From: Parabacteroides sp. | GTDB taxonomy: Bacteria > Bacteroidota > Bacteroidia > Bacteroidales > Tannerellaceae | Assembly: GCA_028689545.1 (NCBI GenBank) | Contig: JAQVCX010000001.1 | Location: forward strand, 1-64,000 | DNA length: 64,000 bases | Direction: 5' to 3' | Shown: positions 1-64,000 of the stretch, in pieces | Layout: each line of letters starts with the position of its first letter | Numbering within the stretch: the first letter of the stretch is position 1 | Made by a program: the position numbers and the translations under genes | Notes under the pieces: model-generated | The model's database searches: none | The model's input: the letters and a program-made list of their open reading frames with translations, nothing else | What the model was told of the DNA's origin: nothing

Positions 1-79
1 CTGTCAGGGACTCTCCACTACGCAGTTGTGATAATGCCTTGTCGCGCATTAACTGATACTCTTGACTATTTCTATCCAT
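1..79 (-). mobile_element. IS256-type transposase, N-terminal fragment cut by window edge
   Basis: Reading leftward from the ATG at 77-79 gives MDRNSQEYQLMRDKALSQ followed by LRSGESLT. This resembles the N-terminus of IS256-family (mutator-type DDE) transposases of Bacteroidales. Only 26 codons lie in the window, so the catalytic domain is not visible. The stretch just upstream (about 94-113) could be part of the terminal inverted repeat, but the other end is needed to prove it. The element would lie directly downstream of the defence-like operon. The family call rests on recall of similar N-termini. Confidence 0.5.
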
Positions 80-154
80 AATACAAAGGTAATTGTTTTT
101 GGACAGAGTTCAGATTACAGCCTCTATATGAACCATTTAGTAACTGTTGTCATA

Positions 155-722
155 TCATTCATCTGTCTTAATTATCCATTTACCTTCTTTGCGTCCACCC
201 TCACGAGCCAGAATACCTAATTTTTTTAATTGAGCAATGTCGGTCTCAATAGTCCTATCAGAAACAGACACCTTTTCCGAAATCTTTTCCGAAGTCTTTT
301 CCGAAATCTTTTCCGAAATAGCTTTTGCAGACAAAGAAGCATCAGTAGCTAACACCTCTAAAACTAAGCGCTGTCGGTCAGATAATTTCTTTAGGACATC
401 CTTTGGGACATTCTTTAGGACATCGTTTTTCTTTGTGCCATCCTTTGTGCCATCGCCAATATTCTCTATATGCAAAATCAGCTTAACCTGCATCAATTCA
501 GGTTGCTCTATCAGCTCAGGTTTCAACCAATGCTTCTCATTCCATGCACTTAGGATGAGAGGGAAGCCAGAACCTAAGTTCTCACCATAACCTATCATGC
601 GAAGCATAGCCTGCATTCGTTGGTTACGAGCTTTCGATTCACCACATAACCACCCAATTGTATCATTCCAAAGTAACACGCTCGCCATCAGCGAGTAGGT
701 TGTATATATCTTGTTCGGTCAT
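155..722 (-). pseudogene. AlbA_2 / Schlafen-like ATP-binding regulator, internally deleted and frameshifted
   Basis: The ATG at 720-722 opens MTEQDIYNLLADGERVTLE and then hits TGA at 663-665. That peptide is the usual N-terminus of AlbA_2 (divergent AAA-4, Schlafen-like) proteins of about 400-550 residues. Immediately after, in another frame, the typical C-terminal part appears (SKARNQRMQAMLRMIGYGEN, then LGSGFPLIL), followed by a lysine-rich stretch with SEKISEKTSEKISEK repeats and a winged-helix end (about 155-680). The central DNA/ATP-binding region is missing, so the gene seems to have lost several hundred bases with an out-of-frame junction near 665. The C-terminal piece could be made from an internal ATG at 688 (177 aa), but this is probably a relic. 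It is the last gene of the operon that starts at 9890. Confidence 0.75.
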
Positions 723-739
723 AATTCAATTATTACCTT

Positions 740-1402
740 TTATTCGTTTAACGTCACCTTTATACCAAGGTTGAGCACTTGCGATACCTTTTCGATAAAG
801 GCTTTCTTCATAGGGTTGTTGCTATGAGTGATTAGCAGCCAACCATCGCCCAAGTCACGTTGGCTTTTGCCATATTTAGCATCACGTCGGTTAGAGATAA
901 CTGGTACCTTGCAGAACTTCAGATGATGCTCTTCTACCACCTGACGCACTTTCGCCACGCCTATCTTCTGAACCACTTTCACTAACGTATCAACAGCTTT
1001 CTTCTCTGCAATGATTGTGCCATCGGGAAAGAATACCGCCATATCTCGTGCTGGACCACGTTGTATTTTGTCATCAGCCTCAATATGAGTGTCATGCTGA
1101 CGGTGTGCCACCTCTGGATCGATAACCATTTCTTTAGCATCGGGCATATCTGCAGTGAAGTTACGCTTACGGCTCAGGTGTACGCTAAGCGGTTGACCGG
1201 GAACATAGTCCACTACCAGCACCAACTCACGCTTTACGGGCTGTAGGGCTGGTTCTATGTTCTTGGTCAGAATAGGAAGAATCTCTTTCTTGATTATTTC
1301 TTCCTCTATCTCATTGGCCTTCTGTTCAAGGTCGTCATTTACAGGAAGTCCTTCCTTGCGAAGGGTTTCCATGGCTTTATATAGGTCGCTTAATCTGCTC
1401 AT
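740..1402 (-). CDS. Hypothetical protein of the defence-like operon (220 aa)
   Basis: I do not recognise a named family. The 220-residue protein starts with a helical, acidic segment (SDLYKAMETLRKEG...), has a basic central part and ends with a compact motif (YGKSQRDLGDGWLLITHS). It has no signal peptide and no membrane segment, so it is probably cytoplasmic. Its ATG lies 5 bp after the stop of the DprA-like gene and its stop 17 bp before the AlbA_2 relic, so it is almost certainly co-transcribed with them. The conserved-looking C-terminal block suggests a nucleic-acid or partner-binding module, but that is inference. Confidence 0.7.
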   Translation of the reverse strand: MSRLSDLYKAMETLRKEGLPVNDDLEQKANEIEEEIIKKEILPILTKNIEPALQPVKRELVLVVDYVPGQPLSVHLSRKRNFTADMPDAKEMVIDPEVAHRQHDTHIEADDKIQRGPARDMAVFFPDGTIIAEKKAVDTLVKVVQKIGVAKVRQVVEEHHLKFCKVPVISNRRDAKYGKSQRDLGDGWLLITHSNNPMKKAFIEKVSQVLNLGIKVTLNE

Positions 1403-1407
1403 AATGT

Positions 1408-1875
1408 TTACTTATTACTAGATAATAGATTAGACTTTTCGATATAATTTTGATAAATCATCTGTAGGTTACTTCCTTCTCCGATATAGCCAAACACTAG
1501 TTCATCGCAAATTTGTGCGATATATTCATTTCTATGTTCGGCTACTGCTTTAGCGGTTCTTGTAGCAGACTGCGAAGTGGAAACAACCAGTAATCTATCG
1601 TCTTCCAGAAAACGTTGAAACTCTTGGGGAACCTGCTTATAGATGCTTCGGGCTAAAACCAATATAATCCGAGCACGTCGTTTTTCAAGAAATCGCAATA
1701 TATCTTTTTCTATCTTCGATTGAAAACCACTGACGATGACATTGTTTTCTATATCCACTTCGGTAGCCCAGTCATAGCAGTTCATCACAGCACTTCCGCT
1801 CACTATGCGTGAACAGAAGAAGCCAGTTTTGTGCAGGTTCAATATATTTTTATTTCCCAGATACGTTAGTTCCAT
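1408..1875 (-). CDS. DprA/SLOG-like Rossmann protein
   Basis: This small protein (155 aa from ATG 1875) resembles a minimal DprA/Smf or SLOG-type Rossmann domain. It has a SGF/SK glycine-poor loop (IVSGFQSKIEKDIL), a hydrophobic strand (ARIILVLARSIY) and the late motif AEHRNEYIAQICDELVFGYI. The last motif parallels the RNRIIA...SD...V block of DprA. SLOG domains bind nucleotides or nucleic acid and recur in bacterial conflict systems (established for the superfamily). A TTG at 1887 would overlap the DUF1016 stop as TTGA and add four residues. I prefer ATG 1875 because a GAGAAG sequence precedes it. It lies between the DUF1016 nuclease and the 220-aa protein in one operon. Confidence 0.65.
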   Translation of the reverse strand: MELTYLGNKNILNLHKTGFFCSRIVSGSAVMNCYDWATEVDIENNVIVSGFQSKIEKDILRFLEKRRARIILVLARSIYKQVPQEFQRFLEDDRLLVVSTSQSATRTAKAVAEHRNEYIAQICDELVFGYIGEGSNLQMIYQNYIEKSNLLSSNK

Positions 1876-1883
1876 CTTCTCAA

Positions 1884-2927
1884 TCAAACTTGTTTGTTTT
1901 CATCTGTTACATCCTCTTCCACTTGTTCAAAGAGTTCCGCCATACGTTGTTGCAGGAGTTTTTTATCTGGAAGATGCAGTTGATATTCGGCAACCATCGT
2001 AGGAGACATCGATCGACTCAAAGCGTATTCCACCACATCATTGTCTTTACTCTTACAGAGCAATACGCCTATACTTGGGTTCTCCTTAGGTTTCTTCACG
2101 TCCCTGTCCAATGCTTCGAGATAGAAATTGAGCTTGCCAAGATATTCAGGTTGGAAAGCATCCGTCTTTAGTTCGAAAGCCACAAGACACTGCAATTCAC
2201 GATGATAGAAAAGCAAGTCTATACGAAAATCTTGATTCCCTACTTGCAGTTGGTATTCTTGGTCGATAAAAAGAAAATCCTTACCTAATTCCAGCACTAA
2301 ATTCTTCATTTTAGCAATTAGAGCATGTCGAAAGCTATTCTCGGGTTTCGCTTCTTTACCCGTTATAAACTCCAATATATATTGGTCTTTAAATACACTT
2401 TCCGCCTGTGGTGCAAATTCTCTCACCACTGATGAGAGTTTTACACTACTTAGCATAGTGCGTTCATAAGTACAAGCTTTGAATTGCCTAACCAAATCTC
2501 TATTTGACAAATGTTCCTTAATGGCTAACCGTATATAAAACTCGCGTTCTTCCGTAGATTTGGCTCGGCTCATAATTACAAGATTATTGCTCCATGATAA
2601 TTCTCGCAACAGTGTTGCGAGAATTACATTGTCAGCATACATCTCGTAAAATTGTTTCATTCTCCACAAATTTGATGCCGAATAACCTTTAGATTCAGAC
2701 ACTACTGAAGCTATATAGTTTGCCAACTCTGCCACTATACTCTTTCCCCAACTTGACTCCGCTACTCGTTGTGAAATATACTCGCCAATATGCCAATAAA
2801 GGTCGACCATTGCTTTGTTGGCCACATGCAGCACTTCGCTATGGGTGCGACGAATCATGCTTACCACTTCTGTGAAGTTGGCAACAGCATTCTTGTCAGT
2901 TGATTGTATTTGAATAGGTTTATCCAT
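1884..2927 (-). CDS. DUF1016 (YhcG-type) PDDEXK nuclease family protein
   Basis: The 347-residue protein shows the two-part architecture of the YhcG/DUF1016 family. The N-terminal helical half (about 15-190) contains LYWHIGEYISQRV and the SNLWRMKQFYEMY segment. The C-terminal half is PDDEXK-like, with a conserved Asp in FRIDLLFYHRELQC (about 236) and the E-x-K in AFELKTD (about 250-254). The family is predicted to cut DNA and is often found beside restriction-modification genes. The start ATG at 2927 lies 2 bp after the methylase stop, which implies translational coupling. Catalytic residues look intact. Whether it is the cutting subunit of this operon or an accessory factor cannot be told from sequence. 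Confidence 0.85.
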   Translation of the reverse strand: MDKPIQIQSTDKNAVANFTEVVSMIRRTHSEVLHVANKAMVDLYWHIGEYISQRVAESSWGKSIVAELANYIASVVSESKGYSASNLWRMKQFYEMYADNVILATLLRELSWSNNLVIMSRAKSTEEREFYIRLAIKEHLSNRDLVRQFKACTYERTMLSSVKLSSVVREFAPQAESVFKDQYILEFITGKEAKPENSFRHALIAKMKNLVLELGKDFLFIDQEYQLQVGNQDFRIDLLFYHRELQCLVAFELKTDAFQPEYLGKLNFYLEALDRDVKKPKENPSIGVLLCKSKDNDVVEYALSRSMSPTMVAEYQLHLPDKKLLQQRMAELFEQVEEDVTDENKQV

Positions 2928-2929
2928 TG

Positions 2930-5900
2930 CTATTCCTCCTCATTGTTTAGTTCGCCCCCCATACGGTATTTTATATCGTAATTGATGATGAAATCAAGTT
3001 CTTCTTCAGTGAATCCGTAATGTTTGGCAAGGACTTTGTCAATGTCATCGATGATGGGCTTGGAGTAACGAGGATAAAATTCTTGGTATCGAACATTTCC
3101 TGTCTTAGTTGATATTTTATCTTTTTGAAGCGAAAACTTATTATAATCATTCATAAGTAAAGAACAACAACTCTCTAATACATTTCCATTATCCTTGGAA
3201 AATTGGCTCAAATTAAATGGAAATAATTCCAAATCAGATGGATTTAAATCCCTACAATTAGTTGTCATGATAAAGAACCAATAAAACAGTGAACTACTCA
3301 ACACAGCTACTGCAATGTCTCGTTCATTTTCCTTATCGAAAAATAAATAGTTTTCACGACTAGAAACACTCTTTTCACCATTGAGAATAAAAATGGGTTG
3401 AAATGTTGTGAAAATTTTCCAATACCGGCCTCCACCAATACGATAATATAGTTTTGGATTCGTTTTAATATTAGAGAAATCATTCCCAATACTTTTATTT
3501 ATAGTCATCTTATGAGCAATTAAATTCTCTATTTCCGTTGTATATTTCGGAATTATATAATTGCGCATTAATTTTGCTCCTGAATAAGCGATAGATTGAA
3601 ATAATATAGGTCTTTGAATCGCAGTCCATTTTGTAAATTTTGTACTATATAGTTGCGATAATGATTTTGAATGGTTTATAAAAATAGTCAATAACACTTC
3701 TGCTCCTGTAAACAATTTACTTGGTCTTTCTGCATAGTTACTATACCATAGTATTCCAGATTCAATCAAAATAGATTGTACCACCTGCATCCTTTTTGTG
3801 CAAATAAGACTGATGGGTACAATCATACCAAAACCAGCATTACAATTAATTAGTTTTTTACTTCTTTCAATGCAATAAGCATACAGATTTCCACAAGAAA
3901 GAGTCTTATATCCATCAAGTTTATAAATGTCTGATACAGCTTTACCCGTGGCCTTTTCTTTCTTATTATATTCCACATACGGAGGATTACCAATAATCAC
4001 ATCAAATCCCCCATTCCCATGAATAATCTGATAATACTCAGCAATCCAATGAAATGGTTGATGGCTCGCTTTCCATTCATCAAAGTCAGGTTTGCCAGAA
4101 GCTGAGAACAACTGGTGATCGAGCATATCGGTAAGCGTATTCAGACGAAGCGACAAATCGTTCTTCGCTGCTTTGAATGCCACACGGTCGTCAGCATCAG
4201 CTAACTGCTGCGTACGAAAATGGTTGTAAGCCATAGAAACTTTTTCAAGTTCAAGTTCCACTTTCTCACGGAACTCTTGAGCAGTAAATATGTCAACGTA
4301 TGCAGCACCATTTACCACTTCATCCTCCGAAGCATATCCCACCAACGTATTGCCACAACGGATATTAAAATCAATATCCGGCAATGGGTCAAGCCCTAAG
4401 TTTGGCAATCTACGATTGGCTTCTACCACAGCCACCATCTTGAGAAATAGGCGTAGTTTGGCAATTTCAGTAGCTTCGGTCATGATATCCACGCCATAGA
4501 GGTTGCGCAAAATAATGCTCTTATAAATGAAGTATTGGATATTGGAACGATACTTGTGCTCAATTTCATCCAATTCATCCTTAAATAAATTGGCATTCTG
4601 CGCATGAAAGTCCTGCATGCGGTCTATGCACACCTCGTACAATGGTTCGAGGATATTCATGGCAGCAAACAAGAAAGCACCCGAGCCACATGTTGGATCG
4701 AGAATAGTCACCTCTTGCAGTGCTTTATAGAAATGGCGCACCAAGTGTGGATTGGCAGTTCTGCCAATCACATCAGTAGCGAAACTACGAATATCAAGAT
4801 TGTAGGTAATAAAATCATTGATTTGTGTGATTTCGCCATGCTCTATTTTGCCAAGAATATTTCCGCATCGCTGAAGTCGCTCAATAGATTCGCGCCAAAT
4901 CTCAGTAGGCAAAGCCCATGGTTCTGGTGTGGGTCGGTTCCATTCCTTGCGACGTTCTAATAGATTGGGCTGCGTGGTGTCAATGCCCACCGATATATCT
5001 TCAGGAATCTTTGCAGCCCAGTCGTCAGAATATCCATGCTTCACGGCATCATAGATGTATCGGTCGCCACTGTTTTTGAGCAGTGTCCATACCTCTCCCG
5101 ATGTAGTAAACACCTGTTCCATTTCCCGTGTTGCGTGTTGCACTTTATTGAAAAGGAAAGGCAAGATACAGTTGCGCCCTATGTATTCGGTGATGTCCTC
5201 TTTAGTGTAGTAAGCACCCATCTGAGCACGGTCGTTGATATACTGTTCAAAAATATAACCCAGCACGTCCGGATTGATATCTTTGCCTGTTGCTTCAATA
5301 CGAGTATCCAAATGCCAACGCCACTTATCGAAGAAATCAAACAGACGTTCGAATGCTTCATCGGATATGTCAATATCTTGGTAATCATGCTCTAACTGAT
5401 GCTTATCAAACATTCCACCATTGAGATAGGGAATACGTCCATACACTTTTTCAAACTCACCCGAATGAGTTGGGTCGTTCAATCCATCTTGAAACAAGTG
5501 GATAAGAAATTGAAGATAGAACGAACGGAAGAATTGATCTTCCCCCTGTTGCTGCTTGCACCAATTCAATTTATCACGAAGATAGTTTACATTGCCATCC
5601 AAGAAACCCTTCTTCTGAATAAAATAACAGAACATCAGGCGATTGAGCATCACCGAAGTGTACCACTGCTTGTTGCGATTCTTCTTCAAGTCAGTTATCT
5701 GGTCATCAATACCTGTGATGAACTTGGCAAAGGCATCGTGCTCTTTCTTAAAACCGGCATAGAAATCTTTTGTAACCTTCTCACTATTGATGGCAAATGT
5801 GCCTTGAATGCGTTCTTTTACATCAATGATGGTAGTTACCTCACTATTGCCAAACGAGAGGTCGTCTATCTTTGAATAAATAAAATCTGCCTTATCGGGT

Positions 5901-6253
5901 GTTTCATATTCAATAGATACAAGGTCGCGCTTCTCCATTTGTCGCACAGGAGCCACCCACAGGTGATGCTCTGTGTTTTTCAAAATATAAATAGCAAGAT
6001 AGTCATTGGCACTACGGCGCAACTTGGTATCAATGCGCTTGCAGATCGCTGGGGTTGGCATAGTATCCACCTCACATTGAAGTATCTGAAAACCACTCCT
6101 TTCGGCTATCGTATAGAATTGATATTCAACATCTTCAATAGTGATAAGAGGCAACATGGCTTGTCCTCGATAATTGTTCCACCCCATTTCGGAGATAAAC
6201 AACCCTTTGAAATCAGCCTCGTGTATGTAGTCCAAAAATAGATTCTTTCTCAT
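2930..6253 (-). CDS. Eco57I-class adenine-specific DNA methyltransferase (PglX/type IIG-like)
   Basis: The 1107-residue enzyme carries the gamma-type N6-adenine methyltransferase motifs. Motif I is DPTCGSGAFLFAAMN (about 520) for S-adenosylmethionine, and motif IV is NPPYVEY (about 753) for flipping and methylating adenine. A long N-terminal region precedes them, and a variable C-terminal part (about 800-1050) probably holds target recognition. I see no clear PD-ExK nuclease motif at the N-terminus. It therefore looks like a stand-alone modification subunit of the kind found in BREX (PglX) or split type IIG-like systems. The ATG at 6253 lies 12 bp after the helicase stop. The C-terminal recognition part is visibly more AT-rich than the core, which is common for recombining specificity regions. 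Confidence 0.85.
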   Translation of the reverse strand: MRKNLFLDYIHEADFKGLFISEMGWNNYRGQAMLPLITIEDVEYQFYTIAERSGFQILQCEVDTMPTPAICKRIDTKLRRSANDYLAIYILKNTEHHLWVAPVRQMEKRDLVSIEYETPDKADFIYSKIDDLSFGNSEVTTIIDVKERIQGTFAINSEKVTKDFYAGFKKEHDAFAKFITGIDDQITDLKKNRNKQWYTSVMLNRLMFCYFIQKKGFLDGNVNYLRDKLNWCKQQQGEDQFFRSFYLQFLIHLFQDGLNDPTHSGEFEKVYGRIPYLNGGMFDKHQLEHDYQDIDISDEAFERLFDFFDKWRWHLDTRIEATGKDINPDVLGYIFEQYINDRAQMGAYYTKEDITEYIGRNCILPFLFNKVQHATREMEQVFTTSGEVWTLLKNSGDRYIYDAVKHGYSDDWAAKIPEDISVGIDTTQPNLLERRKEWNRPTPEPWALPTEIWRESIERLQRCGNILGKIEHGEITQINDFITYNLDIRSFATDVIGRTANPHLVRHFYKALQEVTILDPTCGSGAFLFAAMNILEPLYEVCIDRMQDFHAQNANLFKDELDEIEHKYRSNIQYFIYKSIILRNLYGVDIMTEATEIAKLRLFLKMVAVVEANRRLPNLGLDPLPDIDFNIRCGNTLVGYASEDEVVNGAAYVDIFTAQEFREKVELELEKVSMAYNHFRTQQLADADDRVAFKAAKNDLSLRLNTLTDMLDHQLFSASGKPDFDEWKASHQPFHWIAEYYQIIHGNGGFDVIIGNPPYVEYNKKEKATGKAVSDIYKLDGYKTLSCGNLYAYCIERSKKLINCNAGFGMIVPISLICTKRMQVVQSILIESGILWYSNYAERPSKLFTGAEVLLTIFINHSKSLSQLYSTKFTKWTAIQRPILFQSIAYSGAKLMRNYIIPKYTTEIENLIAHKMTINKSIGNDFSNIKTNPKLYYRIGGGRYWKIFTTFQPIFILNGEKSVSSRENYLFFDKENERDIAVAVLSSSLFYWFFIMTTNCRDLNPSDLELFPFNLSQFSKDNGNVLESCCSLLMNDYNKFSLQKDKISTKTGNVRYQEFYPRYSKPIIDDIDKVLAKHYGFTEEELDFIINYDIKYRMGGELNNEEE

Positions 6254-6265
6254 CTTGTGTTTTCA

Positions 6266-9200
6266 TTAATCGTTAAACTTAAGTCCCATCGAACAAATGA
6301 TAGTATTCTCTTTATGTTCATTGGTTTCTTCCTCTATGCGGCATAGCGCACCCGTGCGTCGCATCTCCAAAATATACTCCACGATGTCGTCACTGGCCGT
6401 TTTACTTGATGTACGAAGCATTCTGCCCAACATAAACTTAGTCTGTTCCAATAGAGGATAATTGTAAATATCATCAATAGCCAACTTCAGCAATTCTTTG
6501 CTCTCTTCGGTAAAGAAAAGCGTTGAAGGCTGTTCGTAATAGTGTTCAAGCAAAGTAATAATGCGGTAGCGAGTACTAAAGCGGTTGCCCAGTATGCCGC
6601 CACTTACAGTGGCACTCTGTGTTTGAATCAGCTCAACAGCCTTACCAACGAGTTCATGATGCTGTTCCATTGCAGGCACGCTAGGTTCATTGGCATTACA
6701 TTCCAAAGCCTGAAGTATCTTCTTCTGGCTTTGCGAAACTACCTCGCCATTGGCATCTAACCAAGTAAGGATATCAAAGTCGTTGGCAGTACGTGCATAA
6801 GTTATCACACCCTCTTTCAATCTACTAGCCGTTTGCTTTGTAGAATAAATCATGTTCTGAAGGTTCGGAATAATCTGCTTCAACTCCGGTCGTGCATCGG
6901 TAGCCGATTTCCATATCTGATAAGCCTGACTGGACAAGTCAACTTCTGATTCGTCATCATCATCCAACACACCACTCTTTTCATTAAACATATCAAGAAG
7001 ATTCTGCTCGTTACCCTCAAAGAATATCTCGTCAGAGCCTACAATATTTGCATTCTCATTGATGCGATCATTCAGTCGGCCACGCAAATTAATAACCTCT
7101 TCCACCCCATCGGCTGGGAAGAATGAATAACAGAAAATCTTATCAGCTGTCTGTCCGATACGATCCACACGACCAGCACGCTGAATAAGACGTATGATAG
7201 CCCAAGGTAAATCGAAATTCACAATCACATGCGCGTCTTGCAAGTTCTGACCTTCTGAAAGTACATCCGTAGCAATCAATATTCTGGTTTGTTCGGCAAG
7301 TGGTATATCTTTTATGTCGTTGCTGATTGGCGAGAACTTTTCAGCACAAGCCGTAGGGCTTTCACTGGCTCCTGTAGCTACATCAATCGATGATACACCA
7401 CGTTTTTTCAACTGGTTATAAATATACTGAGCCGTATCACTATATTGAGTAAAGATAATTACTTTATCGTTTTTATGATCTTCTACGAGAAGCTTCTGCA
7501 GTTCATTTAGTTTCTGGTCTGTCTCCTGTTTCCAATCGCCGCATAGTTTAATTATGGCAATCAATGTTTCGCAATCCTTTTTCAATTGTTGTTTCAGTGT
7601 GCGCTTAAAGTAGGAAGAAGGTAACCATGCCACATTGTTTTTGCTTGTGATGATTTTATAATATTCCTCAGCCTTTTTCATGTAGTAATCCAACTCGGTA
7701 GGAATATGGAGTGTTGCATCTACAGCAGTATCCACAGTTTCAGAACCAAATAATCCACTATTTGGGTCGGCATCTTCACAATAATCTTCTGGCAATGTAT
7801 TTTCATCGCCAATAGACAACGGCAATTTATTATCTATGGCATAGACAAATACACAATTGCGAAGTATATGGCGGTAGATGGTCAACAAGAATGAAAAACC
7901 ACTGGAATCGATTCGCTTAAAGAAAGTACTCTTACAGAAGCCCATCATGCGCTGTCCAGCACGAGACAGATTCTCTATCATCTGCTGCTCATGACGAGAT
8001 GCATTTACTATTTGAGCTTCACTGATAAATTTGCTCAAACCATATCTAGGCAAATTCAATTCTTCCATCTGTGCTATCATATCCGGAGAATACAACCTAT
8101 TATATTGATCACCTTTCTCTGTTTTAAACTTAATAGCACAAGGTTTTCTTTCTGGAAAATAGGAACGTGATTTATCGGGAAATTCCAAGTAGCGACGACC
8201 ATTTGATGGATCTTCTTTGGAAAAATACTGTTTGATAAAAGAACGAGTTCTACGCACCAAGAACAATTTCATCAATTCATTCCAGTCCTCCACATACGGA
8301 CTTTTTTCAAATGCCCGTATACTGCGAATAAACACATCGCTATGCTGCTGCAAGAATTGACGTTCACCACCCAAACTACGAATATACTCTTCTGGGCGTA
8401 TGCCTAAATCTTGATCATCTGACAAGAATAATCTAAGTTGGTTGCTCAAGTCGCTGAAATCTTTGTTATAAGGAGTAGCAGTAAGCAATAGAACTTTGCT
8501 GTCTTGGTGCTCTATCAGTCCTTTGATGTTTTGATAACGTTTTCCCCCATTTCTAAGGTTATGACTTTCATCGACAATAATCAAACGATAATAACAAGCA
8601 GAATCCACATCAATGGGTTTTGACATGGACATGATATCGGCTTTTAAATCATATTTTCGCACATAACGCTGCCACATTTCCTGCAAGTTGGCTGGACAAA
8701 TTATTAATGTGCTACTGGCATAGGTCATTTCATAGATCTTGGCTATAGCGCAAGCGGTAATGGTTTTACCCAAACCTACCACATCACCAATCATGGCACC
8801 ACCACGTTTATCATTATTAAGATGTCGAGCGGCTATCTTAACTGCATTCTGTTGGAAATCGAATAACTCGTGACGAAACTCTGGCGTTAAGGTAAATTCC
8901 TTGATACCATTACGAGCTTCCTCGCTCAGGTGATAGGCAATTTTTAAATAGATATAATAAGGCAGAATGTCTTTGTCTGCAGCCCAACTATTATCGATAA
9001 CATTGATTAGCTCTTCTGTAATATCCTCGCAGAATCGATCATCCCATCGGTCATCAAACCATTGGCTGAATTTGGCTGTCTCATCTACATTTGCAAATTC
9101 GGCATTCAGTTCACCTTGCTTTGTCAAGCCCGAATAAGTAAGGTTACTACTTCCCATCACACATATACGTTCAGCCCCATATACCTCTGGTTGATGAGCT

Positions 9201-9655
9201 ATGTATAATTTAGCATGAAGAGGTTCACGCAAATAGAGTTTTACGCAAACTTTCTTCTCTTTCATTTGAGCAGAAAGGCGACGTAGTGTCCATTCGTCTT
9301 GTTTTGTAGGAAGTCCTAAAAGCAGTTGTCTCTTGAAATCAAGAGCTATTTGCAGCTTGCATCGCTGCACCATTTCAGCATCTGGCAATTTGTTATTCTT
9401 ACCATAAAGCATTCTGATGTATTCATCGTTAGGTCGGTGCATACCTATCATGAGGCGGCAGGTGCGAAAAATACGATCTCGCTCTTCCTCTACATAATCT
9501 CCTGTTAATTGCTCCACTTGGTCAACAATGAGTTTCCAACCACGGAGATTAAAATACCCAACACAGAAATCAACACGTTTTACGTTAGGACTAGTTATTA
9601 TTTTATTTAAACCAGCCTCAAACTTCTGATCTATGTTATCGTATATTCTAGCCAT
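6266..9655 (-). CDS. PLD-like plus SNF2/DEAD helicase, defence-associated
   Basis: This is a 1129-residue fusion. The N-terminus (about 1-200) is phospholipase-D-like, with HAKLYIAH (about 148) and GSSNLTYSGL following. A superfamily 2 motor comes next: Walker A GDVVGLGKTIT (about 292), DESH box (about 362), TATPYN (about 394), and motif VI IQRAGRVDRIGQ (about 830). Such PLD-helicase fusions serve as nuclease-motors in defence islands, while the SNF2 type may translocate without unwinding. The HKD motif lacks the usual Asp, so PLD catalysis is doubtful. I use ATG 9655 (MARIYDNIDQKFEAGL). An in-frame ATG at 9703 would overlap the upstream regulator by 20 bp. The gene is second in the operon and is followed 12 bp later by the methylase. 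Confidence 0.85.
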   Translation of the reverse strand: MARIYDNIDQKFEAGLNKIITSPNVKRVDFCVGYFNLRGWKLIVDQVEQLTGDYVEEERDRIFRTCRLMIGMHRPNDEYIRMLYGKNNKLPDAEMVQRCKLQIALDFKRQLLLGLPTKQDEWTLRRLSAQMKEKKVCVKLYLREPLHAKLYIAHQPEVYGAERICVMGSSNLTYSGLTKQGELNAEFANVDETAKFSQWFDDRWDDRFCEDITEELINVIDNSWAADKDILPYYIYLKIAYHLSEEARNGIKEFTLTPEFRHELFDFQQNAVKIAARHLNNDKRGGAMIGDVVGLGKTITACAIAKIYEMTYASSTLIICPANLQEMWQRYVRKYDLKADIMSMSKPIDVDSACYYRLIIVDESHNLRNGGKRYQNIKGLIEHQDSKVLLLTATPYNKDFSDLSNQLRLFLSDDQDLGIRPEEYIRSLGGERQFLQQHSDVFIRSIRAFEKSPYVEDWNELMKLFLVRRTRSFIKQYFSKEDPSNGRRYLEFPDKSRSYFPERKPCAIKFKTEKGDQYNRLYSPDMIAQMEELNLPRYGLSKFISEAQIVNASRHEQQMIENLSRAGQRMMGFCKSTFFKRIDSSGFSFLLTIYRHILRNCVFVYAIDNKLPLSIGDENTLPEDYCEDADPNSGLFGSETVDTAVDATLHIPTELDYYMKKAEEYYKIITSKNNVAWLPSSYFKRTLKQQLKKDCETLIAIIKLCGDWKQETDQKLNELQKLLVEDHKNDKVIIFTQYSDTAQYIYNQLKKRGVSSIDVATGASESPTACAEKFSPISNDIKDIPLAEQTRILIATDVLSEGQNLQDAHVIVNFDLPWAIIRLIQRAGRVDRIGQTADKIFCYSFFPADGVEEVINLRGRLNDRINENANIVGSDEIFFEGNEQNLLDMFNEKSGVLDDDDESEVDLSSQAYQIWKSATDARPELKQIIPNLQNMIYSTKQTASRLKEGVITYARTANDFDILTWLDANGEVVSQSQKKILQALECNANEPSVPAMEQHHELVGKAVELIQTQSATVSGGILGNRFSTRYRIITLLEHYYEQPSTLFFTEESKELLKLAIDDIYNYPLLEQTKFMLGRMLRTSSKTASDDIVEYILEMRRTGALCRIEEETNEHKENTIICSMGLKFND

Positions 9656-9683
9656 TATATTACTTCTATTAACTATTCTATTT

Positions 9684-9890
9684 TTAGTCTGTACTATCCA
9701 CAATCAAATCTTTCATGCTGGCTGAAAGAATTTCAGCAATCTGTGCCAGCACTTCCAATGAAGGTTGTTGCCGGTTAGCACAATAAGCATTCACAGTACT
9801 AAAACTTTTGCCTATTTTTTCTGCTAAGTCTGTCTGAGAAAGACCTTTCTCAACAAGAGCTACTTTGATTCGATTCAGTTTTTTTGCCAT
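9684..9890 (-). CDS. XRE-family helix-turn-helix regulator
   Basis: The 68-residue protein is a single Cro/CI-type domain. The helix-turn-helix core spans GLSQTDLAEKIGKSFSTVNA (about 17-36), followed by the typical RQQPSLEVLAQIAEIL. It is the first gene of the defence-like operon and ends 28 bp before the helicase start. By analogy with C-proteins and BREX-type regulators it probably represses or times expression of its own operon. The ATG at 9890 is preceded by an A/T-rich leader and a TACCTTTG promoter element (9910-9917). Confidence 0.85.
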   Translation of the reverse strand: MAKKLNRIKVALVEKGLSQTDLAEKIGKSFSTVNAYCANRQQPSLEVLAQIAEILSASMKDLIVDSTD

Positions 9891-9909
9891 TTTCTTAATT
9901 GTTTAATTT

Positions 9910-9917
9910 CAAAGGTA
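9910..9917 (-). promoter_or_regulatory. Bacteroides-type -7 element of the defence-like operon
   Basis: On the minus strand the sequence reads TACCTTTG, a match to the Bacteroidetes -7 consensus TAnnTTTG. It lies 19 bp upstream of the ATG of the XRE regulator. No convincing -33 TTTG at canonical spacing was found. Confidence 0.5.
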
Positions 9918-10055
9918 TAGCAAATTACGCTAAATAGGGAATAATATCACATATTTCTTTTGTCTAATGAAGTATTTACCATTTAATTGACTATTTTGTC
10001 ATGATAAGGACCCATTTTCAAGCAATTCAAGTCTAATACATAGATTAATAAAAAC

Positions 10056-10092
10056 AAAATAGCGTGCAACTCATAGAGCTACACGCTATTTT
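10056..10092 (-). terminator. Intrinsic terminator downstream of dnaK
   Basis: AAAATAGCGTG (10056-10066) pairs perfectly with CACGCTATTTT (10082-10092) around a 15-nt loop. The A/T-rich stem ends give U-tracts on both strands, so it could act in both directions. It lies about 30 bp beyond the dnaK stop. Confidence 0.8.
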
Positions 10093-10123
10093 ATATAGAT
10101 TTACCTTTCGGTATTTATCGTTT

Positions 10124-12061
10124 TTACTTCACTTCCTCAAAGTCTACGTCTGTAACATTTCCGTCTTTACCGTTGTTGTTACCTGCATTACCACCAGCTT
10201 GTTGACCACCGAAGTTAGGATTTGCTTGCGGGCCTCCTTGAGCACCTCCTTGAGCACCTCCTTGAGCGTTGTACATTTCTTGGCTAGCTGCCTGGAATAC
10301 GCTGTTCAATTCAGCCATGGCTGCGTCAATGCCTGCGATATCTTGAGCCTTGTGAGCTTCTTTCAATTTGTTCAAGGAAGCTTCGATCGGGGCTTTCTTG
10401 TCTGCCGGAAGCTTGTCGCCAAGATCTTTCAATTGTTTCTCGGTCTGGAAGATCATGCTATCTGCCTGGTTCAACTTGTCGATACGCTCTTTCTCTTTCT
10501 TATCGGTCTCCGCGTTAGAAGCAGCTTCCTCTTTCATACGCTTAACCTCGTCATCGCTCAAACCGCTGGAAGCCTCGATACGGATACTTTGTACTTTACC
10601 GGTTCCCTTATCTTTCGCGGATACGTTTAAGATACCATTAGCGTCGATATCGAATGTAACCTCGATCTGAGGAACACCTCGTTGCGCGGCAGGTATTCCA
10701 TCCAAGTGGAAACGACCGATAGACTTATTGTCTTTAGCCAAAGAACGCTCACCTTGCAAGATGTGGATCTCAACAGAAGGCTGGTTGTCTACGGCAGTCG
10801 TAAATGTCTCGGACTTCTTGGTCGGGATGGTCGTGTTAGACTCGATTAATTTAGTCATTACGCCACCCATTGTCTCAATACCTAAAGACAGTGGAGTAAC
10901 ATCCAACAACAATACATCCTTAACCTCACCTGTCAATACACCACCTTGGATCGCTGCGCCTACGGCTACAACCTCATCCGGGTTAACACCCTTAGACGGA
11001 GCCTTGCCGAAGAATTTCTCTACGATAGCCTGTATAGCCGGGATACGAGTAGAACCACCTACCAAGATAACCTCGTCGATATCAGAAGTAGACAAACCTG
11101 CGTCTTTCAAGGATTGACGACACGGTTCGATACAAGCTTGGATCAACCCGTCGGCCAATTGCTCGAATTTAGCACGAGTCAAAGTCTTAACCAAGTGCTT
11201 TGGAATACCGTTTACCGGCATGATATACGGTAAGTTGATTTCCGTGCTAGTCGTGCTTGACAACTCGATCTTCGCTTTCTCTGCAGCTTCTTTCAAACGT
11301 TGTAAAGCCATCGGGTCTTTACGCAAGTCTATGCCTTCCTCATGTTCGAATTCTTCAGCCAGCCAGTCGATGATTACGTGGTCGAAGTCATCACCACCCA
11401 GGTGAGTATCACCATTTGTTGATTTTACCTCGAATACACCGTCGCCTAACTCAAGGATAGAGATATCGAATGTACCACCACCTAAGTCGAATACGGCGAT
11501 CTTCATATCTTTGTTCGTCTTATCCAAACCATAAGCCAAAGAAGCGGCAGTCGGCTCGTTTACGATACGGCGTACGGTCAAACCTGCGATCTCACCAGCC
11601 TCTTTCGTAGCTTGACGTTGAGCGTCGCTAAAGTAAGCAGGTACTGTGATAACGGCTTCTGTTACTTCCTGTCCCAAATAATCCTCGGCTGTCTTTTTCA
11701 TTTTCTGCAAGACCATCGCTGAGATTTCCTGCGGAGTATACAAACGTCCTTCGATATCTACACGAGGAGTGTTGTTGTCACCACACGCTACTTTATAAGG
11801 AACACGATTGACTTCCTTTTGTACTTGGTCATAGGTCTCACCCATGAAACGTTTGATAGAGAATATCGTCTTTTGAGGATTGGTGATAGCCTGACGTTTA
11901 GCCGGATCACCTACCTTACGTTCGCCGCCTTCTACGAATGCTACGATTGAAGGTGTTGTTCTTTTACCTTCGCTGTTCGTGATAACAACCGGTTCGTTAC
12001 CTTCCAATACAGCAACACAAGAGTTGGTTGTTCCTAAGTCGATTCCAATAATCTTTCCCAT
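10124..12061 (-). CDS. dnaK: Chaperone DnaK (Hsp70)
   Basis: The 645-residue protein is a full-length Hsp70. The nucleotide-binding domain starts with [13 protein letters not shown] (about 5-17) and contains phosphate loops ([10 protein letters not shown]). The substrate-binding beta domain (about 390-505) and a helical lid follow. The Gly/Gln-rich tail ([10 protein letters not shown]) ends in [10 protein letters not shown], the co-chaperone-interacting C-terminus typical of bacterial DnaK. It folds nascent and stress-damaged proteins with DnaJ and GrpE, neither of which is next to it here. It appears monocistronic, flanked by the terminator at 10056 and a 200-bp leader region holding a small perfect hairpin. 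Confidence 0.97.
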
Positions 12062-12099
12062 GATTGTAAATATTTTAATTGTTATTATTCATTGTTCGT

Positions 12100-12119
12100 A
12101 TCCTCCTTATTTGGAGGAT
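12100..12119 (-). other. Perfect small hairpin in the dnaK leader
   Basis: ATCCTCC and GGAGGAT form a perfect 7-bp stem with a 6-nt loop, 39 bp upstream of the dnaK ATG. It could lie in the 5' leader and affect mRNA stability or heat-dependent expression, but it does not occlude the start codon. It is not a CIRCE element (TTAGCACTC-N9-GAGTGCTAA). Function unknown. Confidence 0.35.
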
Positions 12120-12221
12120 TCACATAGTATTCAACAAATGCCGTGCCAAAGAAGTTGGAGTTTGAAAATAAATAATACGTGTCATAAATCGTGACATTTT
12201 GACGGTTCGGCAGGATACAAA

Positions 12222-12255
12222 AAGCCCCGGAACTGTTTCAATAGACCCGGGGCTT
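12222..12255 (-). terminator. Intrinsic terminator of rng
   Basis: AAGCCCCGG (12222-12230) pairs with CCGGGGCTT (12247-12255), a GC-rich 9-bp stem. On the minus strand it begins 8 bp past the rng stop and is followed by a T-rich run. It separates rng from dnaK. Confidence 0.8.
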
Positions 12256-12263
12256 CTCTAATG

Positions 12264-13844
12264 TTATTTGTTGATTATTTCCTTTTCTTCTTTCATGTCG
12301 AGCTCATTCTTGTCGGTATCAATGAATTTGTATTCAAGAAAGGCGAGACTTTGATTGGGAATAACTTTTAAACCATGTGTGTACTTCATTTTCCACTTCA
12401 TGCTTAAGGGGAACAGCCCCTTGTTCACATACGCTGCGACATACGGATGTACATGCAGGGTGAATTTCTTCACGTGATGTTTGTTTACTAAGCAATCTAT
12501 TTTTTCTTCCAGACTGTCGGTAAACAGGATGGAAGGCTTAACTGATCCTGTTCCGAAACAGGATGGGCAGTCTTCAGACGTATCCACGTCCATTGCCGGA
12601 CGTACTCGTTGGCGGGTAATCTGCATCAATCCAAACTTGCTAAGAGGAAGGATGTTATGTTTAGCCCGGTCATTAGCCATTGCCTTTGTCATGTGTTCAA
12701 ATAGCTTTTGTCGATTGCCTGCCTCTGCCATATCGATATAGTCTATGACGATGATTCCTCCCATGTCTCGCAAGCGAAGTTGACGGGCGATCTCGTCGGC
12801 GGCGGCTATATTTACGTCAATAGCTGTCTTCTCTTGGGCATCACTGCCTTTGGAACGGTTTCCGCTGTTCACGTCGATAACGTGCATAGCTTCCGTGTGC
12901 TCGATAATCAAGTAAGCTCCACTCTTGTAAGTGACAGTTCGTCCGAATAGCGACTTGATTTGCTTGGTGATCGCGAAGTTGTCTAAGATAGGAAGCTCTC
13001 CCGTATATAATTGTACGATTTCTTCCCGTCCTGGTGCGATCAAGCTCACATAGTCGCGGACATTGTTGTAGACCTCCTTGTCATTTACATAAATATTTTG
13101 GAAAGAGGGGTTGAATATGTCCCGAAGCAAAGCTACGGTACGTGCCGTTTCCTCATAGACGATAGCCGGAGCTTTGAGTTTAGGCACCTTTACGATATTA
13201 TCTTCCCATCGTTTCACCAATGTCTTTAGTTCATGATCAAGCTCCGCGACACGTTTACCCTCCGAAGATGTCCGTACGATAACACTGAAATTCTTCGGCT
13301 TGATACTTTGGATTAACTGGCGCAAACGAGCCCGTTCCTCGCTTGATTTAATTTTGGTGGAGACAGATACTTTATCGGCGAACGGGATCAGCACGATATA
13401 TCTTCCGGCAAAAGAAAGCTCGGAAGTCAATCGGGGACCTTTCGTCGAGATAGGCTCTTTAGCAATTTGAACCAACACCTCTTGTCCTGCTTTCAGCACA
13501 TCGCTGATGCTCCCGTTCTTTTCGATCTCCGGTAGGATCTGTGTTTTCGACAGTAGTACCGGGGTCTTCTTGGGATCATTCACCAATTGCTTTAAATATT
13601 TCTGTTGGGTGTTGAAGTTTGGACCTAAGTCCAAATAGTGAAGAAACGCATCCTTTTTGTAACCGACATCAATGAACGCAGCGTTTAAGCCCGGCATCAG
13701 TTTCTTAACCTTGCCTAGATAGATATCACCAACGGCAAACGAGACGTTGCGGGCCTCCTTCTGGAGCTCCACAAGGCTCTTGTCCTCCATGACGGCGATA
13801 GATACCTCTTTGGACTGTACATCAACTACTAATTCACTAATCAC
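12264..13844 (-). CDS. rng: Ribonuclease G/E family endoribonuclease
   Basis: The 526-residue protein is of RNase G type, with no long C-terminal scaffold of the RNase E kind. It opens with a split S1 domain (about 35-125: GDIYLGKVKKLMPGLNAAFI). The catalytic DNase I-like part includes MHVIDVNSG and GGIIVIDYIDM, whose Asp residues bind magnesium. The zinc-link CPSCFGTG (about 430) allows dimerisation. It cuts single-stranded RNA in rRNA maturation and mRNA turnover (family knowledge). The start is GTG at 13844, as no ATG lies between it and the conserved N-terminus. It lies downstream of the HU and bS22-like genes but is separated from them by a terminator. Confidence 0.93.
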   Translation of the reverse strand: MISELVVDVQSKEVSIAVMEDKSLVELQKEARNVSFAVGDIYLGKVKKLMPGLNAAFIDVGYKKDAFLHYLDLGPNFNTQQKYLKQLVNDPKKTPVLLSKTQILPEIEKNGSISDVLKAGQEVLVQIAKEPISTKGPRLTSELSFAGRYIVLIPFADKVSVSTKIKSSEERARLRQLIQSIKPKNFSVIVRTSSEGKRVAELDHELKTLVKRWEDNIVKVPKLKAPAIVYEETARTVALLRDIFNPSFQNIYVNDKEVYNNVRDYVSLIAPGREEIVQLYTGELPILDNFAITKQIKSLFGRTVTYKSGAYLIIEHTEAMHVIDVNSGNRSKGSDAQEKTAIDVNIAAADEIARQLRLRDMGGIIVIDYIDMAEAGNRQKLFEHMTKAMANDRAKHNILPLSKFGLMQITRQRVRPAMDVDTSEDCPSCFGTGSVKPSILFTDSLEEKIDCLVNKHHVKKFTLHVHPYVAAYVNKGLFPLSMKWKMKYTHGLKVIPNQSLAFLEYKFIDTDKNELDMKEEKEIINK

Positions 13845-13883
13845 TTAAGATGTGTTTTTAAGATCAGACCTTATAAAATACGC

Positions 13884-13924
13884 AAAGAACAAACTTAAAA
13901 GGTCACTTATTAAGTTTGTTCTTT
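13884..13924 (-). terminator. Strong stem-loop terminator after the bS22-like gene
   Basis: AAAGAACAAACTTAA (13884-13898) and TTAAGTTTGTTCTTT (13910-13924) form a perfect 15-bp stem with an 11-nt loop. It lies 16 bp beyond the bS22-like stop and upstream of rng. Confidence 0.8.
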
Positions 13925-13940
13925 AGAGTTTGTGATAGAC

Positions 13941-14030
13941 TTATTTCTTCTTATGTCTATTCTTCTTCAGTCTCTTTTTGCGCTTGTGCGTAGACATCTT
14001 ATGTCTTTTTCTTTTCTTTCCGCTTGGCAT
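13941..14030 (-). CDS. AURKAIP1/COX24-domain (bS22/mS38-like) small ribosomal protein
   Basis: A 29-codon ORF, extremely basic, reads MPSGKKRKRHKMSTHKRKKR and then LKKNRHKKK. This is the bacterial AURKAIP1/COX24 domain, homologous to mitochondrial mS38 and actinobacterial bS22, a small-subunit component near the decoding region. It is found throughout Bacteroidetes and is often missed because of its length. It lies 37 bp downstream of the HU gene and is probably co-transcribed, ending at the 15-bp stem terminator. Confidence 0.85.
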   Translation of the reverse strand: MPSGKKRKRHKMSTHKRKKRLKKNRHKKK

Positions 14031-14067
14031 CGTTTTTAAATTTTTAAATTAAACGTATAGTAATTAA

Positions 14068-14340
14068 TCACTTAACTTCACCGATAAAAGTCTTAGCTGG
14101 CTTGAATGACGGAATGTTATGTTCCGGGATGATGATCGTAGTATTTTTTGAAATATTACGAGCTGTCTTTTGAGCTCTTTTCTTAATAACGAAACTTCCG
14201 AAGCCTCTTAAGTAAACGTTTTCGCCCTGGGCTAAAGAACTCTTTACGATATCCATGAAGGACTCAACGCTTGCCAGCACTGTCTGTTTGTCGATACCAG
14301 TGCTTTTTGAAATTTCGCTAACAATATCTGCTTTAGTCAT
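14068..14340 (-). CDS. hup: HU-family nucleoid protein
   Basis: The 90-residue protein has the complete HU fold: N-terminal dimerising helices (MTKADIVSEISKSTGI), the LRGFGSFVIKKR beta segment and the DNA-grasping arm (ARNISKNTTIIIPEHNIPSF). It ends in the usual FKPAKTF...VK. It bends and compacts DNA as a dimer. The arm has N-I-P in place of the commoner N-P proline motif. The HU gene precedes the bS22-like gene on the same strand. Confidence 0.95.
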   Translation of the reverse strand: MTKADIVSEISKSTGIDKQTVLASVESFMDIVKSSLAQGENVYLRGFGSFVIKKRAQKTARNISKNTTIIIPEHNIPSFKPAKTFIGEVK

Positions 14341-14474
14341 GTCTATAAATTAATTAATTGATTTTGACCTATTAATTTTTTGGAATGCAAATATATAGCT
14401 TTTTATTTAAGTGGAAAAAGAATTGAGCTTCAATTTTTAAATAAAAAGATTCTTCTCGATTCGTAATATATATG

Positions 14475-14482
14475 TATGTTTG
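14475..14482 (+). promoter_or_regulatory. -7 element for mutY
   Basis: TATGTTTG matches TAnnTTTG. Transcription would begin near 14489, so in-frame start codons upstream of that (14472) cannot be used. Confidence 0.4.
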
Positions 14483-14528
14483 CGGAAATCAAATAGTTAT
14501 GATGCTGAAAAGAGGAAAAGAAGCCGTT

Positions 14529-15608
14529 ATGTCACAGTCTGAAAGCGAGTTAGAAATTAGTCGGATATTGGTTGAATGGTACGAGGTCTATAAAAGAGAG
14601 CTTCCTTGGAGGGAGACAAGAGATCCTTATGTGATTTGGATATCGGAGATTATATTGCAACAAACCCGGGTCGCACAAGGTTTGGAGTATTTTTTACGTT
14701 TCACCGAACGTTTCCCGGATGTGGCATCCCTTGCGACGGCGGAAGAGGATGAGGTGCTGAAATATTGGCAGGGATTGGGGTATTATAGCCGGGCTCGCAA
14801 CTTACACGCGGCGGCTAAGTCTATCATGGAACGGTTTGACGGTGTGTTTCCGGAGAATTATAAAGAGGTATTATCCTTGAAAGGAGTAGGGGAGTATACG
14901 GCGGCGGCGATCGTCTCCTTTGCTTGGAACCAACCGTATCCGGTCGTGGATGGAAATGTGTACCGGGTACTTTCCCGCTTGTTTGCCGTGGATACGCCGA
15001 TCGATACCACGAAGGGTAAAAAGCAATTCGCGGAGCTGGCTGGAATGATCTTGGACCCTAAGAGCGCGGGGGCACATAATCAGGCGATCATGGAGTTGGG
15101 TGCTTTGCGATGTGTTCCTCAAAACCCGGACTGCGGAGTGTGCCCGCTAAAAGATAAATGTATGGCGTTTGCTTCCGGCAATGTGCAAGCTTATCCGGTG
15201 AAACAAAATAAGACGAAGACAAGGAATCGTTATTTCCACTATCTATACATTATATATAAAGGGCAAACTTGGATGAACAGACGGGCGGGTAAGGATATCT
15301 GGACCGGTTTATATGAGTTTCCCTTGATCGAGACGGATCATGCGATGGATTTTTCGGGTTTGTGCGAGACGCAAGCCTTCCGTGACCTATTGGGAGATGC
15401 CGGGAAATTGAGCGTCACCCAAGGGCTATCGAATGTAAAGCATACGCTTTCCCATCAAATTCTATACGCTTCTTTCTATCAAATAGAGATAGAGCAAGTT
15501 CCTGGATCCTTGGAGAATTACCTCTCTTTGCCTTGCCGGGATATTGAGAAGTATGCCGTTCCCCGGCTGATACATATTTATATAGAGAAATTAAACGGAA
15601 ACTTGTGA
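14529..15608 (+). CDS. mutY: A/G-specific adenine glycosylase MutY
   Basis: From ATG 14529 the enzyme has 359 residues. The HhH-GPD glycosylase domain holds LPWRETRDPY, the helix-hairpin-helix LKGVGEYTAAAI with the catalytic Asp in VVDGNVYRVLSR, and a [4Fe-4S] cluster loop C-x6-C-x2-C-x5-C (CVPQNPDCGVCPLKDKC). A Nudix-like C-terminal domain that recognises 8-oxoguanine follows (about 230-355). It removes adenine mispaired with 8-oxoG. ATGs at 14472 and 14502 extend the frame, but the conserved domain begins soon after 14529 and the promoter element at 14475 excludes 14472. It heads a same-strand run with ssb, gldE, gldD and a PPTase, an order often seen in Bacteroidetes. Confidence 0.92.
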   Translation: MSQSESELEISRILVEWYEVYKRELPWRETRDPYVIWISEIILQQTRVAQGLEYFLRFTERFPDVASLATAEEDEVLKYWQGLGYYSRARNLHAAAKSIMERFDGVFPENYKEVLSLKGVGEYTAAAIVSFAWNQPYPVVDGNVYRVLSRLFAVDTPIDTTKGKKQFAELAGMILDPKSAGAHNQAIMELGALRCVPQNPDCGVCPLKDKCMAFASGNVQAYPVKQNKTKTRNRYFHYLYIIYKGQTWMNRRAGKDIWTGLYEFPLIETDHAMDFSGLCETQAFRDLLGDAGKLSVTQGLSNVKHTLSHQILYASFYQIEIEQVPGSLENYLSLPCRDIEKYAVPRLIHIYIEKLNGNL

Positions 15609-15656
15609 GAATGATTGAATTTGTGTTTCTTTGTATGGTTATTAAGAATTTGAGCT

Positions 15657-16166
15657 ATGTCATTGAATAAAGTTATATTGATCGGCAACGTAGGCAAGGA
15701 TCCGGACGTTCGCTATTTTGACAGTGGTGCCGCTGTCGCTAATTTCCCGTTGGCAACCTCGGAGCGTGGGTATACGCTGACAAATGGAACGGTGATTCCG
15801 GAACGTACGGAGTGGCATAATATCGTGGTTCGTCGGGATTTGGTTCCTTTCGTGGAGAAATGGGTACGTAAAGGTTCCGGTGTATATGTGGAAGGCAAGA
15901 TCCGTACGCGTAATTATGATGACCAAAACGGCGTGAAACGATATGTTACGGAGATCCATGCGGATCGTGTGGAGTTTTATAGCATGGGTACTCGTCCGGC
16001 CGATGGTGGGAATGCGACTGCCCAAGGCGGTAATACGCAGCCTAACACGGGCCAAGCGCAACCGGCTCAACCGACCACGGCGCCAAATACCGCTTATCAA
16101 CAGCCGGCCGCCTCGCAGCCTAGCGCATTCTCGGAATCCAGTGACGCGGATGATCTCCCGTTCTGA
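15657..16166 (+). CDS. ssb: Single-stranded DNA-binding protein
   Basis: The 169-residue protein has the OB fold (about 1-110: LNKVILIGNVGKDPDVRY ... GVYVEGKIRTRNY) and a disordered Gln/Pro/Ala-rich linker. It ends in the acidic tip DADDLPF, which docks replication and repair proteins. It binds ssDNA as a tetramer in replication and recombination. It lies 48 bp after mutY and 25 bp before gldE. Confidence 0.96.
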   Translation: MSLNKVILIGNVGKDPDVRYFDSGAAVANFPLATSERGYTLTNGTVIPERTEWHNIVVRRDLVPFVEKWVRKGSGVYVEGKIRTRNYDDQNGVKRYVTEIHADRVEFYSMGTRPADGGNATAQGGNTQPNTGQAQPAQPTTAPNTAYQQPAASQPSAFSESSDADDLPF

Positions 16167-16191
16167 TATTGTTTAACTAATACTGTTTCCC

Positions 16192-17544
16192 TTGGACTCG
16201 GACTATTATTTATCGGGCTTATTTGAAAACGTAACGCTACAGGCACTGACAGTGGGCCCTGTGATCGCATTAAGCCTTACCTTTTTACTGTTGTTTGTTT
16301 CCGGCTTCGTGTCGGCCTCTGAAGTGGCATTCTTTTCTCTAACCCCGGCCGACTTGAATGAGATCGGGGAAGAGAATCGCCCGGCAGATCCTGTCATCAA
16401 ACGTCTCCTTGAGCGTTCGGAGTATTTATTGGCATCTATATTGATCGCTAATAATTTCGTGAATGTAGCGGTCGTTATGCTTTGTACCTACGCGATCAAC
16501 GCATGGATTAATTTCTCGGCCGCTCCTCTGCTAGGCTTTGTACTTGAGACGATTCTGTTGACTTTCTTACTTTTGCTTTTTGGAGAGATCATGCCTAAGA
16601 TCTACGCGCAGAAGAATTCTTTGCGTTTTGTCCGTTTTTCAGCCTCCGTATTAAGTGGCTTGGAACGCTTCTGCCGCCCATTCTCTAGAATCTTGGTTAA
16701 TTCCACATCGGTTATCAATAAGGCTTTGGCGAAAAAGAAATATGATATCTCTGTAGATGAGCTTTCTAAAGCGTTGGAGCTAACCTCTACCGAGATTCCT
16801 GAGGAGAAGGAGATGCTGGCGGAAATCATCAAGTTTTATAATAAGACCGCCAATGAGATCATGACTCCTCGTCTGGATATGGAAGATATCGATATCAAGA
16901 TCAGTTTCCGTGAGGTGGTCGATTTTATTATCAAATCCGGCTATTCACGTATTCCGGTATATTCCGAGACGGAGGATAATATTAAGGGTATCTTATATAT
17001 CAAGGATTTATTGCCCTATATCGACAAGCCTGATACATTCCGTTGGCAGAGCTTGATCCGGCCGGCCTATTTCGTGCCGGAAACCAAGAAGATCGATGAT
17101 TTGCTGGAAGAGTTTCGTACCAATAAAATCCATATGGCGATCGTGGTCGATGAATTCGGCGGTACCTCCGGTATCGTGACGATGGAAGATATCCTAGAGG
17201 AAATTGTCGGAGAGATCTCCGATGAATATGATGAGGATGAGCAACAATTCATCCGTTTATCCGACGGTAGCCTGATCTTTGAGGCAAAGATCTTATTGAC
17301 GGATTTCTTCCGGGTTATCAATGCCGAACCCTCTGACTTTGGAAAATTGACGGAAGAAGTGGAGACTTTGGCCGGTCTTTTACTGGAGATAAAAGGGGAT
17401 TTTCCCCGCCGTAGGGAGATCATAGAATATGAGGAATATCGTTTCCAAGTGCTGGAAGTGGATAACAGGAGGATATTAAAGGTTAAATTTAACCGTATCC
17501 CCGAAGATACAGTGAATGATGAGAAAGGGAAAGATACGAAGTGA
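16192..17544 (+). CDS. gldE: GldE, CNNM/CorC-family membrane protein
   Basis: The 450-residue protein starts at TTG 16192 (no nearer ATG fits). It has a DUF21/CNNM membrane domain with about four helices (20-170: ALSLTFLLLFVSGFVSASEV ...), two CBS domains (about 215-335: EIMTPRLDMEDI, SGIVTMEDILEEIVGEI) and a CorC_HlyC C-terminal domain. In Flavobacterium GldE is required for gliding and assists GldD. Its presence in non-gliding Bacteroidales suggests a general envelope or ion-transport role (inference). It is followed directly by gldD. Confidence 0.9.
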   Translation: MDSDYYLSGLFENVTLQALTVGPVIALSLTFLLLFVSGFVSASEVAFFSLTPADLNEIGEENRPADPVIKRLLERSEYLLASILIANNFVNVAVVMLCTYAINAWINFSAAPLLGFVLETILLTFLLLLFGEIMPKIYAQKNSLRFVRFSASVLSGLERFCRPFSRILVNSTSVINKALAKKKYDISVDELSKALELTSTEIPEEKEMLAEIIKFYNKTANEIMTPRLDMEDIDIKISFREVVDFIIKSGYSRIPVYSETEDNIKGILYIKDLLPYIDKPDTFRWQSLIRPAYFVPETKKIDDLLEEFRTNKIHMAIVVDEFGGTSGIVTMEDILEEIVGEISDEYDEDEQQFIRLSDGSLIFEAKILLTDFFRVINAEPSDFGKLTEEVETLAGLLLEIKGDFPRRREIIEYEEYRFQVLEVDNRRILKVKFNRIPEDTVNDEKGKDTK

Positions 17545-17550
17545 GTGCTT

Positions 17551-18132
17551 ATGAGATGGATAACTGCTGTCATAGGAGGTTCCCTGTTTTTAGGGCTGTT
17601 CTGTACTTCGTGCGTGGAATATACGCCGAAGCCACGGGGCTATGTTCGTATCGAACCTTCGAAGGCACATTATAAACCGCTTGATCTTGGTTGTTTGCCT
17701 TTTAATTTTAATGTCTCTCAAGCCGCGGTCATAGAGGTGCCGGAGCAAAAGGAGGGTGTTACGGGCTTGAATCTCTCGTATCCGGAGCTAGAGGCAACGC
17801 TTTATTGCAGCTATTTGCCAATTACTCCCGCGTCTTTGGTGACGGTGGAGGCGGAAAGCCGCTCTTTCGCCGCCCGGCAGATAAAGTCGGAGAATCGGAT
17901 ATCTGAGAAAGCGTATTCCAATCCTGCCGCAAACGTCTATGGTTCCTTGTTCCTTCTGGATGGAGAGTCGGCTTCTCCCATACAATTCTTGTTGACAGAC
18001 AGCGTATCGAATTTCTTCCGGGGGGCCTTGTATTTCGACTGTAAACCCAACGTGGATTCATTAGCTCCCGCTATTCAATATATCCGGGAAGATATCATAG
18101 AACTTATACAAACTTTTAGTTGGAAAGAATAA
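17551..18132 (+). CDS. gldD: GldD-like lipoprotein
   Basis: The protein (193 aa from ATG 17551) has a short signal peptide ending in a lipobox-like LFCTSC. It then carries the GldD signature YTPKPRGYVRIEPSKAHY (about 24-41). It is probably anchored in the outer or inner membrane facing the periplasm. A GTG at 17545 directly follows the gldE stop and would add two residues. It is coupled to gldE and followed 1 bp later by the PPTase, so the three form one unit. GldD is essential for gliding in flavobacteria. A role in non-motile gut species is unknown. Confidence 0.85.
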   Translation: MRWITAVIGGSLFLGLFCTSCVEYTPKPRGYVRIEPSKAHYKPLDLGCLPFNFNVSQAAVIEVPEQKEGVTGLNLSYPELEATLYCSYLPITPASLVTVEAESRSFAARQIKSENRISEKAYSNPAANVYGSLFLLDGESASPIQFLLTDSVSNFFRGALYFDCKPNVDSLAPAIQYIREDIIELIQTFSWKE

Positions 18133-18133
18133 T

Positions 18134-18754
18134 ATGGCCTTGCTATATAAACAACTCTCGCCGCTGCATGGAGTCTGGAAAATGGAAGAAAGCTCTGAGG
18201 AGCTTTTGAGTATGCTTGATGAGCGTCAATCGGATTATTCTTCTTTTCTGGAGCGGGTATCGGCCGAGAAGCGGAGGCAGGAACGTTTCGCCAGCCGGGT
18301 GCTCTTAAAGGAGCTTTTAGGGGAGGAGGTAAGGGTTGACTATCATGCTACGGGTGCCCCGTTCCTCGCGTGCGTACCTTTATATATTAGTATATCTCAC
18401 ACGAAAGATTATGTGGCGGTAATCTTGGATAAGCGTCCGACGGGAATCGATATCGAGTATCGTTCGGACCGGATCTTGAAAATACGAAGTCGCTTCATGA
18501 ATCCTGAAGAAGAGGCGGGTATCGATCCGGAACATGAGGTGGAGCATCTATTGATCCATTGGTGCGCCAAAGAGACCTTGTTCAAGATAATCGGCCAGGA
18601 AGGGGTGGACTTTCGAAAGCATCTTCACGTGAATCCTTTTCCTTATTTATCAGCTGGGACGTTTACGGGACGGGAAACCCGGACCGAGGCATGCCGGGAA
18701 TATGAGTTGGCATATCAGGTTACGCCGGACTACGTATTGACTTGGTTGAAGTAA
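18134..18754 (+). CDS. 4'-phosphopantetheinyl transferase superfamily protein
   Basis: The 206-residue protein shows the Sfp/AcpT signature. The magnesium site is GIDIEYR (about 105) and the second motif is WCAKETLFKIIG (about 137-148). The substrate motif YISISHTKDYVAV precedes them. It would move the phosphopantetheine arm of CoA onto acyl- or peptidyl-carrier proteins. It starts 1 bp after gldD, which implies translational coupling. The stop codon abuts the first unit of a 22-bp tandem array. Confidence 0.88.
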   Translation: MALLYKQLSPLHGVWKMEESSEELLSMLDERQSDYSSFLERVSAEKRRQERFASRVLLKELLGEEVRVDYHATGAPFLACVPLYISISHTKDYVAVILDKRPTGIDIEYRSDRILKIRSRFMNPEEEAGIDPEHEVEHLLIHWCAKETLFKIIGQEGVDFRKHLHVNPFPYLSAGTFTGRETRTEACREYELAYQVTPDYVLTWLK

Positions 18755-18886
18755 GTTAACTTCATACGCTAACGGAGTTAACTTCATTGGCAAACAGAGT
18801 TAAGTTCATAGGCCAACAGAGTTAACTCCTTGGGCCTACAGAGTTAACTTCATTGACCAACGGAGTTAACTCCATTGGCCTACGAA
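18755..18886. repeat. Six-copy 22-bp tandem array with GTTAAC core (array A)
   Basis: Six units of exactly 22 bp follow the PPTase stop codon without a gap. Each begins GTTAAC (GTTAAG once) and carries a looser GGCCwAC-like second half. Flanking bases extend the core to a dyad of the form RRGTTAACYY, e.g. GGAGTTAACTCC at the fifth-to-sixth junction. It lies between the convergent PPTase and aroE genes. No ORF or classical terminator stem is visible here. Confidence 0.9.
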
Positions 18887-18929
18887 GCTAGCTTAATTAA
18901 ATCATGTAGTTGGAAAGGCTTCGCTCGGC

Positions 18930-19673
18930 TTATTTCTGCCAGATCTCCCAAGCGGAGAAAGCCTGTAATAGAAGCATTTCTAGACCGTTTTTCACGACAG
19001 CGCCTTTTTCTTTTCCTTTCCTCATGAAAAGAGTCTCATCCGGATTATAAAGTAGATCATACAATAGATGATTCGGCGTAAGTAAATCGTACGGGATATC
19101 CGGACAGGAGTCGATATTCGGGAACATGCCTAGGGGAGTCGTGTTTACGATCACCGTATATTGCTCCATGGTTTTCGCCGTGATCTCATCGTATGTGATA
19201 CAAAAGTCTTTCGGTTTGCGAGAAACCAGCGTGGCTCCTACACCTAGCTGTTTCAGCCCGTGGAAGACAGCCTTCGATGCCCCTCCTGTTCCAAGGATCA
19301 ACGCTTTTCGGTGCGTCTCTTTCAATAAAGGATCAATCGATTGCTTGAATCCGATAATATCCGAGTTATATCCTTTCAGTTTCAGTTTGCCGAACAGTCC
19401 TTTCGTGAACTTGATGACATTTACCGCTCCGATCTGACGGGCGTCTTCATCCAAATCGTCTAAATATGGGATTACTTGTTCCTTATAAGGAATGGTCACG
19501 TTCAAACCGTTAAGTTCCGGGTTTTCTTTGATTACATTCTTGATTTCCTTGATAGAAGGAATCTCGAAATTCAAGTACTCAGCGTCTATCTTCTCCGCCT
19601 CAAACTTCTGGTTGAAATACGTTTTAGAAAACGAATGTCCGAGGGGATATCCCAGTAAGCCATATTTCTGCAT
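18930..19673 (-). CDS. aroE: Shikimate dehydrogenase
   Basis: The 247-residue enzyme reduces 3-dehydroshikimate with NADPH in aromatic amino-acid synthesis. It shows the shikimate site GYPLGHSFSKTYFN (about 7-20), the catalytic Lys in NVTIPYKEQVIP (about 60-70), the NADP loop GTGGASKAVFHGL (about 130) and the late NGLEMLLLQAF. It is the last gene of the phoH-purC-menG-aroE run and sits 14 bp after menG. Confidence 0.95.
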   Translation of the reverse strand: MQKYGLLGYPLGHSFSKTYFNQKFEAEKIDAEYLNFEIPSIKEIKNVIKENPELNGLNVTIPYKEQVIPYLDDLDEDARQIGAVNVIKFTKGLFGKLKLKGYNSDIIGFKQSIDPLLKETHRKALILGTGGASKAVFHGLKQLGVGATLVSRKPKDFCITYDEITAKTMEQYTVIVNTTPLGMFPNIDSCPDIPYDLLTPNHLLYDLLYNPDETLFMRKGKEKGAVVKNGLEMLLLQAFSAWEIWQK

Positions 19674-19687
19674 AACCTTTTTATTGT

Positions 19688-20431
19688 TTATTCTTTAGAT
19701 CCTGTATATAATGAACAGATCCCGAAGGTAAAGGTCCGTACACGGGCCTGCTTGAAGCCTTGACGGGTGAGTAAATCCGTCATGACCTTTCCCTGAGGAA
19801 CTACCTTGATGGAAGCCGGCAAATAATTATACGCGACTTTTTCTTTAGAGAGTAGACATCCGATAAAGGGGATGACGGTCTTTGAGTAGATTTGGTAGAG
19901 TTGTCTCATGGGGAAATGTTCCGGTGTGGAAAGTTCCAAGATCATGATATGTCCACCGGGCTTCAGTACCCGGTACATCTCAGAGATACCTAGCTCTATG
20001 TTCTCAAAATTGCGAACCCCGAAAGCGGCGGTTACGGCATCGAACGAGTTTTCCTCGTAGGTCAAGGCCGTGCAGTCCTGTTGCTCGAAGGATATATGCT
20101 CCGAATAGCCGGCGGCAGCTACTTTTTTCCGTCCCACTTCCATCATGCCCAGCGAGATGTCGGCACCGACGATATGGTCGGGTCGCAGCTTCTTGTACAT
20201 GGAGATAGCCAAGTCTCCGGTACCGGTAGCGATATCCAGTATCGTTTTAGGAGAGAAAGGACGCAGGAAAGCGATCCCTTTCCTGCGCCATATCTTGTCG
20301 ATACCCAATGAGAGAGTATGGTTGAGCTGATCATACGTTTCGGCTATCGAGTCGAACATACGTTTGACTTGTGTGCCCTTTTGCTCCTCTTTGTTATAAG
20401 GAAGTATTGTCTCTGAACCATACTGTGTCAT
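19688..20431 (-). CDS. menG: Demethylmenaquinone methyltransferase (UbiE/MenG)
   Basis: The 247-residue class I methyltransferase has the SAM motif ILDIATGTGDLAISM (about 64-78) and the UbiE signatures YDQLNHTLSLGIDKIWRR and RVLKPGGHIMILELS. It performs the last methylation of menaquinone, the quinone used by anaerobic Bacteroidetes. It sits 10 bp downstream of purC and 14 bp upstream of aroE on the same strand. Confidence 0.94.
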   Translation of the reverse strand: MTQYGSETILPYNKEEQKGTQVKRMFDSIAETYDQLNHTLSLGIDKIWRRKGIAFLRPFSPKTILDIATGTGDLAISMYKKLRPDHIVGADISLGMMEVGRKKVAAAGYSEHISFEQQDCTALTYEENSFDAVTAAFGVRNFENIELGISEMYRVLKPGGHIMILELSTPEHFPMRQLYQIYSKTVIPFIGCLLSKEKVAYNYLPASIKVVPQGKVMTDLLTRQGFKQARVRTFTFGICSLYTGSKE

Positions 20432-20441
20432 GTGCGGTATC

Positions 20442-21392
20442 TTATTTAGTCTGTAAATATTCGGTGACGTTTTTCTCGATGCGGTTCAGCAAGTTATCAG
20501 TCTCACCCTTTACGAAAGTCTCGCCCGTGATATGCTCGAATAATTCGATATATCGGTTGCTGATACCTTCTACGATCTCCGGTGTCATTTCAGGCACCTT
20601 CTGTCCGGATTTGCCTTGGAAGCCATTCTCCATCAACCATTCGCGAACGAACTCCTTGGAGAGTTGCTTTTGCGGTTCACCCTTGGCGAAACGATCCTCA
20701 TATCCTTCTGAGTAGAAATAACGGGAGGAGTCCGGAGTATGGATCTCGTCGATCAAATAGATCTTGCCGTCACGATGGCCGAACTCATATTTCGTGTCGA
20801 CCAAGATCAAGCCACGTTCCTTAGCGATCTCGGAACCGCGTTTGAACAAGGCCATCGTATATTTCTCAAGAACCTCGTAGTCCTCTTTCGTAACCAAACC
20901 TTTAGCGAGAATCTCCTCTTTAGAGATATCTTGATCGTGCTCTCCGATCTCGGCCTTTGTAGTCGGGGTGATGATGGGCTCGGGGAAACGCTGGTTCTCA
21001 CGCATACCTTCCGGTAGTTTCACGCCGCAGATCTCGCGTACGCCGCCCTTATAAGCACGCCATGCGCTTCCGCAAAGGTAACCGCGTACGATCATCTCCA
21101 CCGGGAAACCTTGGCATTGAACGCCAACCGTAACCATCGGGTCTGGGGTAGCCAGTTTCCAGTTCGGGCAAATATCAGTCGTAGCGTCGAGAAACTTGGC
21201 GGCGATCTGGTTCAACATTTGTCCCTTGTAAGGAATACCTTCCGGCAAGATAACGTCGAAAGCGGAAATACGGTCTGTAGCGACCATTACCAATACCTCG
21301 TCATTGATGTTGTACACGTCGCGTACTTTCCCGTGGTAGACGCTCTTTTGTCCCGGGAAATTGAAGTCTGTCTTAACTAATGCCTTCTTCAT
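20442..21392 (-). CDS. purC: Phosphoribosylaminoimidazole-succinocarboxamide synthase
   Basis: The 316-residue SAICAR synthetase joins aspartate to CAIR in purine synthesis. It shows the ATP-grasp-like N-terminus with GKVRDVYNI (about 22-30), [20 protein letters not shown], and the signature LVDTKYEFG...[13 protein letters not shown] (about 200-230). It is the longer (about 300 aa) eukaryote-like form common in Bacteroidetes. It is located 11 bp after phoH. Confidence 0.95.
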
Positions 21393-21403
21393 GACTGTTT
21401 CTT

Positions 21404-22396
21404 TTAGTTTTTGTCTATATTTATTTTCTTTTCTCTCACCTCTTTAATCTCTTTCTTCCGTTGATCGTCGAACTTATCATAAGCCTCTACGATGCGTTGG
21501 ACCAGTTTATGCCGCACGATATCTTTCTTGGTGAACTCGATCCTGCCGATCCCGTTTACGCCCTTCAATATTTGCATGGCTTGTATCAGTCCGGATGTGG
21601 TGGAAGGCGGAAGGTCTATCTGCGTGACATCTCCCGTTACGATCATCTTGGCGCTCGTGCCCAAGCGAGTCAGGAACATCTTGATCTGATGCGTTGTCGT
21701 GTTTTGCGCCTCGTCCAATATAATGACAGCGTCGTTCAAGGTACGACCGCGCATAAACGCCAGCGGGGCGATCTGTATCACATTGTTCTCCATATATTCC
21801 TTCAGCTTGGCCGCCGGGATCATGTCCTGCAAGGCATCGTAAAGCGGTTGCAAATAGGGATCCAGCTTATCTTTCATCTCGCCCGGCAAGAAACCCAGTT
21901 TCTCTCCGGCTTCCACGGCGGGGCGGCTTAATATGATCTTCCGTACCTCCTTGTTCTTTAATGCTTTTACGGCTAAGGCGATAGCGATGAACGTCTTGCC
22001 CGAACCGGCGGGTCCTGTGGCGAAAACCAGATCGTTGTTGTCGAAAGCCTTTACCAATAACTGCTGATTCTCGGTACGTGCGGTAATCGGCTTGCCGTTC
22101 ATGCCGTGTATGATCAGGTTCTCCTGCTTCACGACCGTGGGGCCTTTCCCTTTGATAATATCCAGAATCACGTCTTCGGAGAGCGAGTTGAACTCCTCGC
22201 AGTATTTTTCCACCTCACGGATTTTCTTGAGAAAAAGCTCAGACTCATCCTCATCTCCAATCACTTTCATCACATTCCCACGGGCAACGATACGCAATTT
22301 AGGAAACAATGTCTTGATCAATTGCATATTCGTGTTGTTCACGCCGTAGAAAATCACCGGGTCTACGCTTTCAAGAATATAAATTCTTTCAATCAT
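21404..22396 (-). CDS. PhoH family ATPase
   Basis: The 330-residue protein has an N-terminal KH-like region (1-100) and the PhoH ATPase core, with Walker [15 protein letters not shown] (about 130) and Walker [12 protein letters not shown] (about 225). PhoH proteins are predicted RNA-linked ATPases or helicases associated with ribosome and rRNA quality control. It is the first gene of the four-gene minus-strand operon, preceded by a TAATTTTG promoter element. Confidence 0.9.
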
Positions 22397-22463
22397 CCGC
22401 TATTCTTTTTATTAAGTTACGCTTCAAAAAGATGTGCTATTGTTTATTATTCGAATTAAGTTA

Positions 22464-22471
22464 CAAAATTA
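22464..22471 (-). promoter_or_regulatory. -7 element of the phoH-purC-menG-aroE operon
   Basis: On the minus strand the sequence reads TAATTTTG, fitting TAnnTTTG, 67 bp upstream of the phoH ATG. No other candidate was found in this intergenic stretch. Confidence 0.4.
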
Positions 22472-22559
22472 GTAATATTCTTTATCCGTAGAAGCAATGG
22501 GAGAAGTTTTATTTGGAGAAAAACTAATTGGAGTGGAAGGGTAATATCGGATTTTTCCG

Positions 22560-22567
22560 TATGTTTG
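22560..22567 (+). promoter_or_regulatory. -7 element for the DUF5715 gene
   Basis: TATGTTTG matches TAnnTTTG. It overlaps a possible TTG start at 22565, so translation should begin downstream (22577-22592). Confidence 0.4.
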
Positions 22568-22576
22568 TCAAGTAAA

Positions 22577-23245
22577 ATGAAGGTAATGAAGATGAAGACA
22601 GTGTTTAATATTATGTTGTTGCTCGTCGTGGTCGTTTCGGCAACAGCTTTTTCTTCGTGTAAGGAGAAAAGAGGAGAACTGAAAAGGATTTGGTATAATG
22701 GAAGTTATAATCGTGATTTTAAGGACTTGAACGACGTACATCTGGCTGCCGCGAAGAAGATCGGCATAGAGCCGGTCTCTTCTAGGGAAGAGGCGGAGCA
22801 TGCCTCCCGGGATATGGTAGAGATAGAGACGAATGAGGATTACGAGGTAGAGGAGTTGACGCACTCCATCCCGTATTTAGTACCGGAGGCCGCCACTTTG
22901 TTGAGTGATATCGGAAAGAATTTCCAAGATTCCTTGCGCAACCTGAACGCTTCCATCTATAAGATAAAAGTGACGAGTATAACCCGCACGGTCGCTGATG
23001 TCAAGAAACTGAAGAAAAGAAACTCGAACTCGTCGTTGAACTCAGCTCACCAATATGGCACGACATTCGATGTGTCGTGGGTACGCTATGCGAAGGTCGA
23101 CGAGAAGGATACCTTGAATATTGATAAGGATCGCTTGAAAATGGTGCTTGCCTCCGTGCTTCGTGATCTGCGCCGGGCAGATCGTTGCTATATCAAGCAC
23201 GAACGCAAGCAAGGCTGTTTCCATATTACGGCTCGTGGGTCGTGA
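22577..23245 (+). CDS. DUF5715 family lipoprotein, M15 peptidase-like
   Basis: The protein (222 aa from ATG 22577; ATGs at 22586 and 22592 also possible) has a signal peptide ending in a lipobox-like TAFSSC, so it is likely a periplasmic lipoprotein. The C-terminal half contains NSAHQYGTTFDVSW and the final KQGCFHITARG. The spacing S-x-H-x6-D ... H-x-T matches the zinc ligands of VanY/M15 D,D- or L,D-carboxypeptidases. A peptidoglycan-trimming role is inference. It stands alone, convergent with the lipoprotein at 23264. Confidence 0.8.
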   Translation: MKVMKMKTVFNIMLLLVVVVSATAFSSCKEKRGELKRIWYNGSYNRDFKDLNDVHLAAAKKIGIEPVSSREEAEHASRDMVEIETNEDYEVEELTHSIPYLVPEAATLLSDIGKNFQDSLRNLNASIYKIKVTSITRTVADVKKLKKRNSNSSLNSAHQYGTTFDVSWVRYAKVDEKDTLNIDKDRLKMVLASVLRDLRRADRCYIKHERKQGCFHITARGS

Positions 23246-23263
23246 TTCTCATGTCATTTAGTT

Positions 23264-23845
23264 TTAATCCCATACATCCTCGAAATTTGTCGGATAGCTT
23301 TTCCGGCACTTTTCCAGCTCTTCGTCGCTCATTCGTTGGTAGATGGAATATCCGTAGACCTTGATTCCATCTCCTCGTTGGCCTAGATATTCGATAGCCT
23401 CTAGCTTGCTATCTTCCAGCTTTAATAGTTGAAGGGAAGTCTCTCCGTGTGCGGTGGAGACTTGGTTCCCCTTTTCCTCGTATGTATAAGCGGTTGTCCA
23501 ATAACAATCGGCAGGTATCGCATCCGCCCAAAAGAAACGGGTTACGGAGTCTTTTGCGAAATAATATTGATCCGGGCTTCCACCGATCATATCCTCCCAA
23601 TAAGGTTTTTGGGCCAATTTCCCATTTTCCTCTATCTCATAAGTGTCGATCCATTTCCACCCGTATCCTACTATTTCTTGCTCGAACTCAGTTTTCGATA
23701 GCGGCTCTAGGTTGGGTAATGTCCATTCTCCATGGTCTCCTTTCTCGAAGTCGAACTCCCATTTGTCGTTTCCGCAGGCGACAAGTATTCCCGACAGGAG
23801 AAAAAGAATGGTTGCTTTTGTAAGTGTGAACTTTGTCATAATCAT
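23264..23845 (-). CDS. Hypothetical lipoprotein
   Basis: The 193-residue protein begins with a signal peptide and lipobox (LFLLSGILVACG), so the mature form starts at Cys about 24 and is surface- or periplasm-bound. The rest is rich in aromatic and acidic residues (YGWKWIDTYEI, YYFAKDSVTRFFWAD), giving a beta-rich, lipocalin-like appearance. I do not recognise the family. A second ATG at 23839 would shorten it by two residues. It converges with the DUF5715 gene with an 18-bp gap. Confidence 0.75.
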   Translation of the reverse strand: MIMTKFTLTKATILFLLSGILVACGNDKWEFDFEKGDHGEWTLPNLEPLSKTEFEQEIVGYGWKWIDTYEIEENGKLAQKPYWEDMIGGSPDQYYFAKDSVTRFFWADAIPADCYWTTAYTYEEKGNQVSTAHGETSLQLLKLEDSKLEAIEYLGQRGDGIKVYGYSIYQRMSDEELEKCRKSYPTNFEDVWD

Positions 23846-23943
23846 GTTTTTTATTAACTCTTATTTATTAGAAGATGTGCAATATAGTGAGAAAGTTGCA
23901 TCACTGAAAGTGTTTTCATCGAAATATTTCCCTAAATAGTTTG

Positions 23944-23958
23944 GTTTATAAAATAAAC
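23944..23958 (+). promoter_or_regulatory. Operator-like dyad O1 upstream of the receptor operon
   Basis: GTTTATAAAATAAAC is a perfect 6+6 dyad around AAA. It sits immediately upstream of a -7 element (TACATTTG, 23964-23971), where a repressor would block RNA polymerase. A near-identical copy occurs 80 bp downstream. Confidence 0.55.
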
Positions 23959-23963
23959 TTATC

Positions 23964-23971
23964 TACATTTG
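23964..23971 (+). promoter_or_regulatory. -7 element of the receptor operon
   Basis: TACATTTG matches TAnnTTTG and lies 5 bp after operator O1. It would give a leader of about 105 nt containing operator O2. Confidence 0.45.
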
Positions 23972-24023
23972 CGCAGTGCAAAGAGTAATGCGCAGCTCCT
24001 TTGCATTTTTTTATCCATGAATG

Positions 24024-24038
24024 GTTTATAAAGTAAAC
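24024..24038 (+). promoter_or_regulatory. Operator-like dyad O2
   Basis: GTTTATAAAGTAAAC matches O1 at 14 of 15 positions and starts exactly 80 bp after it, which suits looping or roadblock repression by a dimeric regulator. Confidence 0.5.
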
Positions 24039-24081
24039 TTGTTTGTAGTAACAGCAGTAAGATTAAGAGGAGGATACTAAA

Positions 24082-26502
24082 ATGAGACGAGTTCTATTCA
24101 TATTATATGTATTCATATGGGTATGTGGTTGCGTAGAGGCACGTACTATAATCGTAGAGGTTGGTAATATACGTGGTAGCCAGGATATTTTGGGGCGAAC
24201 AGTTTATAAAGCCCATGTTTCCGATGCGGAAGGAAATGTCGTGGAATATGCGACCGCTGTGCTTTTATCGGGAGAAAAACAGGTAGGAGGTGCCGTGGCG
24301 AATAGTGATGGCGATTTTAGCATAGAGGCGGAGGCCGGGAAATATAGGCTTGTAGTGCAATGTCTCGGATACGAGCCTTTACGGAAAGAGCTGATCTTGC
24401 CGATAAAACAGCGGGATTCCTTGATCCTGGATCTATCGAGCCACGCCTTGAAGGAAGTCGTCGTTCAGGCGAAGAATATCGAGCGGAAGGGGGATCGCTT
24501 TATCATGTCGGTCATACCATCCGCCGGAAAGGATGGCACGGAATTATTATCGCAAGCGCCGGGTGTCTGGCTCTCGGATGAAACGATCTCGATTAACGGG
24601 GCGCAAGGAACGAGCGTGTTTGTGGATGACCGCGAGATTCGTTTGACGGGGGAGGAGCTACTGGCTTATTTGCGGTCTTTGAGATCGGAGGATATAAAAA
24701 GGATCGAGGTGATACCGATCGCCGGTGTGGAGTATGAGGCCTCTACTAAGGGCGGAGTGATCAAGATCTCATTGCGTCGTCGTCCGGATAACGGTATGCA
24801 AGGTTATGTATCTTTAGGTACTTCATTATCTCCATCGTTGCAAGGGTATATTCCATCGGCATCTGTAAACGCACGTGTCGGGAAATGGAGCTTGGATGGA
24901 GCGGTATCGGGCACTTTTACTCCCCGGAATAAGGGAGAGATGAATTCCAGCAGGGAATACGGCGCTGAGGAAAATAAGTTTGTGTCTCAATCCCTTTATG
25001 ATACGGATTCCAAATATGGGAATGGACGCATCGGGGCTATTTTCGAGATCGATTCGCTGAATAGTGTCGGGGCTGAGATCGAATATATCCGTCAAGCTTC
25101 GGACGGGACATCTTGGAGCCGAACGGATTTAGTGAAGGACGCTTATCCTATAAAGAGTACGGGAAATTATCGGCAGAAGGATGATTATAACACGTTTTCC
25201 GCTACGGTCAATTACTTACGCAAAATGGATGAGCGAGGCTCGATGTTGAAGGTCATAGCCGATTACGTAAGTAAGCGATCAACCGGGGATAATCTCCATA
25301 CGATCCGTTATGAACAGTCCGGTGGAAGCCGTGATACGGTTTACCGGAGTAACGCGGCGGCGGATTATGATATGGCGACAACCGATATCTCTTTCCAAAA
25401 GAACCTGCGTAAAAAGATGTCTTTGAAAATCGGGGCCAAGTACACCTATACGTTGATGGATGATCATTCGCTGTACGAGGGCTTAACCGCTGGTGGAAGT
25501 TGGATTCCGAATGAGGAATATGGATATGCCTTGAGATATAATGAGAACATAGTAGGAGCTTACGCCTCTTTCTCCGGAGAGATCAAGAAGTGGTCGTTCG
25601 CCGCGGGAGTACGGGCGGAATATTCCAAGACATCGGATCGAAGTGAGGAGTTTAGCCGGGATTACCTGGATCTTTTTCCGAACTTGAGCGTGACCTATGC
25701 GTTCGATCCCTTCAAGAGGTGGATGCTGGTCGGGCAATATGCCCGTAATATAGAACGTCCTCCATTCTATACCTTGAATCCGAATCGTATACAGAGTTCG
25801 GACTATAGCTACCAGATCGGGAATCCTTATCTACGTCCTACGTATATCAATCGTTTCAGCGTAACGTTGGTTTATAATTATCGCTATACGCTGACGGTAG
25901 GAGGAAACTTACACCACGACTTGATCCGGGAGTTCTGTAAGCAGGATGTGGCGAATCCCGATGTATCTTATATCACGTATGAGAATCACGATCGGGAAAA
26001 TCATTGGTTCGTGGCGCTCAGCTTGCCGTATCAACCCTTTACTTGGTGTAACTTGACAGGTAATTTCATAGGCGTACGTCAGGATATCCGGATGACGGAA
26101 TCCGCTTCTTTCTCACCTCATTACTTAGGGTTCGCCAATGCGATCGCTACCTTTACGCTTCCGGCGGGTTTCACGGTAGAGGCCCGGTATAATGGAACGA
26201 GCCGGCTATATTCCGGTAATAGCGAGATCGCTCCCCGGCATACGGTTGGAGTGATGGCGAGGAAGAAGCTCTGGAATGATAAGCTATTGCTGGCGGCTTC
26301 AGTCGATAATATCTTTAATCAAGGTAATGAGTACGCCAGTACATTGGATGTTTATCGATCGTCCTCCCAGTACGAGAACGGACTTACAGGGAGGGTCTTT
26401 AAGGTTACGTTGACATGGAATTTCAATAGCGGAAAGAAAGTGAAGAAGAGTAAGATTGAGACAGGCTCCGGTTCCGAACGGAGTCGCTTGAATGAAAAAT
26501 AG
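24082..26502 (+). CDS. TonB-dependent receptor-like outer-membrane beta-barrel protein
   Basis: The 806-residue protein has a signal peptide (MRRVLFILYVFIWVCGCVEA). A carboxypeptidase-regulatory-like beta-sandwich follows (about 40-115), then a plug-like domain (about 130-235: GTELLSQAPGVWLSDETISI). The remainder is a long beta-barrel of the OMP_b-brl_3 type. It is probably an outer-membrane transporter. No SusD partner follows, unlike glycan systems. A GGAGG sequence lies 8 bp upstream of ATG 24082. It is followed by a small membrane protein and a winged-helix regulator, giving a three-gene operon preceded by two operator-like dyads. Confidence 0.85.
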   Translation: MRRVLFILYVFIWVCGCVEARTIIVEVGNIRGSQDILGRTVYKAHVSDAEGNVVEYATAVLLSGEKQVGGAVANSDGDFSIEAEAGKYRLVVQCLGYEPLRKELILPIKQRDSLILDLSSHALKEVVVQAKNIERKGDRFIMSVIPSAGKDGTELLSQAPGVWLSDETISINGAQGTSVFVDDREIRLTGEELLAYLRSLRSEDIKRIEVIPIAGVEYEASTKGGVIKISLRRRPDNGMQGYVSLGTSLSPSLQGYIPSASVNARVGKWSLDGAVSGTFTPRNKGEMNSSREYGAEENKFVSQSLYDTDSKYGNGRIGAIFEIDSLNSVGAEIEYIRQASDGTSWSRTDLVKDAYPIKSTGNYRQKDDYNTFSATVNYLRKMDERGSMLKVIADYVSKRSTGDNLHTIRYEQSGGSRDTVYRSNAAADYDMATTDISFQKNLRKKMSLKIGAKYTYTLMDDHSLYEGLTAGGSWIPNEEYGYALRYNENIVGAYASFSGEIKKWSFAAGVRAEYSKTSDRSEEFSRDYLDLFPNLSVTYAFDPFKRWMLVGQYARNIERPPFYTLNPNRIQSSDYSYQIGNPYLRPTYINRFSVTLVYNYRYTLTVGGNLHHDLIREFCKQDVANPDVSYITYENHDRENHWFVALSLPYQPFTWCNLTGNFIGVRQDIRMTESASFSPHYLGFANAIATFTLPAGFTVEARYNGTSRLYSGNSEIAPRHTVGVMARKKLWNDKLLLAASVDNIFNQGNEYASTLDVYRSSSQYENGLTGRVFKVTLTWNFNSGKKVKKSKIETGSGSERSRLNEK

Positions 26503-26545
26503 AGAACATAAACATAACAAGAACAATTTAAAAACAATTAGTAGT

Positions 26546-27142
26546 ATGGAAGACAGGAATTTAACCGAGAAAGAAAGTTTGGAACTTATCACTCGGATGA
26601 TTAAAGAGACACAAGAGAATACGGTTCGGTATGCGGCTTATCCATTGCTGATCTGGGGGTATATGACGTTGGCTATCTCACTTACGGTGTGGTACGTCCT
26701 TTCTTTTGTGGGTGATTATTATGAGATACAATTCTTATGGTTCTTATTGCCGGTGGTGGCTTTCCCCCTGACCTTATTTTATAGCCGGAAGGATTGTTCC
26801 AAGCGAGGAACCCGTAATTACATAGACCGGATTACGGGGCAGATATGGATGGTGTTCGGTTTCGTGGGTTTTTTCCTCTCGGTGGCCTCATTCGTGGGAC
26901 GGGTGGATATTTATTTCTTGATACCGCTCCTGATGGGCATGGGCGTGACGCTCTCCGGCTGTGTATCCCGCTTTAAGCCGATGGTTTACTTGGGGATGAT
27001 AGGCATCGCTTTCTCTTTCTTGATGCTGTGGATACAGGGTATAGATCGTCTATTGGTTTTTACCGCTATATTTATAGTCATGATGGTTATTCCCGGCCAT
27101 CTATTAAACCATCAAATGAAGAAACAATGTTTAAAGAACTAG
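26546..27142 (+). CDS. Small multi-pass membrane protein
   Basis: From ATG 26546 the 198-residue protein starts MEDRNLTEKESLELITRMI, a soluble helix, followed by five or so hydrophobic helices (YPLLIWGYMTLAISLTVW, FLWFLLPVVAFPLTLF, WMVFGFVGFFLSVASFV, and two more). An in-frame ATG at 26492 would overlap the receptor gene; the conserved part begins at 26546. It overlaps the downstream winged-helix gene by 16 bp. Membrane proteins of this kind often accompany HTH_27/34 regulators in Bacteroidetes and may act as their partner. The function is unknown. Confidence 0.75.
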   Translation: MEDRNLTEKESLELITRMIKETQENTVRYAAYPLLIWGYMTLAISLTVWYVLSFVGDYYEIQFLWFLLPVVAFPLTLFYSRKDCSKRGTRNYIDRITGQIWMVFGFVGFFLSVASFVGRVDIYFLIPLLMGMGVTLSGCVSRFKPMVYLGMIGIAFSFLMLWIQGIDRLLVFTAIFIVMMVIPGHLLNHQMKKQCLKN

Positions 27143-27411
27143 ATCCATTATTACACTCCCAGCTCCGGCTAGCGGTGATGTCCATTTTACTATCGGTGGA
27201 GGAGGCGGAGTTTGTTTATCTGAAAGAGAAGACGAACGCTACGGCGGGAAACCTCAGTGTCCAGCTGGATAAACTAAGCGAGGCGGGCTATATCGAGATA
27301 GAGAAGGGCTTTGTCGGGAAGAAGCCCCGGACGGTTTGCCGTATGATGGAGAAAGGCCGTGCGGCGATGGAGGAGTATGTGAATACCTTGAGACAGTATA
27401 TTAATATTTGA
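27127..27411 (+). CDS. Winged-helix transcriptional regulator (ArsR/MarR-like)
   Basis: The 94-residue protein is one winged-helix domain: LHSQLRLAVMSILLSVEEAE, recognition helix NATAGNLSVQLDKLSEAGYI, and wing EIEKGFVGKKPRTVCRMMEKG. It belongs to the small stand-alone regulator type (HTH_34-like). The ATG at 27127 is internal to the end of the membrane protein gene, giving a 16-bp overlap. It is likely an autorepressor of its operon through the dyads at 23944 and 24024 (inference). Confidence 0.85.
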   Translation: MFKELDPLLHSQLRLAVMSILLSVEEAEFVYLKEKTNATAGNLSVQLDKLSEAGYIEIEKGFVGKKPRTVCRMMEKGRAAMEEYVNTLRQYINI

Positions 27412-27490
27412 GTCAAATATCTCATATCGTTCGTGTTAATATACTTGATCGATGAGGCTTACTCGCCTTTTCTCTTGGCTTTGATTACAC

Positions 27491-27590
27491 GTATATACGC
27501 ATAGCCTGTTACGTATATACGTGTAGCCCATCACTGGTATTCGCGTAGCCCTACACCGATATACGTGTGGGCCTGCGTGTATAGTGGTGC
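27491..27590. repeat. Imperfect 21-24-bp tandem array with GTATATAC core (array B)
   Basis: Four to five units begin at 27491, 27513, 27537, 27558 and about 27579. The first two carry the perfect palindrome CGTATATACG; later ones are degenerate (GTATTCGCG, GATATACGTG). The second half of each unit contains AGCC or GGCCT. It sits between the winged-helix gene and the thioredoxin promoter and holds no ORF. Confidence 0.75.
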
Positions 27591-27641
27591 GATTTATAGG
27601 CCTCTTTCGTGCTTTTGTAACGCTCGCAACCTATTCATACT

Positions 27642-27649
27642 TATCTTTG
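27642..27649 (+). promoter_or_regulatory. -7 element for the thioredoxin gene
   Basis: TATCTTTG matches TAnnTTTG, 29 bp upstream of the ATG. A TTTG at 27614-27617 is a possible -33 element, at a longer than usual spacing. Confidence 0.5.
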
Positions 27650-27678
27650 TTATACTATAAATCAAAATATAGAGAAGT

Positions 27679-28038
27679 ATGGTAGTGATCGATTTAACGA
27701 AAGAGGCTTTTATCGCCAATGTCGGTGATTTTGAGGAGAATCCCAAAGATTGGAAGTATATAGGAAGTCGTCCTTGCCTTATAGATTTTCACGCTCCTTG
27801 GTGTGGTTATTGCAAACGCTTAAGTCCGATATTGGATGAGTTTGCCAAAGAATTTGATGGGAAGATTTATATTTATAAAGTAGATGTAGATCAAGAGGAG
27901 GCCCTTGAGACCGCCTTTAATATCCGAACGATTCCCACTCTGATGTTTTGCCCGCTAGACGGTCCCCGTGAGATGATGCTCGGCACGATGGGAAAGCAGG
28001 AGCTGAAGCAGTTGATTCAGGAGAAGCTGTTGAAATAA
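27679..28038 (+). CDS. Thioredoxin-family protein
   Basis: The 119-residue protein is a single thioredoxin fold with active site WCGYC (residues 41-45) and the cis-proline region RTIPTLMF. It lacks a signal peptide, so it is cytoplasmic. The GY dipeptide between the cysteines differs from the GP of classical thioredoxin 1, so its redox potential may differ. It has its own promoter and terminator. Confidence 0.9.
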   Translation: MVVIDLTKEAFIANVGDFEENPKDWKYIGSRPCLIDFHAPWCGYCKRLSPILDEFAKEFDGKIYIYKVDVDQEEALETAFNIRTIPTLMFCPLDGPREMMLGTMGKQELKQLIQEKLLK

Positions 28039-28052
28039 GGAAATATCATTTT

Positions 28053-28093
28053 ATAATTATGGGTTCTGATTACGGAACCCATAATTATTTTTA
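28053..28093 (+). terminator. Terminator of the thioredoxin gene
   Basis: ATAATTATGGGTTC (28053-28066) pairs perfectly with GAACCCATAATTAT (28075-28088), then TTTTT. A potential start codon at 28059 lies inside the stem and is therefore not used for the next gene. Confidence 0.85.
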
Positions 28094-28099
28094 TCTTTG
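28092..28099 (+). promoter_or_regulatory. -7 element for the ATPase/TPR module
   Basis: TATCTTTG matches TAnnTTTG and directly follows the thioredoxin terminator, 31 bp before ATG 28131. Confidence 0.5.
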
Positions 28100-28130
28100 T
28101 GAGACCGTATATCAAAAAAATATAGAACTC

Positions 28131-29450
28131 ATGAATGATTCAATATCAAAGTACGCTGAGGATTTGAAGCAGCTGTATATAAATCTGAATAATGTAGGAA
28201 CTTTACAGTTTCAGAAAGAAGGCGCGGATTTCTATGTGCCTTTATATGAGCGTAAGTTGAGAAGATTGAAAGTGGCTTTAACATTGGATACGAGTACCCA
28301 AGATTGCTTTTATATTTATGGGCAGCCGGGCTCCGGAAAATCTACGGCTTTAAATTACTTTGATGATGATGATTTACGGAATTCTTATGAATTGGTTTTA
28401 ATCAGAGGACGTTATTTATTTGATCTACAGGATATAGATATTATTGATATCTTATTGATGTTTGCGCTGGAACTGTTAAAGCGGTTGCGGAAAAAGGATA
28501 TGTTTGAGGCTACGATTAAAAAATTATATGATCAGCATATAGAAAAAGCGGAATATGTCCAAGAAGAGGCCCAAAGAGAGGGTGCGAATGTTAATGCGAA
28601 TGTGGGCTTAGGTGTCCCTTTTACTAAATTATTAAGTCTGTTTATAGGCGCTCACGCTACTATTGAAGCGGAGTATCATTTGGAAACGGAGAAGCGCGAA
28701 TTGTGTCGGAGATTCTTCAATATCAGTAAAGTTGATTTCTTGGCGATGATCAACCAGATGATTAGTCAATATGCCGCGGAAAATAATCAGAAACAAATAC
28801 TTGTGATTTGGGATGATTTGGAGAAAATTGAAAAGCCTTCACAAATTAGAGATATTTTTATAGAGAATAGGAGTTACTTGACAGATCTTCAATGTAAAAA
28901 AATAATTATTACTCCGGTTTGTTTAGCTTTAGAAGCGAAGTTCCTTCATCAAGATTCTAAAGAATATTTTCTGGGTTTAAAGATTAAAGAATCAATAAGA
29001 GGAGGTGTACATTCCGCTTTAGAGGAAGATTGTGAGTTGTTGCGTAAGATTGCTCTTAAACGTGTAAGTAATACAGCTTTATATGGAAAGGACGTGATTG
29101 ATACGGCGATTCGTTATTCTGGTGGTAATGTGCGTCAATTTGTCCGGTTGTTGGCTTCTGCTTGTTTGAACGCCTATATGAACAAATGCGAATCTATATC
29201 CATAGAAGATATCATAGAGGCTGCATCTAGTCTGAAAAAAAATATGCAACCCGTTTTAATGGGGAATCGTTCGTTGCTTCTGCTATTAGATTCGATTCAG
29301 AAGAATCAGTTTGGTTGTCAAGAAAACAATGATGTCTTAACGATCGCTCTTTCTTCGTTATTTATTTTTATTTGTCAAAATGGAGATTGGTGGAGTACGG
29401 TTAATCCACTGCTCGAGGATTCTATAAGTCTTTATCTGAATGAAGGATGA
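28131..29450 (+). CDS. AAA/STAND-type P-loop ATPase of a two-gene module
   Basis: The protein has 439 residues from ATG 28131 (the upstream ATG lies in a terminator). Walker A is YGQPGSGKST (about 63-72), Walker B ILVIWDDLEKIEK (about 225-237) with adjacent acidic residues, and a sensor-like TPVCLALEAKF follows. The C-terminal part is helical (YSGGNVRQFVRLLASACLNA) like the lid/winged region of AAA or STAND ATPases. No membrane segment or catalytic effector is visible. The last 11 bp overlap the TPR gene, so the two are made together. The pair is AT-rich compared with neighbours, suggesting recent transfer. The function is unknown; a signalling or defence role is inference. Confidence 0.75.
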   Translation: MNDSISKYAEDLKQLYINLNNVGTLQFQKEGADFYVPLYERKLRRLKVALTLDTSTQDCFYIYGQPGSGKSTALNYFDDDDLRNSYELVLIRGRYLFDLQDIDIIDILLMFALELLKRLRKKDMFEATIKKLYDQHIEKAEYVQEEAQREGANVNANVGLGVPFTKLLSLFIGAHATIEAEYHLETEKRELCRRFFNISKVDFLAMINQMISQYAAENNQKQILVIWDDLEKIEKPSQIRDIFIENRSYLTDLQCKKIIITPVCLALEAKFLHQDSKEYFLGLKIKESIRGGVHSALEEDCELLRKIALKRVSNTALYGKDVIDTAIRYSGGNVRQFVRLLASACLNAYMNKCESISIEDIIEAASSLKKNMQPVLMGNRSLLLLLDSIQKNQFGCQENNDVLTIALSSLFIFICQNGDWWSTVNPLLEDSISLYLNEG

Positions 29451-31272
29451 TTTGATTTATACATATATCTCTGCTGAACAAGCTTTAGAATTAGATACTT
29501 GTATGCGGCATCCTGCTTTAGAGTTGGAGGAGCTTTCTTTTGTGGGTTTTATATCTTCCTCGGATGTGGATTTGGCGGACTTGTTTATTCGGTTTTTGCG
29601 GGCTCATTTACGGTTTCCCATAGAGGAGATTTGGGATAAGCGCACGTTGGATGTGGCATATCGAAAGGGAGATAAAAATACGGTTTTTGTAGTACGTTGT
29701 GATTGTTTTGAATCAGAGGAATTAGTGAATTCCGTTTATCCGTCCATGTTGATCTATCGTGATTTTATTTTTGAACGGAATTTGAAACATATTTATATGG
29801 GTGATGCCCGTTTTATTGAATCAGCGACTAAATACATGCCTGATTTATTTCTGGTCAATAATGTCGTACTTCAGCTAACGAATATTCGTCGTCAAGTTGA
29901 AGATGATATAGTTATCGCTAAGAGTCTGACAGGTAAAGTTCTCATTCCGGAGGATTCGAAGGAGGATTTGATGTTATGGTTGGGGCAGCGGGCGTTCAAT
30001 GTTTTGGATGGGAAAGGAAAGGTGCTGAAATTAAATAAGCAGAGGGCGAAGTCCAATGCTTATGCAAAGTCTTTCCTTTACACGGATCTTTCTTCTTTAC
30101 AAATAACATTGAACAATGAAAAAGAAGCAATGAACTGCTTGGATAAAGCAGGGAAATACTCAGATCAAATAAAAAGCAGGAATTTCAAACAGACGGTAGC
30201 GCTACAGAAAGCTTTGCTATACGTAAATCAAAGGGAATGGGAACGTGCTGAGTTTGAAATGAAATCGTTGATTGAACAATTGGTGGTTGGAGATTCAATA
30301 TATATAATCATTGCGGCCTATAATCTTTTAGCTTATAGTCTTATAAAACAATATAAAGCAGGGGAGGCTAATCATGCGGTACGTCATGCCTTGCGGGAAA
30401 GCATTGCTAGTGGAGATGTCTTAGCGAAAGCGACTTCCTTGGGGTTATTGGGTGATATTAATTCTGCTCGAGGTCGTTATATCGATGCGAGAAAGTCCTA
30501 TCGGGATAGCTTATCTTTTTACGCTTCCAGACAAAAGTTACCTCAGGTTGCTTTTGATTTGTTGCGTTTAGGAGACTCTTATAAAGAGGTAGGCGAATAT
30601 CATTTTGCCCGTATGTATTATCAAGCGGCGTTGGAACTTTATACTTATCGTCGGTTAAATTATGGAAAGGCTCTTTCTTTGAGGGAATTGGCTTTGAAAG
30701 ATATGGCTTTAGATCAGTTGGATTCAGCAAAGGAGAATCTGTTAGAGAGTATAAAATTATTTGTAAAAGAAAGATCTCCCTATGATCAAGCGTATTCAGA
30801 AGTTTGCTTGGGTGAATGTTTTTTGCTAGAAGGTCAGCTTCAAGATGCGGATTATAAGCTTGAAGAGGCATCTGGATTACTGGAGTGCGAATGGGGGAAA
30901 ATGATGTTATCCCGTTTACGTGGACTTCTTTTAATGCGTACTTCCGATTATGACAGGGCTTCGAAATATTTGAAAGAGGCCTTATCTTTCTTTAAGCGGA
31001 TAGATGATCGATCAAATAAGCTATCTGTATTGATTGATATGGGGGAACTTTCTTACTGTCAAGCCGATTTATCAAGTTCTTTGTCTTTTTTGCAAGAGGC
31101 ATTAAATCTGACAAATGAATATCAGATTATACCGAGTCGGGTACGCATTTACGAGATCTTGGCAAAAGTTTATGATGAATTGGGAGAGCCGGATAAAGCC
31201 ATGAAGTATAAAACTCAGTGTCAACGAATCCAAGCCCTCCTTCAGTTGTTACAAGAATTGAATAAACAGTAA
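29440..31272 (+). CDS. TPR-repeat protein paired with the ATPase
   Basis: The 610-residue protein has a unique N-terminal domain (about 1-195, with FVVRCDCFESEEL and a restriction-endonuclease-like alternation of strands, though no sure catalytic motif). A superhelix of TPR-like repeats follows (about 205-600: AYNLLAYSLIKQYKAGEANH, GRYIDARKSYRDSLSFYASR, GEYHFARMYYQAALELYTYR). TPR arrays bind peptides or partner proteins, as sensors do in STAND systems. The start overlaps the ATPase stop by 11 bp. The 3' end overlaps the end of the convergent dcu gene by 24 bp, which suggests the module was inserted or has eroded up to that gene. Confidence 0.75.
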   Translation: MKDDLIYTYISAEQALELDTCMRHPALELEELSFVGFISSSDVDLADLFIRFLRAHLRFPIEEIWDKRTLDVAYRKGDKNTVFVVRCDCFESEELVNSVYPSMLIYRDFIFERNLKHIYMGDARFIESATKYMPDLFLVNNVVLQLTNIRRQVEDDIVIAKSLTGKVLIPEDSKEDLMLWLGQRAFNVLDGKGKVLKLNKQRAKSNAYAKSFLYTDLSSLQITLNNEKEAMNCLDKAGKYSDQIKSRNFKQTVALQKALLYVNQREWERAEFEMKSLIEQLVVGDSIYIIIAAYNLLAYSLIKQYKAGEANHAVRHALRESIASGDVLAKATSLGLLGDINSARGRYIDARKSYRDSLSFYASRQKLPQVAFDLLRLGDSYKEVGEYHFARMYYQAALELYTYRRLNYGKALSLRELALKDMALDQLDSAKENLLESIKLFVKERSPYDQAYSEVCLGECFLLEGQLQDADYKLEEASGLLECEWGKMMLSRLRGLLLMRTSDYDRASKYLKEALSFFKRIDDRSNKLSVLIDMGELSYCQADLSSSLSFLQEALNLTNEYQIIPSRVRIYEILAKVYDELGEPDKAMKYKTQCQRIQALLQLLQELNKQ

Positions 31273-32559
31273 TCCCAATCCTACAGAGACCCCGGTCGCT
31301 ATCAAGCCCGGCATCATGAAAGAATGGTTCAAGACGTATTTACCGATGCGGGTCGTGCCCGTGCGGTCGAAGTTGATGGCGGCTACGACGGTCGGGTAGT
31401 TGGGGATGAAGAAGTAACCGTTTACGGCGGGGAATAAGGCGATCAGCATATAGGGCGAGATTCCCAACGCGATCCCTAGCGGCAATAACGCGCGAATGGT
31501 AGCCGCTTGGCTAAATAATAAGATGGACATCACGAAAAGGGCCAACCCGAATAACCAAGGCATCTGCGTAACCACATGCTCGATAGATCCCTTTAATTCC
31601 GCCATATTACCGGCGATAAACGTATCTCCCATCCAAGCGATACCGAAGATCGCTACCACCGCTTGCATGCCCGCGGAGAAAACAGAGCCTTGCGCGGCCT
31701 TGATACCATCCGTCTTTGTGAATAATAAGATGAAAGCGGAGGCCGTCAGCATCAATACCTCAATAATATGAGACATCTGCATCGAGACCTTTTCCGTGCC
31801 GACGGTGAAGACCGGACGTAGGGACTCTATCGAACCGAAAAGAACGATCGCTATCGTAGCGAGAACAAAGATAGAGACCGATAACGCCGCTTTCATTTGG
31901 TTTTCCACGCCTTTCGCCTCGTAATGCTTCGTGTTGAACTCATGGTTCGCTACCCGCTTTAAGTATTCCGGATCTTGATCCAATTCCTTTCCTACCCTTA
32001 AAGAATAGATCGCTCCCGCCAATACCCCTAGTAAGGTGGAAGGAACAGAGATCATAAGGATATTCATCAAGGAGATATTGTATCCGGACAACATACTCAA
32101 TAGAGCTACCGTAGCCGCCGAGATCGGACTGGCCGTAATAGCCTGCTGGGAAGCGATCACGGCGATCGCCATCGGACGTTCGGGACGGATCTTCGTCTCC
32201 GTAGCTACCTCGGCGATTACCGGAAGGACCGAATAAGCCACATGCCCCGTTCCGGCGATGAAGGTAAACAAATAGGTGACGAACGGGCTTAATATCGTGA
32301 TTCTTTGAGGATTCTTGCGAAGCAGTTTCTCCGCCCACTTCACCATCAGGTCAAGCCCGCCAGCGGCTTGCATACAACTAGCCGCCGCGATCACGGCAAC
32401 GATCATAAGCATGACATCGATAGGGGGGGAAGTTGGCTGAAGCCCGAATCCAAAGGTGAGTATACCCAGTCCGAGACCTCCTAACACGCCTAATCCGATA
32501 CCTCCGATACGGGCACCTATAATAATGGCTATTAAAACGAAAGCTAATTGTAACAACAT
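31249..32559 (-). CDS. dcuB: Anaerobic C4-dicarboxylate transporter, Dcu family
   Basis: From ATG 32559 (MLLQLAFVLIAIIIGARIGG) the protein has 436 residues with about 10-12 membrane helices. It matches DcuA/DcuB, which exchange fumarate, succinate, malate and aspartate. Conserved segments include FIAGTGHVAYSVLPVIAEVA, RPERPMAIAVIASQQAITAS and FFIPNYPTVVAAINFDRTGT. In Bacteroidales it supports succinate export and fumarate respiration. The in-frame ATG at 32637 lies upstream of the promoter element (32596-32603) and is rejected. DcuA versus DcuB cannot be separated with certainty. Confidence 0.9.
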   Translation of the reverse strand: MLLQLAFVLIAIIIGARIGGIGLGVLGGLGLGILTFGFGLQPTSPPIDVMLMIVAVIAAASCMQAAGGLDLMVKWAEKLLRKNPQRITILSPFVTYLFTFIAGTGHVAYSVLPVIAEVATETKIRPERPMAIAVIASQQAITASPISAATVALLSMLSGYNISLMNILMISVPSTLLGVLAGAIYSLRVGKELDQDPEYLKRVANHEFNTKHYEAKGVENQMKAALSVSIFVLATIAIVLFGSIESLRPVFTVGTEKVSMQMSHIIEVLMLTASAFILLFTKTDGIKAAQGSVFSAGMQAVVAIFGIAWMGDTFIAGNMAELKGSIEHVVTQMPWLFGLALFVMSILLFSQAATIRALLPLGIALGISPYMLIALFPAVNGYFFIPNYPTVVAAINFDRTGTTRIGKYVLNHSFMMPGLIATGVSVGLGLLFIQFL

Positions 32560-32595
32560 GATGTGCAATTCTTTTGATTTAGTTTGTAATGGAGA

Positions 32596-32603
32596 CAAAA
32601 ATA
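32596..32603 (-). promoter_or_regulatory. -7 element for dcu
   Basis: Minus-strand TATTTTTG matches TAnnTTTG. With the plus-strand element it forms the palindrome CAAAAATA-AG-TATTTTTG, so the two divergent promoters are mirror images 2 bp apart. Confidence 0.6.
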
Positions 32604-32605
32604 AG

Positions 32606-32613
32606 TATTTTTG
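32606..32613 (+). promoter_or_regulatory. -7 element for the beta-galactosidase gene
   Basis: TATTTTTG preceded by TTTG (32583-32586) at exactly 19 bp gives a textbook Bacteroidetes -33/-7 promoter, with the start expected near 32620. Confidence 0.7.
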
Positions 32614-32646
32614 CTCCGCTATGAACAACAAAAACACAAAAAAGGA

Positions 32647-35151
32647 ATGAAAAGAACAAGTTTAGCTCTTTTGATAGGTCTGTTTGGCCTGTTTCCCGCT
32701 CTTTTCTCACAGGTTCGTACGGAAACCCTGTTGGAAAAGAATTGGAAGTTCACCCGGGAAGACAGCCCGGAGTTTATCAATCCCACGCTCGACGAGAGTA
32801 AATGGCAGTCCGTGACCGTTCCGCATGATTGGGCGATTTACGGCCCTTTCAGCTCGCAGAACGATAAGCAAGAGGTGGCTATCGCCCAAGACGGACAGAC
32901 GGAGGCCCTGGAGCACGCCGGCCGTACCGGTGGCTTGCCTTTCGTGGGAGTCGGCTGGTATCGGACCGCGTTTGAGGTCCCTCAGTTTGCGGATGGAAAG
33001 CGTGCCACGATCCTGTTCGACGGTGCGATGAGCCATGCCAAGGTCTACGTGAACGGGCAAGAGGTGGGATATTGGCCGTATGGTTATAACTCTTTCTATT
33101 TCGATATCACGAAACAACTCATCCCGGGGAAAAAGAACACCTTGGCGGTTCGCCTTGAGAACTTGCCGGAATCCTCCCGTTGGTATCCGGGGGCGGGATT
33201 ATACCGGAATGTACATCTGATCGTGACGGAAAACGCCTATATCCCGACGTGGGGAACCTACATTACGACCCCCGCCGCCACGAAGGAGTTCGCCAAGGTC
33301 AACGTGCGGACGAAAATCGTATTGCCGGAAGGTGCCGATGCCGGCAAGTATAGCGTGAAAACCAGTGTATGGAACCCGAACAGGCAGAAGCTGACCGAGT
33401 TGATCACCCCGCTTTCACAACTAAAGTATAACGATAATAGCGTAGCCCAAGAGTTCGTTATCCAGACCCCTACTTTATGGTCGCCGGATATGCCCGCCCT
33501 GTATTCGGCGGAGACTCGTCTCTATGAGGGCGATCAGTTGAAAGATATCTATACGACCCCGTTCGGTATCCGTTCGATCGAGATCATCCCGGATAAAGGC
33601 TTCTTCTTGAATGGCGAGAAGACGGTATTCAAGGGCGTTTGCAATCACCACGACCTAGGCCCGCTGGGTGCCGCCGTCAACGAGGCCGCTATCCGTCGCC
33701 AGATCCAGATCTTGAAGGATATGGGATGCAACGCGATCCGCACGTCCCACAATATGCCGGCTCCCGAGTTGGTGAAGGCTTGCGACGAGATGGGTATGAT
33801 GTTGATGGTGGAGAGCTTCGACGAATGGAACAAGGCGAAATGCGCGAACGGCTACAACTTGATTTTCGACGAATGGGTGGAGAAAGACCTCGTGAATCTG
33901 GTACATCATTACCGGAGCAATCCGAGCGTCGTGATGTGGTGCGTCGGCAACGAGGTGCCCAACCAATGGGATGAGAGCGGCTGTAAGATCTCCAAGTTCT
34001 TGCAGGACATCTGCCATCGGGAAGACCCGACTCGTCCGGTGACGCAAGGTATGGATGCCCCGGATGCCGTCGTGAATAATAATATGGCGGCGGTGATGGA
34101 CGTGGCGGGCTTCAACTATCGCCCGTTCCGTTATCAGGTGAATTACCAGAAACTGCCTCAGCGGATCGTCTTGGGAAGCGAGACCGCCTCCACGGTTAGC
34201 TCACGAGGGGTGTATAAATTCCCGGTAGAGCGGAAGGCGATGGCCGTTTACGAGGATCACCAAAGCTCCTCGTACGACGTGGAGCATTGCGGCTGGTCCA
34301 ACTTGCCGGAGGATGATTTCATCCAGCATGAGGATCTTCCGTATTGCATCGGCGAGTTTGTCTGGACCGGCTTCGATTACCTGGGCGAGCCTACCCCTTA
34401 TTATACGAATTGGCCCAGCCATAGCTCCTTGTTCGGGATCATCGACTTAGCGGGCATCCCCAAGGATCGTTATTATCTATACCGTAGCCATTGGAACAAG
34501 AGCGCCAACACCTTGCATATCCTGCCGCATTGGACCTGGCCGGGACGTGAGGGCGAGGTGACCCCCGTATTCGTCTATACCAACTATCCTTCCGCCGAGT
34601 TGTTCATCAACGGTAAGAGTCAAGGAAGACGCACGAAAGACCTGAGCGTCGGCATCGACAGTAGTTATACCGAGGCGGCCCAGAAGAGTTTCGAGCGCCA
34701 GAAACGGTATCGCTTGATGTGGATGGATACCCGATACGAGCCGGGAACCTTGAAGGTGGTCGCCTATGATAAGGAGGGCAACGCCGTGGCCGAGGAAGAG
34801 GTGCGTACCGCCGGGAAGCCGCATCATATCGAGCTATCCGCCGATCGTAGCCAATTGGCGGCGGACGGGAAGGACCTTTCCTTTATCAACGTGAGAGTGG
34901 TCGATAAGAACGGCAACCTTTGCCCGGACGATACCCGCCAGATCCAGTTTAAGGTACGTGGTGCCGGCACCTACCGTGCGGCGGCGAATGGAAACAGCGC
35001 CAGTCTGGAACTCTTCCATCTCCCGCAAATGAAACTGTTTAGCGGCCAGCTTACCGCTATCGTGCAGACAGCCGAGGAGCCGGGAACGATCTATTTCGAG
35101 GCTTCCGCACCGGGAGTAAAAGGAGCGACCCTTGAATTGATCAGTAAGTAA
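32647..35151 (+). CDS. GH2 beta-galactosidase, secreted
   Basis: From ATG 32647 (after AAAGGA) the enzyme has 834 residues with a signal peptide (MKRTSLALLIGLFGLFPALF). The order is a sugar-binding jelly roll (about 25-190), an Ig-like domain (about 200-310) and a TIM barrel (about 315-600) with the acid/base Glu in WCVGNEVPNQWD and nucleophile Glu in CIGEFVWTGFDYLGE. A DUF4982-type Ig domain and a C-terminal Ig-like domain follow. It should release terminal galactose from glycans in the periplasm. No SusC/SusD lies beside it, so it acts outside a classical polysaccharide locus. Other GH2 specificities cannot be excluded. Confidence 0.9.
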   Translation: MKRTSLALLIGLFGLFPALFSQVRTETLLEKNWKFTREDSPEFINPTLDESKWQSVTVPHDWAIYGPFSSQNDKQEVAIAQDGQTEALEHAGRTGGLPFVGVGWYRTAFEVPQFADGKRATILFDGAMSHAKVYVNGQEVGYWPYGYNSFYFDITKQLIPGKKNTLAVRLENLPESSRWYPGAGLYRNVHLIVTENAYIPTWGTYITTPAATKEFAKVNVRTKIVLPEGADAGKYSVKTSVWNPNRQKLTELITPLSQLKYNDNSVAQEFVIQTPTLWSPDMPALYSAETRLYEGDQLKDIYTTPFGIRSIEIIPDKGFFLNGEKTVFKGVCNHHDLGPLGAAVNEAAIRRQIQILKDMGCNAIRTSHNMPAPELVKACDEMGMMLMVESFDEWNKAKCANGYNLIFDEWVEKDLVNLVHHYRSNPSVVMWCVGNEVPNQWDESGCKISKFLQDICHREDPTRPVTQGMDAPDAVVNNNMAAVMDVAGFNYRPFRYQVNYQKLPQRIVLGSETASTVSSRGVYKFPVERKAMAVYEDHQSSSYDVEHCGWSNLPEDDFIQHEDLPYCIGEFVWTGFDYLGEPTPYYTNWPSHSSLFGIIDLAGIPKDRYYLYRSHWNKSANTLHILPHWTWPGREGEVTPVFVYTNYPSAELFINGKSQGRRTKDLSVGIDSSYTEAAQKSFERQKRYRLMWMDTRYEPGTLKVVAYDKEGNAVAEEEVRTAGKPHHIELSADRSQLAADGKDLSFINVRVVDKNGNLCPDDTRQIQFKVRGAGTYRAAANGNSASLELFHLPQMKLFSGQLTAIVQTAEEPGTIYFEASAPGVKGATLELISK

Positions 35152-35171
35152 TCCGGATGATCCCGATAAAG

Positions 35172-35223
35172 AAAGCCGCGCAACCCAAGTCCGAATACGG
35201 CTGTGAGTTGCGCGGCTTTTTTA
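35172..35223 (+). terminator. Terminator of the beta-galactosidase gene
   Basis: AAAGCCGCGCAAC (35172-35184) pairs with GTTGCGCGGCTTT (35207-35219) and is followed by a T-run. It is a 13-bp GC-rich stem with a 22-nt loop. Confidence 0.85.
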
Positions 35224-35264
35224 TACGATATTGTGGCGGCGAGACCCTTATTCTTATATAATTG

Positions 35265-36428
35265 CTACGGATTAACGTTCAAATAATAGGTCGCTGTGCC
35301 TATTAAAGAACTTCCATTATACATTGCGCAGGTAATGCGAAGAGAGCCGCCGGAATGCTGGGAGTTTAGATAGACACTGACATCTAATCGATTATCGGAA
35401 GGATAAGTGTACCATCTATCGCATTCTCCATAAAATTCAGCGTTCCACCTATACGAGGTCGGAGTCCCTGTCTTTGTATAAGCAAATAAAGTCGTTGTAG
35501 CATTACCCCCTGGTGCATTGATAGAGGAACTTCCGCTACTATAATCATCTTGGTTTTTACCGATATATACAGCCGGCTTATCGTTCTTTTAGAGATATAG
35601 TAGATTTGATGCGTCATAGGGACAATGAGCTTTTGGATGCCTCATAAGAGCAGATGGTCCCCATTTGGAAATGAATATATTGGGGGTGGATGTTGTTACT
35701 GCGGAATGATTATCACTAAGATAGGATACTTTCGTTGCGGCACCTGTTGTTGATATATAGCTACCATCTAACCAATATACGTTTGTGGGATTAATAGATG
35801 CTCCCATCCAAACGGCCGATCCGCCCTCTGTCATATGCCAAGCATATGCATGGCAGTTGTAAGTGCTGGTAGCGCTGCTTATTAATGTTGCTTGTGGATA
35901 GGTCGTTGTGTTATATTGATCACTACTTGCTTTTTGTGAGGCTGACAAATCCTCACTACAATAATATGTGTCACTAACGAGTGTCCCGTTAGGAGTGTAA
36001 ACAGTGGCGGCTGCTCCCAAAGTTTTTGTTTCAACATTGAGATTCGGCCAAATTGTGTCTAAATCCTTTATTGTGAGCCAGTCATCCGGAATATCTAAAA
36101 TTCGTTCTCCTGATAAAGTGTAGAATAAGAACTCGCAAGTTAAGCAGGAATTTACTCCGTCAAAAACGAGAATGAGTTCTTTCCCCTCTTTTTCCAAAGT
36201 AAAGACCCAAGGGTATGGATAGTCTGCTCCTTTAACATGGGAGCGAGCGACAGAATCTATTGCATTCACCAACCATTTAGGATATGTTATCTTTCCGTCT
36301 TTAATGACAATCTCTGAACTGGATGCCAAGATCTCGTTGTCTCCTCCTTGTATGTTATCAAGGTCATTGTCACATGCGTTTAGCAGGAACACTAGTATGA
36401 TTGTTAAATAATATATCGCTCTTTTCAT
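35265..36428 (-). pseudogene. Secreted Cys/His hydrolase-like lipoprotein interrupted by in-frame TAA
   Basis: From ATG 36428 the first 279 codons encode a lipoprotein (lipobox VFLLNAC). Its C-terminal domain has TYNCHAYAWHMTEGG, LSDNHSAV and SKWGPSALMRHPKAHCPY, resembling an NlpC/P60- or amidase-like Cys-His active site (inference). A TAA at 35589-35591 ends it after NLLYL. The same frame then stays open for 107 codons (KNDKPAVYIGKN ... YYLNVNP, stop at 35265-35267), which looks like a further beta-sandwich. The simplest reading is a nonsense mutation that removes the C-terminal domain; the first 279 residues may still be made. Its start overlaps the preceding gene by ATGA. Confidence 0.7.
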
Positions 36429-37153
36429 GATTTCAATTTATTAAAGGTTACAATGTATTGTTTTAATAACTCTTCGATTACATTACTGCCCGTTAGCTTT
36501 TCATCGGTGGTGAATTGTTTAAATTTGGGCGTAATGGTTCTGTTGTCTATCTGTTCTAGACTTCGACCTAGAAGATATATTATTGCTTTAAGGCTATATT
36601 GTCCATAAATATCTGGGTTATTTTGTTTGTAAAGGAGTTTCTTTACGGCTTCAGATGAGATCTCTTGCTGTAAAAGTTTATCTGTATTAGACAATATCGC
36701 CTCATTAGACAGAAGAGCCTCGATTACCATTTGCCGACTGATTTCGTTACCTATTTCTATGGAAGTCAACACTCCTGATTTCAGTAATTCTTGCTTTTTC
36801 ATCTTCTTAAACAGTAAAGAAGCATTGTCTTTCCTTTTGAATAACTCTTGTAATCCGTTAAAACGTGTGGAAACCTTGCTGATTCCTTCCTGTATTCCAT
36901 TGTAAGCGAATATGTCACCTAGTAATGGGTAAGCAAGGCAAAGCTCTATCAGCTCTTCTGTTGATACCGTTTTTAATATCTCTGCCGGAATTTGGCAGGC
37001 TTTCAGCATGTCCTCATGTGTGGATAATGCTTGCCAAGCCTCCGTTCCTGGTTTTATGGGGTAATCCCAACTTTTTATTGATTGTGCATTCATATCTATC
37101 GATATAAACACGAGGAGGAAAATGCTCCAAACGAAAGTTACTGTTTTTTTCAT
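36425..37153 (-). CDS. Secreted hypothetical protein coupled to the Cys/His lipoprotein
   Basis: The 242-residue protein has a signal peptide (MKKTVTFVWSIFLLVFISID, cut near NAQS) and is otherwise helical: IPAEILKTVSTEELIELCLA, YPLLGDIFAYNGIQEGISK, RFNGLQELFKRKDNASLLF. I know similar proteins beside Cys/His-motif partners in Bacteroides but no function. The stop overlaps the partner's start (ATGA, 36425-36428), a strong sign of a functional pair such as enzyme and inhibitor or chaperone (inference). Confidence 0.7.
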   Translation of the reverse strand: MKKTVTFVWSIFLLVFISIDMNAQSIKSWDYPIKPGTEAWQALSTHEDMLKACQIPAEILKTVSTEELIELCLAYPLLGDIFAYNGIQEGISKVSTRFNGLQELFKRKDNASLLFKKMKKQELLKSGVLTSIEIGNEISRQMVIEALLSNEAILSNTDKLLQQEISSEAVKKLLYKQNNPDIYGQYSLKAIIYLLGRSLEQIDNRTITPKFKQFTTDEKLTGSNVIEELLKQYIVTFNKLKS

Positions 37154-37313
37154 CTCTCTTTAGGATTTAGGGTAAATAATATGAGATTGGTATTCCTTGA
37201 TTAAGGATATTTTTAAAAATAGTCTTTTATGTAAAGATAATCAACTATTTATATGTTAATTATATTGAATACCTGTAGATTCCTTTTGCTGATGTCCTTG
37301 TTCCTGTGCAAAA

Positions 37314-37342
37314 CCGGACACAGTGTTCGATTCCGGACACTG
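37314..37342 (+). promoter_or_regulatory. Upstream activator site A for the sigma-54 promoter
   Basis: The region contains GTGTTCGATTCCGGACAC (37323-37340) preceded by CCGGACAC (37314-37321), forming the dyad CGGACAC-A-GTGTTCG. The 18-bp motif recurs with few changes at 41564 and 50792, each 43-44 bp upstream of a -24 element. It probably binds the NtrC-family regulator encoded at 52401. Confidence 0.75.
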
Positions 37343-37383
37343 CGGGGAGGCTCCCGTTTCTTATTACCAACCACTTACGTTTT

Positions 37384-37398
37384 TGGCACGGGGTTTGC
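37384..37398 (+). promoter_or_regulatory. Sigma-54 promoter of the adaptor/permease operon
   Basis: TGGCACGGGGTTTGC has GG at -24 and GC at -12 with the exact 12-bp step of the consensus TGGCAC-N5-TTGC. It lies 33 bp upstream of ATG 37432. Confidence 0.85.
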
Positions 37399-37431
37399 TC
37401 TTGGGAGGGGGGAAAATAAAACATACTAAAT

Positions 37432-38676
37432 ATGGATAGAGAGATATCAAGGGAAGTTCAGAAAAAGGAGCAGCGCAAGCGGTTTATTAAGCTGGGGGCG
37501 GGGATCGGTATCGCCGTTGTCGTGATAGGCGGGGCGATCGGTTTCATGCAAACCAGCCTGCAACGGAAGGACTTGGTCTTTTCAACGGTGGATAAGGGCG
37601 TGATCGAGGTGTCCGTCAGCGCGTCGGGCAAGGTGGTGCCCGCTTTCGAGGAGATCATCAACTCGCCGATCAACTCCCGCATCGTGGAGATCTACAAGAA
37701 GGGGGGCGATTCCGTGGAGGTGGGCACCCCGATCTTGAAGCTGGACTTGCTGAGCGCCGAGACGGACTACAATAAACAACTGGACGAGGAGCAAATGAAG
37801 CGCCTCCAGCTGGATCAGCTCCGCATACAGAACCGCAACAAGCTGTCCGCTATGGAGATGCAGCTAAAGGTGTCGCGCATGGAGCTGAACCGGAAAGAGG
37901 TGGAGCTGCGCAACGAGCGCTATCTGGATAGCCTAGGAGCGGGGACGACCGACAAGGTCCGCCAAGTGGAGCTGGACTATAACGTCAGCGTCTTGAAACT
38001 GCGTGAGGATGAGCAGAAGTACGAGAACGAGCAGTCCCTAACCGGTGCCGACTATAAGGTGAAAGAGCTCGACCTGAACATCTTCCGCAAGAGCCTGGCC
38101 GAGACGAGGCGCACCCTGGAGGATGCCCAGATCCGTGCGCCCCGCAAGGCGATCCTCACCTACGTGAACAACGAGGTAGGCGCCCAGGTCTCCCAAGGTA
38201 GCCGTGTGGCGATCGTGTCGGACCTGTCCCACTTCAAGATAGAGGGCGAGATAGCCGATACCTACGGCGACCGGATCGCCGCCGGCAGCAAGGCGGTCGT
38301 GAAGGTGGGCAACGATAAGCTGGATGGCGTGGTGAGCGATGTCACCCCCCTGTCGAAGAACGGCGTGATCTCCTTCACCGTGCAGCTGGAGGAGGACAAC
38401 CACCGCCGCCTGCGCTCCGGGCTGAAGACCGACGTGTACGTGATGAACGCCATCAAGGACGACGTGCTGCGTATCGCCAACGCCTCCTTCTACGTAGGGA
38501 AGGGGGAGTATGAGTTGTTTGTCGTCAGCGGAGACCAATTGATCAAGCGGAAGGTGCAGCTGGGCGACAGCAACTTCGAGTACGTGGAGGTAGTAGCCGG
38601 ACTGGAGCCGGGCGACGAGGTGGTCGTCTCGGACATGACGAGCTTCAAGGAGAAGAACAAACTGAGATTGAAATAA
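37432..38676 (+). CDS. HlyD/MacA-like periplasmic adaptor (membrane fusion protein)
   Basis: The 414-residue protein has one N-terminal membrane anchor (about 18-38: LGAGIGIAVVVIGGAIGFM). A lipoyl/barrel-sandwich half follows (VSASGKVVPAFEEIINSPIN), then a coiled-coil hairpin (about 110-210, rich in Leu/Glu/Arg), the second lipoyl half (IRAPRKAILTYVNNEVGAQV) and a beta-barrel domain. It bridges inner-membrane FtsX-type permeases and the TolC channel. The gene uses strikingly GC-rich codons. It is the first gene after sigma-54 promoter A and is followed 13 bp later by a permease. Confidence 0.9.
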   Translation: MDREISREVQKKEQRKRFIKLGAGIGIAVVVIGGAIGFMQTSLQRKDLVFSTVDKGVIEVSVSASGKVVPAFEEIINSPINSRIVEIYKKGGDSVEVGTPILKLDLLSAETDYNKQLDEEQMKRLQLDQLRIQNRNKLSAMEMQLKVSRMELNRKEVELRNERYLDSLGAGTTDKVRQVELDYNVSVLKLREDEQKYENEQSLTGADYKVKELDLNIFRKSLAETRRTLEDAQIRAPRKAILTYVNNEVGAQVSQGSRVAIVSDLSHFKIEGEIADTYGDRIAAGSKAVVKVGNDKLDGVVSDVTPLSKNGVISFTVQLEEDNHRRLRSGLKTDVYVMNAIKDDVLRIANASFYVGKGEYELFVVSGDQLIKRKVQLGDSNFEYVEVVAGLEPGDEVVVSDMTSFKEKNKLRLK

Positions 38677-38689
38677 CAAAGCAACGAAT

Positions 38690-39958
38690 ATGATTAAGCA
38701 ATACATCAAACAAGCCCTCCAGCAGCTTAGGGAGAACACGCTCGTAAGCGTGATCTCGATCGCTGGAACCGCTCTCGCCATAGCCATGATACTGGTGATG
38801 GTGCTGGTCTTCCAGATCAACTCGGCGGGGTTCGCCCCGGAGACCGACCGGAATCGTTTCCTCTATGTATGGGGGACGGAGATAGCCCCTAAAAACGAGC
38901 AAGGAAGCCGGAATCGCGGCAATATGTCGGCCGAGGTCGTGAAGGAATGCTTCTACACGTTGAAAAGGCCGGAAGCCGTGGCCGCCTATGTCCGGGATAA
39001 GCGTCCGGTGTCGTTGCCCGGCAAGAGGTCTTTCAAGGAGTATGACATTTGCTATACCGACGCGGGTTATTGGCATATATTCGATCATCGTTTCGTGGAG
39101 GGAGGGGCTTTCGGCGAGGCGGATTTCCGCTCTGCCGTACCCAAGATCGTCTTGTCGAGGCGGATGGCGACCCGCCTGTTCGGAGGGGAGAAGGCCGTCG
39201 GGCGGCAGGTCGTGATGGATTACGTGACCTTTACGGTTTGCGGCGTGGTAAGCGATGTGCCCAACCCCTTGATGGTCTCCTACTTCGACGCTTGCGTGCC
39301 TTATTCCTGCGACGATAACCTGATGAGGGGCAATAGCGAATACGGCGAGAATATGGTAGGTGTTCTTAGCATGGTGTTGCTGGCCCGTTCCTCGTCGGAT
39401 TTCGATGCCGTTCGCTCGGAGCTGGATGCGCGGGTGCGGCGATATAATGAGGGCAAGGCCGATTACAGTGTCGATTTCCCCGCCGGGGCGCTTTCCCAAC
39501 TGGACGCGGCGATGGGCAGCGGGGCTTGGAAGCGGGTGGACTGGAAAACCTACCTGGCGGGATCGGGCGCTTTCCTTTTCTTCCTCTTATTGGTCCCGGC
39601 GTTGAACCTGACAGGCGTGATCCAATCGTCCGTGCAGAAGCGGAAAGAGGAGATCGGGTTGAGGAAGGCCTTCGGGGCTACCGGGCGGAACCTCTTGACG
39701 CAGATACTCTCGGAGAACCTCGTGCTGACCTTGATCGGCGGCGCGATCGGCATCGGCTTGTCCTTGCTTCTGCTGGTGCTCAGCAAATCCTTTATGCTGA
39801 ACGAGGGAATCACGCTTACGCTGCCGATGCTCATCAAGCCCGGTTTGTTCCTATCCGCTCTCGTCTTCGTTTTCCTGCTGAATATACTGAGCGCCGGCAT
39901 CCCGGCCTGGCGTACGACGCGGCAGCCGATCGTGGAGGCGCTGAAGGGGGAAGAGTGA
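38690..39958 (+). CDS. ABC transporter permease, MacB/FtsX type (pair 1, class I)
   Basis: The 422-residue permease has an N-terminal helix after IKQYIKQALQQLRENTLVSV, a periplasmic MacB_PCD domain (about 45-270) and three C-terminal FtsX helices (about 285-415). The cytoplasmic loop KEEIGLRKAFGATGRNLLTQ is the usual contact with the ATPase. Class I members of this locus share the start M-x-K-x-Y-x-K-Q-A. It likely dimerises with the class II permease at 40057 and uses the ATPase at 41687. It is in one operon with the adaptor. Confidence 0.88.
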   Translation: MIKQYIKQALQQLRENTLVSVISIAGTALAIAMILVMVLVFQINSAGFAPETDRNRFLYVWGTEIAPKNEQGSRNRGNMSAEVVKECFYTLKRPEAVAAYVRDKRPVSLPGKRSFKEYDICYTDAGYWHIFDHRFVEGGAFGEADFRSAVPKIVLSRRMATRLFGGEKAVGRQVVMDYVTFTVCGVVSDVPNPLMVSYFDACVPYSCDDNLMRGNSEYGENMVGVLSMVLLARSSSDFDAVRSELDARVRRYNEGKADYSVDFPAGALSQLDAAMGSGAWKRVDWKTYLAGSGAFLFFLLLVPALNLTGVIQSSVQKRKEEIGLRKAFGATGRNLLTQILSENLVLTLIGGAIGIGLSLLLLVLSKSFMLNEGITLTLPMLIKPGLFLSALVFVFLLNILSAGIPAWRTTRQPIVEALKGEE

Positions 39959-40024
39959 ACTTCAATGAATAATGAATAGTGAATCATGAAACGAATAACG
40001 AATAATGAGTTGCCAGCTATTAAC

Positions 40025-40052
40025 TTTCAACTGTCAACTTTCAACTGTCAAC
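40025..40052. repeat. 14-bp direct repeat between paired permease genes
   Basis: TTTCAACTGTCAAC occurs twice in tandem just before ATG 40057. Its reverse complement (GTTGACAGTTGA) recurs at 48933-48960. The preceding 60 bp are A/T-rich with repeated AATAATGA-like words and no ORF. Confidence 0.7.
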
Positions 40053-40056
40053 TAAT

Positions 40057-41325
40057 ATGGTAAAGCATGTATTAAAGATAATATGGGCGCAGCGCAAGAG
40101 CAACGGCTGGATACTGGCCGAGCTGGTCATCGTGATGTGCGCCCTCTGGTTTATGGTGGATAAGATGTGGGTGGATTTGCGCTGCTACTACGCCCCGATG
40201 GGGTATGATATAACGGATACGTGGCGCTTGAAGCTGTCCGCGCTCTCGCCGAACGCCCCGGGGTATGTGCCCGACTCGCTGAGCGGCTCGGATCCCACGC
40301 GGGACCTGCTGACCCTCGTGGAGCGTATACGCCAGGAGCAGGAGATAGCGGAAGTCTGCGTCACGTATTGGTCCATGCCTTACGCGTTCGGCAACTCGTG
40401 GGGAGGTGTCTATCCGCTCGACGGGGATACGGCGGCTTCCTCGGGGAAGAGCTTCCACATGCTAAGGGTGGGGCCTACCTATTTCGACGTGTTCCGCGTC
40501 AAGGACAAGGAGGGGCGCACGGTCACTCCCCTGGTGCGCGACGCTTATAGGCCGACGGTGGTCACGGCGGAGGCTGAGGAGGCCTTCTTCAAGGGTCGGT
40601 CGGCCGTGGGGCACAAGATCTCGTATAACGACGACCTGTCCGACCCCCTCACTATCGTGGCGGTGCTCCCCACCTTCCGCAGCAATGACTTCGACCGCCC
40701 GGAGAATTGCACGTTCTCCATCTTGAAGGACGATAAGCTGGAGGATATGGTGAAGGCTTTCGGCATAGAGCGCGCCGAGCTATCCGTCCGCACGAGACGG
40801 CCGATGACCGAGGACGAGATGTACGCCTTCCTGGAGGGCGCGGCGGAGCGGATGACGGTGAACAACGTCTTCGTCTACGGCGTCACCCTCCTTGCCGACC
40901 AGCGCGACACGCAGCTCAGCTTCACCAAGAACGAGAACAGCAAGAAGCTCTCCATGATGGCCTTCCTGCTGGCGAACGTCTTCTTCGGCATCGTGGGCAC
41001 CTTCTGGTTGCGCACCGAGCGGCGGCGGGGCGAGATAGGCCTCCGCGTGGCGATCGGCTCCAGCCGGGGCAAGCTGGGCGGCCTCATGTACCTGGAGGGC
41101 GTGACCCTCTTGGCGATCACCCTGCCGATCGTGCTGCTCTTCGCCTTCAACATGGCCTTCCTCGACAAGCTGGATTCCTACCGCGAGCCGCTCACCCTCT
41201 TGCGCTTCGCGGCTACCCTCGGCCTCTCCTACCTCCTGATGTCCGGCATGATCTGCCTCGGCATCTGGCTCCCCGTCCGCAAGGCCGTAAGGATGGCCCC
41301 GGCGGAGGCGTTGCATTATGAATAG
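40057..41325 (+). CDS. ABC transporter permease, MacB/FtsX type (pair 1, class II)
   Basis: The 422-residue permease begins VKHVLKIIWAQRKSNGWILA, the mark of class II members here. It has a first helix (about 20-40), a periplasmic domain (about 45-275) and three C-terminal helices with the coupling loop RRGEIGLRVAIGSSRGKLGG. The end is PVRKAVRMAPAEALHYE. GC-rich with C-ending codons. It follows the class I permease after a 98-bp repeat-containing gap and presumably forms a heterodimer with it. Confidence 0.88.
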   Translation: MVKHVLKIIWAQRKSNGWILAELVIVMCALWFMVDKMWVDLRCYYAPMGYDITDTWRLKLSALSPNAPGYVPDSLSGSDPTRDLLTLVERIRQEQEIAEVCVTYWSMPYAFGNSWGGVYPLDGDTAASSGKSFHMLRVGPTYFDVFRVKDKEGRTVTPLVRDAYRPTVVTAEAEEAFFKGRSAVGHKISYNDDLSDPLTIVAVLPTFRSNDFDRPENCTFSILKDDKLEDMVKAFGIERAELSVRTRRPMTEDEMYAFLEGAAERMTVNNVFVYGVTLLADQRDTQLSFTKNENSKKLSMMAFLLANVFFGIVGTFWLRTERRRGEIGLRVAIGSSRGKLGGLMYLEGVTLLAITLPIVLLFAFNMAFLDKLDSYREPLTLLRFAATLGLSYLLMSGMICLGIWLPVRKAVRMAPAEALHYE

Positions 41326-41411
41326 ACACCTACCTAGTTGGACGGAATGGGGGCGATTCAGGTTAGCAACACCTACCTAGTTGGACGGAATGGGGGCGAT
41401 TCTGGTTAGCA
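41326..41411. repeat. Two 43-bp direct repeats (plus a degenerate third)
   Basis: Two tandem copies of a 43-bp unit (41326-41368, 41369-41411) start ACACCTACCTAGTTGGACGG and differ at one base. A third, degenerate copy continues to about 41499 but is split by the 34-bp palindrome at 41422. The 361-bp gap between permease and ATPase genes consists of this repeat, the palindrome, an activator site and a sigma-54 promoter. Confidence 0.85.
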
Positions 41412-41421
41412 ATCCTACTTA

Positions 41422-41455
41422 GTTGTAGAGACGCGGCACGCCGCGTCTCTACAAC
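41422..41455. repeat. 34-bp REP-like palindrome
   Basis: GTTGTAGAGACGCGGC and GCCGCGTCTCTACAAC form a 16-bp perfect stem around AC. Related palindromes with GGGGCGTGCCCC centres are at 43390 and 46174. This family of GTAGAGACG palindromes is dispersed in many bacterial genomes. Confidence 0.85.
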
Positions 41456-41543
41456 CGGGTAAATTAGTTCGGTGGAAGGGGGATTATTTTGGTTAGTAAT
41501 CATTATCTTTGTGCCAATAAAAGACGCAACCCTCCTCCCCCCC

Positions 41544-41582
41544 GCTGTCCGATAACGAATCAAGTGTTCGTTATCGGACAGC
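41544..41582 (+). promoter_or_regulatory. Upstream activator site B (perfect 16-bp dyad)
   Basis: GCTGTCCGATAACGAA (41544-41559) is perfectly repeated inverted as TTCGTTATCGGACAGC (41567-41582) with 7 bp between. The right arm lies in GTGTTCGTTATCGGACAG (41564-41581), the motif shared with sites A and C. The end of that motif is 44 bp upstream of the -24 element. Confidence 0.8.
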
Positions 41583-41625
41583 TTTCGTTTGGGGGGTATC
41601 GCTAGGAACCAGGAGGTTACGTTTC

Positions 41626-41640
41626 TGGCACGCTATTTGC
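41626..41640 (+). promoter_or_regulatory. Sigma-54 promoter of the ABC ATPase gene
   Basis: TGGCACGCTATTTGC fits TGGCAC-N5-TTGC with GG and GC 12 bp apart, 46 bp upstream of ATG 41687. Confidence 0.85.
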
Positions 41641-41686
41641 CTTTATCGGGCAAAGTAGTACATGAACGATTAAAACAACAACAATC

Positions 41687-42352
41687 ATGATCAAACTAAC
41701 AAATCTACAGAAGATCTACCGTACGAAAGAGATAGAGACGGTAGCGTTGGAGAACGTGAACCTGGAGGTTCAGAAAGGCGAGTTCCTTAGCATCATGGGG
41801 CCCTCCGGTTGCGGGAAGTCCACCCTGCTGAACATCATGGGGCTGCTGGACGCGCCCACCTCGGGCACGGTGGAGATCAACGGCGTGAACACCGTGGGCA
41901 TGGGCGACAAGGAGCTGGCCGCCTTCCGTAACCGCCAGCTCGGCTTCGTCTTCCAGAGCTTCCACCTGATCAACTCGCTGAACGTGCTGGACAACGTGGA
42001 GCTGCCCCTGCTTTATCGCAAGGTCTCCTCCTCCGAGCGCCGCGAGCTGGCCAAGGCCGTGCTGGAGAAGGTGGGCCTGAGCCACCGCACCCGCCACTTC
42101 CCCACGCAGCTCTCCGGCGGACAGTGCCAGCGCGTGGCCATCGCCCGCGCCATCGTGGGCAACCCGGACATCATCCTCGCCGACGAGCCGACCGGTAACC
42201 TCGATTCCAAGATGGGTATCGAGGTCATGGAACTGCTCCACCAGCTCAACCAGGAGGACGGCCGCACCATCGTGATGGTCACCCACAACGAGGCGCAGGC
42301 CAAGCAGACCAGCCGCACCGTGCGCTTCTTCGACGGCAGGCAGGTGCAGTGA
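41687..42352 (+). CDS. ABC transporter ATP-binding protein (MacB/LolD type)
   Basis: The 221-residue ATPase has Walker A GPSGCGKST (about 39-47), signature LSGGQCQRVAIARA (about 142), Walker B IILADEPTGNLD (about 165) and the H-loop VTHNEA. It powers FtsX/MacB permeases by mechanotransmission rather than moving substrate through the membrane (known for MacB and LolCDE). It is the only ATPase in the locus, so it probably serves all three permease pairs. It has its own sigma-54 promoter. Codons are nearly all C- or G-ending, more extreme than in the third permease pair. Confidence 0.93.
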   Translation: MIKLTNLQKIYRTKEIETVALENVNLEVQKGEFLSIMGPSGCGKSTLLNIMGLLDAPTSGTVEINGVNTVGMGDKELAAFRNRQLGFVFQSFHLINSLNVLDNVELPLLYRKVSSSERRELAKAVLEKVGLSHRTRHFPTQLSGGQCQRVAIARAIVGNPDIILADEPTGNLDSKMGIEVMELLHQLNQEDGRTIVMVTHNEAQAKQTSRTVRFFDGRQVQ

Positions 42353-42410
42353 GGGCGTCGCACACGGGGGATCTCCATGCGTGAGACCCCCCGAGCGGCA
42401 CCTCACCTCA

Positions 42411-42502
42411 TAGCTATGAGGCATGATACCTCAAACCTATGATGCATCGTACATCAAAGCTATGAGGTACGACACCTCAAAGGTATGAGGTGAGGTGTCA
42501 CC
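42411..42502. repeat. Four-copy 23-bp tandem array with internal dyads (array C)
   Basis: Units start at 42411, 42434, 42457 and 42480. The first three contain an inverted repeat: TGAGG...CCTCA, TGATG...CATCA, TGAGG...CCTCA. The second unit changes both arms together, so the dyad is kept. The array fills the space between the ATPase and the convergent gene at 42520. Confidence 0.85.
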
Positions 42503-42519
42503 CGGGGTGTCTCGATACC

Positions 42520-43305
42520 TTATATCACGGTGAAGGTGAGCGTACCATACCGGGGCTCTTTATAGAGGTGATAAGTAGGGGTGAACTGGGTTCCGACCGT
42601 CGCTAGCCATTCGCCGGGCGTAAATTCGATGCCGGGTACGAAGCAAAGCCTCCCGCCGCTGTTGATGAGCATATCGGCGGCGGCGTAGAAACGCTCCTCG
42701 CCGGTCTCGGCGCAGCGCAGGGTAAGGCCCACCTCGGGGGAGTCGCCCGCCAGTTTCAGCCGGTCGCCGTAGATCGAGATGAAGGGGTGCTCGCCCGCGG
42801 GAAGCTGGTTGTAAGGCTCGTCGCTGTCGGGCGTGCGGGGCTGGATGCGGAGGCTGACGTAGGTAGGGCGGGGCATCGAGTTGTAGTCCACCTGGTAGGT
42901 CTCGTTCACGGCCTTGAGGTTGGCCACCCGCTGTTTCAGCCGGGGCGCGGGGCGCAGGCGGGCGGCGAGGGTATGGCGGTCGGGGTCGAACTTCTCGTAC
43001 GGGGTCTCGAAAGGCCCGTTCATGGTCAGTTCCGTCCGTCCGAAGCCGAAGTCCACGTTGTAGCCCTCCTCCAGCGCCTCGTAGATCTCCTCCTTGAGGA
43101 GGTTGAAGGTGTTGACGAGCGTCTCCTTGCGATACTCGCTCCGTTTGTCCACTACACGGGCGGCGATGTTATCGATGTCGAGCGTACGTTGCCACACGAC
43201 GCTTCCCTTGTAGCTAGCGTTGCCGGGCAGGTGGCTCTTGCTGACGCGGAAGCTCAGCTTGCGAAGCGGCTTTGGCAGCTCCGACTTAGGTAATTCTTTA
43301 TCCAT
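42520..43305 (-). CDS. HU-like DNA-binding-domain protein (DUF4469 type)
   Basis: From ATG 43305 the 261-residue protein has an N-terminal Bacteroidetes HU-like domain (about 15-125: NIAARVVDKRSEYRKETLVN ... YNVDFGFGRTELTMNG). A C-terminal Ig-like DUF4469 domain follows (about 155-260, ending TFTVI). Such proteins are nucleoid-like and variable between strains; partner and target are unknown. The frame continues upstream to 43437, but that part covers the REP element and lacks homology. It is transcribed against the exporter genes and separates the ATPase from permease pairs 2 and 3. Confidence 0.8.
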   Translation of the reverse strand: MDKELPKSELPKPLRKLSFRVSKSHLPGNASYKGSVVWQRTLDIDNIAARVVDKRSEYRKETLVNTFNLLKEEIYEALEEGYNVDFGFGRTELTMNGPFETPYEKFDPDRHTLAARLRPAPRLKQRVANLKAVNETYQVDYNSMPRPTYVSLRIQPRTPDSDEPYNQLPAGEHPFISIYGDRLKLAGDSPEVGLTLRCAETGEERFYAAADMLINSGGRLCFVPGIEFTPGEWLATVGTQFTPTYHLYKEPRYGTLTFTVI

Positions 43306-43381
43306 GGTAACGTGGTTTAAGATGATTAAGATGCAAAGATAAGAAAGATAACGCGAACGGTATGGAGATTCCGTGGAATGA

Positions 43382-43511
43382 TTACCCGGTTGTAGAGACG
43401 GGGCGTGCCCCGTCTCATCCCGTCCGAATGGTAGCATTGGATACTATTGGACGGCGGGGAGACGGGGCACGCCCCGTCTCTACAACTAGGGATGATCGTA
43501 TTCAATGTTAC
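43382..43511. repeat. 130-bp dispersed repeat, copy 1
   Basis: It contains two GTAGAGACGGGGC-type palindromic arms facing each other (43389-43416 and 43458-43485) and a conserved linker and tail (TGATCGTATTCAATGTTA). Copy 2 at 46167-46296 differs at about two bases. Each copy lies just before a class I permease gene. It has MITE-like terminal inverted arms but no ORF. Confidence 0.85.
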
Positions 43512-43571
43512 AGGGATGATCGTATCGGGTAAATGGATGAAATAATAGAATGAACAATAAATAAACACATT

Positions 43572-44864
43572 ATGTATAAGATATACCTTAAACAAGCCTG
43601 GGCCCTCATCCGGCAAGAGCGGTTGTTCAGCTTGATATACGTCGTGGGGACGGGGCTGGCGATCTCGATGGTGATGGCCATAGCGGTGGCCTACCATATC
43701 CGTACGGCGAATATCGCCCCCGAGGTGCATCGGGATCGGATGTGTTACCTCCAGAACGTGAAGTACGAGTGGAAGGATACGGAGGGCAATTACAAGGCCG
43801 CTTGCGGTCCTCGCTTCGTCAAGGAGGTGATCGGCAATCTCAGCGTCCCGGCGGACGTGGCGGTGACCACCAGCTCTTTCATGCTGCCCTTCGTGTATGG
43901 CGACGTTTTTATGCGTGTTCCCGGTGGAGACGAGTCCCCCAAGGTGAGGCTGAAAGGGTGCGACGACGGTTTCTGGCGGGTCTATCGCTTCAGCTTCGTG
44001 GAGGGCCGCCCCTTCACGAAGGAGGAGTTCCTCTCCGGCGTGCCCCGCGTGGTGCTGTGCCGCTCGCTGGCCGGCCGGCTGTTCGGGCATGAGGCGGCGG
44101 CGGGGCAGACGGTCTGGCTGAACGATCTGGAGTACACGGTGAGCGGTGTCGTGGAAGACGTGTCCGGCGTGACCGCCGATGTCTACGCCGAGGCGTGGGT
44201 CACCTATTCCTCCCTCTCCGTCACCATGGATCAAGCCTTGGACGAGCGTGAGGGAGCCGCCGGCCTGCTGGAGGCCAATATCCTGCTAGCCGACGCTTCC
44301 GACCTGCCGGCGCTCTCGGAGGAGCTGCGGCGGCAGGTGAGGCGCTATAATAGTGGGCTGTCCGAGGGGCGTGTCGTATGCGAGGATCCGCTGAGCTACG
44401 CCGACAATCTCCTGGCCGCGTTGTTCGGCCCCGAGACCTATATCGTGCTCGGCATGGCGCTTCTCCTTTTCCTGCTGGTACCGGCGCTGAACCTTTCCGG
44501 GCTGAGCGCGTCGAGGATACAAGAGCGCGTCGGCGAGCTGGGCATCCGCAAGGCGTTCGGGGCGACGAGGGCTACGCTGATGGGGCAGATATTCTTGGAG
44601 AACATGGTGCTGATGTTGCCCGGCGGCGTGGCGGGGCTGCTCTTCTCCTATGGGCTGGTGTTCGTTTTCCGCGACACCCTCCTCGTGCCCCGGTTCAATC
44701 TCCTGGGGGCGAGCGGGGAGGTCTTCCTCTCGCCGGGGATGCTGCTCAATATGTCGGTCTTCGCCTACGCTTTCGGGGTCTGCGTGGTGCTGAACCTGCT
44801 ATCCTCGATGCTGCCCGCCTGGAGGATCGTGAGGGGGAATATAACGGAAGCTTTAAATGAATAG
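43572..44864 (+). CDS. ABC transporter permease, MacB/FtsX type (pair 2, class I)
   Basis: The 430-residue protein begins MYKIYLKQAWALIRQERLFS, nearly the same as the gene at 46358. It has one N-terminal helix (about 22-42), a periplasmic domain (about 45-285) and three C-terminal helices with the coupling loop RVGELGIRKAFGATRATLMG. GC-rich codons like pair 1. It lies 60 bp after 130-bp repeat copy 1; no sigma-54 promoter was seen immediately upstream. It ends 12 bp before its class II partner. Confidence 0.87.
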   Translation: MYKIYLKQAWALIRQERLFSLIYVVGTGLAISMVMAIAVAYHIRTANIAPEVHRDRMCYLQNVKYEWKDTEGNYKAACGPRFVKEVIGNLSVPADVAVTTSSFMLPFVYGDVFMRVPGGDESPKVRLKGCDDGFWRVYRFSFVEGRPFTKEEFLSGVPRVVLCRSLAGRLFGHEAAAGQTVWLNDLEYTVSGVVEDVSGVTADVYAEAWVTYSSLSVTMDQALDEREGAAGLLEANILLADASDLPALSEELRRQVRRYNSGLSEGRVVCEDPLSYADNLLAALFGPETYIVLGMALLLFLLVPALNLSGLSASRIQERVGELGIRKAFGATRATLMGQIFLENMVLMLPGGVAGLLFSYGLVFVFRDTLLVPRFNLLGASGEVFLSPGMLLNMSVFAYAFGVCVVLNLLSSMLPAWRIVRGNITEALNE

Positions 44865-44876
44865 GAGGTACAAGTC

Positions 44877-46136
44877 ATGATGATACATATATTGAAACTG
44901 ATAAGATCTCGTGCGGGTGGTAGCGGATGGATACTGGCCGAGTTGCTGGTGGTGTTCGTGGTGATCTGGTTTATGACCGGCTATTTCTTGATGATGGGGA
45001 AGCTGAGGCATGAGCCGGTGGGCTACGACCTCGACGGCGTTTACCAAGCGGTGCTCGCCACGCGTGCCTCCAACAGCCCCTCGTTCGTGGCTTACGAGGA
45101 GGGCGGCGATGGGGCGGCTCGCGACGTGGAGCGTATCGTGGAACGCCTCCGGCGGCATCCCGGCGTGGAGGCGGTGGGGCTGTCGGTCTCTTCCTTGCCT
45201 TATGCCTTGTCTACGTCGGGAAGCCGGGCGCGGACGGATTCCGTCACGGCAAGCGTGCGGATGATGATGGTCTCGCCGGGCTACTTCCGGGTGTTCGGCA
45301 TCCGGCCAGTCTCGGGGGGAAGCCCGGAGGAGTTGGGCGAGGCCCTGTCGCGGGCCGGCGAGGGCAAGGGGAGGGTCATCTCCGCAGGCCTAGCGAAAAG
45401 GCTCTATGGCACGACCGACGCTATCGGCGCCGGCATATACCTCAATAAGGACACCCTCCCCGGATCGGTGATAGCCGTGACGGGACCAGTCCGCAATGAC
45501 GAGTTCGACCGGCGGAACCAATGCTGCGTTTTCTCCTTGCTCGACTTGCGTGAGCAGGGCAACCTGAGGCAGGCGCAGATCACCTTCCGGGTCCGTCCGG
45601 ACGCGGTCACGGCCGATTACGCGGACCGGCTCATGAAAGAGATGAGGCGGCAATTGATGGCGGGCAACTTCAGGGTGTCGGAGATAAGGGATTACCGGGA
45701 GGTGCGTGCCTCCTTTATGGAAAACTCGCTGTATAGTAGCGCCCAGCGGATTGTCTCCGCCTTGGGCCTGTTCCTGCTCACGAACGTGTTCCTCGCGGTG
45801 ATCGGTACGTTCTGGTTCCACGTGAGCCGTCGCCGTCCGGAAGTAGGCTTGCGTATGGCGGTAGGCTCCACGCGTGCTTCCGTCCTAGGCTTGGTGATGG
45901 GGGAGGGCTTGATGCTGCTGACGATCGCTACTGTCCCGGCCCTGTTGATTTGCGCCAACCTAGCTTGGCTGGACCTTATGCCGCCGGGCTTGGTGGAATC
46001 CAAGCTAGGCTGTTTCCTGATCAACTCCTTGCTGACTTGGCTGATCCTTGCGCTCATCATCATCCTGGCCACCTGGTACCCCTCCCGAAAAGCCTCCAGC
46101 CTAGAGCCCGCCGATGCCCTGCGCTATGACGGCTAG
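44877..46136 (+). CDS. ABC transporter permease, MacB/FtsX type (pair 2, class II)
   Basis: The 419-residue permease starts at ATG 44877 (tandem ATG; a full AGGAGG lies upstream, rare in this window). It has IRSRAGGSGWILAELLVVFV, a periplasmic domain and the loop RRPEVGLRMAVGSTRASVLG with three final helices. The end PSRKASSLEPADALRYDG matches other class II members. It is presumably the partner of the preceding gene. Confidence 0.87.
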   Translation: MMIHILKLIRSRAGGSGWILAELLVVFVVIWFMTGYFLMMGKLRHEPVGYDLDGVYQAVLATRASNSPSFVAYEEGGDGAARDVERIVERLRRHPGVEAVGLSVSSLPYALSTSGSRARTDSVTASVRMMMVSPGYFRVFGIRPVSGGSPEELGEALSRAGEGKGRVISAGLAKRLYGTTDAIGAGIYLNKDTLPGSVIAVTGPVRNDEFDRRNQCCVFSLLDLREQGNLRQAQITFRVRPDAVTADYADRLMKEMRRQLMAGNFRVSEIRDYREVRASFMENSLYSSAQRIVSALGLFLLTNVFLAVIGTFWFHVSRRRPEVGLRMAVGSTRASVLGLVMGEGLMLLTIATVPALLICANLAWLDLMPPGLVESKLGCFLINSLLTWLILALIIILATWYPSRKASSLEPADALRYDG

Positions 46137-46166
46137 TGGAGATTCACCATCCGGCAGTCGATCCCT

Positions 46167-46296
46167 TTACCCGGTTGTAGAGACGGGGCGTGCCCCGTCT
46201 CATCCCGTCCGAACGGTAACATTGGATACTATTGGACGGCGGGGAGACGGGGCACGCCCCGTCTCTACAACTAGGGATGATCGTATTCAATGTTAC
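46167..46296. repeat. 130-bp dispersed repeat, copy 2
   Basis: Nearly identical to 43382-43511, again between a class II and a class I permease gene and in the same orientation. The arms ending in GTAGAGACGGGGC can form a long cruciform. The same relative position suggests that the repeat was duplicated along with the permease pair or targets the same context. Confidence 0.85.
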
Positions 46297-46357
46297 CGCC
46301 CTGGCGGGATGATAAGCAATAGTATAATAACAAAGAGAATATAAACTATAACACATT

Positions 46358-47659
46358 ATGTATAAGATCTACTTAAAACAAGCCTGGGCCCTCTTGAAGG
46401 AGAACCGTCTCCTCAGCCTGGTATCCATCCTCGGCACGGCCTTGGCGATCTGCATGATCATGGTGATGGTCATTGTCTTCGAGATACAAAATAAAGGCTT
46501 CAAGCCGGAGTTGAACCGGGACAGGACGCTTTACGTGAAGGACGTGGCGATCACGGATAAGAATGAGGAGGATGACGGTATGAACTATTCCCTTGTCGGT
46601 GGCCGTGTGGCTAAGGAGTGTTTCTTAACCTTGAAAACCCCGGAGGCTGTCAGCATGCAATTGATGCGGATGCAAACGCTGGTCACTTCCACGGATCAAA
46701 CGAGCCGGATGAAATGCGATCAGATACGGACCGACGAGGGCTTCTGGAATATCTTCGATTTCGAGTTCTTGGCGGGAAAACCCTTCCTGCGGAGCGATGT
46801 GGAGAGTAATATCAAGAAAGCGGTGATCAGCCGTGGTTTGGCGCTCCGCATATTCGGGTTGGCCGACGAGAGCGTTATCGGGCAAACGATATTGGTGGCA
46901 CGCCGTCCGTACGTGGTTGGCGGTATCGTGGAGGACGTATCTCCCCTCGCCAGCTGTGCGTATGCCCAGATATGGATTCCTTATGCTCAATCGGAGGTGG
47001 ATCGGCTGATAAACGAGGATACATTGGAGGGGCTGATCGGTAGCTACCGGGTCTTGATATTGGCCCGCTCTGTCGATGACTTCGACCAGATCAAGGCCGA
47101 GGTGGAGCAAAATGTAGCCCGGTTTAATAACTCCTTGCAAGAACTCAAGATCGACTTGATGAAGCAGCCGGATACGCAGATGGAGAGCCGCCTTCGTTTG
47201 TGGAGTAATATCGTGCCCGACGTGCCGAGAATGTTGGGGCAATATGCGTTGGTCTTGATCGTCTTGCTTCTGGTCCCGGCCATGAACCTTAGCGGGCTTA
47301 CCGCGTCAAGGATGCAGAAACGCATGGGCGAGCTGGGTGTACGGAAAGCGTTCGGCGCTAACCGTGGCACGTTGATACGGCAGGTGCTGGCGGAGAATCT
47401 CGCCGTGACGTTATTGGGCGGGGCGTTGGGATTGCTGTTCTCCTATGTGGCGGTCTTCTTGCTTAAGGATTGGCTGCTGGGCTCGTTCGAGCTGGCTTCC
47501 TTGAATAGCGGTCTGACGTTGAGCGCGGGGATGCTGATCCGCCCGGCAATCTTCTTCTTCGCCTTCTTGTTCTGTTTGTTGCTGAATCTGCTGAGCGCGG
47601 CGATCCCGGCGTGGAATGCCTCTAGCGGGAATATAGTGGATTCTTTGAATGATAACTAA
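46358..47659 (+). CDS. ABC transporter permease, MacB/FtsX type (pair 3, class I)
   Basis: The 433-residue permease starts MYKIYLKQAWALLKENRLLS and ends NIVDSLNDN. It has an N-terminal helix, a periplasmic MacB_PCD domain (about 45-290) and three C-terminal helices around KRMGELGVRKAFGANRGTLI. Its codon use is less GC-rich than pairs 1 and 2. It is followed after 36 bp by its class II partner. Confidence 0.87.
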   Translation: MYKIYLKQAWALLKENRLLSLVSILGTALAICMIMVMVIVFEIQNKGFKPELNRDRTLYVKDVAITDKNEEDDGMNYSLVGGRVAKECFLTLKTPEAVSMQLMRMQTLVTSTDQTSRMKCDQIRTDEGFWNIFDFEFLAGKPFLRSDVESNIKKAVISRGLALRIFGLADESVIGQTILVARRPYVVGGIVEDVSPLASCAYAQIWIPYAQSEVDRLINEDTLEGLIGSYRVLILARSVDDFDQIKAEVEQNVARFNNSLQELKIDLMKQPDTQMESRLRLWSNIVPDVPRMLGQYALVLIVLLLVPAMNLSGLTASRMQKRMGELGVRKAFGANRGTLIRQVLAENLAVTLLGGALGLLFSYVAVFLLKDWLLGSFELASLNSGLTLSAGMLIRPAIFFFAFLFCLLLNLLSAAIPAWNASSGNIVDSLNDN

Positions 47660-47695
47660 TCACCGGGTTTATTAATTCTATAATTCATCACTGAT

Positions 47696-48937
47696 ATGAT
47701 AAAGCATCTAGTAAAAATCATCTGGAACCAGCGTAGGCGCAATGGATGGATTGCCGCCGAGATCCTGTTGGTATTCGTGGTTCTGTGGTATATAATCGAT
47801 TCGCTAATGGCGGTCGGGAAAGTCTTCTTCGCCCCGATGGGATGGGATATCGACCATGTCTATTGGATCTCGATGGGCGTGGAGGAGGTAGACCGTAACG
47901 AGATGGATTCTACCTATCGATACGTCACTTCCGGACGCAGTATGCTGACGGCGATAGACCGTATCAAGACCTGCCCGGGCGTAGAGGCGGTGGGCGTGGG
48001 GCTGATGTCCATGCCGTATGTGGGGGAGAATTCGTATATGCTTGTAGGGGTAAGCGATTCTGTGAATATTGAATACGTAAAGCTGGAACGGGTGACTCCA
48101 GGTTTCATGGAGGTGTTTGGCTTTCGTCCTATGGAGGGTGAGCGAAAGAGTTGGGAGGAAATGCTGAGTGGTAATCAAGTCATTCTCTCCGGTCGTTCGT
48201 TTGATGAGTTTAAGGAAAAAGGAGGTAAACGAGAGCAAGGTGTTTTCTTCGGGGACGATATGCGCGTGATCGGTGGGGTTACTGCCTCATTTCGCGCGGA
48301 CCGTTTCCAGCGGGGAGCGAGCTGGTTGTTTAGGCGTCTGACGGACGAGGAGATTGCCGAGGACGATACCGATTTCCATGTGAAGATAGCCGTTCGGGTA
48401 AACCCTTCTGCGGATCATGATTTCCCGGAGTTCTTCCTGAGGCAAATGGAGAAGCAACTCTCCATAGACCGCTTGTATCTGTTGGATGTCATCCCATACT
48501 CGGACTTGAGATATAGCATGGAATTGAGAAATGGCGTAAAATCCGAGTTGCAGAACCAGATAGCTGTGATGGGATTCTTGCTGTTCAATATATTCTTGGG
48601 GATCATCGGTACGTTCTGGTTCCGCACGGAACAACGGAAAGGGGAGATGGGGTTGCGAATAGCCTTGGGCTCTACCCGTTTCGGGTTGAAAGGGATTATG
48701 ATCGCCGAGGGAATTTTACTGTTGACTTTGGTAGCGATTCCCGCTTCGATTATTTGCGTCAACCTCCAAGTGTCGGAGATAACGAAGTCCTATTATATGG
48801 ATTATACGTTGGGACGCTTTTTGATAGGCTTTGCGATGACTTATCTCATAATGGCTATCATGGTTGTTTTGGGTATATGGTATCCGGTAAGTCAACTCGC
48901 CCGTCTGGAGCCTGCGGAAGCGCTACGCTATGAATAG
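47696..48937 (+). CDS. ABC transporter permease, MacB/FtsX type (pair 3, class II)
   Basis: The 413-residue permease begins IKHLVKIIWNQRRRNGWIAA, has a periplasmic domain (about 45-265), and the loop RKGEMGLRIALGSTRFGLKG before the last helices. The end is SQLARLEPAEALRYE. Base composition resembles the surrounding genome. It is the last permease of the series, converging on the PAP2 gene. Confidence 0.87.
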   Translation: MIKHLVKIIWNQRRRNGWIAAEILLVFVVLWYIIDSLMAVGKVFFAPMGWDIDHVYWISMGVEEVDRNEMDSTYRYVTSGRSMLTAIDRIKTCPGVEAVGVGLMSMPYVGENSYMLVGVSDSVNIEYVKLERVTPGFMEVFGFRPMEGERKSWEEMLSGNQVILSGRSFDEFKEKGGKREQGVFFGDDMRVIGGVTASFRADRFQRGASWLFRRLTDEEIAEDDTDFHVKIAVRVNPSADHDFPEFFLRQMEKQLSIDRLYLLDVIPYSDLRYSMELRNGVKSELQNQIAVMGFLLFNIFLGIIGTFWFRTEQRKGEMGLRIALGSTRFGLKGIMIAEGILLLTLVAIPASIICVNLQVSEITKSYYMDYTLGRFLIGFAMTYLIMAIMVVLGIWYPVSQLARLEPAEALRYE

Positions 48938-48999
48938 TTGACAATTGATAGTTGACAGTTGATAGTTAATTACCGCTAGGCGCAACTGCCAACTGTCAA
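48933..48999. repeat. 14-bp repeats forming a long hairpin between convergent genes
   Basis: ATAGTTGACAATTG and ATAGTTGACAGTTG are tandem (48933-48960). GTTGACAGTT (48950-48959) pairs with AACTGTCAAC (48990-48999). The same word in inverse orientation precedes the gene at 40057. It may act as a two-way transcription end, but no T-run follows. Confidence 0.65.
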
Positions 49000-49006
49000 C
49001 TGTCCA

Positions 49007-49564
49007 CTAAAACGTCATTGACGCATACACCCCATAATGTCCGTCTCCCGCTACCGGGCTGATCGACAGGTTATGCTTCTTGGCGAACGGACGAGTGAAG
49101 ATATAAGCGCTTCCCGCGCCAATAACGGCTCCCGCCGTTACGTCCCACCAATCATGCTTCTTCCCGTAGACCCGGCTCCAACCGACATACGTCGATATCG
49201 CATAGGCGGGAATACCCCATTTCCACCCGTAACGCCGTTGGATAAAAGCCGCCCCGGCGAAGGATACGGAGGTATGCATAGACGGGAAAGAATGATTATC
49301 GCTGAAGTCGGGTCGCTCTTTCTTCACTAGGTATTTCAGCGCATAGGTTACGCCCAATGTTGTAACTCCGGTGAAAACACCTTGTTTCAGTCCTTGCCAA
49401 TCTTGGGTTGCCAATATGGTCGCCAAACTCGCCACCGGAGTGATAAACACCAATACGTCTCCCGAGGTCCGCACGGCCTTGCGGCTACCGGTCACCTCCA
49501 GTTCCTGCGCGCTCACCGACAGGCAAAGCAGTAGCATTGTTAATGTGAAAAGGATATGTCTCAT
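49007..49564 (-). CDS. PAP2-family phosphatase
   Basis: The 185-residue protein has a signal peptide (MRHILFTLTMLLLCLSVSAQ) and the three motifs of type 2 phosphatidic-acid phosphatases: KYLVKKERP, PSMHTS (Met in place of Gly of PSGH) and SRVYGKKHDWWDV. It probably removes phosphate from lipid or undecaprenyl pyrophosphate in the envelope. Nearby dgkA on the same strand suggests a lipid-phosphate theme, although the HEPN/MNT pair lies between them. Confidence 0.88.
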   Translation of the reverse strand: MRHILFTLTMLLLCLSVSAQELEVTGSRKAVRTSGDVLVFITPVASLATILATQDWQGLKQGVFTGVTTLGVTYALKYLVKKERPDFSDNHSFPSMHTSVSFAGAAFIQRRYGWKWGIPAYAISTYVGWSRVYGKKHDWWDVTAGAVIGAGSAYIFTRPFAKKHNLSISPVAGDGHYGVYASMTF

Positions 49565-49576
49565 TTCTATTAATTT

Positions 49577-49978
49577 TTAATCTTGAAGAATAAGGGCCTT
49601 GATACGTTCGATAAATCTTGCGGTTTCCTTAACTCTAGGCAATACCTCTTCTTCTGATAAATTGTAGTTGTCATTATAATCACCCTTCAGCCTTAAGGAA
49701 AAAAGACGGGAATAAAGGGCTCCGTCTGCCTTCTCTACTTTCGAGGTGGCAACGAAATGTTGTCCAAAAAGGCGGATAATACCATCATGGCTCTTTGCTT
49801 CGAACTTGTTTTTTATCAGTAATGCCGAAACTATGTAATATGCGGCGTAATAAAGTCTATTCGCAACGATTTCCCAGTAGCCCGCTTCGATATTGATTTG
49901 TATGTGGCTGAAAGTCATTTCAGCTTTCTCAATCCTGTATTTTACGATGTCTATTCGTTCTTCTTCTGTTAGACTCAT
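49577..49978 (-). CDS. HEPN-domain protein
   Basis: The 133-residue all-helical protein matches the HEPN (UPF0332-like) family: ANRLYYAAYYIVSALLIKNK, KSHDGIIRLFGQHFV, LRLKGDYNDNYNLSEEEVLP. The R-x4-6-H RNase motif is not obvious, so nuclease activity is uncertain. It overlaps the preceding nucleotidyltransferase gene by 4 bp, the standard arrangement of HEPN/MNT toxin-antitoxin or AMPylation modules. Confidence 0.85.
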   Translation of the reverse strand: MSLTEEERIDIVKYRIEKAEMTFSHIQINIEAGYWEIVANRLYYAAYYIVSALLIKNKFEAKSHDGIIRLFGQHFVATSKVEKADGALYSRLFSLRLKGDYNDNYNLSEEEVLPRVKETARFIERIKALILQD

Positions 49979-50289
49979 AGTAATTGTACTCCTTCTTTCT
50001 CTACATTCTTATAAAAAGGGGTGAATTTATTGGCCAGCCATTCCTTTAGGGTATACATGACAGGGGTGATCTGGATAGCGTTATGCCAGCCTAATTCAAA
50101 TAATGGGTACGAATAATTATCGAAATCCGTATCGTCCAATTTTTCTTTATCAAGTACGATCAATACATCCCAATCTGAATCAGGTCGGGCATCTCCTCTC
50201 GCTTGAGAACCGAAAAGATAAGCTCGGGCACCGGATGGTAGCTTTCGTAGGTTCTGCTTTATAAGCCTTGTTATATATTCATTACTCAT
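49975..50289 (-). CDS. MNT-type nucleotidyltransferase
   Basis: The 104-residue minimal nucleotidyltransferase has YLFGSQARGDARPDSDWDVL (about 24-43), the GS...RGD...D-x-D signature binding magnesium and ATP. In characterised HEPN/MNT pairs this enzyme modifies and blocks the HEPN toxin. Its stop overlaps the HEPN start by 4 bp. Confidence 0.88.
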   Translation of the reverse strand: MSNEYITRLIKQNLRKLPSGARAYLFGSQARGDARPDSDWDVLIVLDKEKLDDTDFDNYSYPLFELGWHNAIQITPVMYTLKEWLANKFTPFYKNVEKEGVQLL

Positions 50290-50328
50290 AATTGTTAACT
50301 GTCTAGTTGATAACGCAAAGATAGCTAT

Positions 50329-50709
50329 TCACATGAAAAGATCCATGATTTTAGGTATAAAGATAATCAATCCGACGATCGCCGCCGCTATAGCCATCAA
50401 TAACACGGCTCCCGCCGCCAAGTCCTTTGTCCGCTTGATAGCCTCGTTGTATTCCGGCGAGACCAGATCCGCTAACGCCTCGATGGATGAGTTCACCGCC
50501 TCGGCTGCTAATACCGCCCCGATCGCGATCGCCACGGCTACCCATTCCATGCGAGATAAACCGAGCAGAGCCCCGGCTATCAATACGCAGACCGCCGCGA
50601 AACAATGTATCCAAGCGTTATGCTCTTTCGTTATCAATAACCTAATCCCATGGAAAGCGAATTTAAAGCTTTTGGCTCTCTTCCGGAATGTGAAACCGTC
50701 GTTCTTCAT
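50329..50709 (-). CDS. dgkA: Diacylglycerol/undecaprenol kinase
   Basis: From ATG 50709 the 126-residue protein has three membrane helices and the DgkA/UdpK core: EHNAWIHCFAAV, VAVAIAIGAVLAAEAVNSSI and EALADLVSPEYNEAIKRTKD. It phosphorylates diacylglycerol or undecaprenol at the inner membrane. An ATG at 50799 lies upstream of the promoter (50745-50752) and is rejected. The gene is divergent from tolC. Confidence 0.92.
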   Translation of the reverse strand: MKNDGFTFRKRAKSFKFAFHGIRLLITKEHNAWIHCFAAVCVLIAGALLGLSRMEWVAVAIAIGAVLAAEAVNSSIEALADLVSPEYNEAIKRTKDLAAGAVLLMAIAAAIVGLIIFIPKIMDLFM

Positions 50710-50744
50710 TTGTGTAACGTTGTGATATCTCTTATTGAGGAGGG

Positions 50745-50752
50745 CAAAGATA
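50745..50752 (-). promoter_or_regulatory. -7 element for dgkA
   Basis: Minus-strand TATCTTTG matches TAnnTTTG, 35 bp upstream of ATG 50709. It lies 31-38 bp from activator site C, so the regulator could also affect dgkA. Confidence 0.5.
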
Positions 50753-50782
50753 GGTATTTTTTGCCATGTACGCATACCAAAA

Positions 50783-50810
50783 ACGGACACACTGTTCATT
50801 ATCGGACACT
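50783..50810 (+). promoter_or_regulatory. Upstream activator site C
   Basis: ACGGACAC followed by CTGTTCATTATCGGACAC (50792-50809) matches sites A and B. The end of the 18-bp motif lies 43 bp upstream of the -24 element, the same as at site A. Confidence 0.75.
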
Positions 50811-50852
50811 CACTATAACCCTATTCGCTGGATTATCAATCATCTATGTTTT

Positions 50853-50867
50853 TGGCATGCCTTTTGC
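50853..50867 (+). promoter_or_regulatory. Sigma-54 promoter of the tolC-regulator-kinase operon
   Basis: TGGCATGCCTTTTGC has GG and GC 12 bp apart as in the sigma-54 consensus, 27 bp upstream of ATG 50895. Confidence 0.85.
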
Positions 50868-50894
50868 CTATCTGTGGGCAAAATATATACGGAG

Positions 50895-52382
50895 ATGAGA
50901 AAGATCTATATAGCGATATGTTGTCTGTGGGCGGGAATCTCGGGAGTAGCAGCCCAAGACAACACGAATAAAGTCAAGGTAACCCTGCGGCAAGCGATCC
51001 AGATCGCCCAGCTTCAATCCGTAGACGCTGCCGTGGCGCTCAATGAGTTGCGGACGGCTTATTGGGAATATCGTACGCATAGGGCGGATCAGTTGCCGGA
51101 AGTGATATTTACGGGGACCCTGCCTTCCTATAGCAAGCAATATTCCAAATACCAGCAATCGGACGGTTCTTATACTTATGTGCAAAACAATGCCTTAGGA
51201 CTGAACGGAGAGATTTCTATCGCCCAGAACATAGCCTTGACCGGAGGTAAGATCGCCTTGAAGACTTCCTTGGATTTTACCCGGCAGCTAGGCGGAGACG
51301 CTTTCAATGAGTTTATGAGCGTACCTGTTAGTCTGACGTTGACGCAACCGATCTTTGGCGTGAATGACCAAAAATGGAAACGCCGTATCGAGCCCGTCCG
51401 TTACCAAGAGGCGAAAGCCGCTTATATGGAGAACGTGGAGAATGTGACGATCGCTACCATCACGAATTACTTCAACTTGCTATTGGCGGAAGATAATCTG
51501 GATATCTGTAACCAGAATTTGGTGAACGCCAATAAACTCTATGATATAGCGATCGCGAAGCGTAAGATCGGGCATATCTCGGAGAGCGAGTTGATGCGCT
51601 TGAAACAGTCGGCCTTGCAAGCGAAAGGTAAGCTGACCGAGGCTCAATCCAATTATAATGCGATGATGTTCAAACTCCGTTCCTTCTTAGGGATGAGCGA
51701 GCAAGACGTGATCGAGCCGGTCCTTCCCGAGTCGATAGAGGGAGTCCGTATGGAGTATCAGGCGGTATTGGAGAAGGCCCAGGAAAACAACTCGTTCTCA
51801 AAGAATATCATGCGCCGCCAGTTGGAGGCGGATTATGATGTGGCGACCGCCAAGGGAAACCGTCGAAGCATTAATCTGTTTGCCTCCGTGGGCTATACCG
51901 GTAAGGATGTGTCCATGCGAGGAGCTTACAACCCGTTGAAAGATAACCAGATCGTAGAGGTTGGACTTTCGATTCCTATCTTGGACTGGGGAAAAAGGAA
52001 AGGTAAGGTAAAAGTAGCCGAATCGAATCGGGATGTCGTACTTTCCAAGATCCGCCAGGAGCAAATGGATTTTAATCAAGATATCTTCCTTTTGGTGGAG
52101 AATTTCAATAATCAGGCCGCGCAATTGGAGATAGCCGCCGAGGTGGATACGTTGGCGGAGAAGCGCTACAAGACCTCGATCGAGACTTTTATGATCGGAA
52201 AGATCGATATCCTGGACTTGAATGATGCCCAGAGCTCGAAGGATGACGCGAAGCAAAAACATATCCAAGAACTGTATTATTACTGGCGCTATTTTTATAA
52301 CATCCGTAGTATAACATTGTATGATTTCTTGAATAATCGTACATTAGATGCCGATTTAATAAAGTTGATAGTTGAGAAGTGA
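50895..52382 (+). CDS. TolC-family outer-membrane efflux protein
   Basis: From ATG 50895 (after CGGAG) the 495-residue protein has a signal peptide (MRKIYIAICCLWAGISGVAA). Two TolC-type coiled-coil repeats follow (KVTLRQAIQIAQLQSVDAAV ... ISIPILDWGKRKGKVKVAES). It forms the outer-membrane tunnel for the adaptor at 37432. The frame extends to 50766, but that would include the promoter. Eighteen bp separate it from the regulator gene. Confidence 0.92.
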   Translation: MRKIYIAICCLWAGISGVAAQDNTNKVKVTLRQAIQIAQLQSVDAAVALNELRTAYWEYRTHRADQLPEVIFTGTLPSYSKQYSKYQQSDGSYTYVQNNALGLNGEISIAQNIALTGGKIALKTSLDFTRQLGGDAFNEFMSVPVSLTLTQPIFGVNDQKWKRRIEPVRYQEAKAAYMENVENVTIATITNYFNLLLAEDNLDICNQNLVNANKLYDIAIAKRKIGHISESELMRLKQSALQAKGKLTEAQSNYNAMMFKLRSFLGMSEQDVIEPVLPESIEGVRMEYQAVLEKAQENNSFSKNIMRRQLEADYDVATAKGNRRSINLFASVGYTGKDVSMRGAYNPLKDNQIVEVGLSIPILDWGKRKGKVKVAESNRDVVLSKIRQEQMDFNQDIFLLVENFNNQAAQLEIAAEVDTLAEKRYKTSIETFMIGKIDILDLNDAQSSKDDAKQKHIQELYYYWRYFYNIRSITLYDFLNNRTLDADLIKLIVEK

Positions 52383-52400
52383 CAACTAAAAAAATAGCGT

Positions 52401-53771
52401 ATGATACTGATAATAGATGATGACTCGGTTGTTCGTTCCTCGCTCACATTCCTGCTAAAACGTGCGGGTTTCCAGCCGGAGGCGGTTCCGGGGCCGAAGG
52501 AGGCCTTGGAGGTGGTTCGTGCCACGGCGCCGGAGCTGATCTTGATGGATATGAATTTCACGTTGACGACCACGGGCGAGGAGGGGATTCAATTACTGAA
52601 ACAGGTGAAGATCTTTCGTCCCGATGTACCCGTGATCTTGATGACCGCTTGGGGATCGATCTCTTTGGCGGTGCAGGGAATGCAAGCCGGAGCCTTCGAT
52701 TTCATCACGAAGCCTTGGAATAACTTGGTATTATTAAAATCGATTCGGACCGCCTTGGAGCTAAGTGAGCAGAAGAAGGAGACAAACGCTCCCTTGAATC
52801 GTTCGGATGCCGATCATAAATTTCATTTTGATAAGATCGTGGGGCAAAGTGCCGCTTTGATGGATGTCTTGGGGACGGTCTCGCGTATTGCCCCGACAAA
52901 CGCCTCTGTCTTGATTACCGGCGAGAGCGGTACGGGAAAAGAGTTGATAGCGGAAGCGATCCATGCGAATAGCCCTCGGTCGAAAGAGGCTTTCGTGAAG
53001 GTGAACCTCGGCGGACTTTCCCAGAGTCTTTTCGAGAGCGAGATGTTCGGACATAAGAAGGGGGCTTTTACAGATGCGTACATTGACCGGGTAGGACGTT
53101 TCGAGATGGCGAACAAAGGTACTATCTTCTTGGATGAGATCGGCGATTTGGAGTTGTCTTGCCAAGTGAAGCTGCTTCGAGTGTTGCAAGACCAGACCTT
53201 TGAGGTCTTGGGAGATAGCCGCCCCCGTAAGGTGGATATACGGGTCGTAAGCGCTACGAACCGTGATTTACGATCGATGGTGGCGGACCGTACGTTCCGT
53301 GAGGATCTCTTTTATCGGATCAACTTGATCACGGTGCATTTACCCGCTTTGCGTGAGCGAAGGGAGGATATCCCATTGCTGGCCCGGTATTTCGCGGATA
53401 AGCAATCGGAGGTCAATGGGTTATCGAGGGTCGAGTTTTCATCGGATGCCCAGGCCTATTTAAGCCGTCTTCCTTTTCCCGGTAATATCCGTGAGTTGAA
53501 GAACTTGGTGGAGCGTACGATCCTCGTATCGGGTAAGACGCTCTTGGATGCCACGGATTTCGAGGGTCATTCCGTAAATACACTAGGTCCTAAATCAATG
53601 ATTCCGTCTTCTTTGGAGGGGCTTACCTTGGATGAGCTAGAGAAGCAAACCATTTTACGCTCTTTGGAAGCGCATGGGGGGAACTTATCGCATGTAGCCA
53701 CGGCTTTGGGAATCAGCCGTGCCGCTTTGTACCGGAGATTAGAGAAATACGGAATCCCGATCGATAAATAA
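52401..53771 (+). CDS. NtrC-family sigma-54-dependent response regulator
   Basis: The 456-residue protein has a receiver domain (1-120) with acidic pocket D6-D8, phospho-acceptor D50 and K104. The AAA+ domain has Walker A GESGTGKE (about 174-181), Walker B GTIFLDEIGDL and R-finger region FREDLFYRINL. The C-terminal Fis-type helix-turn-helix is GGNLSHVATALGISRAALYR. The sigma-54 contact loop reads GAFTDA (221-226) in place of the usual GAFTGA. It opens sigma-54 promoters with ATP when phosphorylated, and is the obvious candidate to bind sites A-C. It is co-transcribed with tolC and the kinase. Confidence 0.94.
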   Translation: MILIIDDDSVVRSSLTFLLKRAGFQPEAVPGPKEALEVVRATAPELILMDMNFTLTTTGEEGIQLLKQVKIFRPDVPVILMTAWGSISLAVQGMQAGAFDFITKPWNNLVLLKSIRTALELSEQKKETNAPLNRSDADHKFHFDKIVGQSAALMDVLGTVSRIAPTNASVLITGESGTGKELIAEAIHANSPRSKEAFVKVNLGGLSQSLFESEMFGHKKGAFTDAYIDRVGRFEMANKGTIFLDEIGDLELSCQVKLLRVLQDQTFEVLGDSRPRKVDIRVVSATNRDLRSMVADRTFREDLFYRINLITVHLPALRERREDIPLLARYFADKQSEVNGLSRVEFSSDAQAYLSRLPFPGNIRELKNLVERTILVSGKTLLDATDFEGHSVNTLGPKSMIPSSLEGLTLDELEKQTILRSLEAHGGNLSHVATALGISRAALYRRLEKYGIPIDK

Positions 53772-53783
53772 GAAGAGACGAGG

Positions 53784-55085
53784 ATGAGGCTGAAAGGATT
53801 ATTCTGGATATTGACGACACTGCTGTTGGCTATATTGGCAGTGGTGACTTATTATGTCTTTTATACGTCTTCTATCCGGATGTTTTTCGCGGTAGAAGCC
53901 TTGGTATTACTTACGATTGTCTATTTATTTGTCTTTTATCGCCGTATCATAAAGCCCTTGCATATCATCGGAAACGGCATGGAGCTGTTGAAAGAGCAAG
54001 ACTTTAGTTCCCGCTTGGGAAAGGTAGGGCAAACGGAGGCGGACCGGGTGGTCGATGTGTTTAATAAGATGATGGAGCAGTTGAAGAATGAGCGTTTGCA
54101 TCTCCGGGAGCAAAACCATTTCTTGGACTTGCTGGTCAACGCCTCTCCAATGGGGGTGATCATCTTGAACTTGGATGAGGAGATCCTGTCCATGAACCCG
54201 GCGGCGTGTAAATTGTTTGGCGCGCGAAGCTCGGAGGATATGGAGGGAAAACGTTTTCTCCAACTAGATTCTCCCTTGGCGGAAGAATTGGTGCGGGTTC
54301 CGATGTATCAAGCGCAGACCGTCCGGCTGAACGACGCTAATATTTATAAATGTACGCATTCCTCATTCGTGGACCGGGGCTTTCACCACCAATTTTATTT
54401 GATAGAGACGTTGACCCAAGAGGTGTTCAAGGCCGAGAAGAAGGCGTATGAGAAGGTGATACGTATGATCTCTCATGAGGTGAATAATACGACCGCGGGT
54501 ATTACCTCTACTTTGGATACGCTGGAATCTACTTTCAGTGGTATGGAAGATATGGAGGATGTCCGCGAGGTCTTGCGGGTCTCCATAGAACGCTGCTATA
54601 GCATGAGCCATTTCATCACCAATTTCGCCGATGTGGTACGTATTCCCGAACCCCAGAGCCGCCCGCAAGAACTGAACCAAGTGGTGTCCGCTTGCAAACG
54701 CTTTATGGAGACGGTTTGCCAGAACCGGAATATCGAGATTGTCATGGATTTGAGCGAGGAATCTCCCGTCGTGAATTTGGATAATTCCTTATTCGAGCAA
54801 GTCTTGGTCAATATTATCAAGAATGCCGCCGAATCCATCGAGCGGGATGGAAAGATCTATATCCGGACGACTGTCCGTCCCATCTGTCTGGAGATCGCCG
54901 ATACGGGCAAGGGCATCGACAAGGAGACGGAAACGAAACTATTCAGCCCGTTCTTCTCTACGAAACCGAACGGACAAGGCATCGGCTTGATCTTTATCCG
55001 TGAGGTGCTATTGAAACATGATTGCCGGTTCTCTCTCCGCTCTTACGCGGATGGATTGACAAGGTTTAAGATTTGGTTCGCTTGA
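53784..55085 (+). CDS. Membrane histidine kinase partner of the NtrC-type regulator
   Basis: The 433-residue kinase has two helices (about 7-27 and 33-52) joined by a loop of only about five residues, so there is almost no periplasmic sensor. A HAMP-like region (about 53-105), a PAS domain (about 110-215), the phospho-acceptor His231 (MISHEVNN) and an HATPase domain (N box NIIKNAAESIE, G1 DTGKGI, G2 NGQGIGL) follow. It probably senses through the membrane or the PAS pocket. It follows the regulator by 12 bp and ends at a terminator. Confidence 0.92.
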   Translation: MRLKGLFWILTTLLLAILAVVTYYVFYTSSIRMFFAVEALVLLTIVYLFVFYRRIIKPLHIIGNGMELLKEQDFSSRLGKVGQTEADRVVDVFNKMMEQLKNERLHLREQNHFLDLLVNASPMGVIILNLDEEILSMNPAACKLFGARSSEDMEGKRFLQLDSPLAEELVRVPMYQAQTVRLNDANIYKCTHSSFVDRGFHHQFYLIETLTQEVFKAEKKAYEKVIRMISHEVNNTTAGITSTLDTLESTFSGMEDMEDVREVLRVSIERCYSMSHFITNFADVVRIPEPQSRPQELNQVVSACKRFMETVCQNRNIEIVMDLSEESPVVNLDNSLFEQVLVNIIKNAAESIERDGKIYIRTTVRPICLEIADTGKGIDKETETKLFSPFFSTKPNGQGIGLIFIREVLLKHDCRFSLRSYADGLTRFKIWFA

Positions 55086-55089
55086 AAGG

Positions 55090-55129
55090 AACGGGCGGGA
55101 TGAATCGATGAGTCACCCCGCCCGTTTTT
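55090..55129 (+). terminator. Terminator of the tolC-regulator-kinase operon
   Basis: AACGGGCGGG (55090-55099) pairs with CCCGCCCGTT (55117-55126), followed by TTTT. Confidence 0.85.
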
Positions 55130-55150
55130 ATATTCCTTAGTTACTTTATA

Positions 55151-56248
55151 TTATAACCATTGATTCATGAACAGATCCATCTCTTCCGCATGGGCTTCCA
55201 AGCTCTGAAGTAGCTTGAATTGGGCTTTCGTGCGGATTAAGTTGTGTTTCGGGCTATGGATCTTATAATAGGTATCGCCGTTGATATAATCCGTTAAGAA
55301 GCGAACGGTCTGCATATACGTCAATAAGCGGCCACCGTAAGGCAACAATTTGATCTCGGTAGGTGTTAAGAACGCCTTGGCCTTTTCCATATATCCGCGG
55401 GTATAGGCTTTGAAAATCTCCATATTAACGTTTACGTTATCCAGATTCTCATCGTCCTCGGCACCTGTATTGGCTCCGGTACGGATAAAGTCGCCGATAT
55501 CGGAAAGGACGAAGCCCGGCATTACGGTATCCAAGTCGATCACGCAAAGCACCTTGTCGCTATCAGCGTCGAACATCATGTTATTTACTTTCGTATCGCA
55601 ATGGTTCGTACGTTTCTTCAGTTGACCGTCACGGTACAGGCGTTCTTGGATGCACATCGCCTCGGCACGTTTCTCTATCTCCTCTACCAAATCTTTCACC
55701 TCTTCCAGCCGGCCTGCCGGATTAGCGGCTACGGCCTCATGGAATTGTCGCAAGCGGAACTCCATGTTATGGAAATCCGGGATGGTCTCGCCCAGCGTAC
55801 CCTCGGGTATATCGGACAACATGGTCTGGAAATCGCCGAACGCCTTGCCGGCCTCGTAAGAAAGCTCGGGAGTTACTTCCTCATAGCTTTTGCTGCGAGG
55901 GATGAATAGGCATACCCGCCAATAACTATCTCCGTCGAAATAATATTTTTTCCCGTCTTTAGTCGGCAAGAAGGTCAATACCTTGCGGTCGATGTCCGTC
56001 TCCCCTTTTTCCTCCAGTTTCTTACGGATATGAGTGGTAACCACGTGGATGTTGTTTTGCAGCATGTCCACATTGGTGAAGATCAAATGGTTGATACGTT
56101 GTAGCACGTATTTGATCTCCCCTTTCTCGTTGGTCACTTTTAATGTATCATTGATGTGTCCGTTTCCGAATGGTTCAGCGGAAACTACTTTCTCGTCCAA
56201 CTGGAACTGATCCAGTATGTTTAGTAATTGTTCTTTCGTTTTTGCCAT
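55151..56248 (-). CDS. Aminoglycoside-phosphotransferase-fold sugar kinase (NahK-like)
   Basis: The 365-residue protein has the APH kinase fold: the N-terminal lobe PFGNGHINDTLKVT, the catalytic loop NHCDTKVNNMMFD (about 215-227) and the metal-binding LCVIDLDTVMPG. The pattern is closest to N-acetylhexosamine 1-kinases (NahK) that feed mucin sugars into the Leloir-type pathway. Substrate is inferred. It has no obvious operon partner; an rpmE terminator separates it from the gene upstream. Confidence 0.8.
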   Translation of the reverse strand: MAKTKEQLLNILDQFQLDEKVVSAEPFGNGHINDTLKVTNEKGEIKYVLQRINHLIFTNVDMLQNNIHVVTTHIRKKLEEKGETDIDRKVLTFLPTKDGKKYYFDGDSYWRVCLFIPRSKSYEEVTPELSYEAGKAFGDFQTMLSDIPEGTLGETIPDFHNMEFRLRQFHEAVAANPAGRLEEVKDLVEEIEKRAEAMCIQERLYRDGQLKKRTNHCDTKVNNMMFDADSDKVLCVIDLDTVMPGFVLSDIGDFIRTGANTGAEDDENLDNVNVNMEIFKAYTRGYMEKAKAFLTPTEIKLLPYGGRLLTYMQTVRFLTDYINGDTYYKIHSPKHNLIRTKAQFKLLQSLEAHAEEMDLFMNQWL

Positions 56249-56281
56249 GATATTTCATTCTGTTAACTCCGGCAAAGATAC

Positions 56282-56317
56282 AAAAAAAGGCCACGATACA
56301 AATCGTGACCTTTTTTT
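56282..56317 (-). terminator. Terminator of rpmE2
   Basis: AAAAAAGG-CCACGAT pairs with ATCGTGACCTTTTTT (one mismatch) around ACAA, giving a U-tract on both strands; it starts 22 bp past the rpmE2 stop. Confidence 0.8.
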
Positions 56318-56338
56318 ATTTCTTAAAAGAAAGAAATC

Positions 56339-56593
56339 TTATTTCTTATGACGGTTACCATAACGGCTCATGAACTTATCAACACGTCCGGCTGTATCGA
56401 CCAACTTAGACTTACCAGTGTAGAACGGGTGAGAAGTACTAGAGATCTCGACCTTTACCAACGGATAAGTTACGCCGTCAATCTCGATCGTCTCTTTAGC
56501 GTTAATTGTAGAACGAGTGATGAATACATCATCGTTTGACATGTCCTTAAATACTACAGGACGATAGTTTTCAGGATGAATACCTTTTTTCAT
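56339..56593 (-). CDS. rpmE2: Ribosomal protein bL31, type B
   Basis: From ATG 56593 the 84-residue protein begins [20 protein letters not shown] and has the type B signature [20 protein letters not shown], with no CxxC zinc motif. It is a large-subunit protein at the inter-subunit bridge. Zinc-independent type B forms can replace the zinc form when zinc is scarce. In-frame ATG 56677 is upstream of the promoter. Confidence 0.95.
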
Positions 56594-56655
56594 TGCTTTA
56601 TTATCTATATTTAATTTATACTCTGTATATATATGGTAACCGGTATTTTGGCTTG

Positions 56656-56663
56656 CAAAGGTA
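56656..56663 (-). promoter_or_regulatory. -7 element for rpmE2
   Basis: Minus-strand TACCTTTG matches TAnnTTTG, 62 bp upstream of ATG 56593. Confidence 0.45.
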
Positions 56664-56768
56664 AGGCTTTGCCACAAACAAACAAAGAAAATCGTATTAT
56701 TTTTTCAGAGGACATTGATTTTGTGTTATTTTATATGCTTTAAGGCATTATTTGTCGTGAATCTTGAT

Positions 56769-56776
56769 TATCTTTG
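56769..56776 (+). promoter_or_regulatory. -7 element for fba
   Basis: TATCTTTG matches TAnnTTTG, 41 bp upstream of ATG 56818. Confidence 0.5.
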
Positions 56777-56817
56777 TGCAAGTTTTTAATCATTAACGTA
56801 ATAACATAATAACAACT

Positions 56818-57816
56818 ATGGTAAATTACAAAGATTTGGGCTTGGTGAACACAAAAGAAATGTTCGCTAAGGCTATCAAGGGCGGATATGCTATCCCTGC
56901 ATTCAACTTCAATAATATGGAACAGATGCAGGCTATCGTAAAGGCTGCTGTAGAGACAAAATCTCCGGTTATCTTACAGGTTTCTAAGGGCGCTCGCCAA
57001 TACGCAAACGCTACTTTGCTTCGTTACATGGCACAAGGTGCTGTTGAATATGCTAAGGAATTAGGTTGCCCGAATCCTCAGATCGTTCTTCACTTAGACC
57101 ATGGTGATACGTTTGAGACTTGCAAGAGCTGTATCGACTCTGGTTTCTCATCTGTAATGATCGACGGTTCTCACCTTCCTTACGAAGAGAACGTTGCTTT
57201 GACTAAGAAGGTTGTTGAGTACGCTCATCAATTTGATGTAACTGTAGAAGGCGAGCTTGGTGTATTGGCAGGTGTAGAGGATGAGGTTTCTTCAGACCAC
57301 CATACTTATACGGATCCTGAGGAAGTAATTGATTTCGCTCACCGTACAGGTTGCGATTCTTTGGCTATCTCAATTGGTACTTCTCACGGTGCTTATAAAT
57401 TTACACCGGAACAATGCCATATCGATCCGGCTACTGGCCGTATGGTACCTCCTCCATTGGCATTCAATGTATTGGACGCTGTAATGGAGAAACTTCCGGG
57501 ATTCCCTATCGTTCTTCACGGTTCTTCTTCTGTTCCTCAGGAAGAGGTTGAGACTATCAATAAGTTCGGTGGTGCTTTGAAGGCTGCTATCGGTATTCCT
57601 GAAGAGGAGTTGCGTAAGGCCGCTAAGTCTGCTGTTTGTAAGATCAATATCGACTCAGACTCTCGTTTGGCGATGACTGCTGCTATCCGCAAGACTTTCG
57701 CTGAGAAACCGGCTGAATTCGATCCTCGTAAATATCTGGGCCCGGCTCGTGATAACATGGAGAAACTTTACAAACACAAGATCATCAACGTTCTTGCTTC
57801 TAACGACAAGTTATAA
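56818..57816 (+). CDS. fba: Class II fructose-1,6-bisphosphate aldolase
   Basis: The 332-residue zinc aldolase splits fructose-1,6-bisphosphate in glycolysis. It shows HLDHGDTFETCKS (catalytic Asp and zinc His, about 82-94), the DGSHLPYEENV loop, GELGVLAGVEDEV with a zinc Glu, ISIGTSHGAYKF with a zinc His, and VLHGSSSVP. Its codons (strong T-ending, GGT/GCT-rich) differ from neighbours and fit a very highly expressed gene. It has its own promoter and terminator. Confidence 0.96.
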   Translation: MVNYKDLGLVNTKEMFAKAIKGGYAIPAFNFNNMEQMQAIVKAAVETKSPVILQVSKGARQYANATLLRYMAQGAVEYAKELGCPNPQIVLHLDHGDTFETCKSCIDSGFSSVMIDGSHLPYEENVALTKKVVEYAHQFDVTVEGELGVLAGVEDEVSSDHHTYTDPEEVIDFAHRTGCDSLAISIGTSHGAYKFTPEQCHIDPATGRMVPPPLAFNVLDAVMEKLPGFPIVLHGSSSVPQEEVETINKFGGALKAAIGIPEEELRKAAKSAVCKINIDSDSRLAMTAAIRKTFAEKPAEFDPRKYLGPARDNMEKLYKHKIINVLASNDKL

Positions 57817-57843
57817 TCGGAAGTTTCTTGATACAAATAAAAG

Positions 57844-57875
57844 AAGGCCATCTCGGAAACGGGATGGCCTTTTTT
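57844..57875 (+). terminator. Terminator of fba
   Basis: AAGGCCATC (57844-57852) pairs with GATGGCCTT (57863-57871), followed by a T-run. Confidence 0.88.
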
Positions 57876-57936
57876 GATTGGAAGGTGAGTAGGAGATGGC
57901 CGGTCGGTTAAGAGGAGTGAACCGAATGCGTTCTAA

Positions 57937-58060
57937 CACTTATTTGTATGGCCCCACGCACTTAAGTGTGTGGGCTGAATTAGTTAATAGTTCCGGCCGT
58001 AAGAGCCAAGTGTGTGAGGCCTAAGAGTTAAGTGTGTATATGAAGCCTGCGCTTAAGCGA
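57937..58060. repeat. Imperfect 22-24-bp tandem array with CTTAAG core (array D)
   Basis: Units begin near 57937, 57959, 57981, 58005, 58027 and 58051. Words include the palindromes CACTTAAGTG and GCTTAAGC, and the second halves carry GGCC or GCCT. The 303-bp gap between fba and the DUF4923 gene is made of the fba terminator, this array and the promoter at 58079. Confidence 0.7.
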
Positions 58061-58078
58061 ATGTATGAATAATATTCG

Positions 58079-58086
58079 TATCTTTG
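58079..58086 (+). promoter_or_regulatory. -7 element for the DUF4923 gene
   Basis: TATCTTTG matches TAnnTTTG, 33 bp upstream of ATG 58120. Confidence 0.5.
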
Positions 58087-58119
58087 GCAGATTTTCAAAC
58101 TGAGTAAAAAAACAAAAAG

Positions 58120-58743
58120 ATGAAAAAGTTACTATGTGTGTGGATGGCCTTCTGCGGCCTTTTGTTGATTCCCGGAAACATGAGGGGACAGTCCTTGAAA
58201 GATATCTTAAATTCATCTGCCGTAAAGAACGCCGTGACCTCTGTCACCGGAGGGAAAGCCGTGACTTTCGAGAGTTTACAGGGAACTTGGACGTATGTGA
58301 ACCCAGCCTTGCGATTGGAAAGCGATAATGCCTTGAAGAATGTAGCGGGAAGCTTGGCGGCTACCGAGGCGGAGAAGAAAATGAAGGAATATTGCGCGAA
58401 AGTAGGTATCGTGGAAGGCGTATTTAATTATGCCTTTAACTCGGATAGTACGTTTACGAGCGCGTTGAAAAAGGGGAGCCTGAAAGGTACTTACTCGGTG
58501 AATCCGGTGGATAAAACGGTGACGTTACGGTACACGGTAGGTAATAAGAAACTGACAGTTTCTACGCTTACCGCCCATGTCGTCCTTTCCGGTAATGAGC
58601 TGACATTGCTTTTTAACGCGGATAAGTTGCTGAAGTTCTTGAACACGGTCTCTTCTATATCCAACAATACGACCTTGCAAACTATCAATAAGCTGGCAAG
58701 TGAGTACGACGGCCTGATGCTGGGTTTCGATTTGAAGAAATAA
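58120..58743 (+). CDS. DUF4923 lipocalin-like exported protein
   Basis: The 207-residue protein has a signal peptide (MKKLLCVWMAFCGLLLIPGN, cut near MRGQ). A lipocalin-like domain typical of DUF4923 follows (LQGTWTYVNPALRLESDNAL ... YAFNSDSTFTSALKKGSLKG ... LTLLFNADKLLKFL). It is probably periplasmic or surface-exposed and may bind a small hydrophobic ligand, but no function is known for the family. Monocistronic; convergent with the Pif1-like helicase. Confidence 0.8.
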   Translation: MKKLLCVWMAFCGLLLIPGNMRGQSLKDILNSSAVKNAVTSVTGGKAVTFESLQGTWTYVNPALRLESDNALKNVAGSLAATEAEKKMKEYCAKVGIVEGVFNYAFNSDSTFTSALKKGSLKGTYSVNPVDKTVTLRYTVGNKKLTVSTLTAHVVLSGNELTLLFNADKLLKFLNTVSSISNNTTLQTINKLASEYDGLMLGFDLKK

Positions 58744-58770
58744 TGTGAAATAATGAGTTATCCTCGTACC

Positions 58771-60912
58771 TCACTGCCCGCTCCCATGCGTGGAAGGTGA
58801 GTAGGAGGATACGATTTCTAATAGGGTCTCCCCGTAGTTCGCCATGACCTTTTTGCCGATCCCGGGTATCTTCAACAGTTCTTTCGAGTTGGTGGGCAAC
58901 GTGTTGCAAATGCCGATCAAGGCTTTCTGCTGCAGGATCGTGTAAGGCGGTAATCCCTTTTCTGCTGCAAGCTCTTGCCTCCATTGTTTTAAATGGGCAT
59001 ATAGCTCGGGGTGTACGACATCGGAGGAGAAGAGAGGTTCTCCCACTACCGCGGGTTTTTGGGTAGATTTCCGCTTATTGATAAGGGCCGATTCCTCGAT
59101 GCTGGCTTTAGCCTTGGCGGATAGATAGTCGATGAGGCGGAAACCATCTTGGCAGGCTTTTAAGGTGGCTACCTTGATCGTAAACTCATCGCTGAAGGCT
59201 TTCAACGCCGATGTAAATGCTTTGCGAGCCTCTTTATTGTCGATCTCCACGTCGGAAGCCTCTATCAAGGGTTGGCAATAGGTCTCGATCTTTTCCAGAA
59301 AGTAAGCGCAACCTTTTCGGATGCGGTCTTGTATATGCTCGTCTGTATCATAGAGACTCGTGCTGGAGATCATGCGGGTGAGTTGCTGGCAGAAACGTTC
59401 GCCTACGTCTACTATATCCGAACGGAAATAATCCCGAACCCGGGGATATTGGTTGCTTAACTCCGGGTATAGTTTCTGCAGATGGGTGTATGCCATGTAA
59501 GAGGCATATTGCAACTTTTGTTGTACGGGATTGAAGTCGAATAGCTCGGTTACCAACGTCAAATAATATTGTTGTTGGGCTTGCCGTAGTTGGTCCTCAC
59601 ACGGTTGACGCTCCGGAAGGGAAGAGGTGTAATTGGATATCTTCTCATCGTTGATCATGGCGTTCCGGGTGATCGGGCTGCTCAATACCATTCCTTCCAA
59701 TGTCTTGCAACGGCTCAAGGCTACGTAGACTTGTCCGTGCGAGAAAGCGGCGGAGGCGTCGATGATGGCATGCTCGAAAGTCAATCCCTGGCTTTTATGG
59801 ATAGTGATCGCCCAAGCGGTTTTCAGCGGGTATTGGCTGAAAGAGCCGGCGATTGTTTCCGTGATTTCCTTCGTGTTCTCGTCGATCGTATATTTTACGT
59901 TTGTCCATGTCTCCCGGTCTACGATGATCTCATTGCCTAATTTGTCGGATACGATAATCTTGCTCGGGCTGATGAAGACGATTCGGCCGATCTTTCCGTT
60001 ATAATATCGCCTCTCGCCGGAAGAGTCGTTCTTTACGAACATGACTTGTGCGTCTTTCTTTAGCTCCAACGCTTCGTCGGTCGGGTAGGAGTAAGCCGGA
60101 AAATCATCCTTGATCTCCGCCCGGAACGTATAAGCCTTATTGGATAGTTCTTGTAGCTTCCGGTTATTGATTTGTTGGGCTTGATAATTATGGGTTGTCA
60201 GCGTGATATAACCCGCTTTGTCATCCGGCTTGAAATTGGGGACATAGCGTTGGTTTAAGGCCTGTAGCGTATTCTCGTCGAAGCGGTTTTCCCGTATATT
60301 GTTCAATAAGCGTACGAAGGTATCGTCCGCTTGGCGATATACATGGGTTAACTCGATGCAAAGATAATCACTCTCGGAAAGCGCCTTACAATCAAAAAAG
60401 AAGGGAGAGGCGTAATGCTCCTTCAGCAAGTTCCATTCCTCTTCTTTCACCACGGGGGCTAATTGCTGCAAATCGCCGATCAATAATAATTGAACGCCCC
60501 CAAAGGGTTTATTCCTATCCCGGTAACGACGTAGCATATCACTGATAGCGTCCAGCAAATCGGCACGTACCATACTGACCTCATCGATCACGAGCAAGTC
60601 CATACTACGGATGATATTGATCTTATCCCGGCTGAATTTATGGGAAAAGGATTTATTTTGCCCCGTGGCCATCTCACTGCCCGGTATATACGGTCCGAAA
60701 GGTAGCTGAAAGAAGGAATGAATCGTTACACCGCCAGCATTGATCGCCGCTACTCCGGTAGGCGCTACCACGATCATCCGTTTGGGGGAAGTCTCTTTAA
60801 GTTTCTTTAAGAATGTGGTCTTTCCTGTTCCCGCTTTTCCGGTAAGGAAGATATTAGTCCCGGTATTTTCCAGATAGTTGAAGGCAAGGTTCAATTGTAA
60901 ATTCGTTTGCAT
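58771..60912 (-). CDS. Pif1-like DNA helicase with C-terminal HRDC-type domain
   Basis: From ATG 60912 the 713-residue protein is a superfamily 1B helicase: Walker A TGKAGTGKTTFLKKL (about 23-37), VVAPTGVAAINAGGVTIHSF, DEVSMVRADLLD, LIGDLQQLAPV, and the late motif KTAWAITIHKSQGLTFE and YVALSRCKTLEG. The C-terminal 100 residues (LPPYTILQQKALIGICNTLP ... LLKIPGIGKKVMANYGE) form an HRDC domain for DNA binding. It probably unwinds G-quadruplex or stalled-fork DNA. The ATG at 60939 overlaps the -7 element and is rejected. Confidence 0.9.
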   Translation of the reverse strand: MQTNLQLNLAFNYLENTGTNIFLTGKAGTGKTTFLKKLKETSPKRMIVVAPTGVAAINAGGVTIHSFFQLPFGPYIPGSEMATGQNKSFSHKFSRDKINIIRSMDLLVIDEVSMVRADLLDAISDMLRRYRDRNKPFGGVQLLLIGDLQQLAPVVKEEEWNLLKEHYASPFFFDCKALSESDYLCIELTHVYRQADDTFVRLLNNIRENRFDENTLQALNQRYVPNFKPDDKAGYITLTTHNYQAQQINNRKLQELSNKAYTFRAEIKDDFPAYSYPTDEALELKKDAQVMFVKNDSSGERRYYNGKIGRIVFISPSKIIVSDKLGNEIIVDRETWTNVKYTIDENTKEITETIAGSFSQYPLKTAWAITIHKSQGLTFEHAIIDASAAFSHGQVYVALSRCKTLEGMVLSSPITRNAMINDEKISNYTSSLPERQPCEDQLRQAQQQYYLTLVTELFDFNPVQQKLQYASYMAYTHLQKLYPELSNQYPRVRDYFRSDIVDVGERFCQQLTRMISSTSLYDTDEHIQDRIRKGCAYFLEKIETYCQPLIEASDVEIDNKEARKAFTSALKAFSDEFTIKVATLKACQDGFRLIDYLSAKAKASIEESALINKRKSTQKPAVVGEPLFSSDVVHPELYAHLKQWRQELAAEKGLPPYTILQQKALIGICNTLPTNSKELLKIPGIGKKVMANYGETLLEIVSSYSPSTHGSGQ

Positions 60913-60936
60913 GTTTGTATAGTTTAAGAGAATGCA

Positions 60937-60944
60937 CAAATATA
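60937..60944 (-). promoter_or_regulatory. -7 element for the Pif1-like helicase
   Basis: Minus-strand TATATTTG matches TAnnTTTG, 24 bp upstream of ATG 60912. Confidence 0.45.
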
Positions 60945-61024
60945 TATATAATTTTTGAGATTTTCATAGGATATATACTTCATTGTGGATAGAAGATACA
61001 CTTCGAAAATCAAGTAGGAGATTC

Positions 61025-61600
61025 TTAGGACAACAAGCTAAGTAGTAATGGCAAATAATCCTTCAACTTGACTCGTAATATTTTTAGGGCCTGTTGAATC
61101 CGGTAATCGACTGTTTTGGGAGATACGTTTAGCTTTGTGGCTATTTCTTGATAGGTCATATCTTGGAAACGATTCATCTCAAAGGCTTGCTTGTAACTTT
61201 CTGGTAATTCATGGAGCGCTTTCTCTATTTTAGAGGTTAATTCTTTTACAATATAAAAATCGGGGTCGTCATAGGGTGTGTCGGAATGGTTATATAAAAT
61301 CGTTAGAATGTTTTTTCTTAACTCATCTTTATTGATCTGCTTCAGGCAATTATTGCGAACCGCCCGGAATAAATAAGATATGGGAGAAGACTCTATTACG
61401 ACGACCTCTTTATTTTCCCATAACCAAATCATGATCTCTTGTACGATTTCTTCTCCATTTTCGAAATCCACAAATTGATTCGCGTAAGAACATAGCACCG
61501 GATAGTATTTAAGAAAGAAGCGATCAAAAGCTTTCTCGTCCCCATTCTGGATAGACGAAAAAAGCCGGATATCCTCATTTTGCACGCTCCTTAACTCCAT
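61025..61600 (-). CDS. ECF-type RNA polymerase sigma factor
   Basis: From ATG 61600 the 191-residue factor has region 2 (DEKAFDRFFLKYYPVLCSYA ... EEIVQEIMIWLWENKEVVV) and region 4 (LPESYKQAFEMNRFQDMTYQ and EIATKLNVSPKTVDYRIQQA). It is of the Bacteroidetes ECF class paired with FecR anti-sigma factors. Unusually, it is divergent from the FecR gene, 445 bp away, rather than in line with it. The frame extends to 61690 with a cysteine-rich stretch that lacks sigma homology. Confidence 0.9.
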   Translation of the reverse strand: MELRSVQNEDIRLFSSIQNGDEKAFDRFFLKYYPVLCSYANQFVDFENGEEIVQEIMIWLWENKEVVVIESSPISYLFRAVRNNCLKQINKDELRKNILTILYNHSDTPYDDPDFYIVKELTSKIEKALHELPESYKQAFEMNRFQDMTYQEIATKLNVSPKTVDYRIQQALKILRVKLKDYLPLLLSLLS

Positions 61601-61788
61601 CGTTACCTTGTTGATTTCTTTGTTAGTCGCGAATGTATGAAAAATACCAGGGCAATCGCACCAAAATCCACATCTTTGTTGAATACGCATTCATAATCAT
61701 GTTTGGTCACCAAATGTATTATTTATCTGCGGGGGATCATACTGTTTATTGTATATTTCTTGAAAACTGGAGACATAGTAATCCGCTT

Positions 61789-61854
61789 TACTATCTATAG
61801 AAACGGCGATTACTATTAATAGAAATACGAAATACTATGTATAGAAATCGGTGC
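61789..61854. repeat. Three-copy 22-bp tandem array with CTATNNATAG core (array E)
   Basis: Exact 22-bp units start at 61789, 61811 and 61833, each TACTATnnATAGAAA plus 7 variable bases. The middle pair of bases varies (CT, TA, GT) while the dyad arms stay. It lies in the 445-bp gap between the sigma factor and fecR, which otherwise shows only A/T-rich sequence and no ORF. Confidence 0.85.
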
Positions 61855-62045
61855 CCTTATTGGTATTATTTTGTTAATGCTTGATTGTCAAACAAGTAAA
61901 TCAAAGCTCCCATATATTGAACTTATTGTATTTTCTAAGGATTAAATGGGGTGCGGTTGCCCGGGCAAATGGATGAAAAACACTAATTTTTTCACTTTTT
62001 GTTTAGGAGGTTTCTTCACTTAGGGCTCTTATATATAAACAGCTT

Positions 62046-63077
62046 ATGAAAGACAGATCTAAATACGAAATAAATGAGTCTCTTCTCTTACGTTACTTCA
62101 ATAAACAGGTAACGGAGGAAGAGATTGGGTATGTGGAAGATTGGATACAAGCGTCGGAGGAGAACCGAAAGGTCGCCCGTGATATACATTATATTACATT
62201 TGCCGTTACCACATTGCGTAATTTACAAAGTACCCCATCGGAGAAAGCATTGCGAAATGTCAAAAGAAAAATGTATCGAAAACGGTCTTGGACTCTATTT
62301 AAAACGAGATTCCAACAAATAGCCGCTATTCTTTTTATCCCTTTGCTGCTGAGTTTAAGTTATTATATGTTGGAGGGGAAGCAAGAGTCACCTCGCTTGA
62401 TTGAGATGCGTATGAATCCCGGTATGACAGGCTCTGTCGTCTTACCAGATGGTACTAAAGTATGGTTAAATTCAGATACTTATATCAAATATCCATCCAC
62501 TTTTACTTCCGAACTGCGGGAGGTAGAATTAAATGGAGAGGCTTATTTTTCTGTAGCCAAGGAACCGAACCGCAAATTTATAGTCCACTCAAACGAGGAT
62601 CAAGTCGAAATAGAGGTTCTTGGTACGGAATTTAACATCGACGCATATCGAGATAATGGATTTATTACGACGACATTGGTTTCCGGCTCAGTACGATTGT
62701 CGTATATGAATACTAAAAACCAGAAGCATTCTCTATTAATGCAGCCCGACGATAGAGTAATATATGATCGAACTGGCAAGTTCGTTAATAAGCACAAAGC
62801 CGATGTAGAAAGGGATATCTCGTGGAGAGATGGAACGATTATTCTAAAAGAGACTCCATTAAAAGAGGTGTTATGGACATTGAGCAAACGTTTCAATGTG
62901 GAGTTTGAGGTTCGGAACCAGCGTTTACAATCGAGTTCTTTTACAGGTATATTTAAGAACCAACGGTTGGAGAGGATTTTAGAATATTTCAAAATAGCAT
63001 CTCATGTTAATTACTCAATACACCAAGAGACAGGAAAAGATGGTGAGATATTAAAAAAGAAAGTGATAGTATATTAA
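62046..63077 (+). CDS. FecR-family anti-sigma factor
   Basis: The 343-residue protein has a cytoplasmic N-terminal sigma-binding part (about 1-85), one membrane helix (about 91-108: IAAILFIPLLLSLSYYML), the periplasmic FecR domain (PGMTGSVVLPDGTKVWLNSD ... VELNGEAYFSVAKEPNRKFI ... LGTEFNIDAY) and a C-terminal STN-like region (DUF4974). It relays a signal from the downstream SusC-like receptor to the ECF sigma factor. It precedes that receptor by 125 bp. Confidence 0.92.
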   Translation: MKDRSKYEINESLLLRYFNKQVTEEEIGYVEDWIQASEENRKVARDIHYITFAVTTLRNLQSTPSEKALRNVKRKMYRKRSWTLFKTRFQQIAAILFIPLLLSLSYYMLEGKQESPRLIEMRMNPGMTGSVVLPDGTKVWLNSDTYIKYPSTFTSELREVELNGEAYFSVAKEPNRKFIVHSNEDQVEIEVLGTEFNIDAYRDNGFITTTLVSGSVRLSYMNTKNQKHSLLMQPDDRVIYDRTGKFVNKHKADVERDISWRDGTIILKETPLKEVLWTLSKRFNVEFEVRNQRLQSSSFTGIFKNQRLERILEYFKIASHVNYSIHQETGKDGEILKKKVIVY

Positions 63078-63202
63078 TTGTTTAACCTTAAAATTGTAAA
63101 AGACATGAAACAAACTTAGTCTGATTAGTGGATGAATAACTTATCCGCAAAAAGTAAACAGTGATTTTCTAACATTTAAACCATTAAAAATAATACAAAT
63201 CT

Positions 63203-64000
63203 ATGGGAAACATCTATAGTATTCATAGCAGAATGCCATTGCGTATGAAATTAGCTAGCATGCTGTTAATTGGATCAATCAGTATGGCCAATGCCGCTAC
63301 AGGGTATGGGCAATCTGCCTTATTATCCATCAAGGCTCAAAACGAATCAGTCCAAAATGTATTAGAAGAGATCGAGAGTCAATCTGAATACAGCTTTTTC
63401 TATGATAATAAGCAAATTAACACAAGAAGAAAAGTGTCTATCAAGAGTGAGGGAAAAGATATTTTCTCTGTACTTGATGACCTGTTTGGTGACACCAATA
63501 TCACTTATAAGATATTGGATAAAAACATCATCTTGTCTGTAAAAGATACGAATCCGGAAACAGGAGTTTCTGCCAAATTACAGTCTTTCAAAAAGATTAC
63601 GGGTGTGATTACGGATCAGAATGGTGAGCCGATTATTGGAGCGAACGTTGTGGTGAAAGGTTCTACGGTCGGTACGATTACCGGATTGGATGGGGATTTT
63701 ATACTGGAGGTGCCGGATAAAGCGATTCTATTAGTCTCGTACATCGGCTATGTGCAAAAAGAGATTCCTGTAAACAGCGCTTCTGTATATACAATTAAGT
63801 TACAAGAAGATACACAAAAGCTAGATGAGGTGATCGTTACCGCTTTGGGTATCAAGAGGGAAGAGAAAGCCTTGGGCTATTCCGTACAGAAAGTGGGAGG
63901 AGAGGAGCTTTCCGTAGTGAAAGGTACGGATGTGGCGAGTAGCTTGACCGGTAAGATTGCGGGTTTGTCTATCAATAACAGCTCCGAGATATCCGAGAAA
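63203..64000 (+). CDS. SusC/RagA TonB-linked outer-membrane receptor, N-terminal part
   Basis: 266 codons are visible from ATG 63203 to the window edge. After a signal peptide (MLLIGSISMANAA) comes an STN secretin-like domain (about 45-120), which contacts FecR in transducing receptors. A carboxypeptidase-regulatory-like domain follows (about 133-210: GVITDQNGEPIIGANVVVKG), then the SusC motif DEVIVTALGIKREEKALGYS and the start of the plug. It should import a glycan or peptide ligand with a SusD partner beyond the window. The STN domain plus upstream FecR indicates trans-envelope self-induction. Confidence 0.93.
   Translation, partial: MGNIYSIHSRMPLRMKLASMLLIGSISMANAATGYGQSALLSIKAQNESVQNVLEEIESQSEYSFFYDNKQINTRRKVSIKSEGKDIFSVLDDLFGDTNITYKILDKNIILSVKDTNPETGVSAKLQSFKKITGVITDQNGEPIIGANVVVKGSTVGTITGLDGDFILEVPDKAILLVSYIGYVQKEIPVNSASVYTIKLQEDTQKLDEVIVTALGIKREEKALGYSVQKVGGEELSVVKGTDVASSLTGKIAGLSINNSSEISEK

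Follow-up and report, generated by a model that had tools for sequence, protein, structure and literature searches.

How the parts of one exporter could be supplied together when their genes lie in separate transcription units, and whether a regulator encoded in one of these units would govern them all, is the question raised by a locus in the genome of a gut Parabacteroides sp., analyzed here within a window of 64,000 nucleotides (Table 1). The adaptor, inner-membrane part and TolC channel of a tripartite efflux system are all encoded at this locus. The four best sigma-54 matches in the 64 kb include the boxes TGGCACGGGGTTTGC (37384), TGGCACGCTATTTGC (41626) and TGGCATGCCTTTTGC (50853), each with the TGGCAY-N5-TTGC context, GG at -24 and GC at -12, and these three boxes lie to the base where an initial annotation had placed promoters before the adaptor, the ATPase and the tolC-regulator-kinase genes. 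The 18-bp motif that it had described upstream of each promoter was found as well, ending 43, 44 and 43 bp 5' of the respective boxes, and is a dyad of the form GTGTTCG-N4-CGGACAC with 0, 1 and 2 half-site mismatches at promoters 1, 2 and 3 (C being allowed in place of T). The motif is tandem, a feature that the annotation had missed, with a second dyad upstream of the promoter-proximal one. Between enhancer and -24 box, all three promoters carry an IHF-consensus-like block, WATCARNNNNTTR with one mismatch each, at 6 bp from the box; it too was absent from the annotation. Promoter 2 also contains a long perfect inverted repeat, whose reading as a terminator was rejected because the tandem register is common to promoters without a perfect repeat. 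The tolC gene likely starts at ATG 50895, since the longer open reading frame from 50766 begins within the enhancer.

Table 1. Features of the exporter locus, in window coordinates
Feature	Position	Strand	Support
Upstream (second) enhancer dyad, promoter 1, left half degenerate	37304..37321	+	
Promoter-proximal enhancer dyad 1, GTGTTCG-ATTC-CGGACAC	37323..37340	+	
IHF-consensus-like block, promoter 1, 6 bp 5' of -24 box, 1 mismatch to WATCARNNNNTTR	37365..37377	+	
Sigma-54 -24/-12 promoter 1	37384..37398	+	
HlyD-family periplasmic adaptor	37432..38676	+	Pfam HlyD_3, HlyD_D23
MacB_PCD/FtsX permease 1a	38690..39958	+	domain match
MacB_PCD/FtsX permease 1b	40057..41325	+	domain match
Upstream (second) enhancer dyad, promoter 2	41545..41562	+	
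Promoter-proximal enhancer dyad 2	41564..41581	+	
IHF-consensus-like block, promoter 2, 1 mismatch	41607..41619	+	
Sigma-54 -24/-12 promoter 2	41626..41640	+	
ABC ATPase, stand-alone LolD/DarD/MacB-like NBD	41687..42352	+	domain and NCBIfam matches
HU-DNA_bdg + DUF4469 protein, between ATPase and permease pair 2	42520..43437	-	domain match
Hairpin repeat (130 nt) ahead of permease pair 2	43382..43511	no strand	
MacB_PCD/FtsX permease 2a, without own switch	43572..44864	+	domain match
MacB_PCD/FtsX permease 2b	44877..46136	+	domain match
Hairpin repeat, second copy, 98%	46167..46296	no strand	
FtsX-type permease 3a, without own switch here	46358..47659	+	
FtsX-type permease 3b	47696..48937	+	
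Upstream (second) enhancer dyad, promoter 3, left half degenerate	50773..50790	+	
Promoter-proximal enhancer dyad 3	50792..50809	+	
IHF-consensus-like block, promoter 3, TATCAATCATCTA, 1 mismatch	50834..50846	+	
Sigma-54 -24/-12 promoter 3	50853..50867	+	
TolC-family outer-membrane channel	50895..52382	+	OEP domain; start from sequence
NtrC-type response regulator with REC, AAA+ (GAFTDA loop) and HTH_8 (segment GISRAALYRRLEKY) domains	52401..53771	+	
Histidine kinase: two membrane helices, very short loop (by eye), HAMP, PAS, HisKA (weak), HATPase	53784..55085	+	

In the window's own genome (3.76 Mb, 90.5% complete), 11 copies of the core TTCRNTNNCGGACA were found. Four copies lie in the window, at the three promoters, and the other seven have no sigma-54 box (at most one mismatch) in the 150 bp to either side of them. 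RpoN is encoded in the same genome (PF04552 match at C122).

In order to determine how widely this arrangement is found, 123 Tannerellaceae genomes were searched with two composite patterns, each consisting of a dyad, a free gap (over 30 bases) and a sigma-54 box. There were 95 matches (36 + 59) in 53 of the genomes, and the reversed patterns gave 0 and 0 in the same set; these numbers are lower bounds, because a further spelling, TGTTCR-N4-YGAACA, is covered by neither pattern. With the reversed controls and the resampled ones described below both at 0, a chance origin of the switch was rejected. Two identical sequences and window promoters 2 and 3 were set aside, leaving 91 distinct sites, and an exporter gene follows 87 of them (TolC 36, adaptor 25, ATPase 16 and permease 10, six of the ten permease assignments having an identity of only 22-27%), with no match at four. 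The total length of dyad, gap and box is 74-77 in 83 of the 91 sites and 83-85, approximately one turn more, in the other eight. Of 82 relatives' sites, 70 have their best second dyad 19 or 20 bp upstream. A pattern of block plus box, with the dyad omitted, gave 41 matches (reversed control 0); among 30 of these loci that were inspected, which overlap the composite-pattern set, 28 had a dyad 25-27 bp upstream and 29 an exporter match downstream. Adaptor promoters remote from the regulator also carry the switch (C1:749477 with the regulator at C1:4200458 in G041; C8 and C7, respectively, in G069; C15 and C44 in G045), and conservation through synteny alone was rejected for this reason. Across the order, a strict TGTCCG-type pattern matched four of 294 evenly drawn genomes, three of them Tannerellaceae, a result that says little about Bacteroides, in whose named loci the TTTG of the -12 element is often not followed by C.

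The initial annotation had assigned an NtrC-type activator to the third unit, and REC, AAA+ (Sigma54_activat) and Fis-type HTH (HTH_8) domains were all found in its product, which scores under the NCBIfam model cut-offs for AtoC, NtrC and ZraR. Among 81 orthologs the phospho-acceptor column of the receiver is Asp in every case, the HTH segment is near invariant, and the sigma-54 contact loop reads GAFTDA in 75, GSFTDA in five and GAYTGA in one. According to the passages covered, GAFTDA is among the variants that would retain activity in D. vulgaris (PMC4641369), and a Gly-to-Asp change engineered at the same loop position of NorR lets that activator escape its regulatory domain (PMC2941729); here, in contrast, 80 of 81 orthologs carry Asp as the normal residue, and the receiver Asp is conserved throughout. 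The kinase has the phospho-acceptor motif HEVNN, as do the five other kinases inspected.

Positive autoregulation, which the annotation had also predicted, was examined at 80 named loci. The tolC gene lies directly before the regulator in 68; nine have room upstream and no adjacent tolC match, and three end too soon. With these 12 and three loci with too little upstream DNA (L077, L111 and L132) left out, 65 were readable, and the composite promoter precedes the tolC-regulator-kinase operon in 54 of them, compared to 0 of 1300 first-order resamplings; the final -12 base was left free in this count, given the Bacteroides spelling. At nine of the 11 loci lacking the promoter, tolC lies 31-164 bp behind a permease match and is therefore probably co-transcribed with it. 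In B. fragilis (L090), tolC is preceded by a sigma-54 box but no dyad lies in range, and the dyad of L093 is too distant. None of the nine regulators with room and no adjacent tolC has a composite promoter within 700 bp, so autoregulation is not universal; such regulators would escape self-control by this promoter. For the window's NtrC-type regulator, predicted positive autoregulation is strongly supported.

Since a matching switch stands at both pump and regulator genes and recurs in many relatives, it is likely that the regulator activates the pump and itself together. We put a probability of about 0.83 on the reading that the third-unit regulator would bind the tandem dyads and activate the adaptor, ATPase and tolC-regulator-kinase promoters, and hence the exporter and its own operon jointly. 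From the observed promoters, dyads, block, spacing, gene order and conservation we infer steps of phosphorylation, binding, bending and activation: the kinase would phosphorylate the REC domain, two regulator dimers would fill the tandem dyads some two helix turns apart, an IHF- or HU-type protein would bend the DNA between enhancer and promoter, and the AAA+ ring, with GAFTDA instead of GAFTGA, would open the sigma-54 closed complex. The expected outcome is positive autoregulation, with adaptor, ATPase and channel supplied in matching amounts.

The bending step depends on the block. Scored against the E. coli IHF consensus in a Bacteroidales host, it is present with at most one mismatch to WATCARNNNNTTR in 67 of 91 spacers compared to 277 of 4550 shuffled ones, and in 75 of the 85 sites with no more than two mismatches its distance to the box is 6 bp. 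Such a fixed distance could also be expected of an extended sigma-54 promoter element or a UP-like contact, and the block is missing from Bacteroides promoters whose spacer is 31 bp: with up to two mismatches allowed, it was found in 0 of the 16 named loci (among 54) with that spacer and in 33 of the 38 whose spacers are 43-45, so not every promoter needs it. This alternative is nevertheless unlikely, if a serious competitor, because the conserved positions in a table of 66 sites agree with the IHF consensus that PMC7962754 gives for E. coli, and because the sigma-54 boxes at C13 and C168 of the own genome lack the block (by eye) while that at C114:117307 matches it with three mismatches. The own genome has 10 PF00216 matches to HU/IHF-fold proteins, none of which was assigned as an IHF subunit.

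The dyads might instead be bound by another sigma-54 activator, the neighboring NtrC-type gene being merely a target. Among the matches listed, 74 genomes have a regulator matched at 60% or more (partial matches and 60-64% paralogs included), and sites were found in 49 of these and in four of the 49 other genomes (Fisher 4.9e-11), although this value, like the shuffle figures, overstates independence because the sites are related by descent. Of the 25 matched genomes with no strict site, some have the TGTTCR-N4-YGAACA spelling (e.g. G028, G030, G051, G072 and G076). The four exceptions with strict sites, together with G032 and G064, where block, dyad and box occur with no regulator match of at least 60% (in G032 before a non-exporter gene), suggest that another activator may use the motif or that these MAGs lack the gene. 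In G069, a 62% paralog of the regulator adjoins its own ATPase-permease unit, with the same dyad in the promoter. Against this, the five other strong Sigma54_activat proteins of the own genome show 36-43% identity in the aligned part and differ in their HTH segments, and distant activators of relatives (40-41% identical) adjoin other dyads, GTGCK-N4-CGCAC (L303-L305) and TGTC-N8-GGACG (L306), no sigma-54 box being found beside that of L307. Control by a different activator thus appears quite improbable. That the motif is bound by a repressor or by another type of activator, with incidental or constitutive sigma-54 boxes, is hardly credible: inverted repeats are generic operator shapes and that of promoter 2 is long and perfect, but the fixed 74-77 bp geometry, the tandem copies and the intervening block form an enhancer-driven layout, and sigma-54 promoters require an activator (PMC12316311).

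Joint activation by the third-unit regulator may leave part of the exporter aside. The permeases form three pairs, and those at 43572 and 46358 have no sigma-54 switch of their own, so the three-unit exporter of the initial annotation held for its promoters and was incomplete in its genes. In the relative G036, a composite promoter precedes the matching permease at the place where the window has the second copy of the 130-nt hairpin repeat, an element present at approximately 40 genomic places or more. The HU/DUF4469 gene has the same location in G036 and G041 and is absent there in G033 and G034; read-through from promoter 2 to permease pairs 2 and 3 would cross this opposite-strand gene. In close relatives the chassis is 93-97% identical and the permeases are variable, which may mean variable substrates on a constant chassis. 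It is tempting to speculate, at somewhat less than even odds, that Bacteroidales run parallel, insulated sigma-54 channels, one per FtsX exporter class, each having a GAFTDA activator of its own with a recognition helix fitted to the tandem dyads of that channel, and all sharing an IHF-bent sigma-54 promoter body, this channel driving the constant chassis (adaptor, ATPase and TolC) and fast-changing permease cartridges, some of which bring a switch. New exporter specificities would then plug into one signaling line.

Sigma-54 promoters have been linked computationally to COG0577 FtsX-like ABC permeases in Bacteroidia (PMC12316311, 2025), the same link as here, but given only as an enrichment at the level of the class. 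Neither IHF nor UAS occurs as a term in its main text as covered, and the passages covered give no enhancer site, tandem dyad or activator for these permeases; they do cite sigma-54-dependent chaperone genes in B. thetaiotaomicron and mention ZraR feedback on its own operon. Among the matches listed it is the only work on sigma-54 in gut Bacteroidales that bears on exporters, and little on the role of this factor there was found in print. In the parts covered, a B. fragilis bile paper (PMC10197588) has 'sigma' only as a supplier or sigma-70, the B. theta BT0562/BT0563 and P. merdae efflux hits of PMC12669032 could not be linked to this locus, and 'bacteroid' is absent from the main text of PMC3162934. 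The locus offers a regulon that is defined by its motif, has a candidate gene for its activator and can be read in commensals, with enough specificity for regulated exporters to be predicted from DNA sequence; its regulator family is a natural test of the GAFTDA variant.

ZraSR, AtoSC and NtrBC are two-component systems that act at -24/-12 promoters. They share the layout of kinase and REC-AAA-Fis regulator observed here and differ in that the predicted targets of the window's system are a tripartite FtsX exporter and its loop is GAFTDA. Intramembrane-sensing kinases of the BceS type have two membrane helices and a minimal external loop and receive their signal via a transporter; the window's kinase may be alike in helix count and in its nearly absent loop, as read by eye from the sequence. 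IHF reportedly assists sigma-54 promoters at D. vulgaris orp and in G. sulfurreducens. There, as here, an IHF consensus lies between enhancer and -24/-12 box (PMC7962754), whereas in these Bacteroidales the putative IHF site is repeated at a fixed 6 bp from the box. The darobactin exporter DarBCD is among the best NCBIfam neighbors of the ATPase and adaptor, with all matches well under the curated cut-offs. With MacAB-TolC the locus has in common an HlyD adaptor, MacB_PCD/FtsX permeases and a TolC channel. MacB is defined by a nucleotide-binding domain fused to its permease, whereas here the ATPase is a separate gene and the permeases are unfused and in three pairs; the exporter would work like MacAB-TolC but is not classed as MacB.

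The boxes of the three sigma-54 promoters before the adaptor gene, the ATPase gene and the tolC-regulator-kinase operon (promoters 1, 2 and 3) are three of the four top-scoring sigma-54 matches within the 64-kb window. The initial annotation had placed an 18-bp motif 43, 44 and 43 bp ahead of these boxes, and the window sequence bears out both positions and distances. The 18-mer is a dyad, GTGTTCG-N4-CGGACAC, the form expected for the dimer of an NtrC-family HTH protein. Only a single motif per promoter had been described; the motif is present, but a second dyad upstream had been overlooked. The enhancer is double, with the best second dyad 19 bp upstream in 55 of 82 sites and 20 bp upstream in 15; in the window, promoter 2 has a good left half in this second dyad, and promoters 1 and 3 have a degenerate one. 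The 3.76-Mb genome holding the window (G000) contains 11 copies of the core motif. Four, all at promoters 1 to 3, are accompanied by a box; no box lies within 150 bp of the other seven in either direction.

We searched 123 Tannerellaceae genomes with a DNA-only pattern made of the dyad in two spellings, a free gap of 26-56 bases and the sigma-54 box. The two spellings gave 36 and 59 matches, and the reversed patterns, used as a control, gave 0 and 0. The DNA read downstream of the 91 distinct sites encodes the same kind of exporter as that of the window, with TolC (36), adaptor (25), ATPase (16) or permease (10) behind the site and no gene match at four: L157 and L222, which are at contig ends, L217, where the ORF behind the site looks like TolC, and L231. 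Despite the free gap, the total site length is 74-77 in 83 of the 91 and 83-85 in the remaining eight. The latter class, about one helical turn longer, is confined to genomes G087, G105 and G106 and precedes more distant exporters, the permease matches being 22-27% identical in six of the eight.

In the composite sites of the relatives, a block, WATCARNNNNTTR, which the initial annotation had likewise overlooked, sits 6 bp upstream of the -24 box. This is the E. coli IHF consensus as printed in PMC7962754, which describes IHF as commonly bound between enhancer and sigma-54 promoter. Of 91 spacers, 67 contain the block with no more than one mismatch, versus 277 of 4550 shuffled spacers, and promoters 1, 2 and 3 each carry it with exactly one mismatch, 6 bp before the box. 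A dyad-free query of block plus box gave 41 matches and its reversal none. Thirty of the 41, a set that overlaps the composite-pattern set, were read at locus level; a dyad lies 25-27 bp upstream in 28 (the others are L244, with a near-dyad, and L266, a paralogous system), and an exporter match lies downstream in 29, the exception being L248.

The NtrC-type regulator encoded in the third unit had been predicted to activate its own operon. Of 80 named loci around regulator orthologs, from Parabacteroides, Tannerella, Bacteroides, Phocaeicola and others, 68 have tolC directly upstream of the regulator and 79 include a kinase match. When any base was allowed at the end of the -12 element, dyad and box were seen before tolC in 54 of 65 readable loci versus 0 of 1300 resampled sequences. 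Nine of the 11 loci missing them have a permease match 31-164 bp ahead of tolC, so that in these nine tolC probably belongs to a longer operon; the true exceptions are L090 (B. fragilis) and L093. Counting against the generality of the loop are nine further loci (L084, L092, L095, L109, L118 and L120-L123), none of which has a composite promoter within 700 bp upstream of the regulator; there is room for one, yet no adjacent tolC match, and this may be a wiring in which the regulator does not control itself. The spacer is 43-45 bp in 38 of the 54 loci with the promoter and 31 bp in 16, and the block, allowing two mismatches, occurs in 33 of the 38 and 0 of the 16. The 31-bp set without the block comprises the Bacteroides loci L075, L078 and L080 and 13 others, and the two spacer classes differ by about the length of the 13-bp block.

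The regulator is also the candidate binding partner of the dyad. It has REC, AAA+ and HTH_8 domains, and its sigma-54 loop is GAFTDA, a point the initial annotation had missed; among 81 orthologs the loop reads GAFTDA in 75, GSFTDA in five and GAYTGA in one. The HTH segment GISRAALYRRLEKY, which by its fold we take to be the recognition helix, is nearly invariant in these orthologs, and the five other strong Sigma54_activat proteins of G000 differ there. At L072 (Bacteroides luti) the aligned regulator translation has an in-frame stop ahead of this segment. In G041 an adaptor promoter bearing the composite switch (dyad, spacer and box) shares a contig with the regulator at a distance of about 3.45 Mb; in G069 and G045 the two are on separate contigs. 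Among the matches listed, sites were present in 49 of the 74 genomes whose regulator match reached 60% or more, compared with 4 of the 49 that had none at this level; G032 and G064 have relaxed sites and lack such a match. Genome G069 has a 62% paralog of the regulator beside an ATPase-permease unit under a dyad identical in kind to that of the window, which counts against a unique pairing of regulator and dyad.

In relatives, more distant activators stand beside other tandem dyads, GTGCK-N4-CGCAC at L303-L305 (helix GITRFALYRKLDKL, block with 0 mismatches) and TGTC-N8-GGACG at L306 (GVSRQTLYNKMKRF, block with 2 mismatches); at L307, the fifth such locus read, no box was seen. These few loci suggest parallel sigma-54 channels with distinct activators and dyads, a bolder claim than the main one. 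Outside the window, at C114:117307 of G000 (L018:10809), a sigma-54 box with tandem TGTC-type dyads is followed by TolC-like, HlyD-like and two long FtsX-like permease genes, a putative exporter channel of its own on the same contig. Further boxes at C13:2113 and C168:1137 apparently precede genes and have different upstream sequences.

The exporter comprises an HlyD adaptor, a stand-alone ATPase, TolC and three permease pairs (MacB_PCD/FtsX or FtsX-type). In the two closest relatives, G036 and G037, identity is 93-97% for the adaptor, ATPase, TolC, regulator and kinase but 28-92% for the permease matches. The number of permease pairs also varies: G036 has six, G037 about three and the window three. 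The same contrast of conserved chassis and variable permeases is seen in four farther relatives. Two of the five G036 switches are upstream of permeases. One stands ahead of a permease that shares 92% identity with 3a (first member of pair 3) and is missing in the window; at this place the window has a hairpin repeat that, together with the opening codons of 3a, resembles the copy before 2a. The first 114 nt of 3a are 75% like 2a, and the G036 permease aligns well with 3a only from about codon 13. From this resemblance, the switch of pair 3 seems to have disappeared through copying of pair 2 sequence, gene conversion having replaced the composite promoter. The hairpin repeat has 80 matches in G000, mostly both strands of one place, so at least about 40 places, with 40 of 77 candidates scored.

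Features in and beside the exporter cluster
Feature	Position	Orientation	Remark
Near-identical 130-nt hairpin repeat	43382-43511		Before permease pair 2; REP/MITE-like
Near-identical 130-nt hairpin repeat	46167-46296		Before permease pair 3; REP/MITE-like
First 114 nt of permease 3a	46350-46463
HU-DNA_bdg + DUF4469 gene	42520-43437	Opposite strand	Inside exporter cluster
PAP2-like phosphatase gene	49007-49564		Adjoins exporter
Small gene pair resembling HEPN + nucleotidyltransferase	49577-50289
Diacylglycerol/undecaprenol kinase-like gene	50329-50709	Divergent to tolC	Adjoins exporter

The HU-DNA_bdg gene occupies the matching place in G036 and G041, lies behind the ATPase in G050 and is absent from that place in G033 and G034. 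The HEPN/nucleotidyltransferase-like pair has no match in the compared stretches of six relatives, and the diacylglycerol/undecaprenol kinase-like gene is retained in several relatives.

These data show the anatomy of the putative circuit and its conservation. A likely course leads from signal to open promoter: the kinase, which by eye appears to have no external domain, would take up the signal and transfer phosphate to the regulator, the regulator would occupy the enhancer at the tandem dyads, and, with IHF/HU-assisted looping between enhancer and promoter, its AAA+ domain would remodel the sigma-54 polymerase. The outcome would be positive feedback and a joint supply of exporter parts. We saw no mention of the enhancer, block, activator or self-wiring of these exporters in the accessible text of PMC12316311 or in the other literature surveyed. 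Sigma-54 control of FtsX permeases at the level of the class is not new, since PMC12316311, in that same text, reports sigma-54 enrichment at the FtsX permeases of Bacteroidia.
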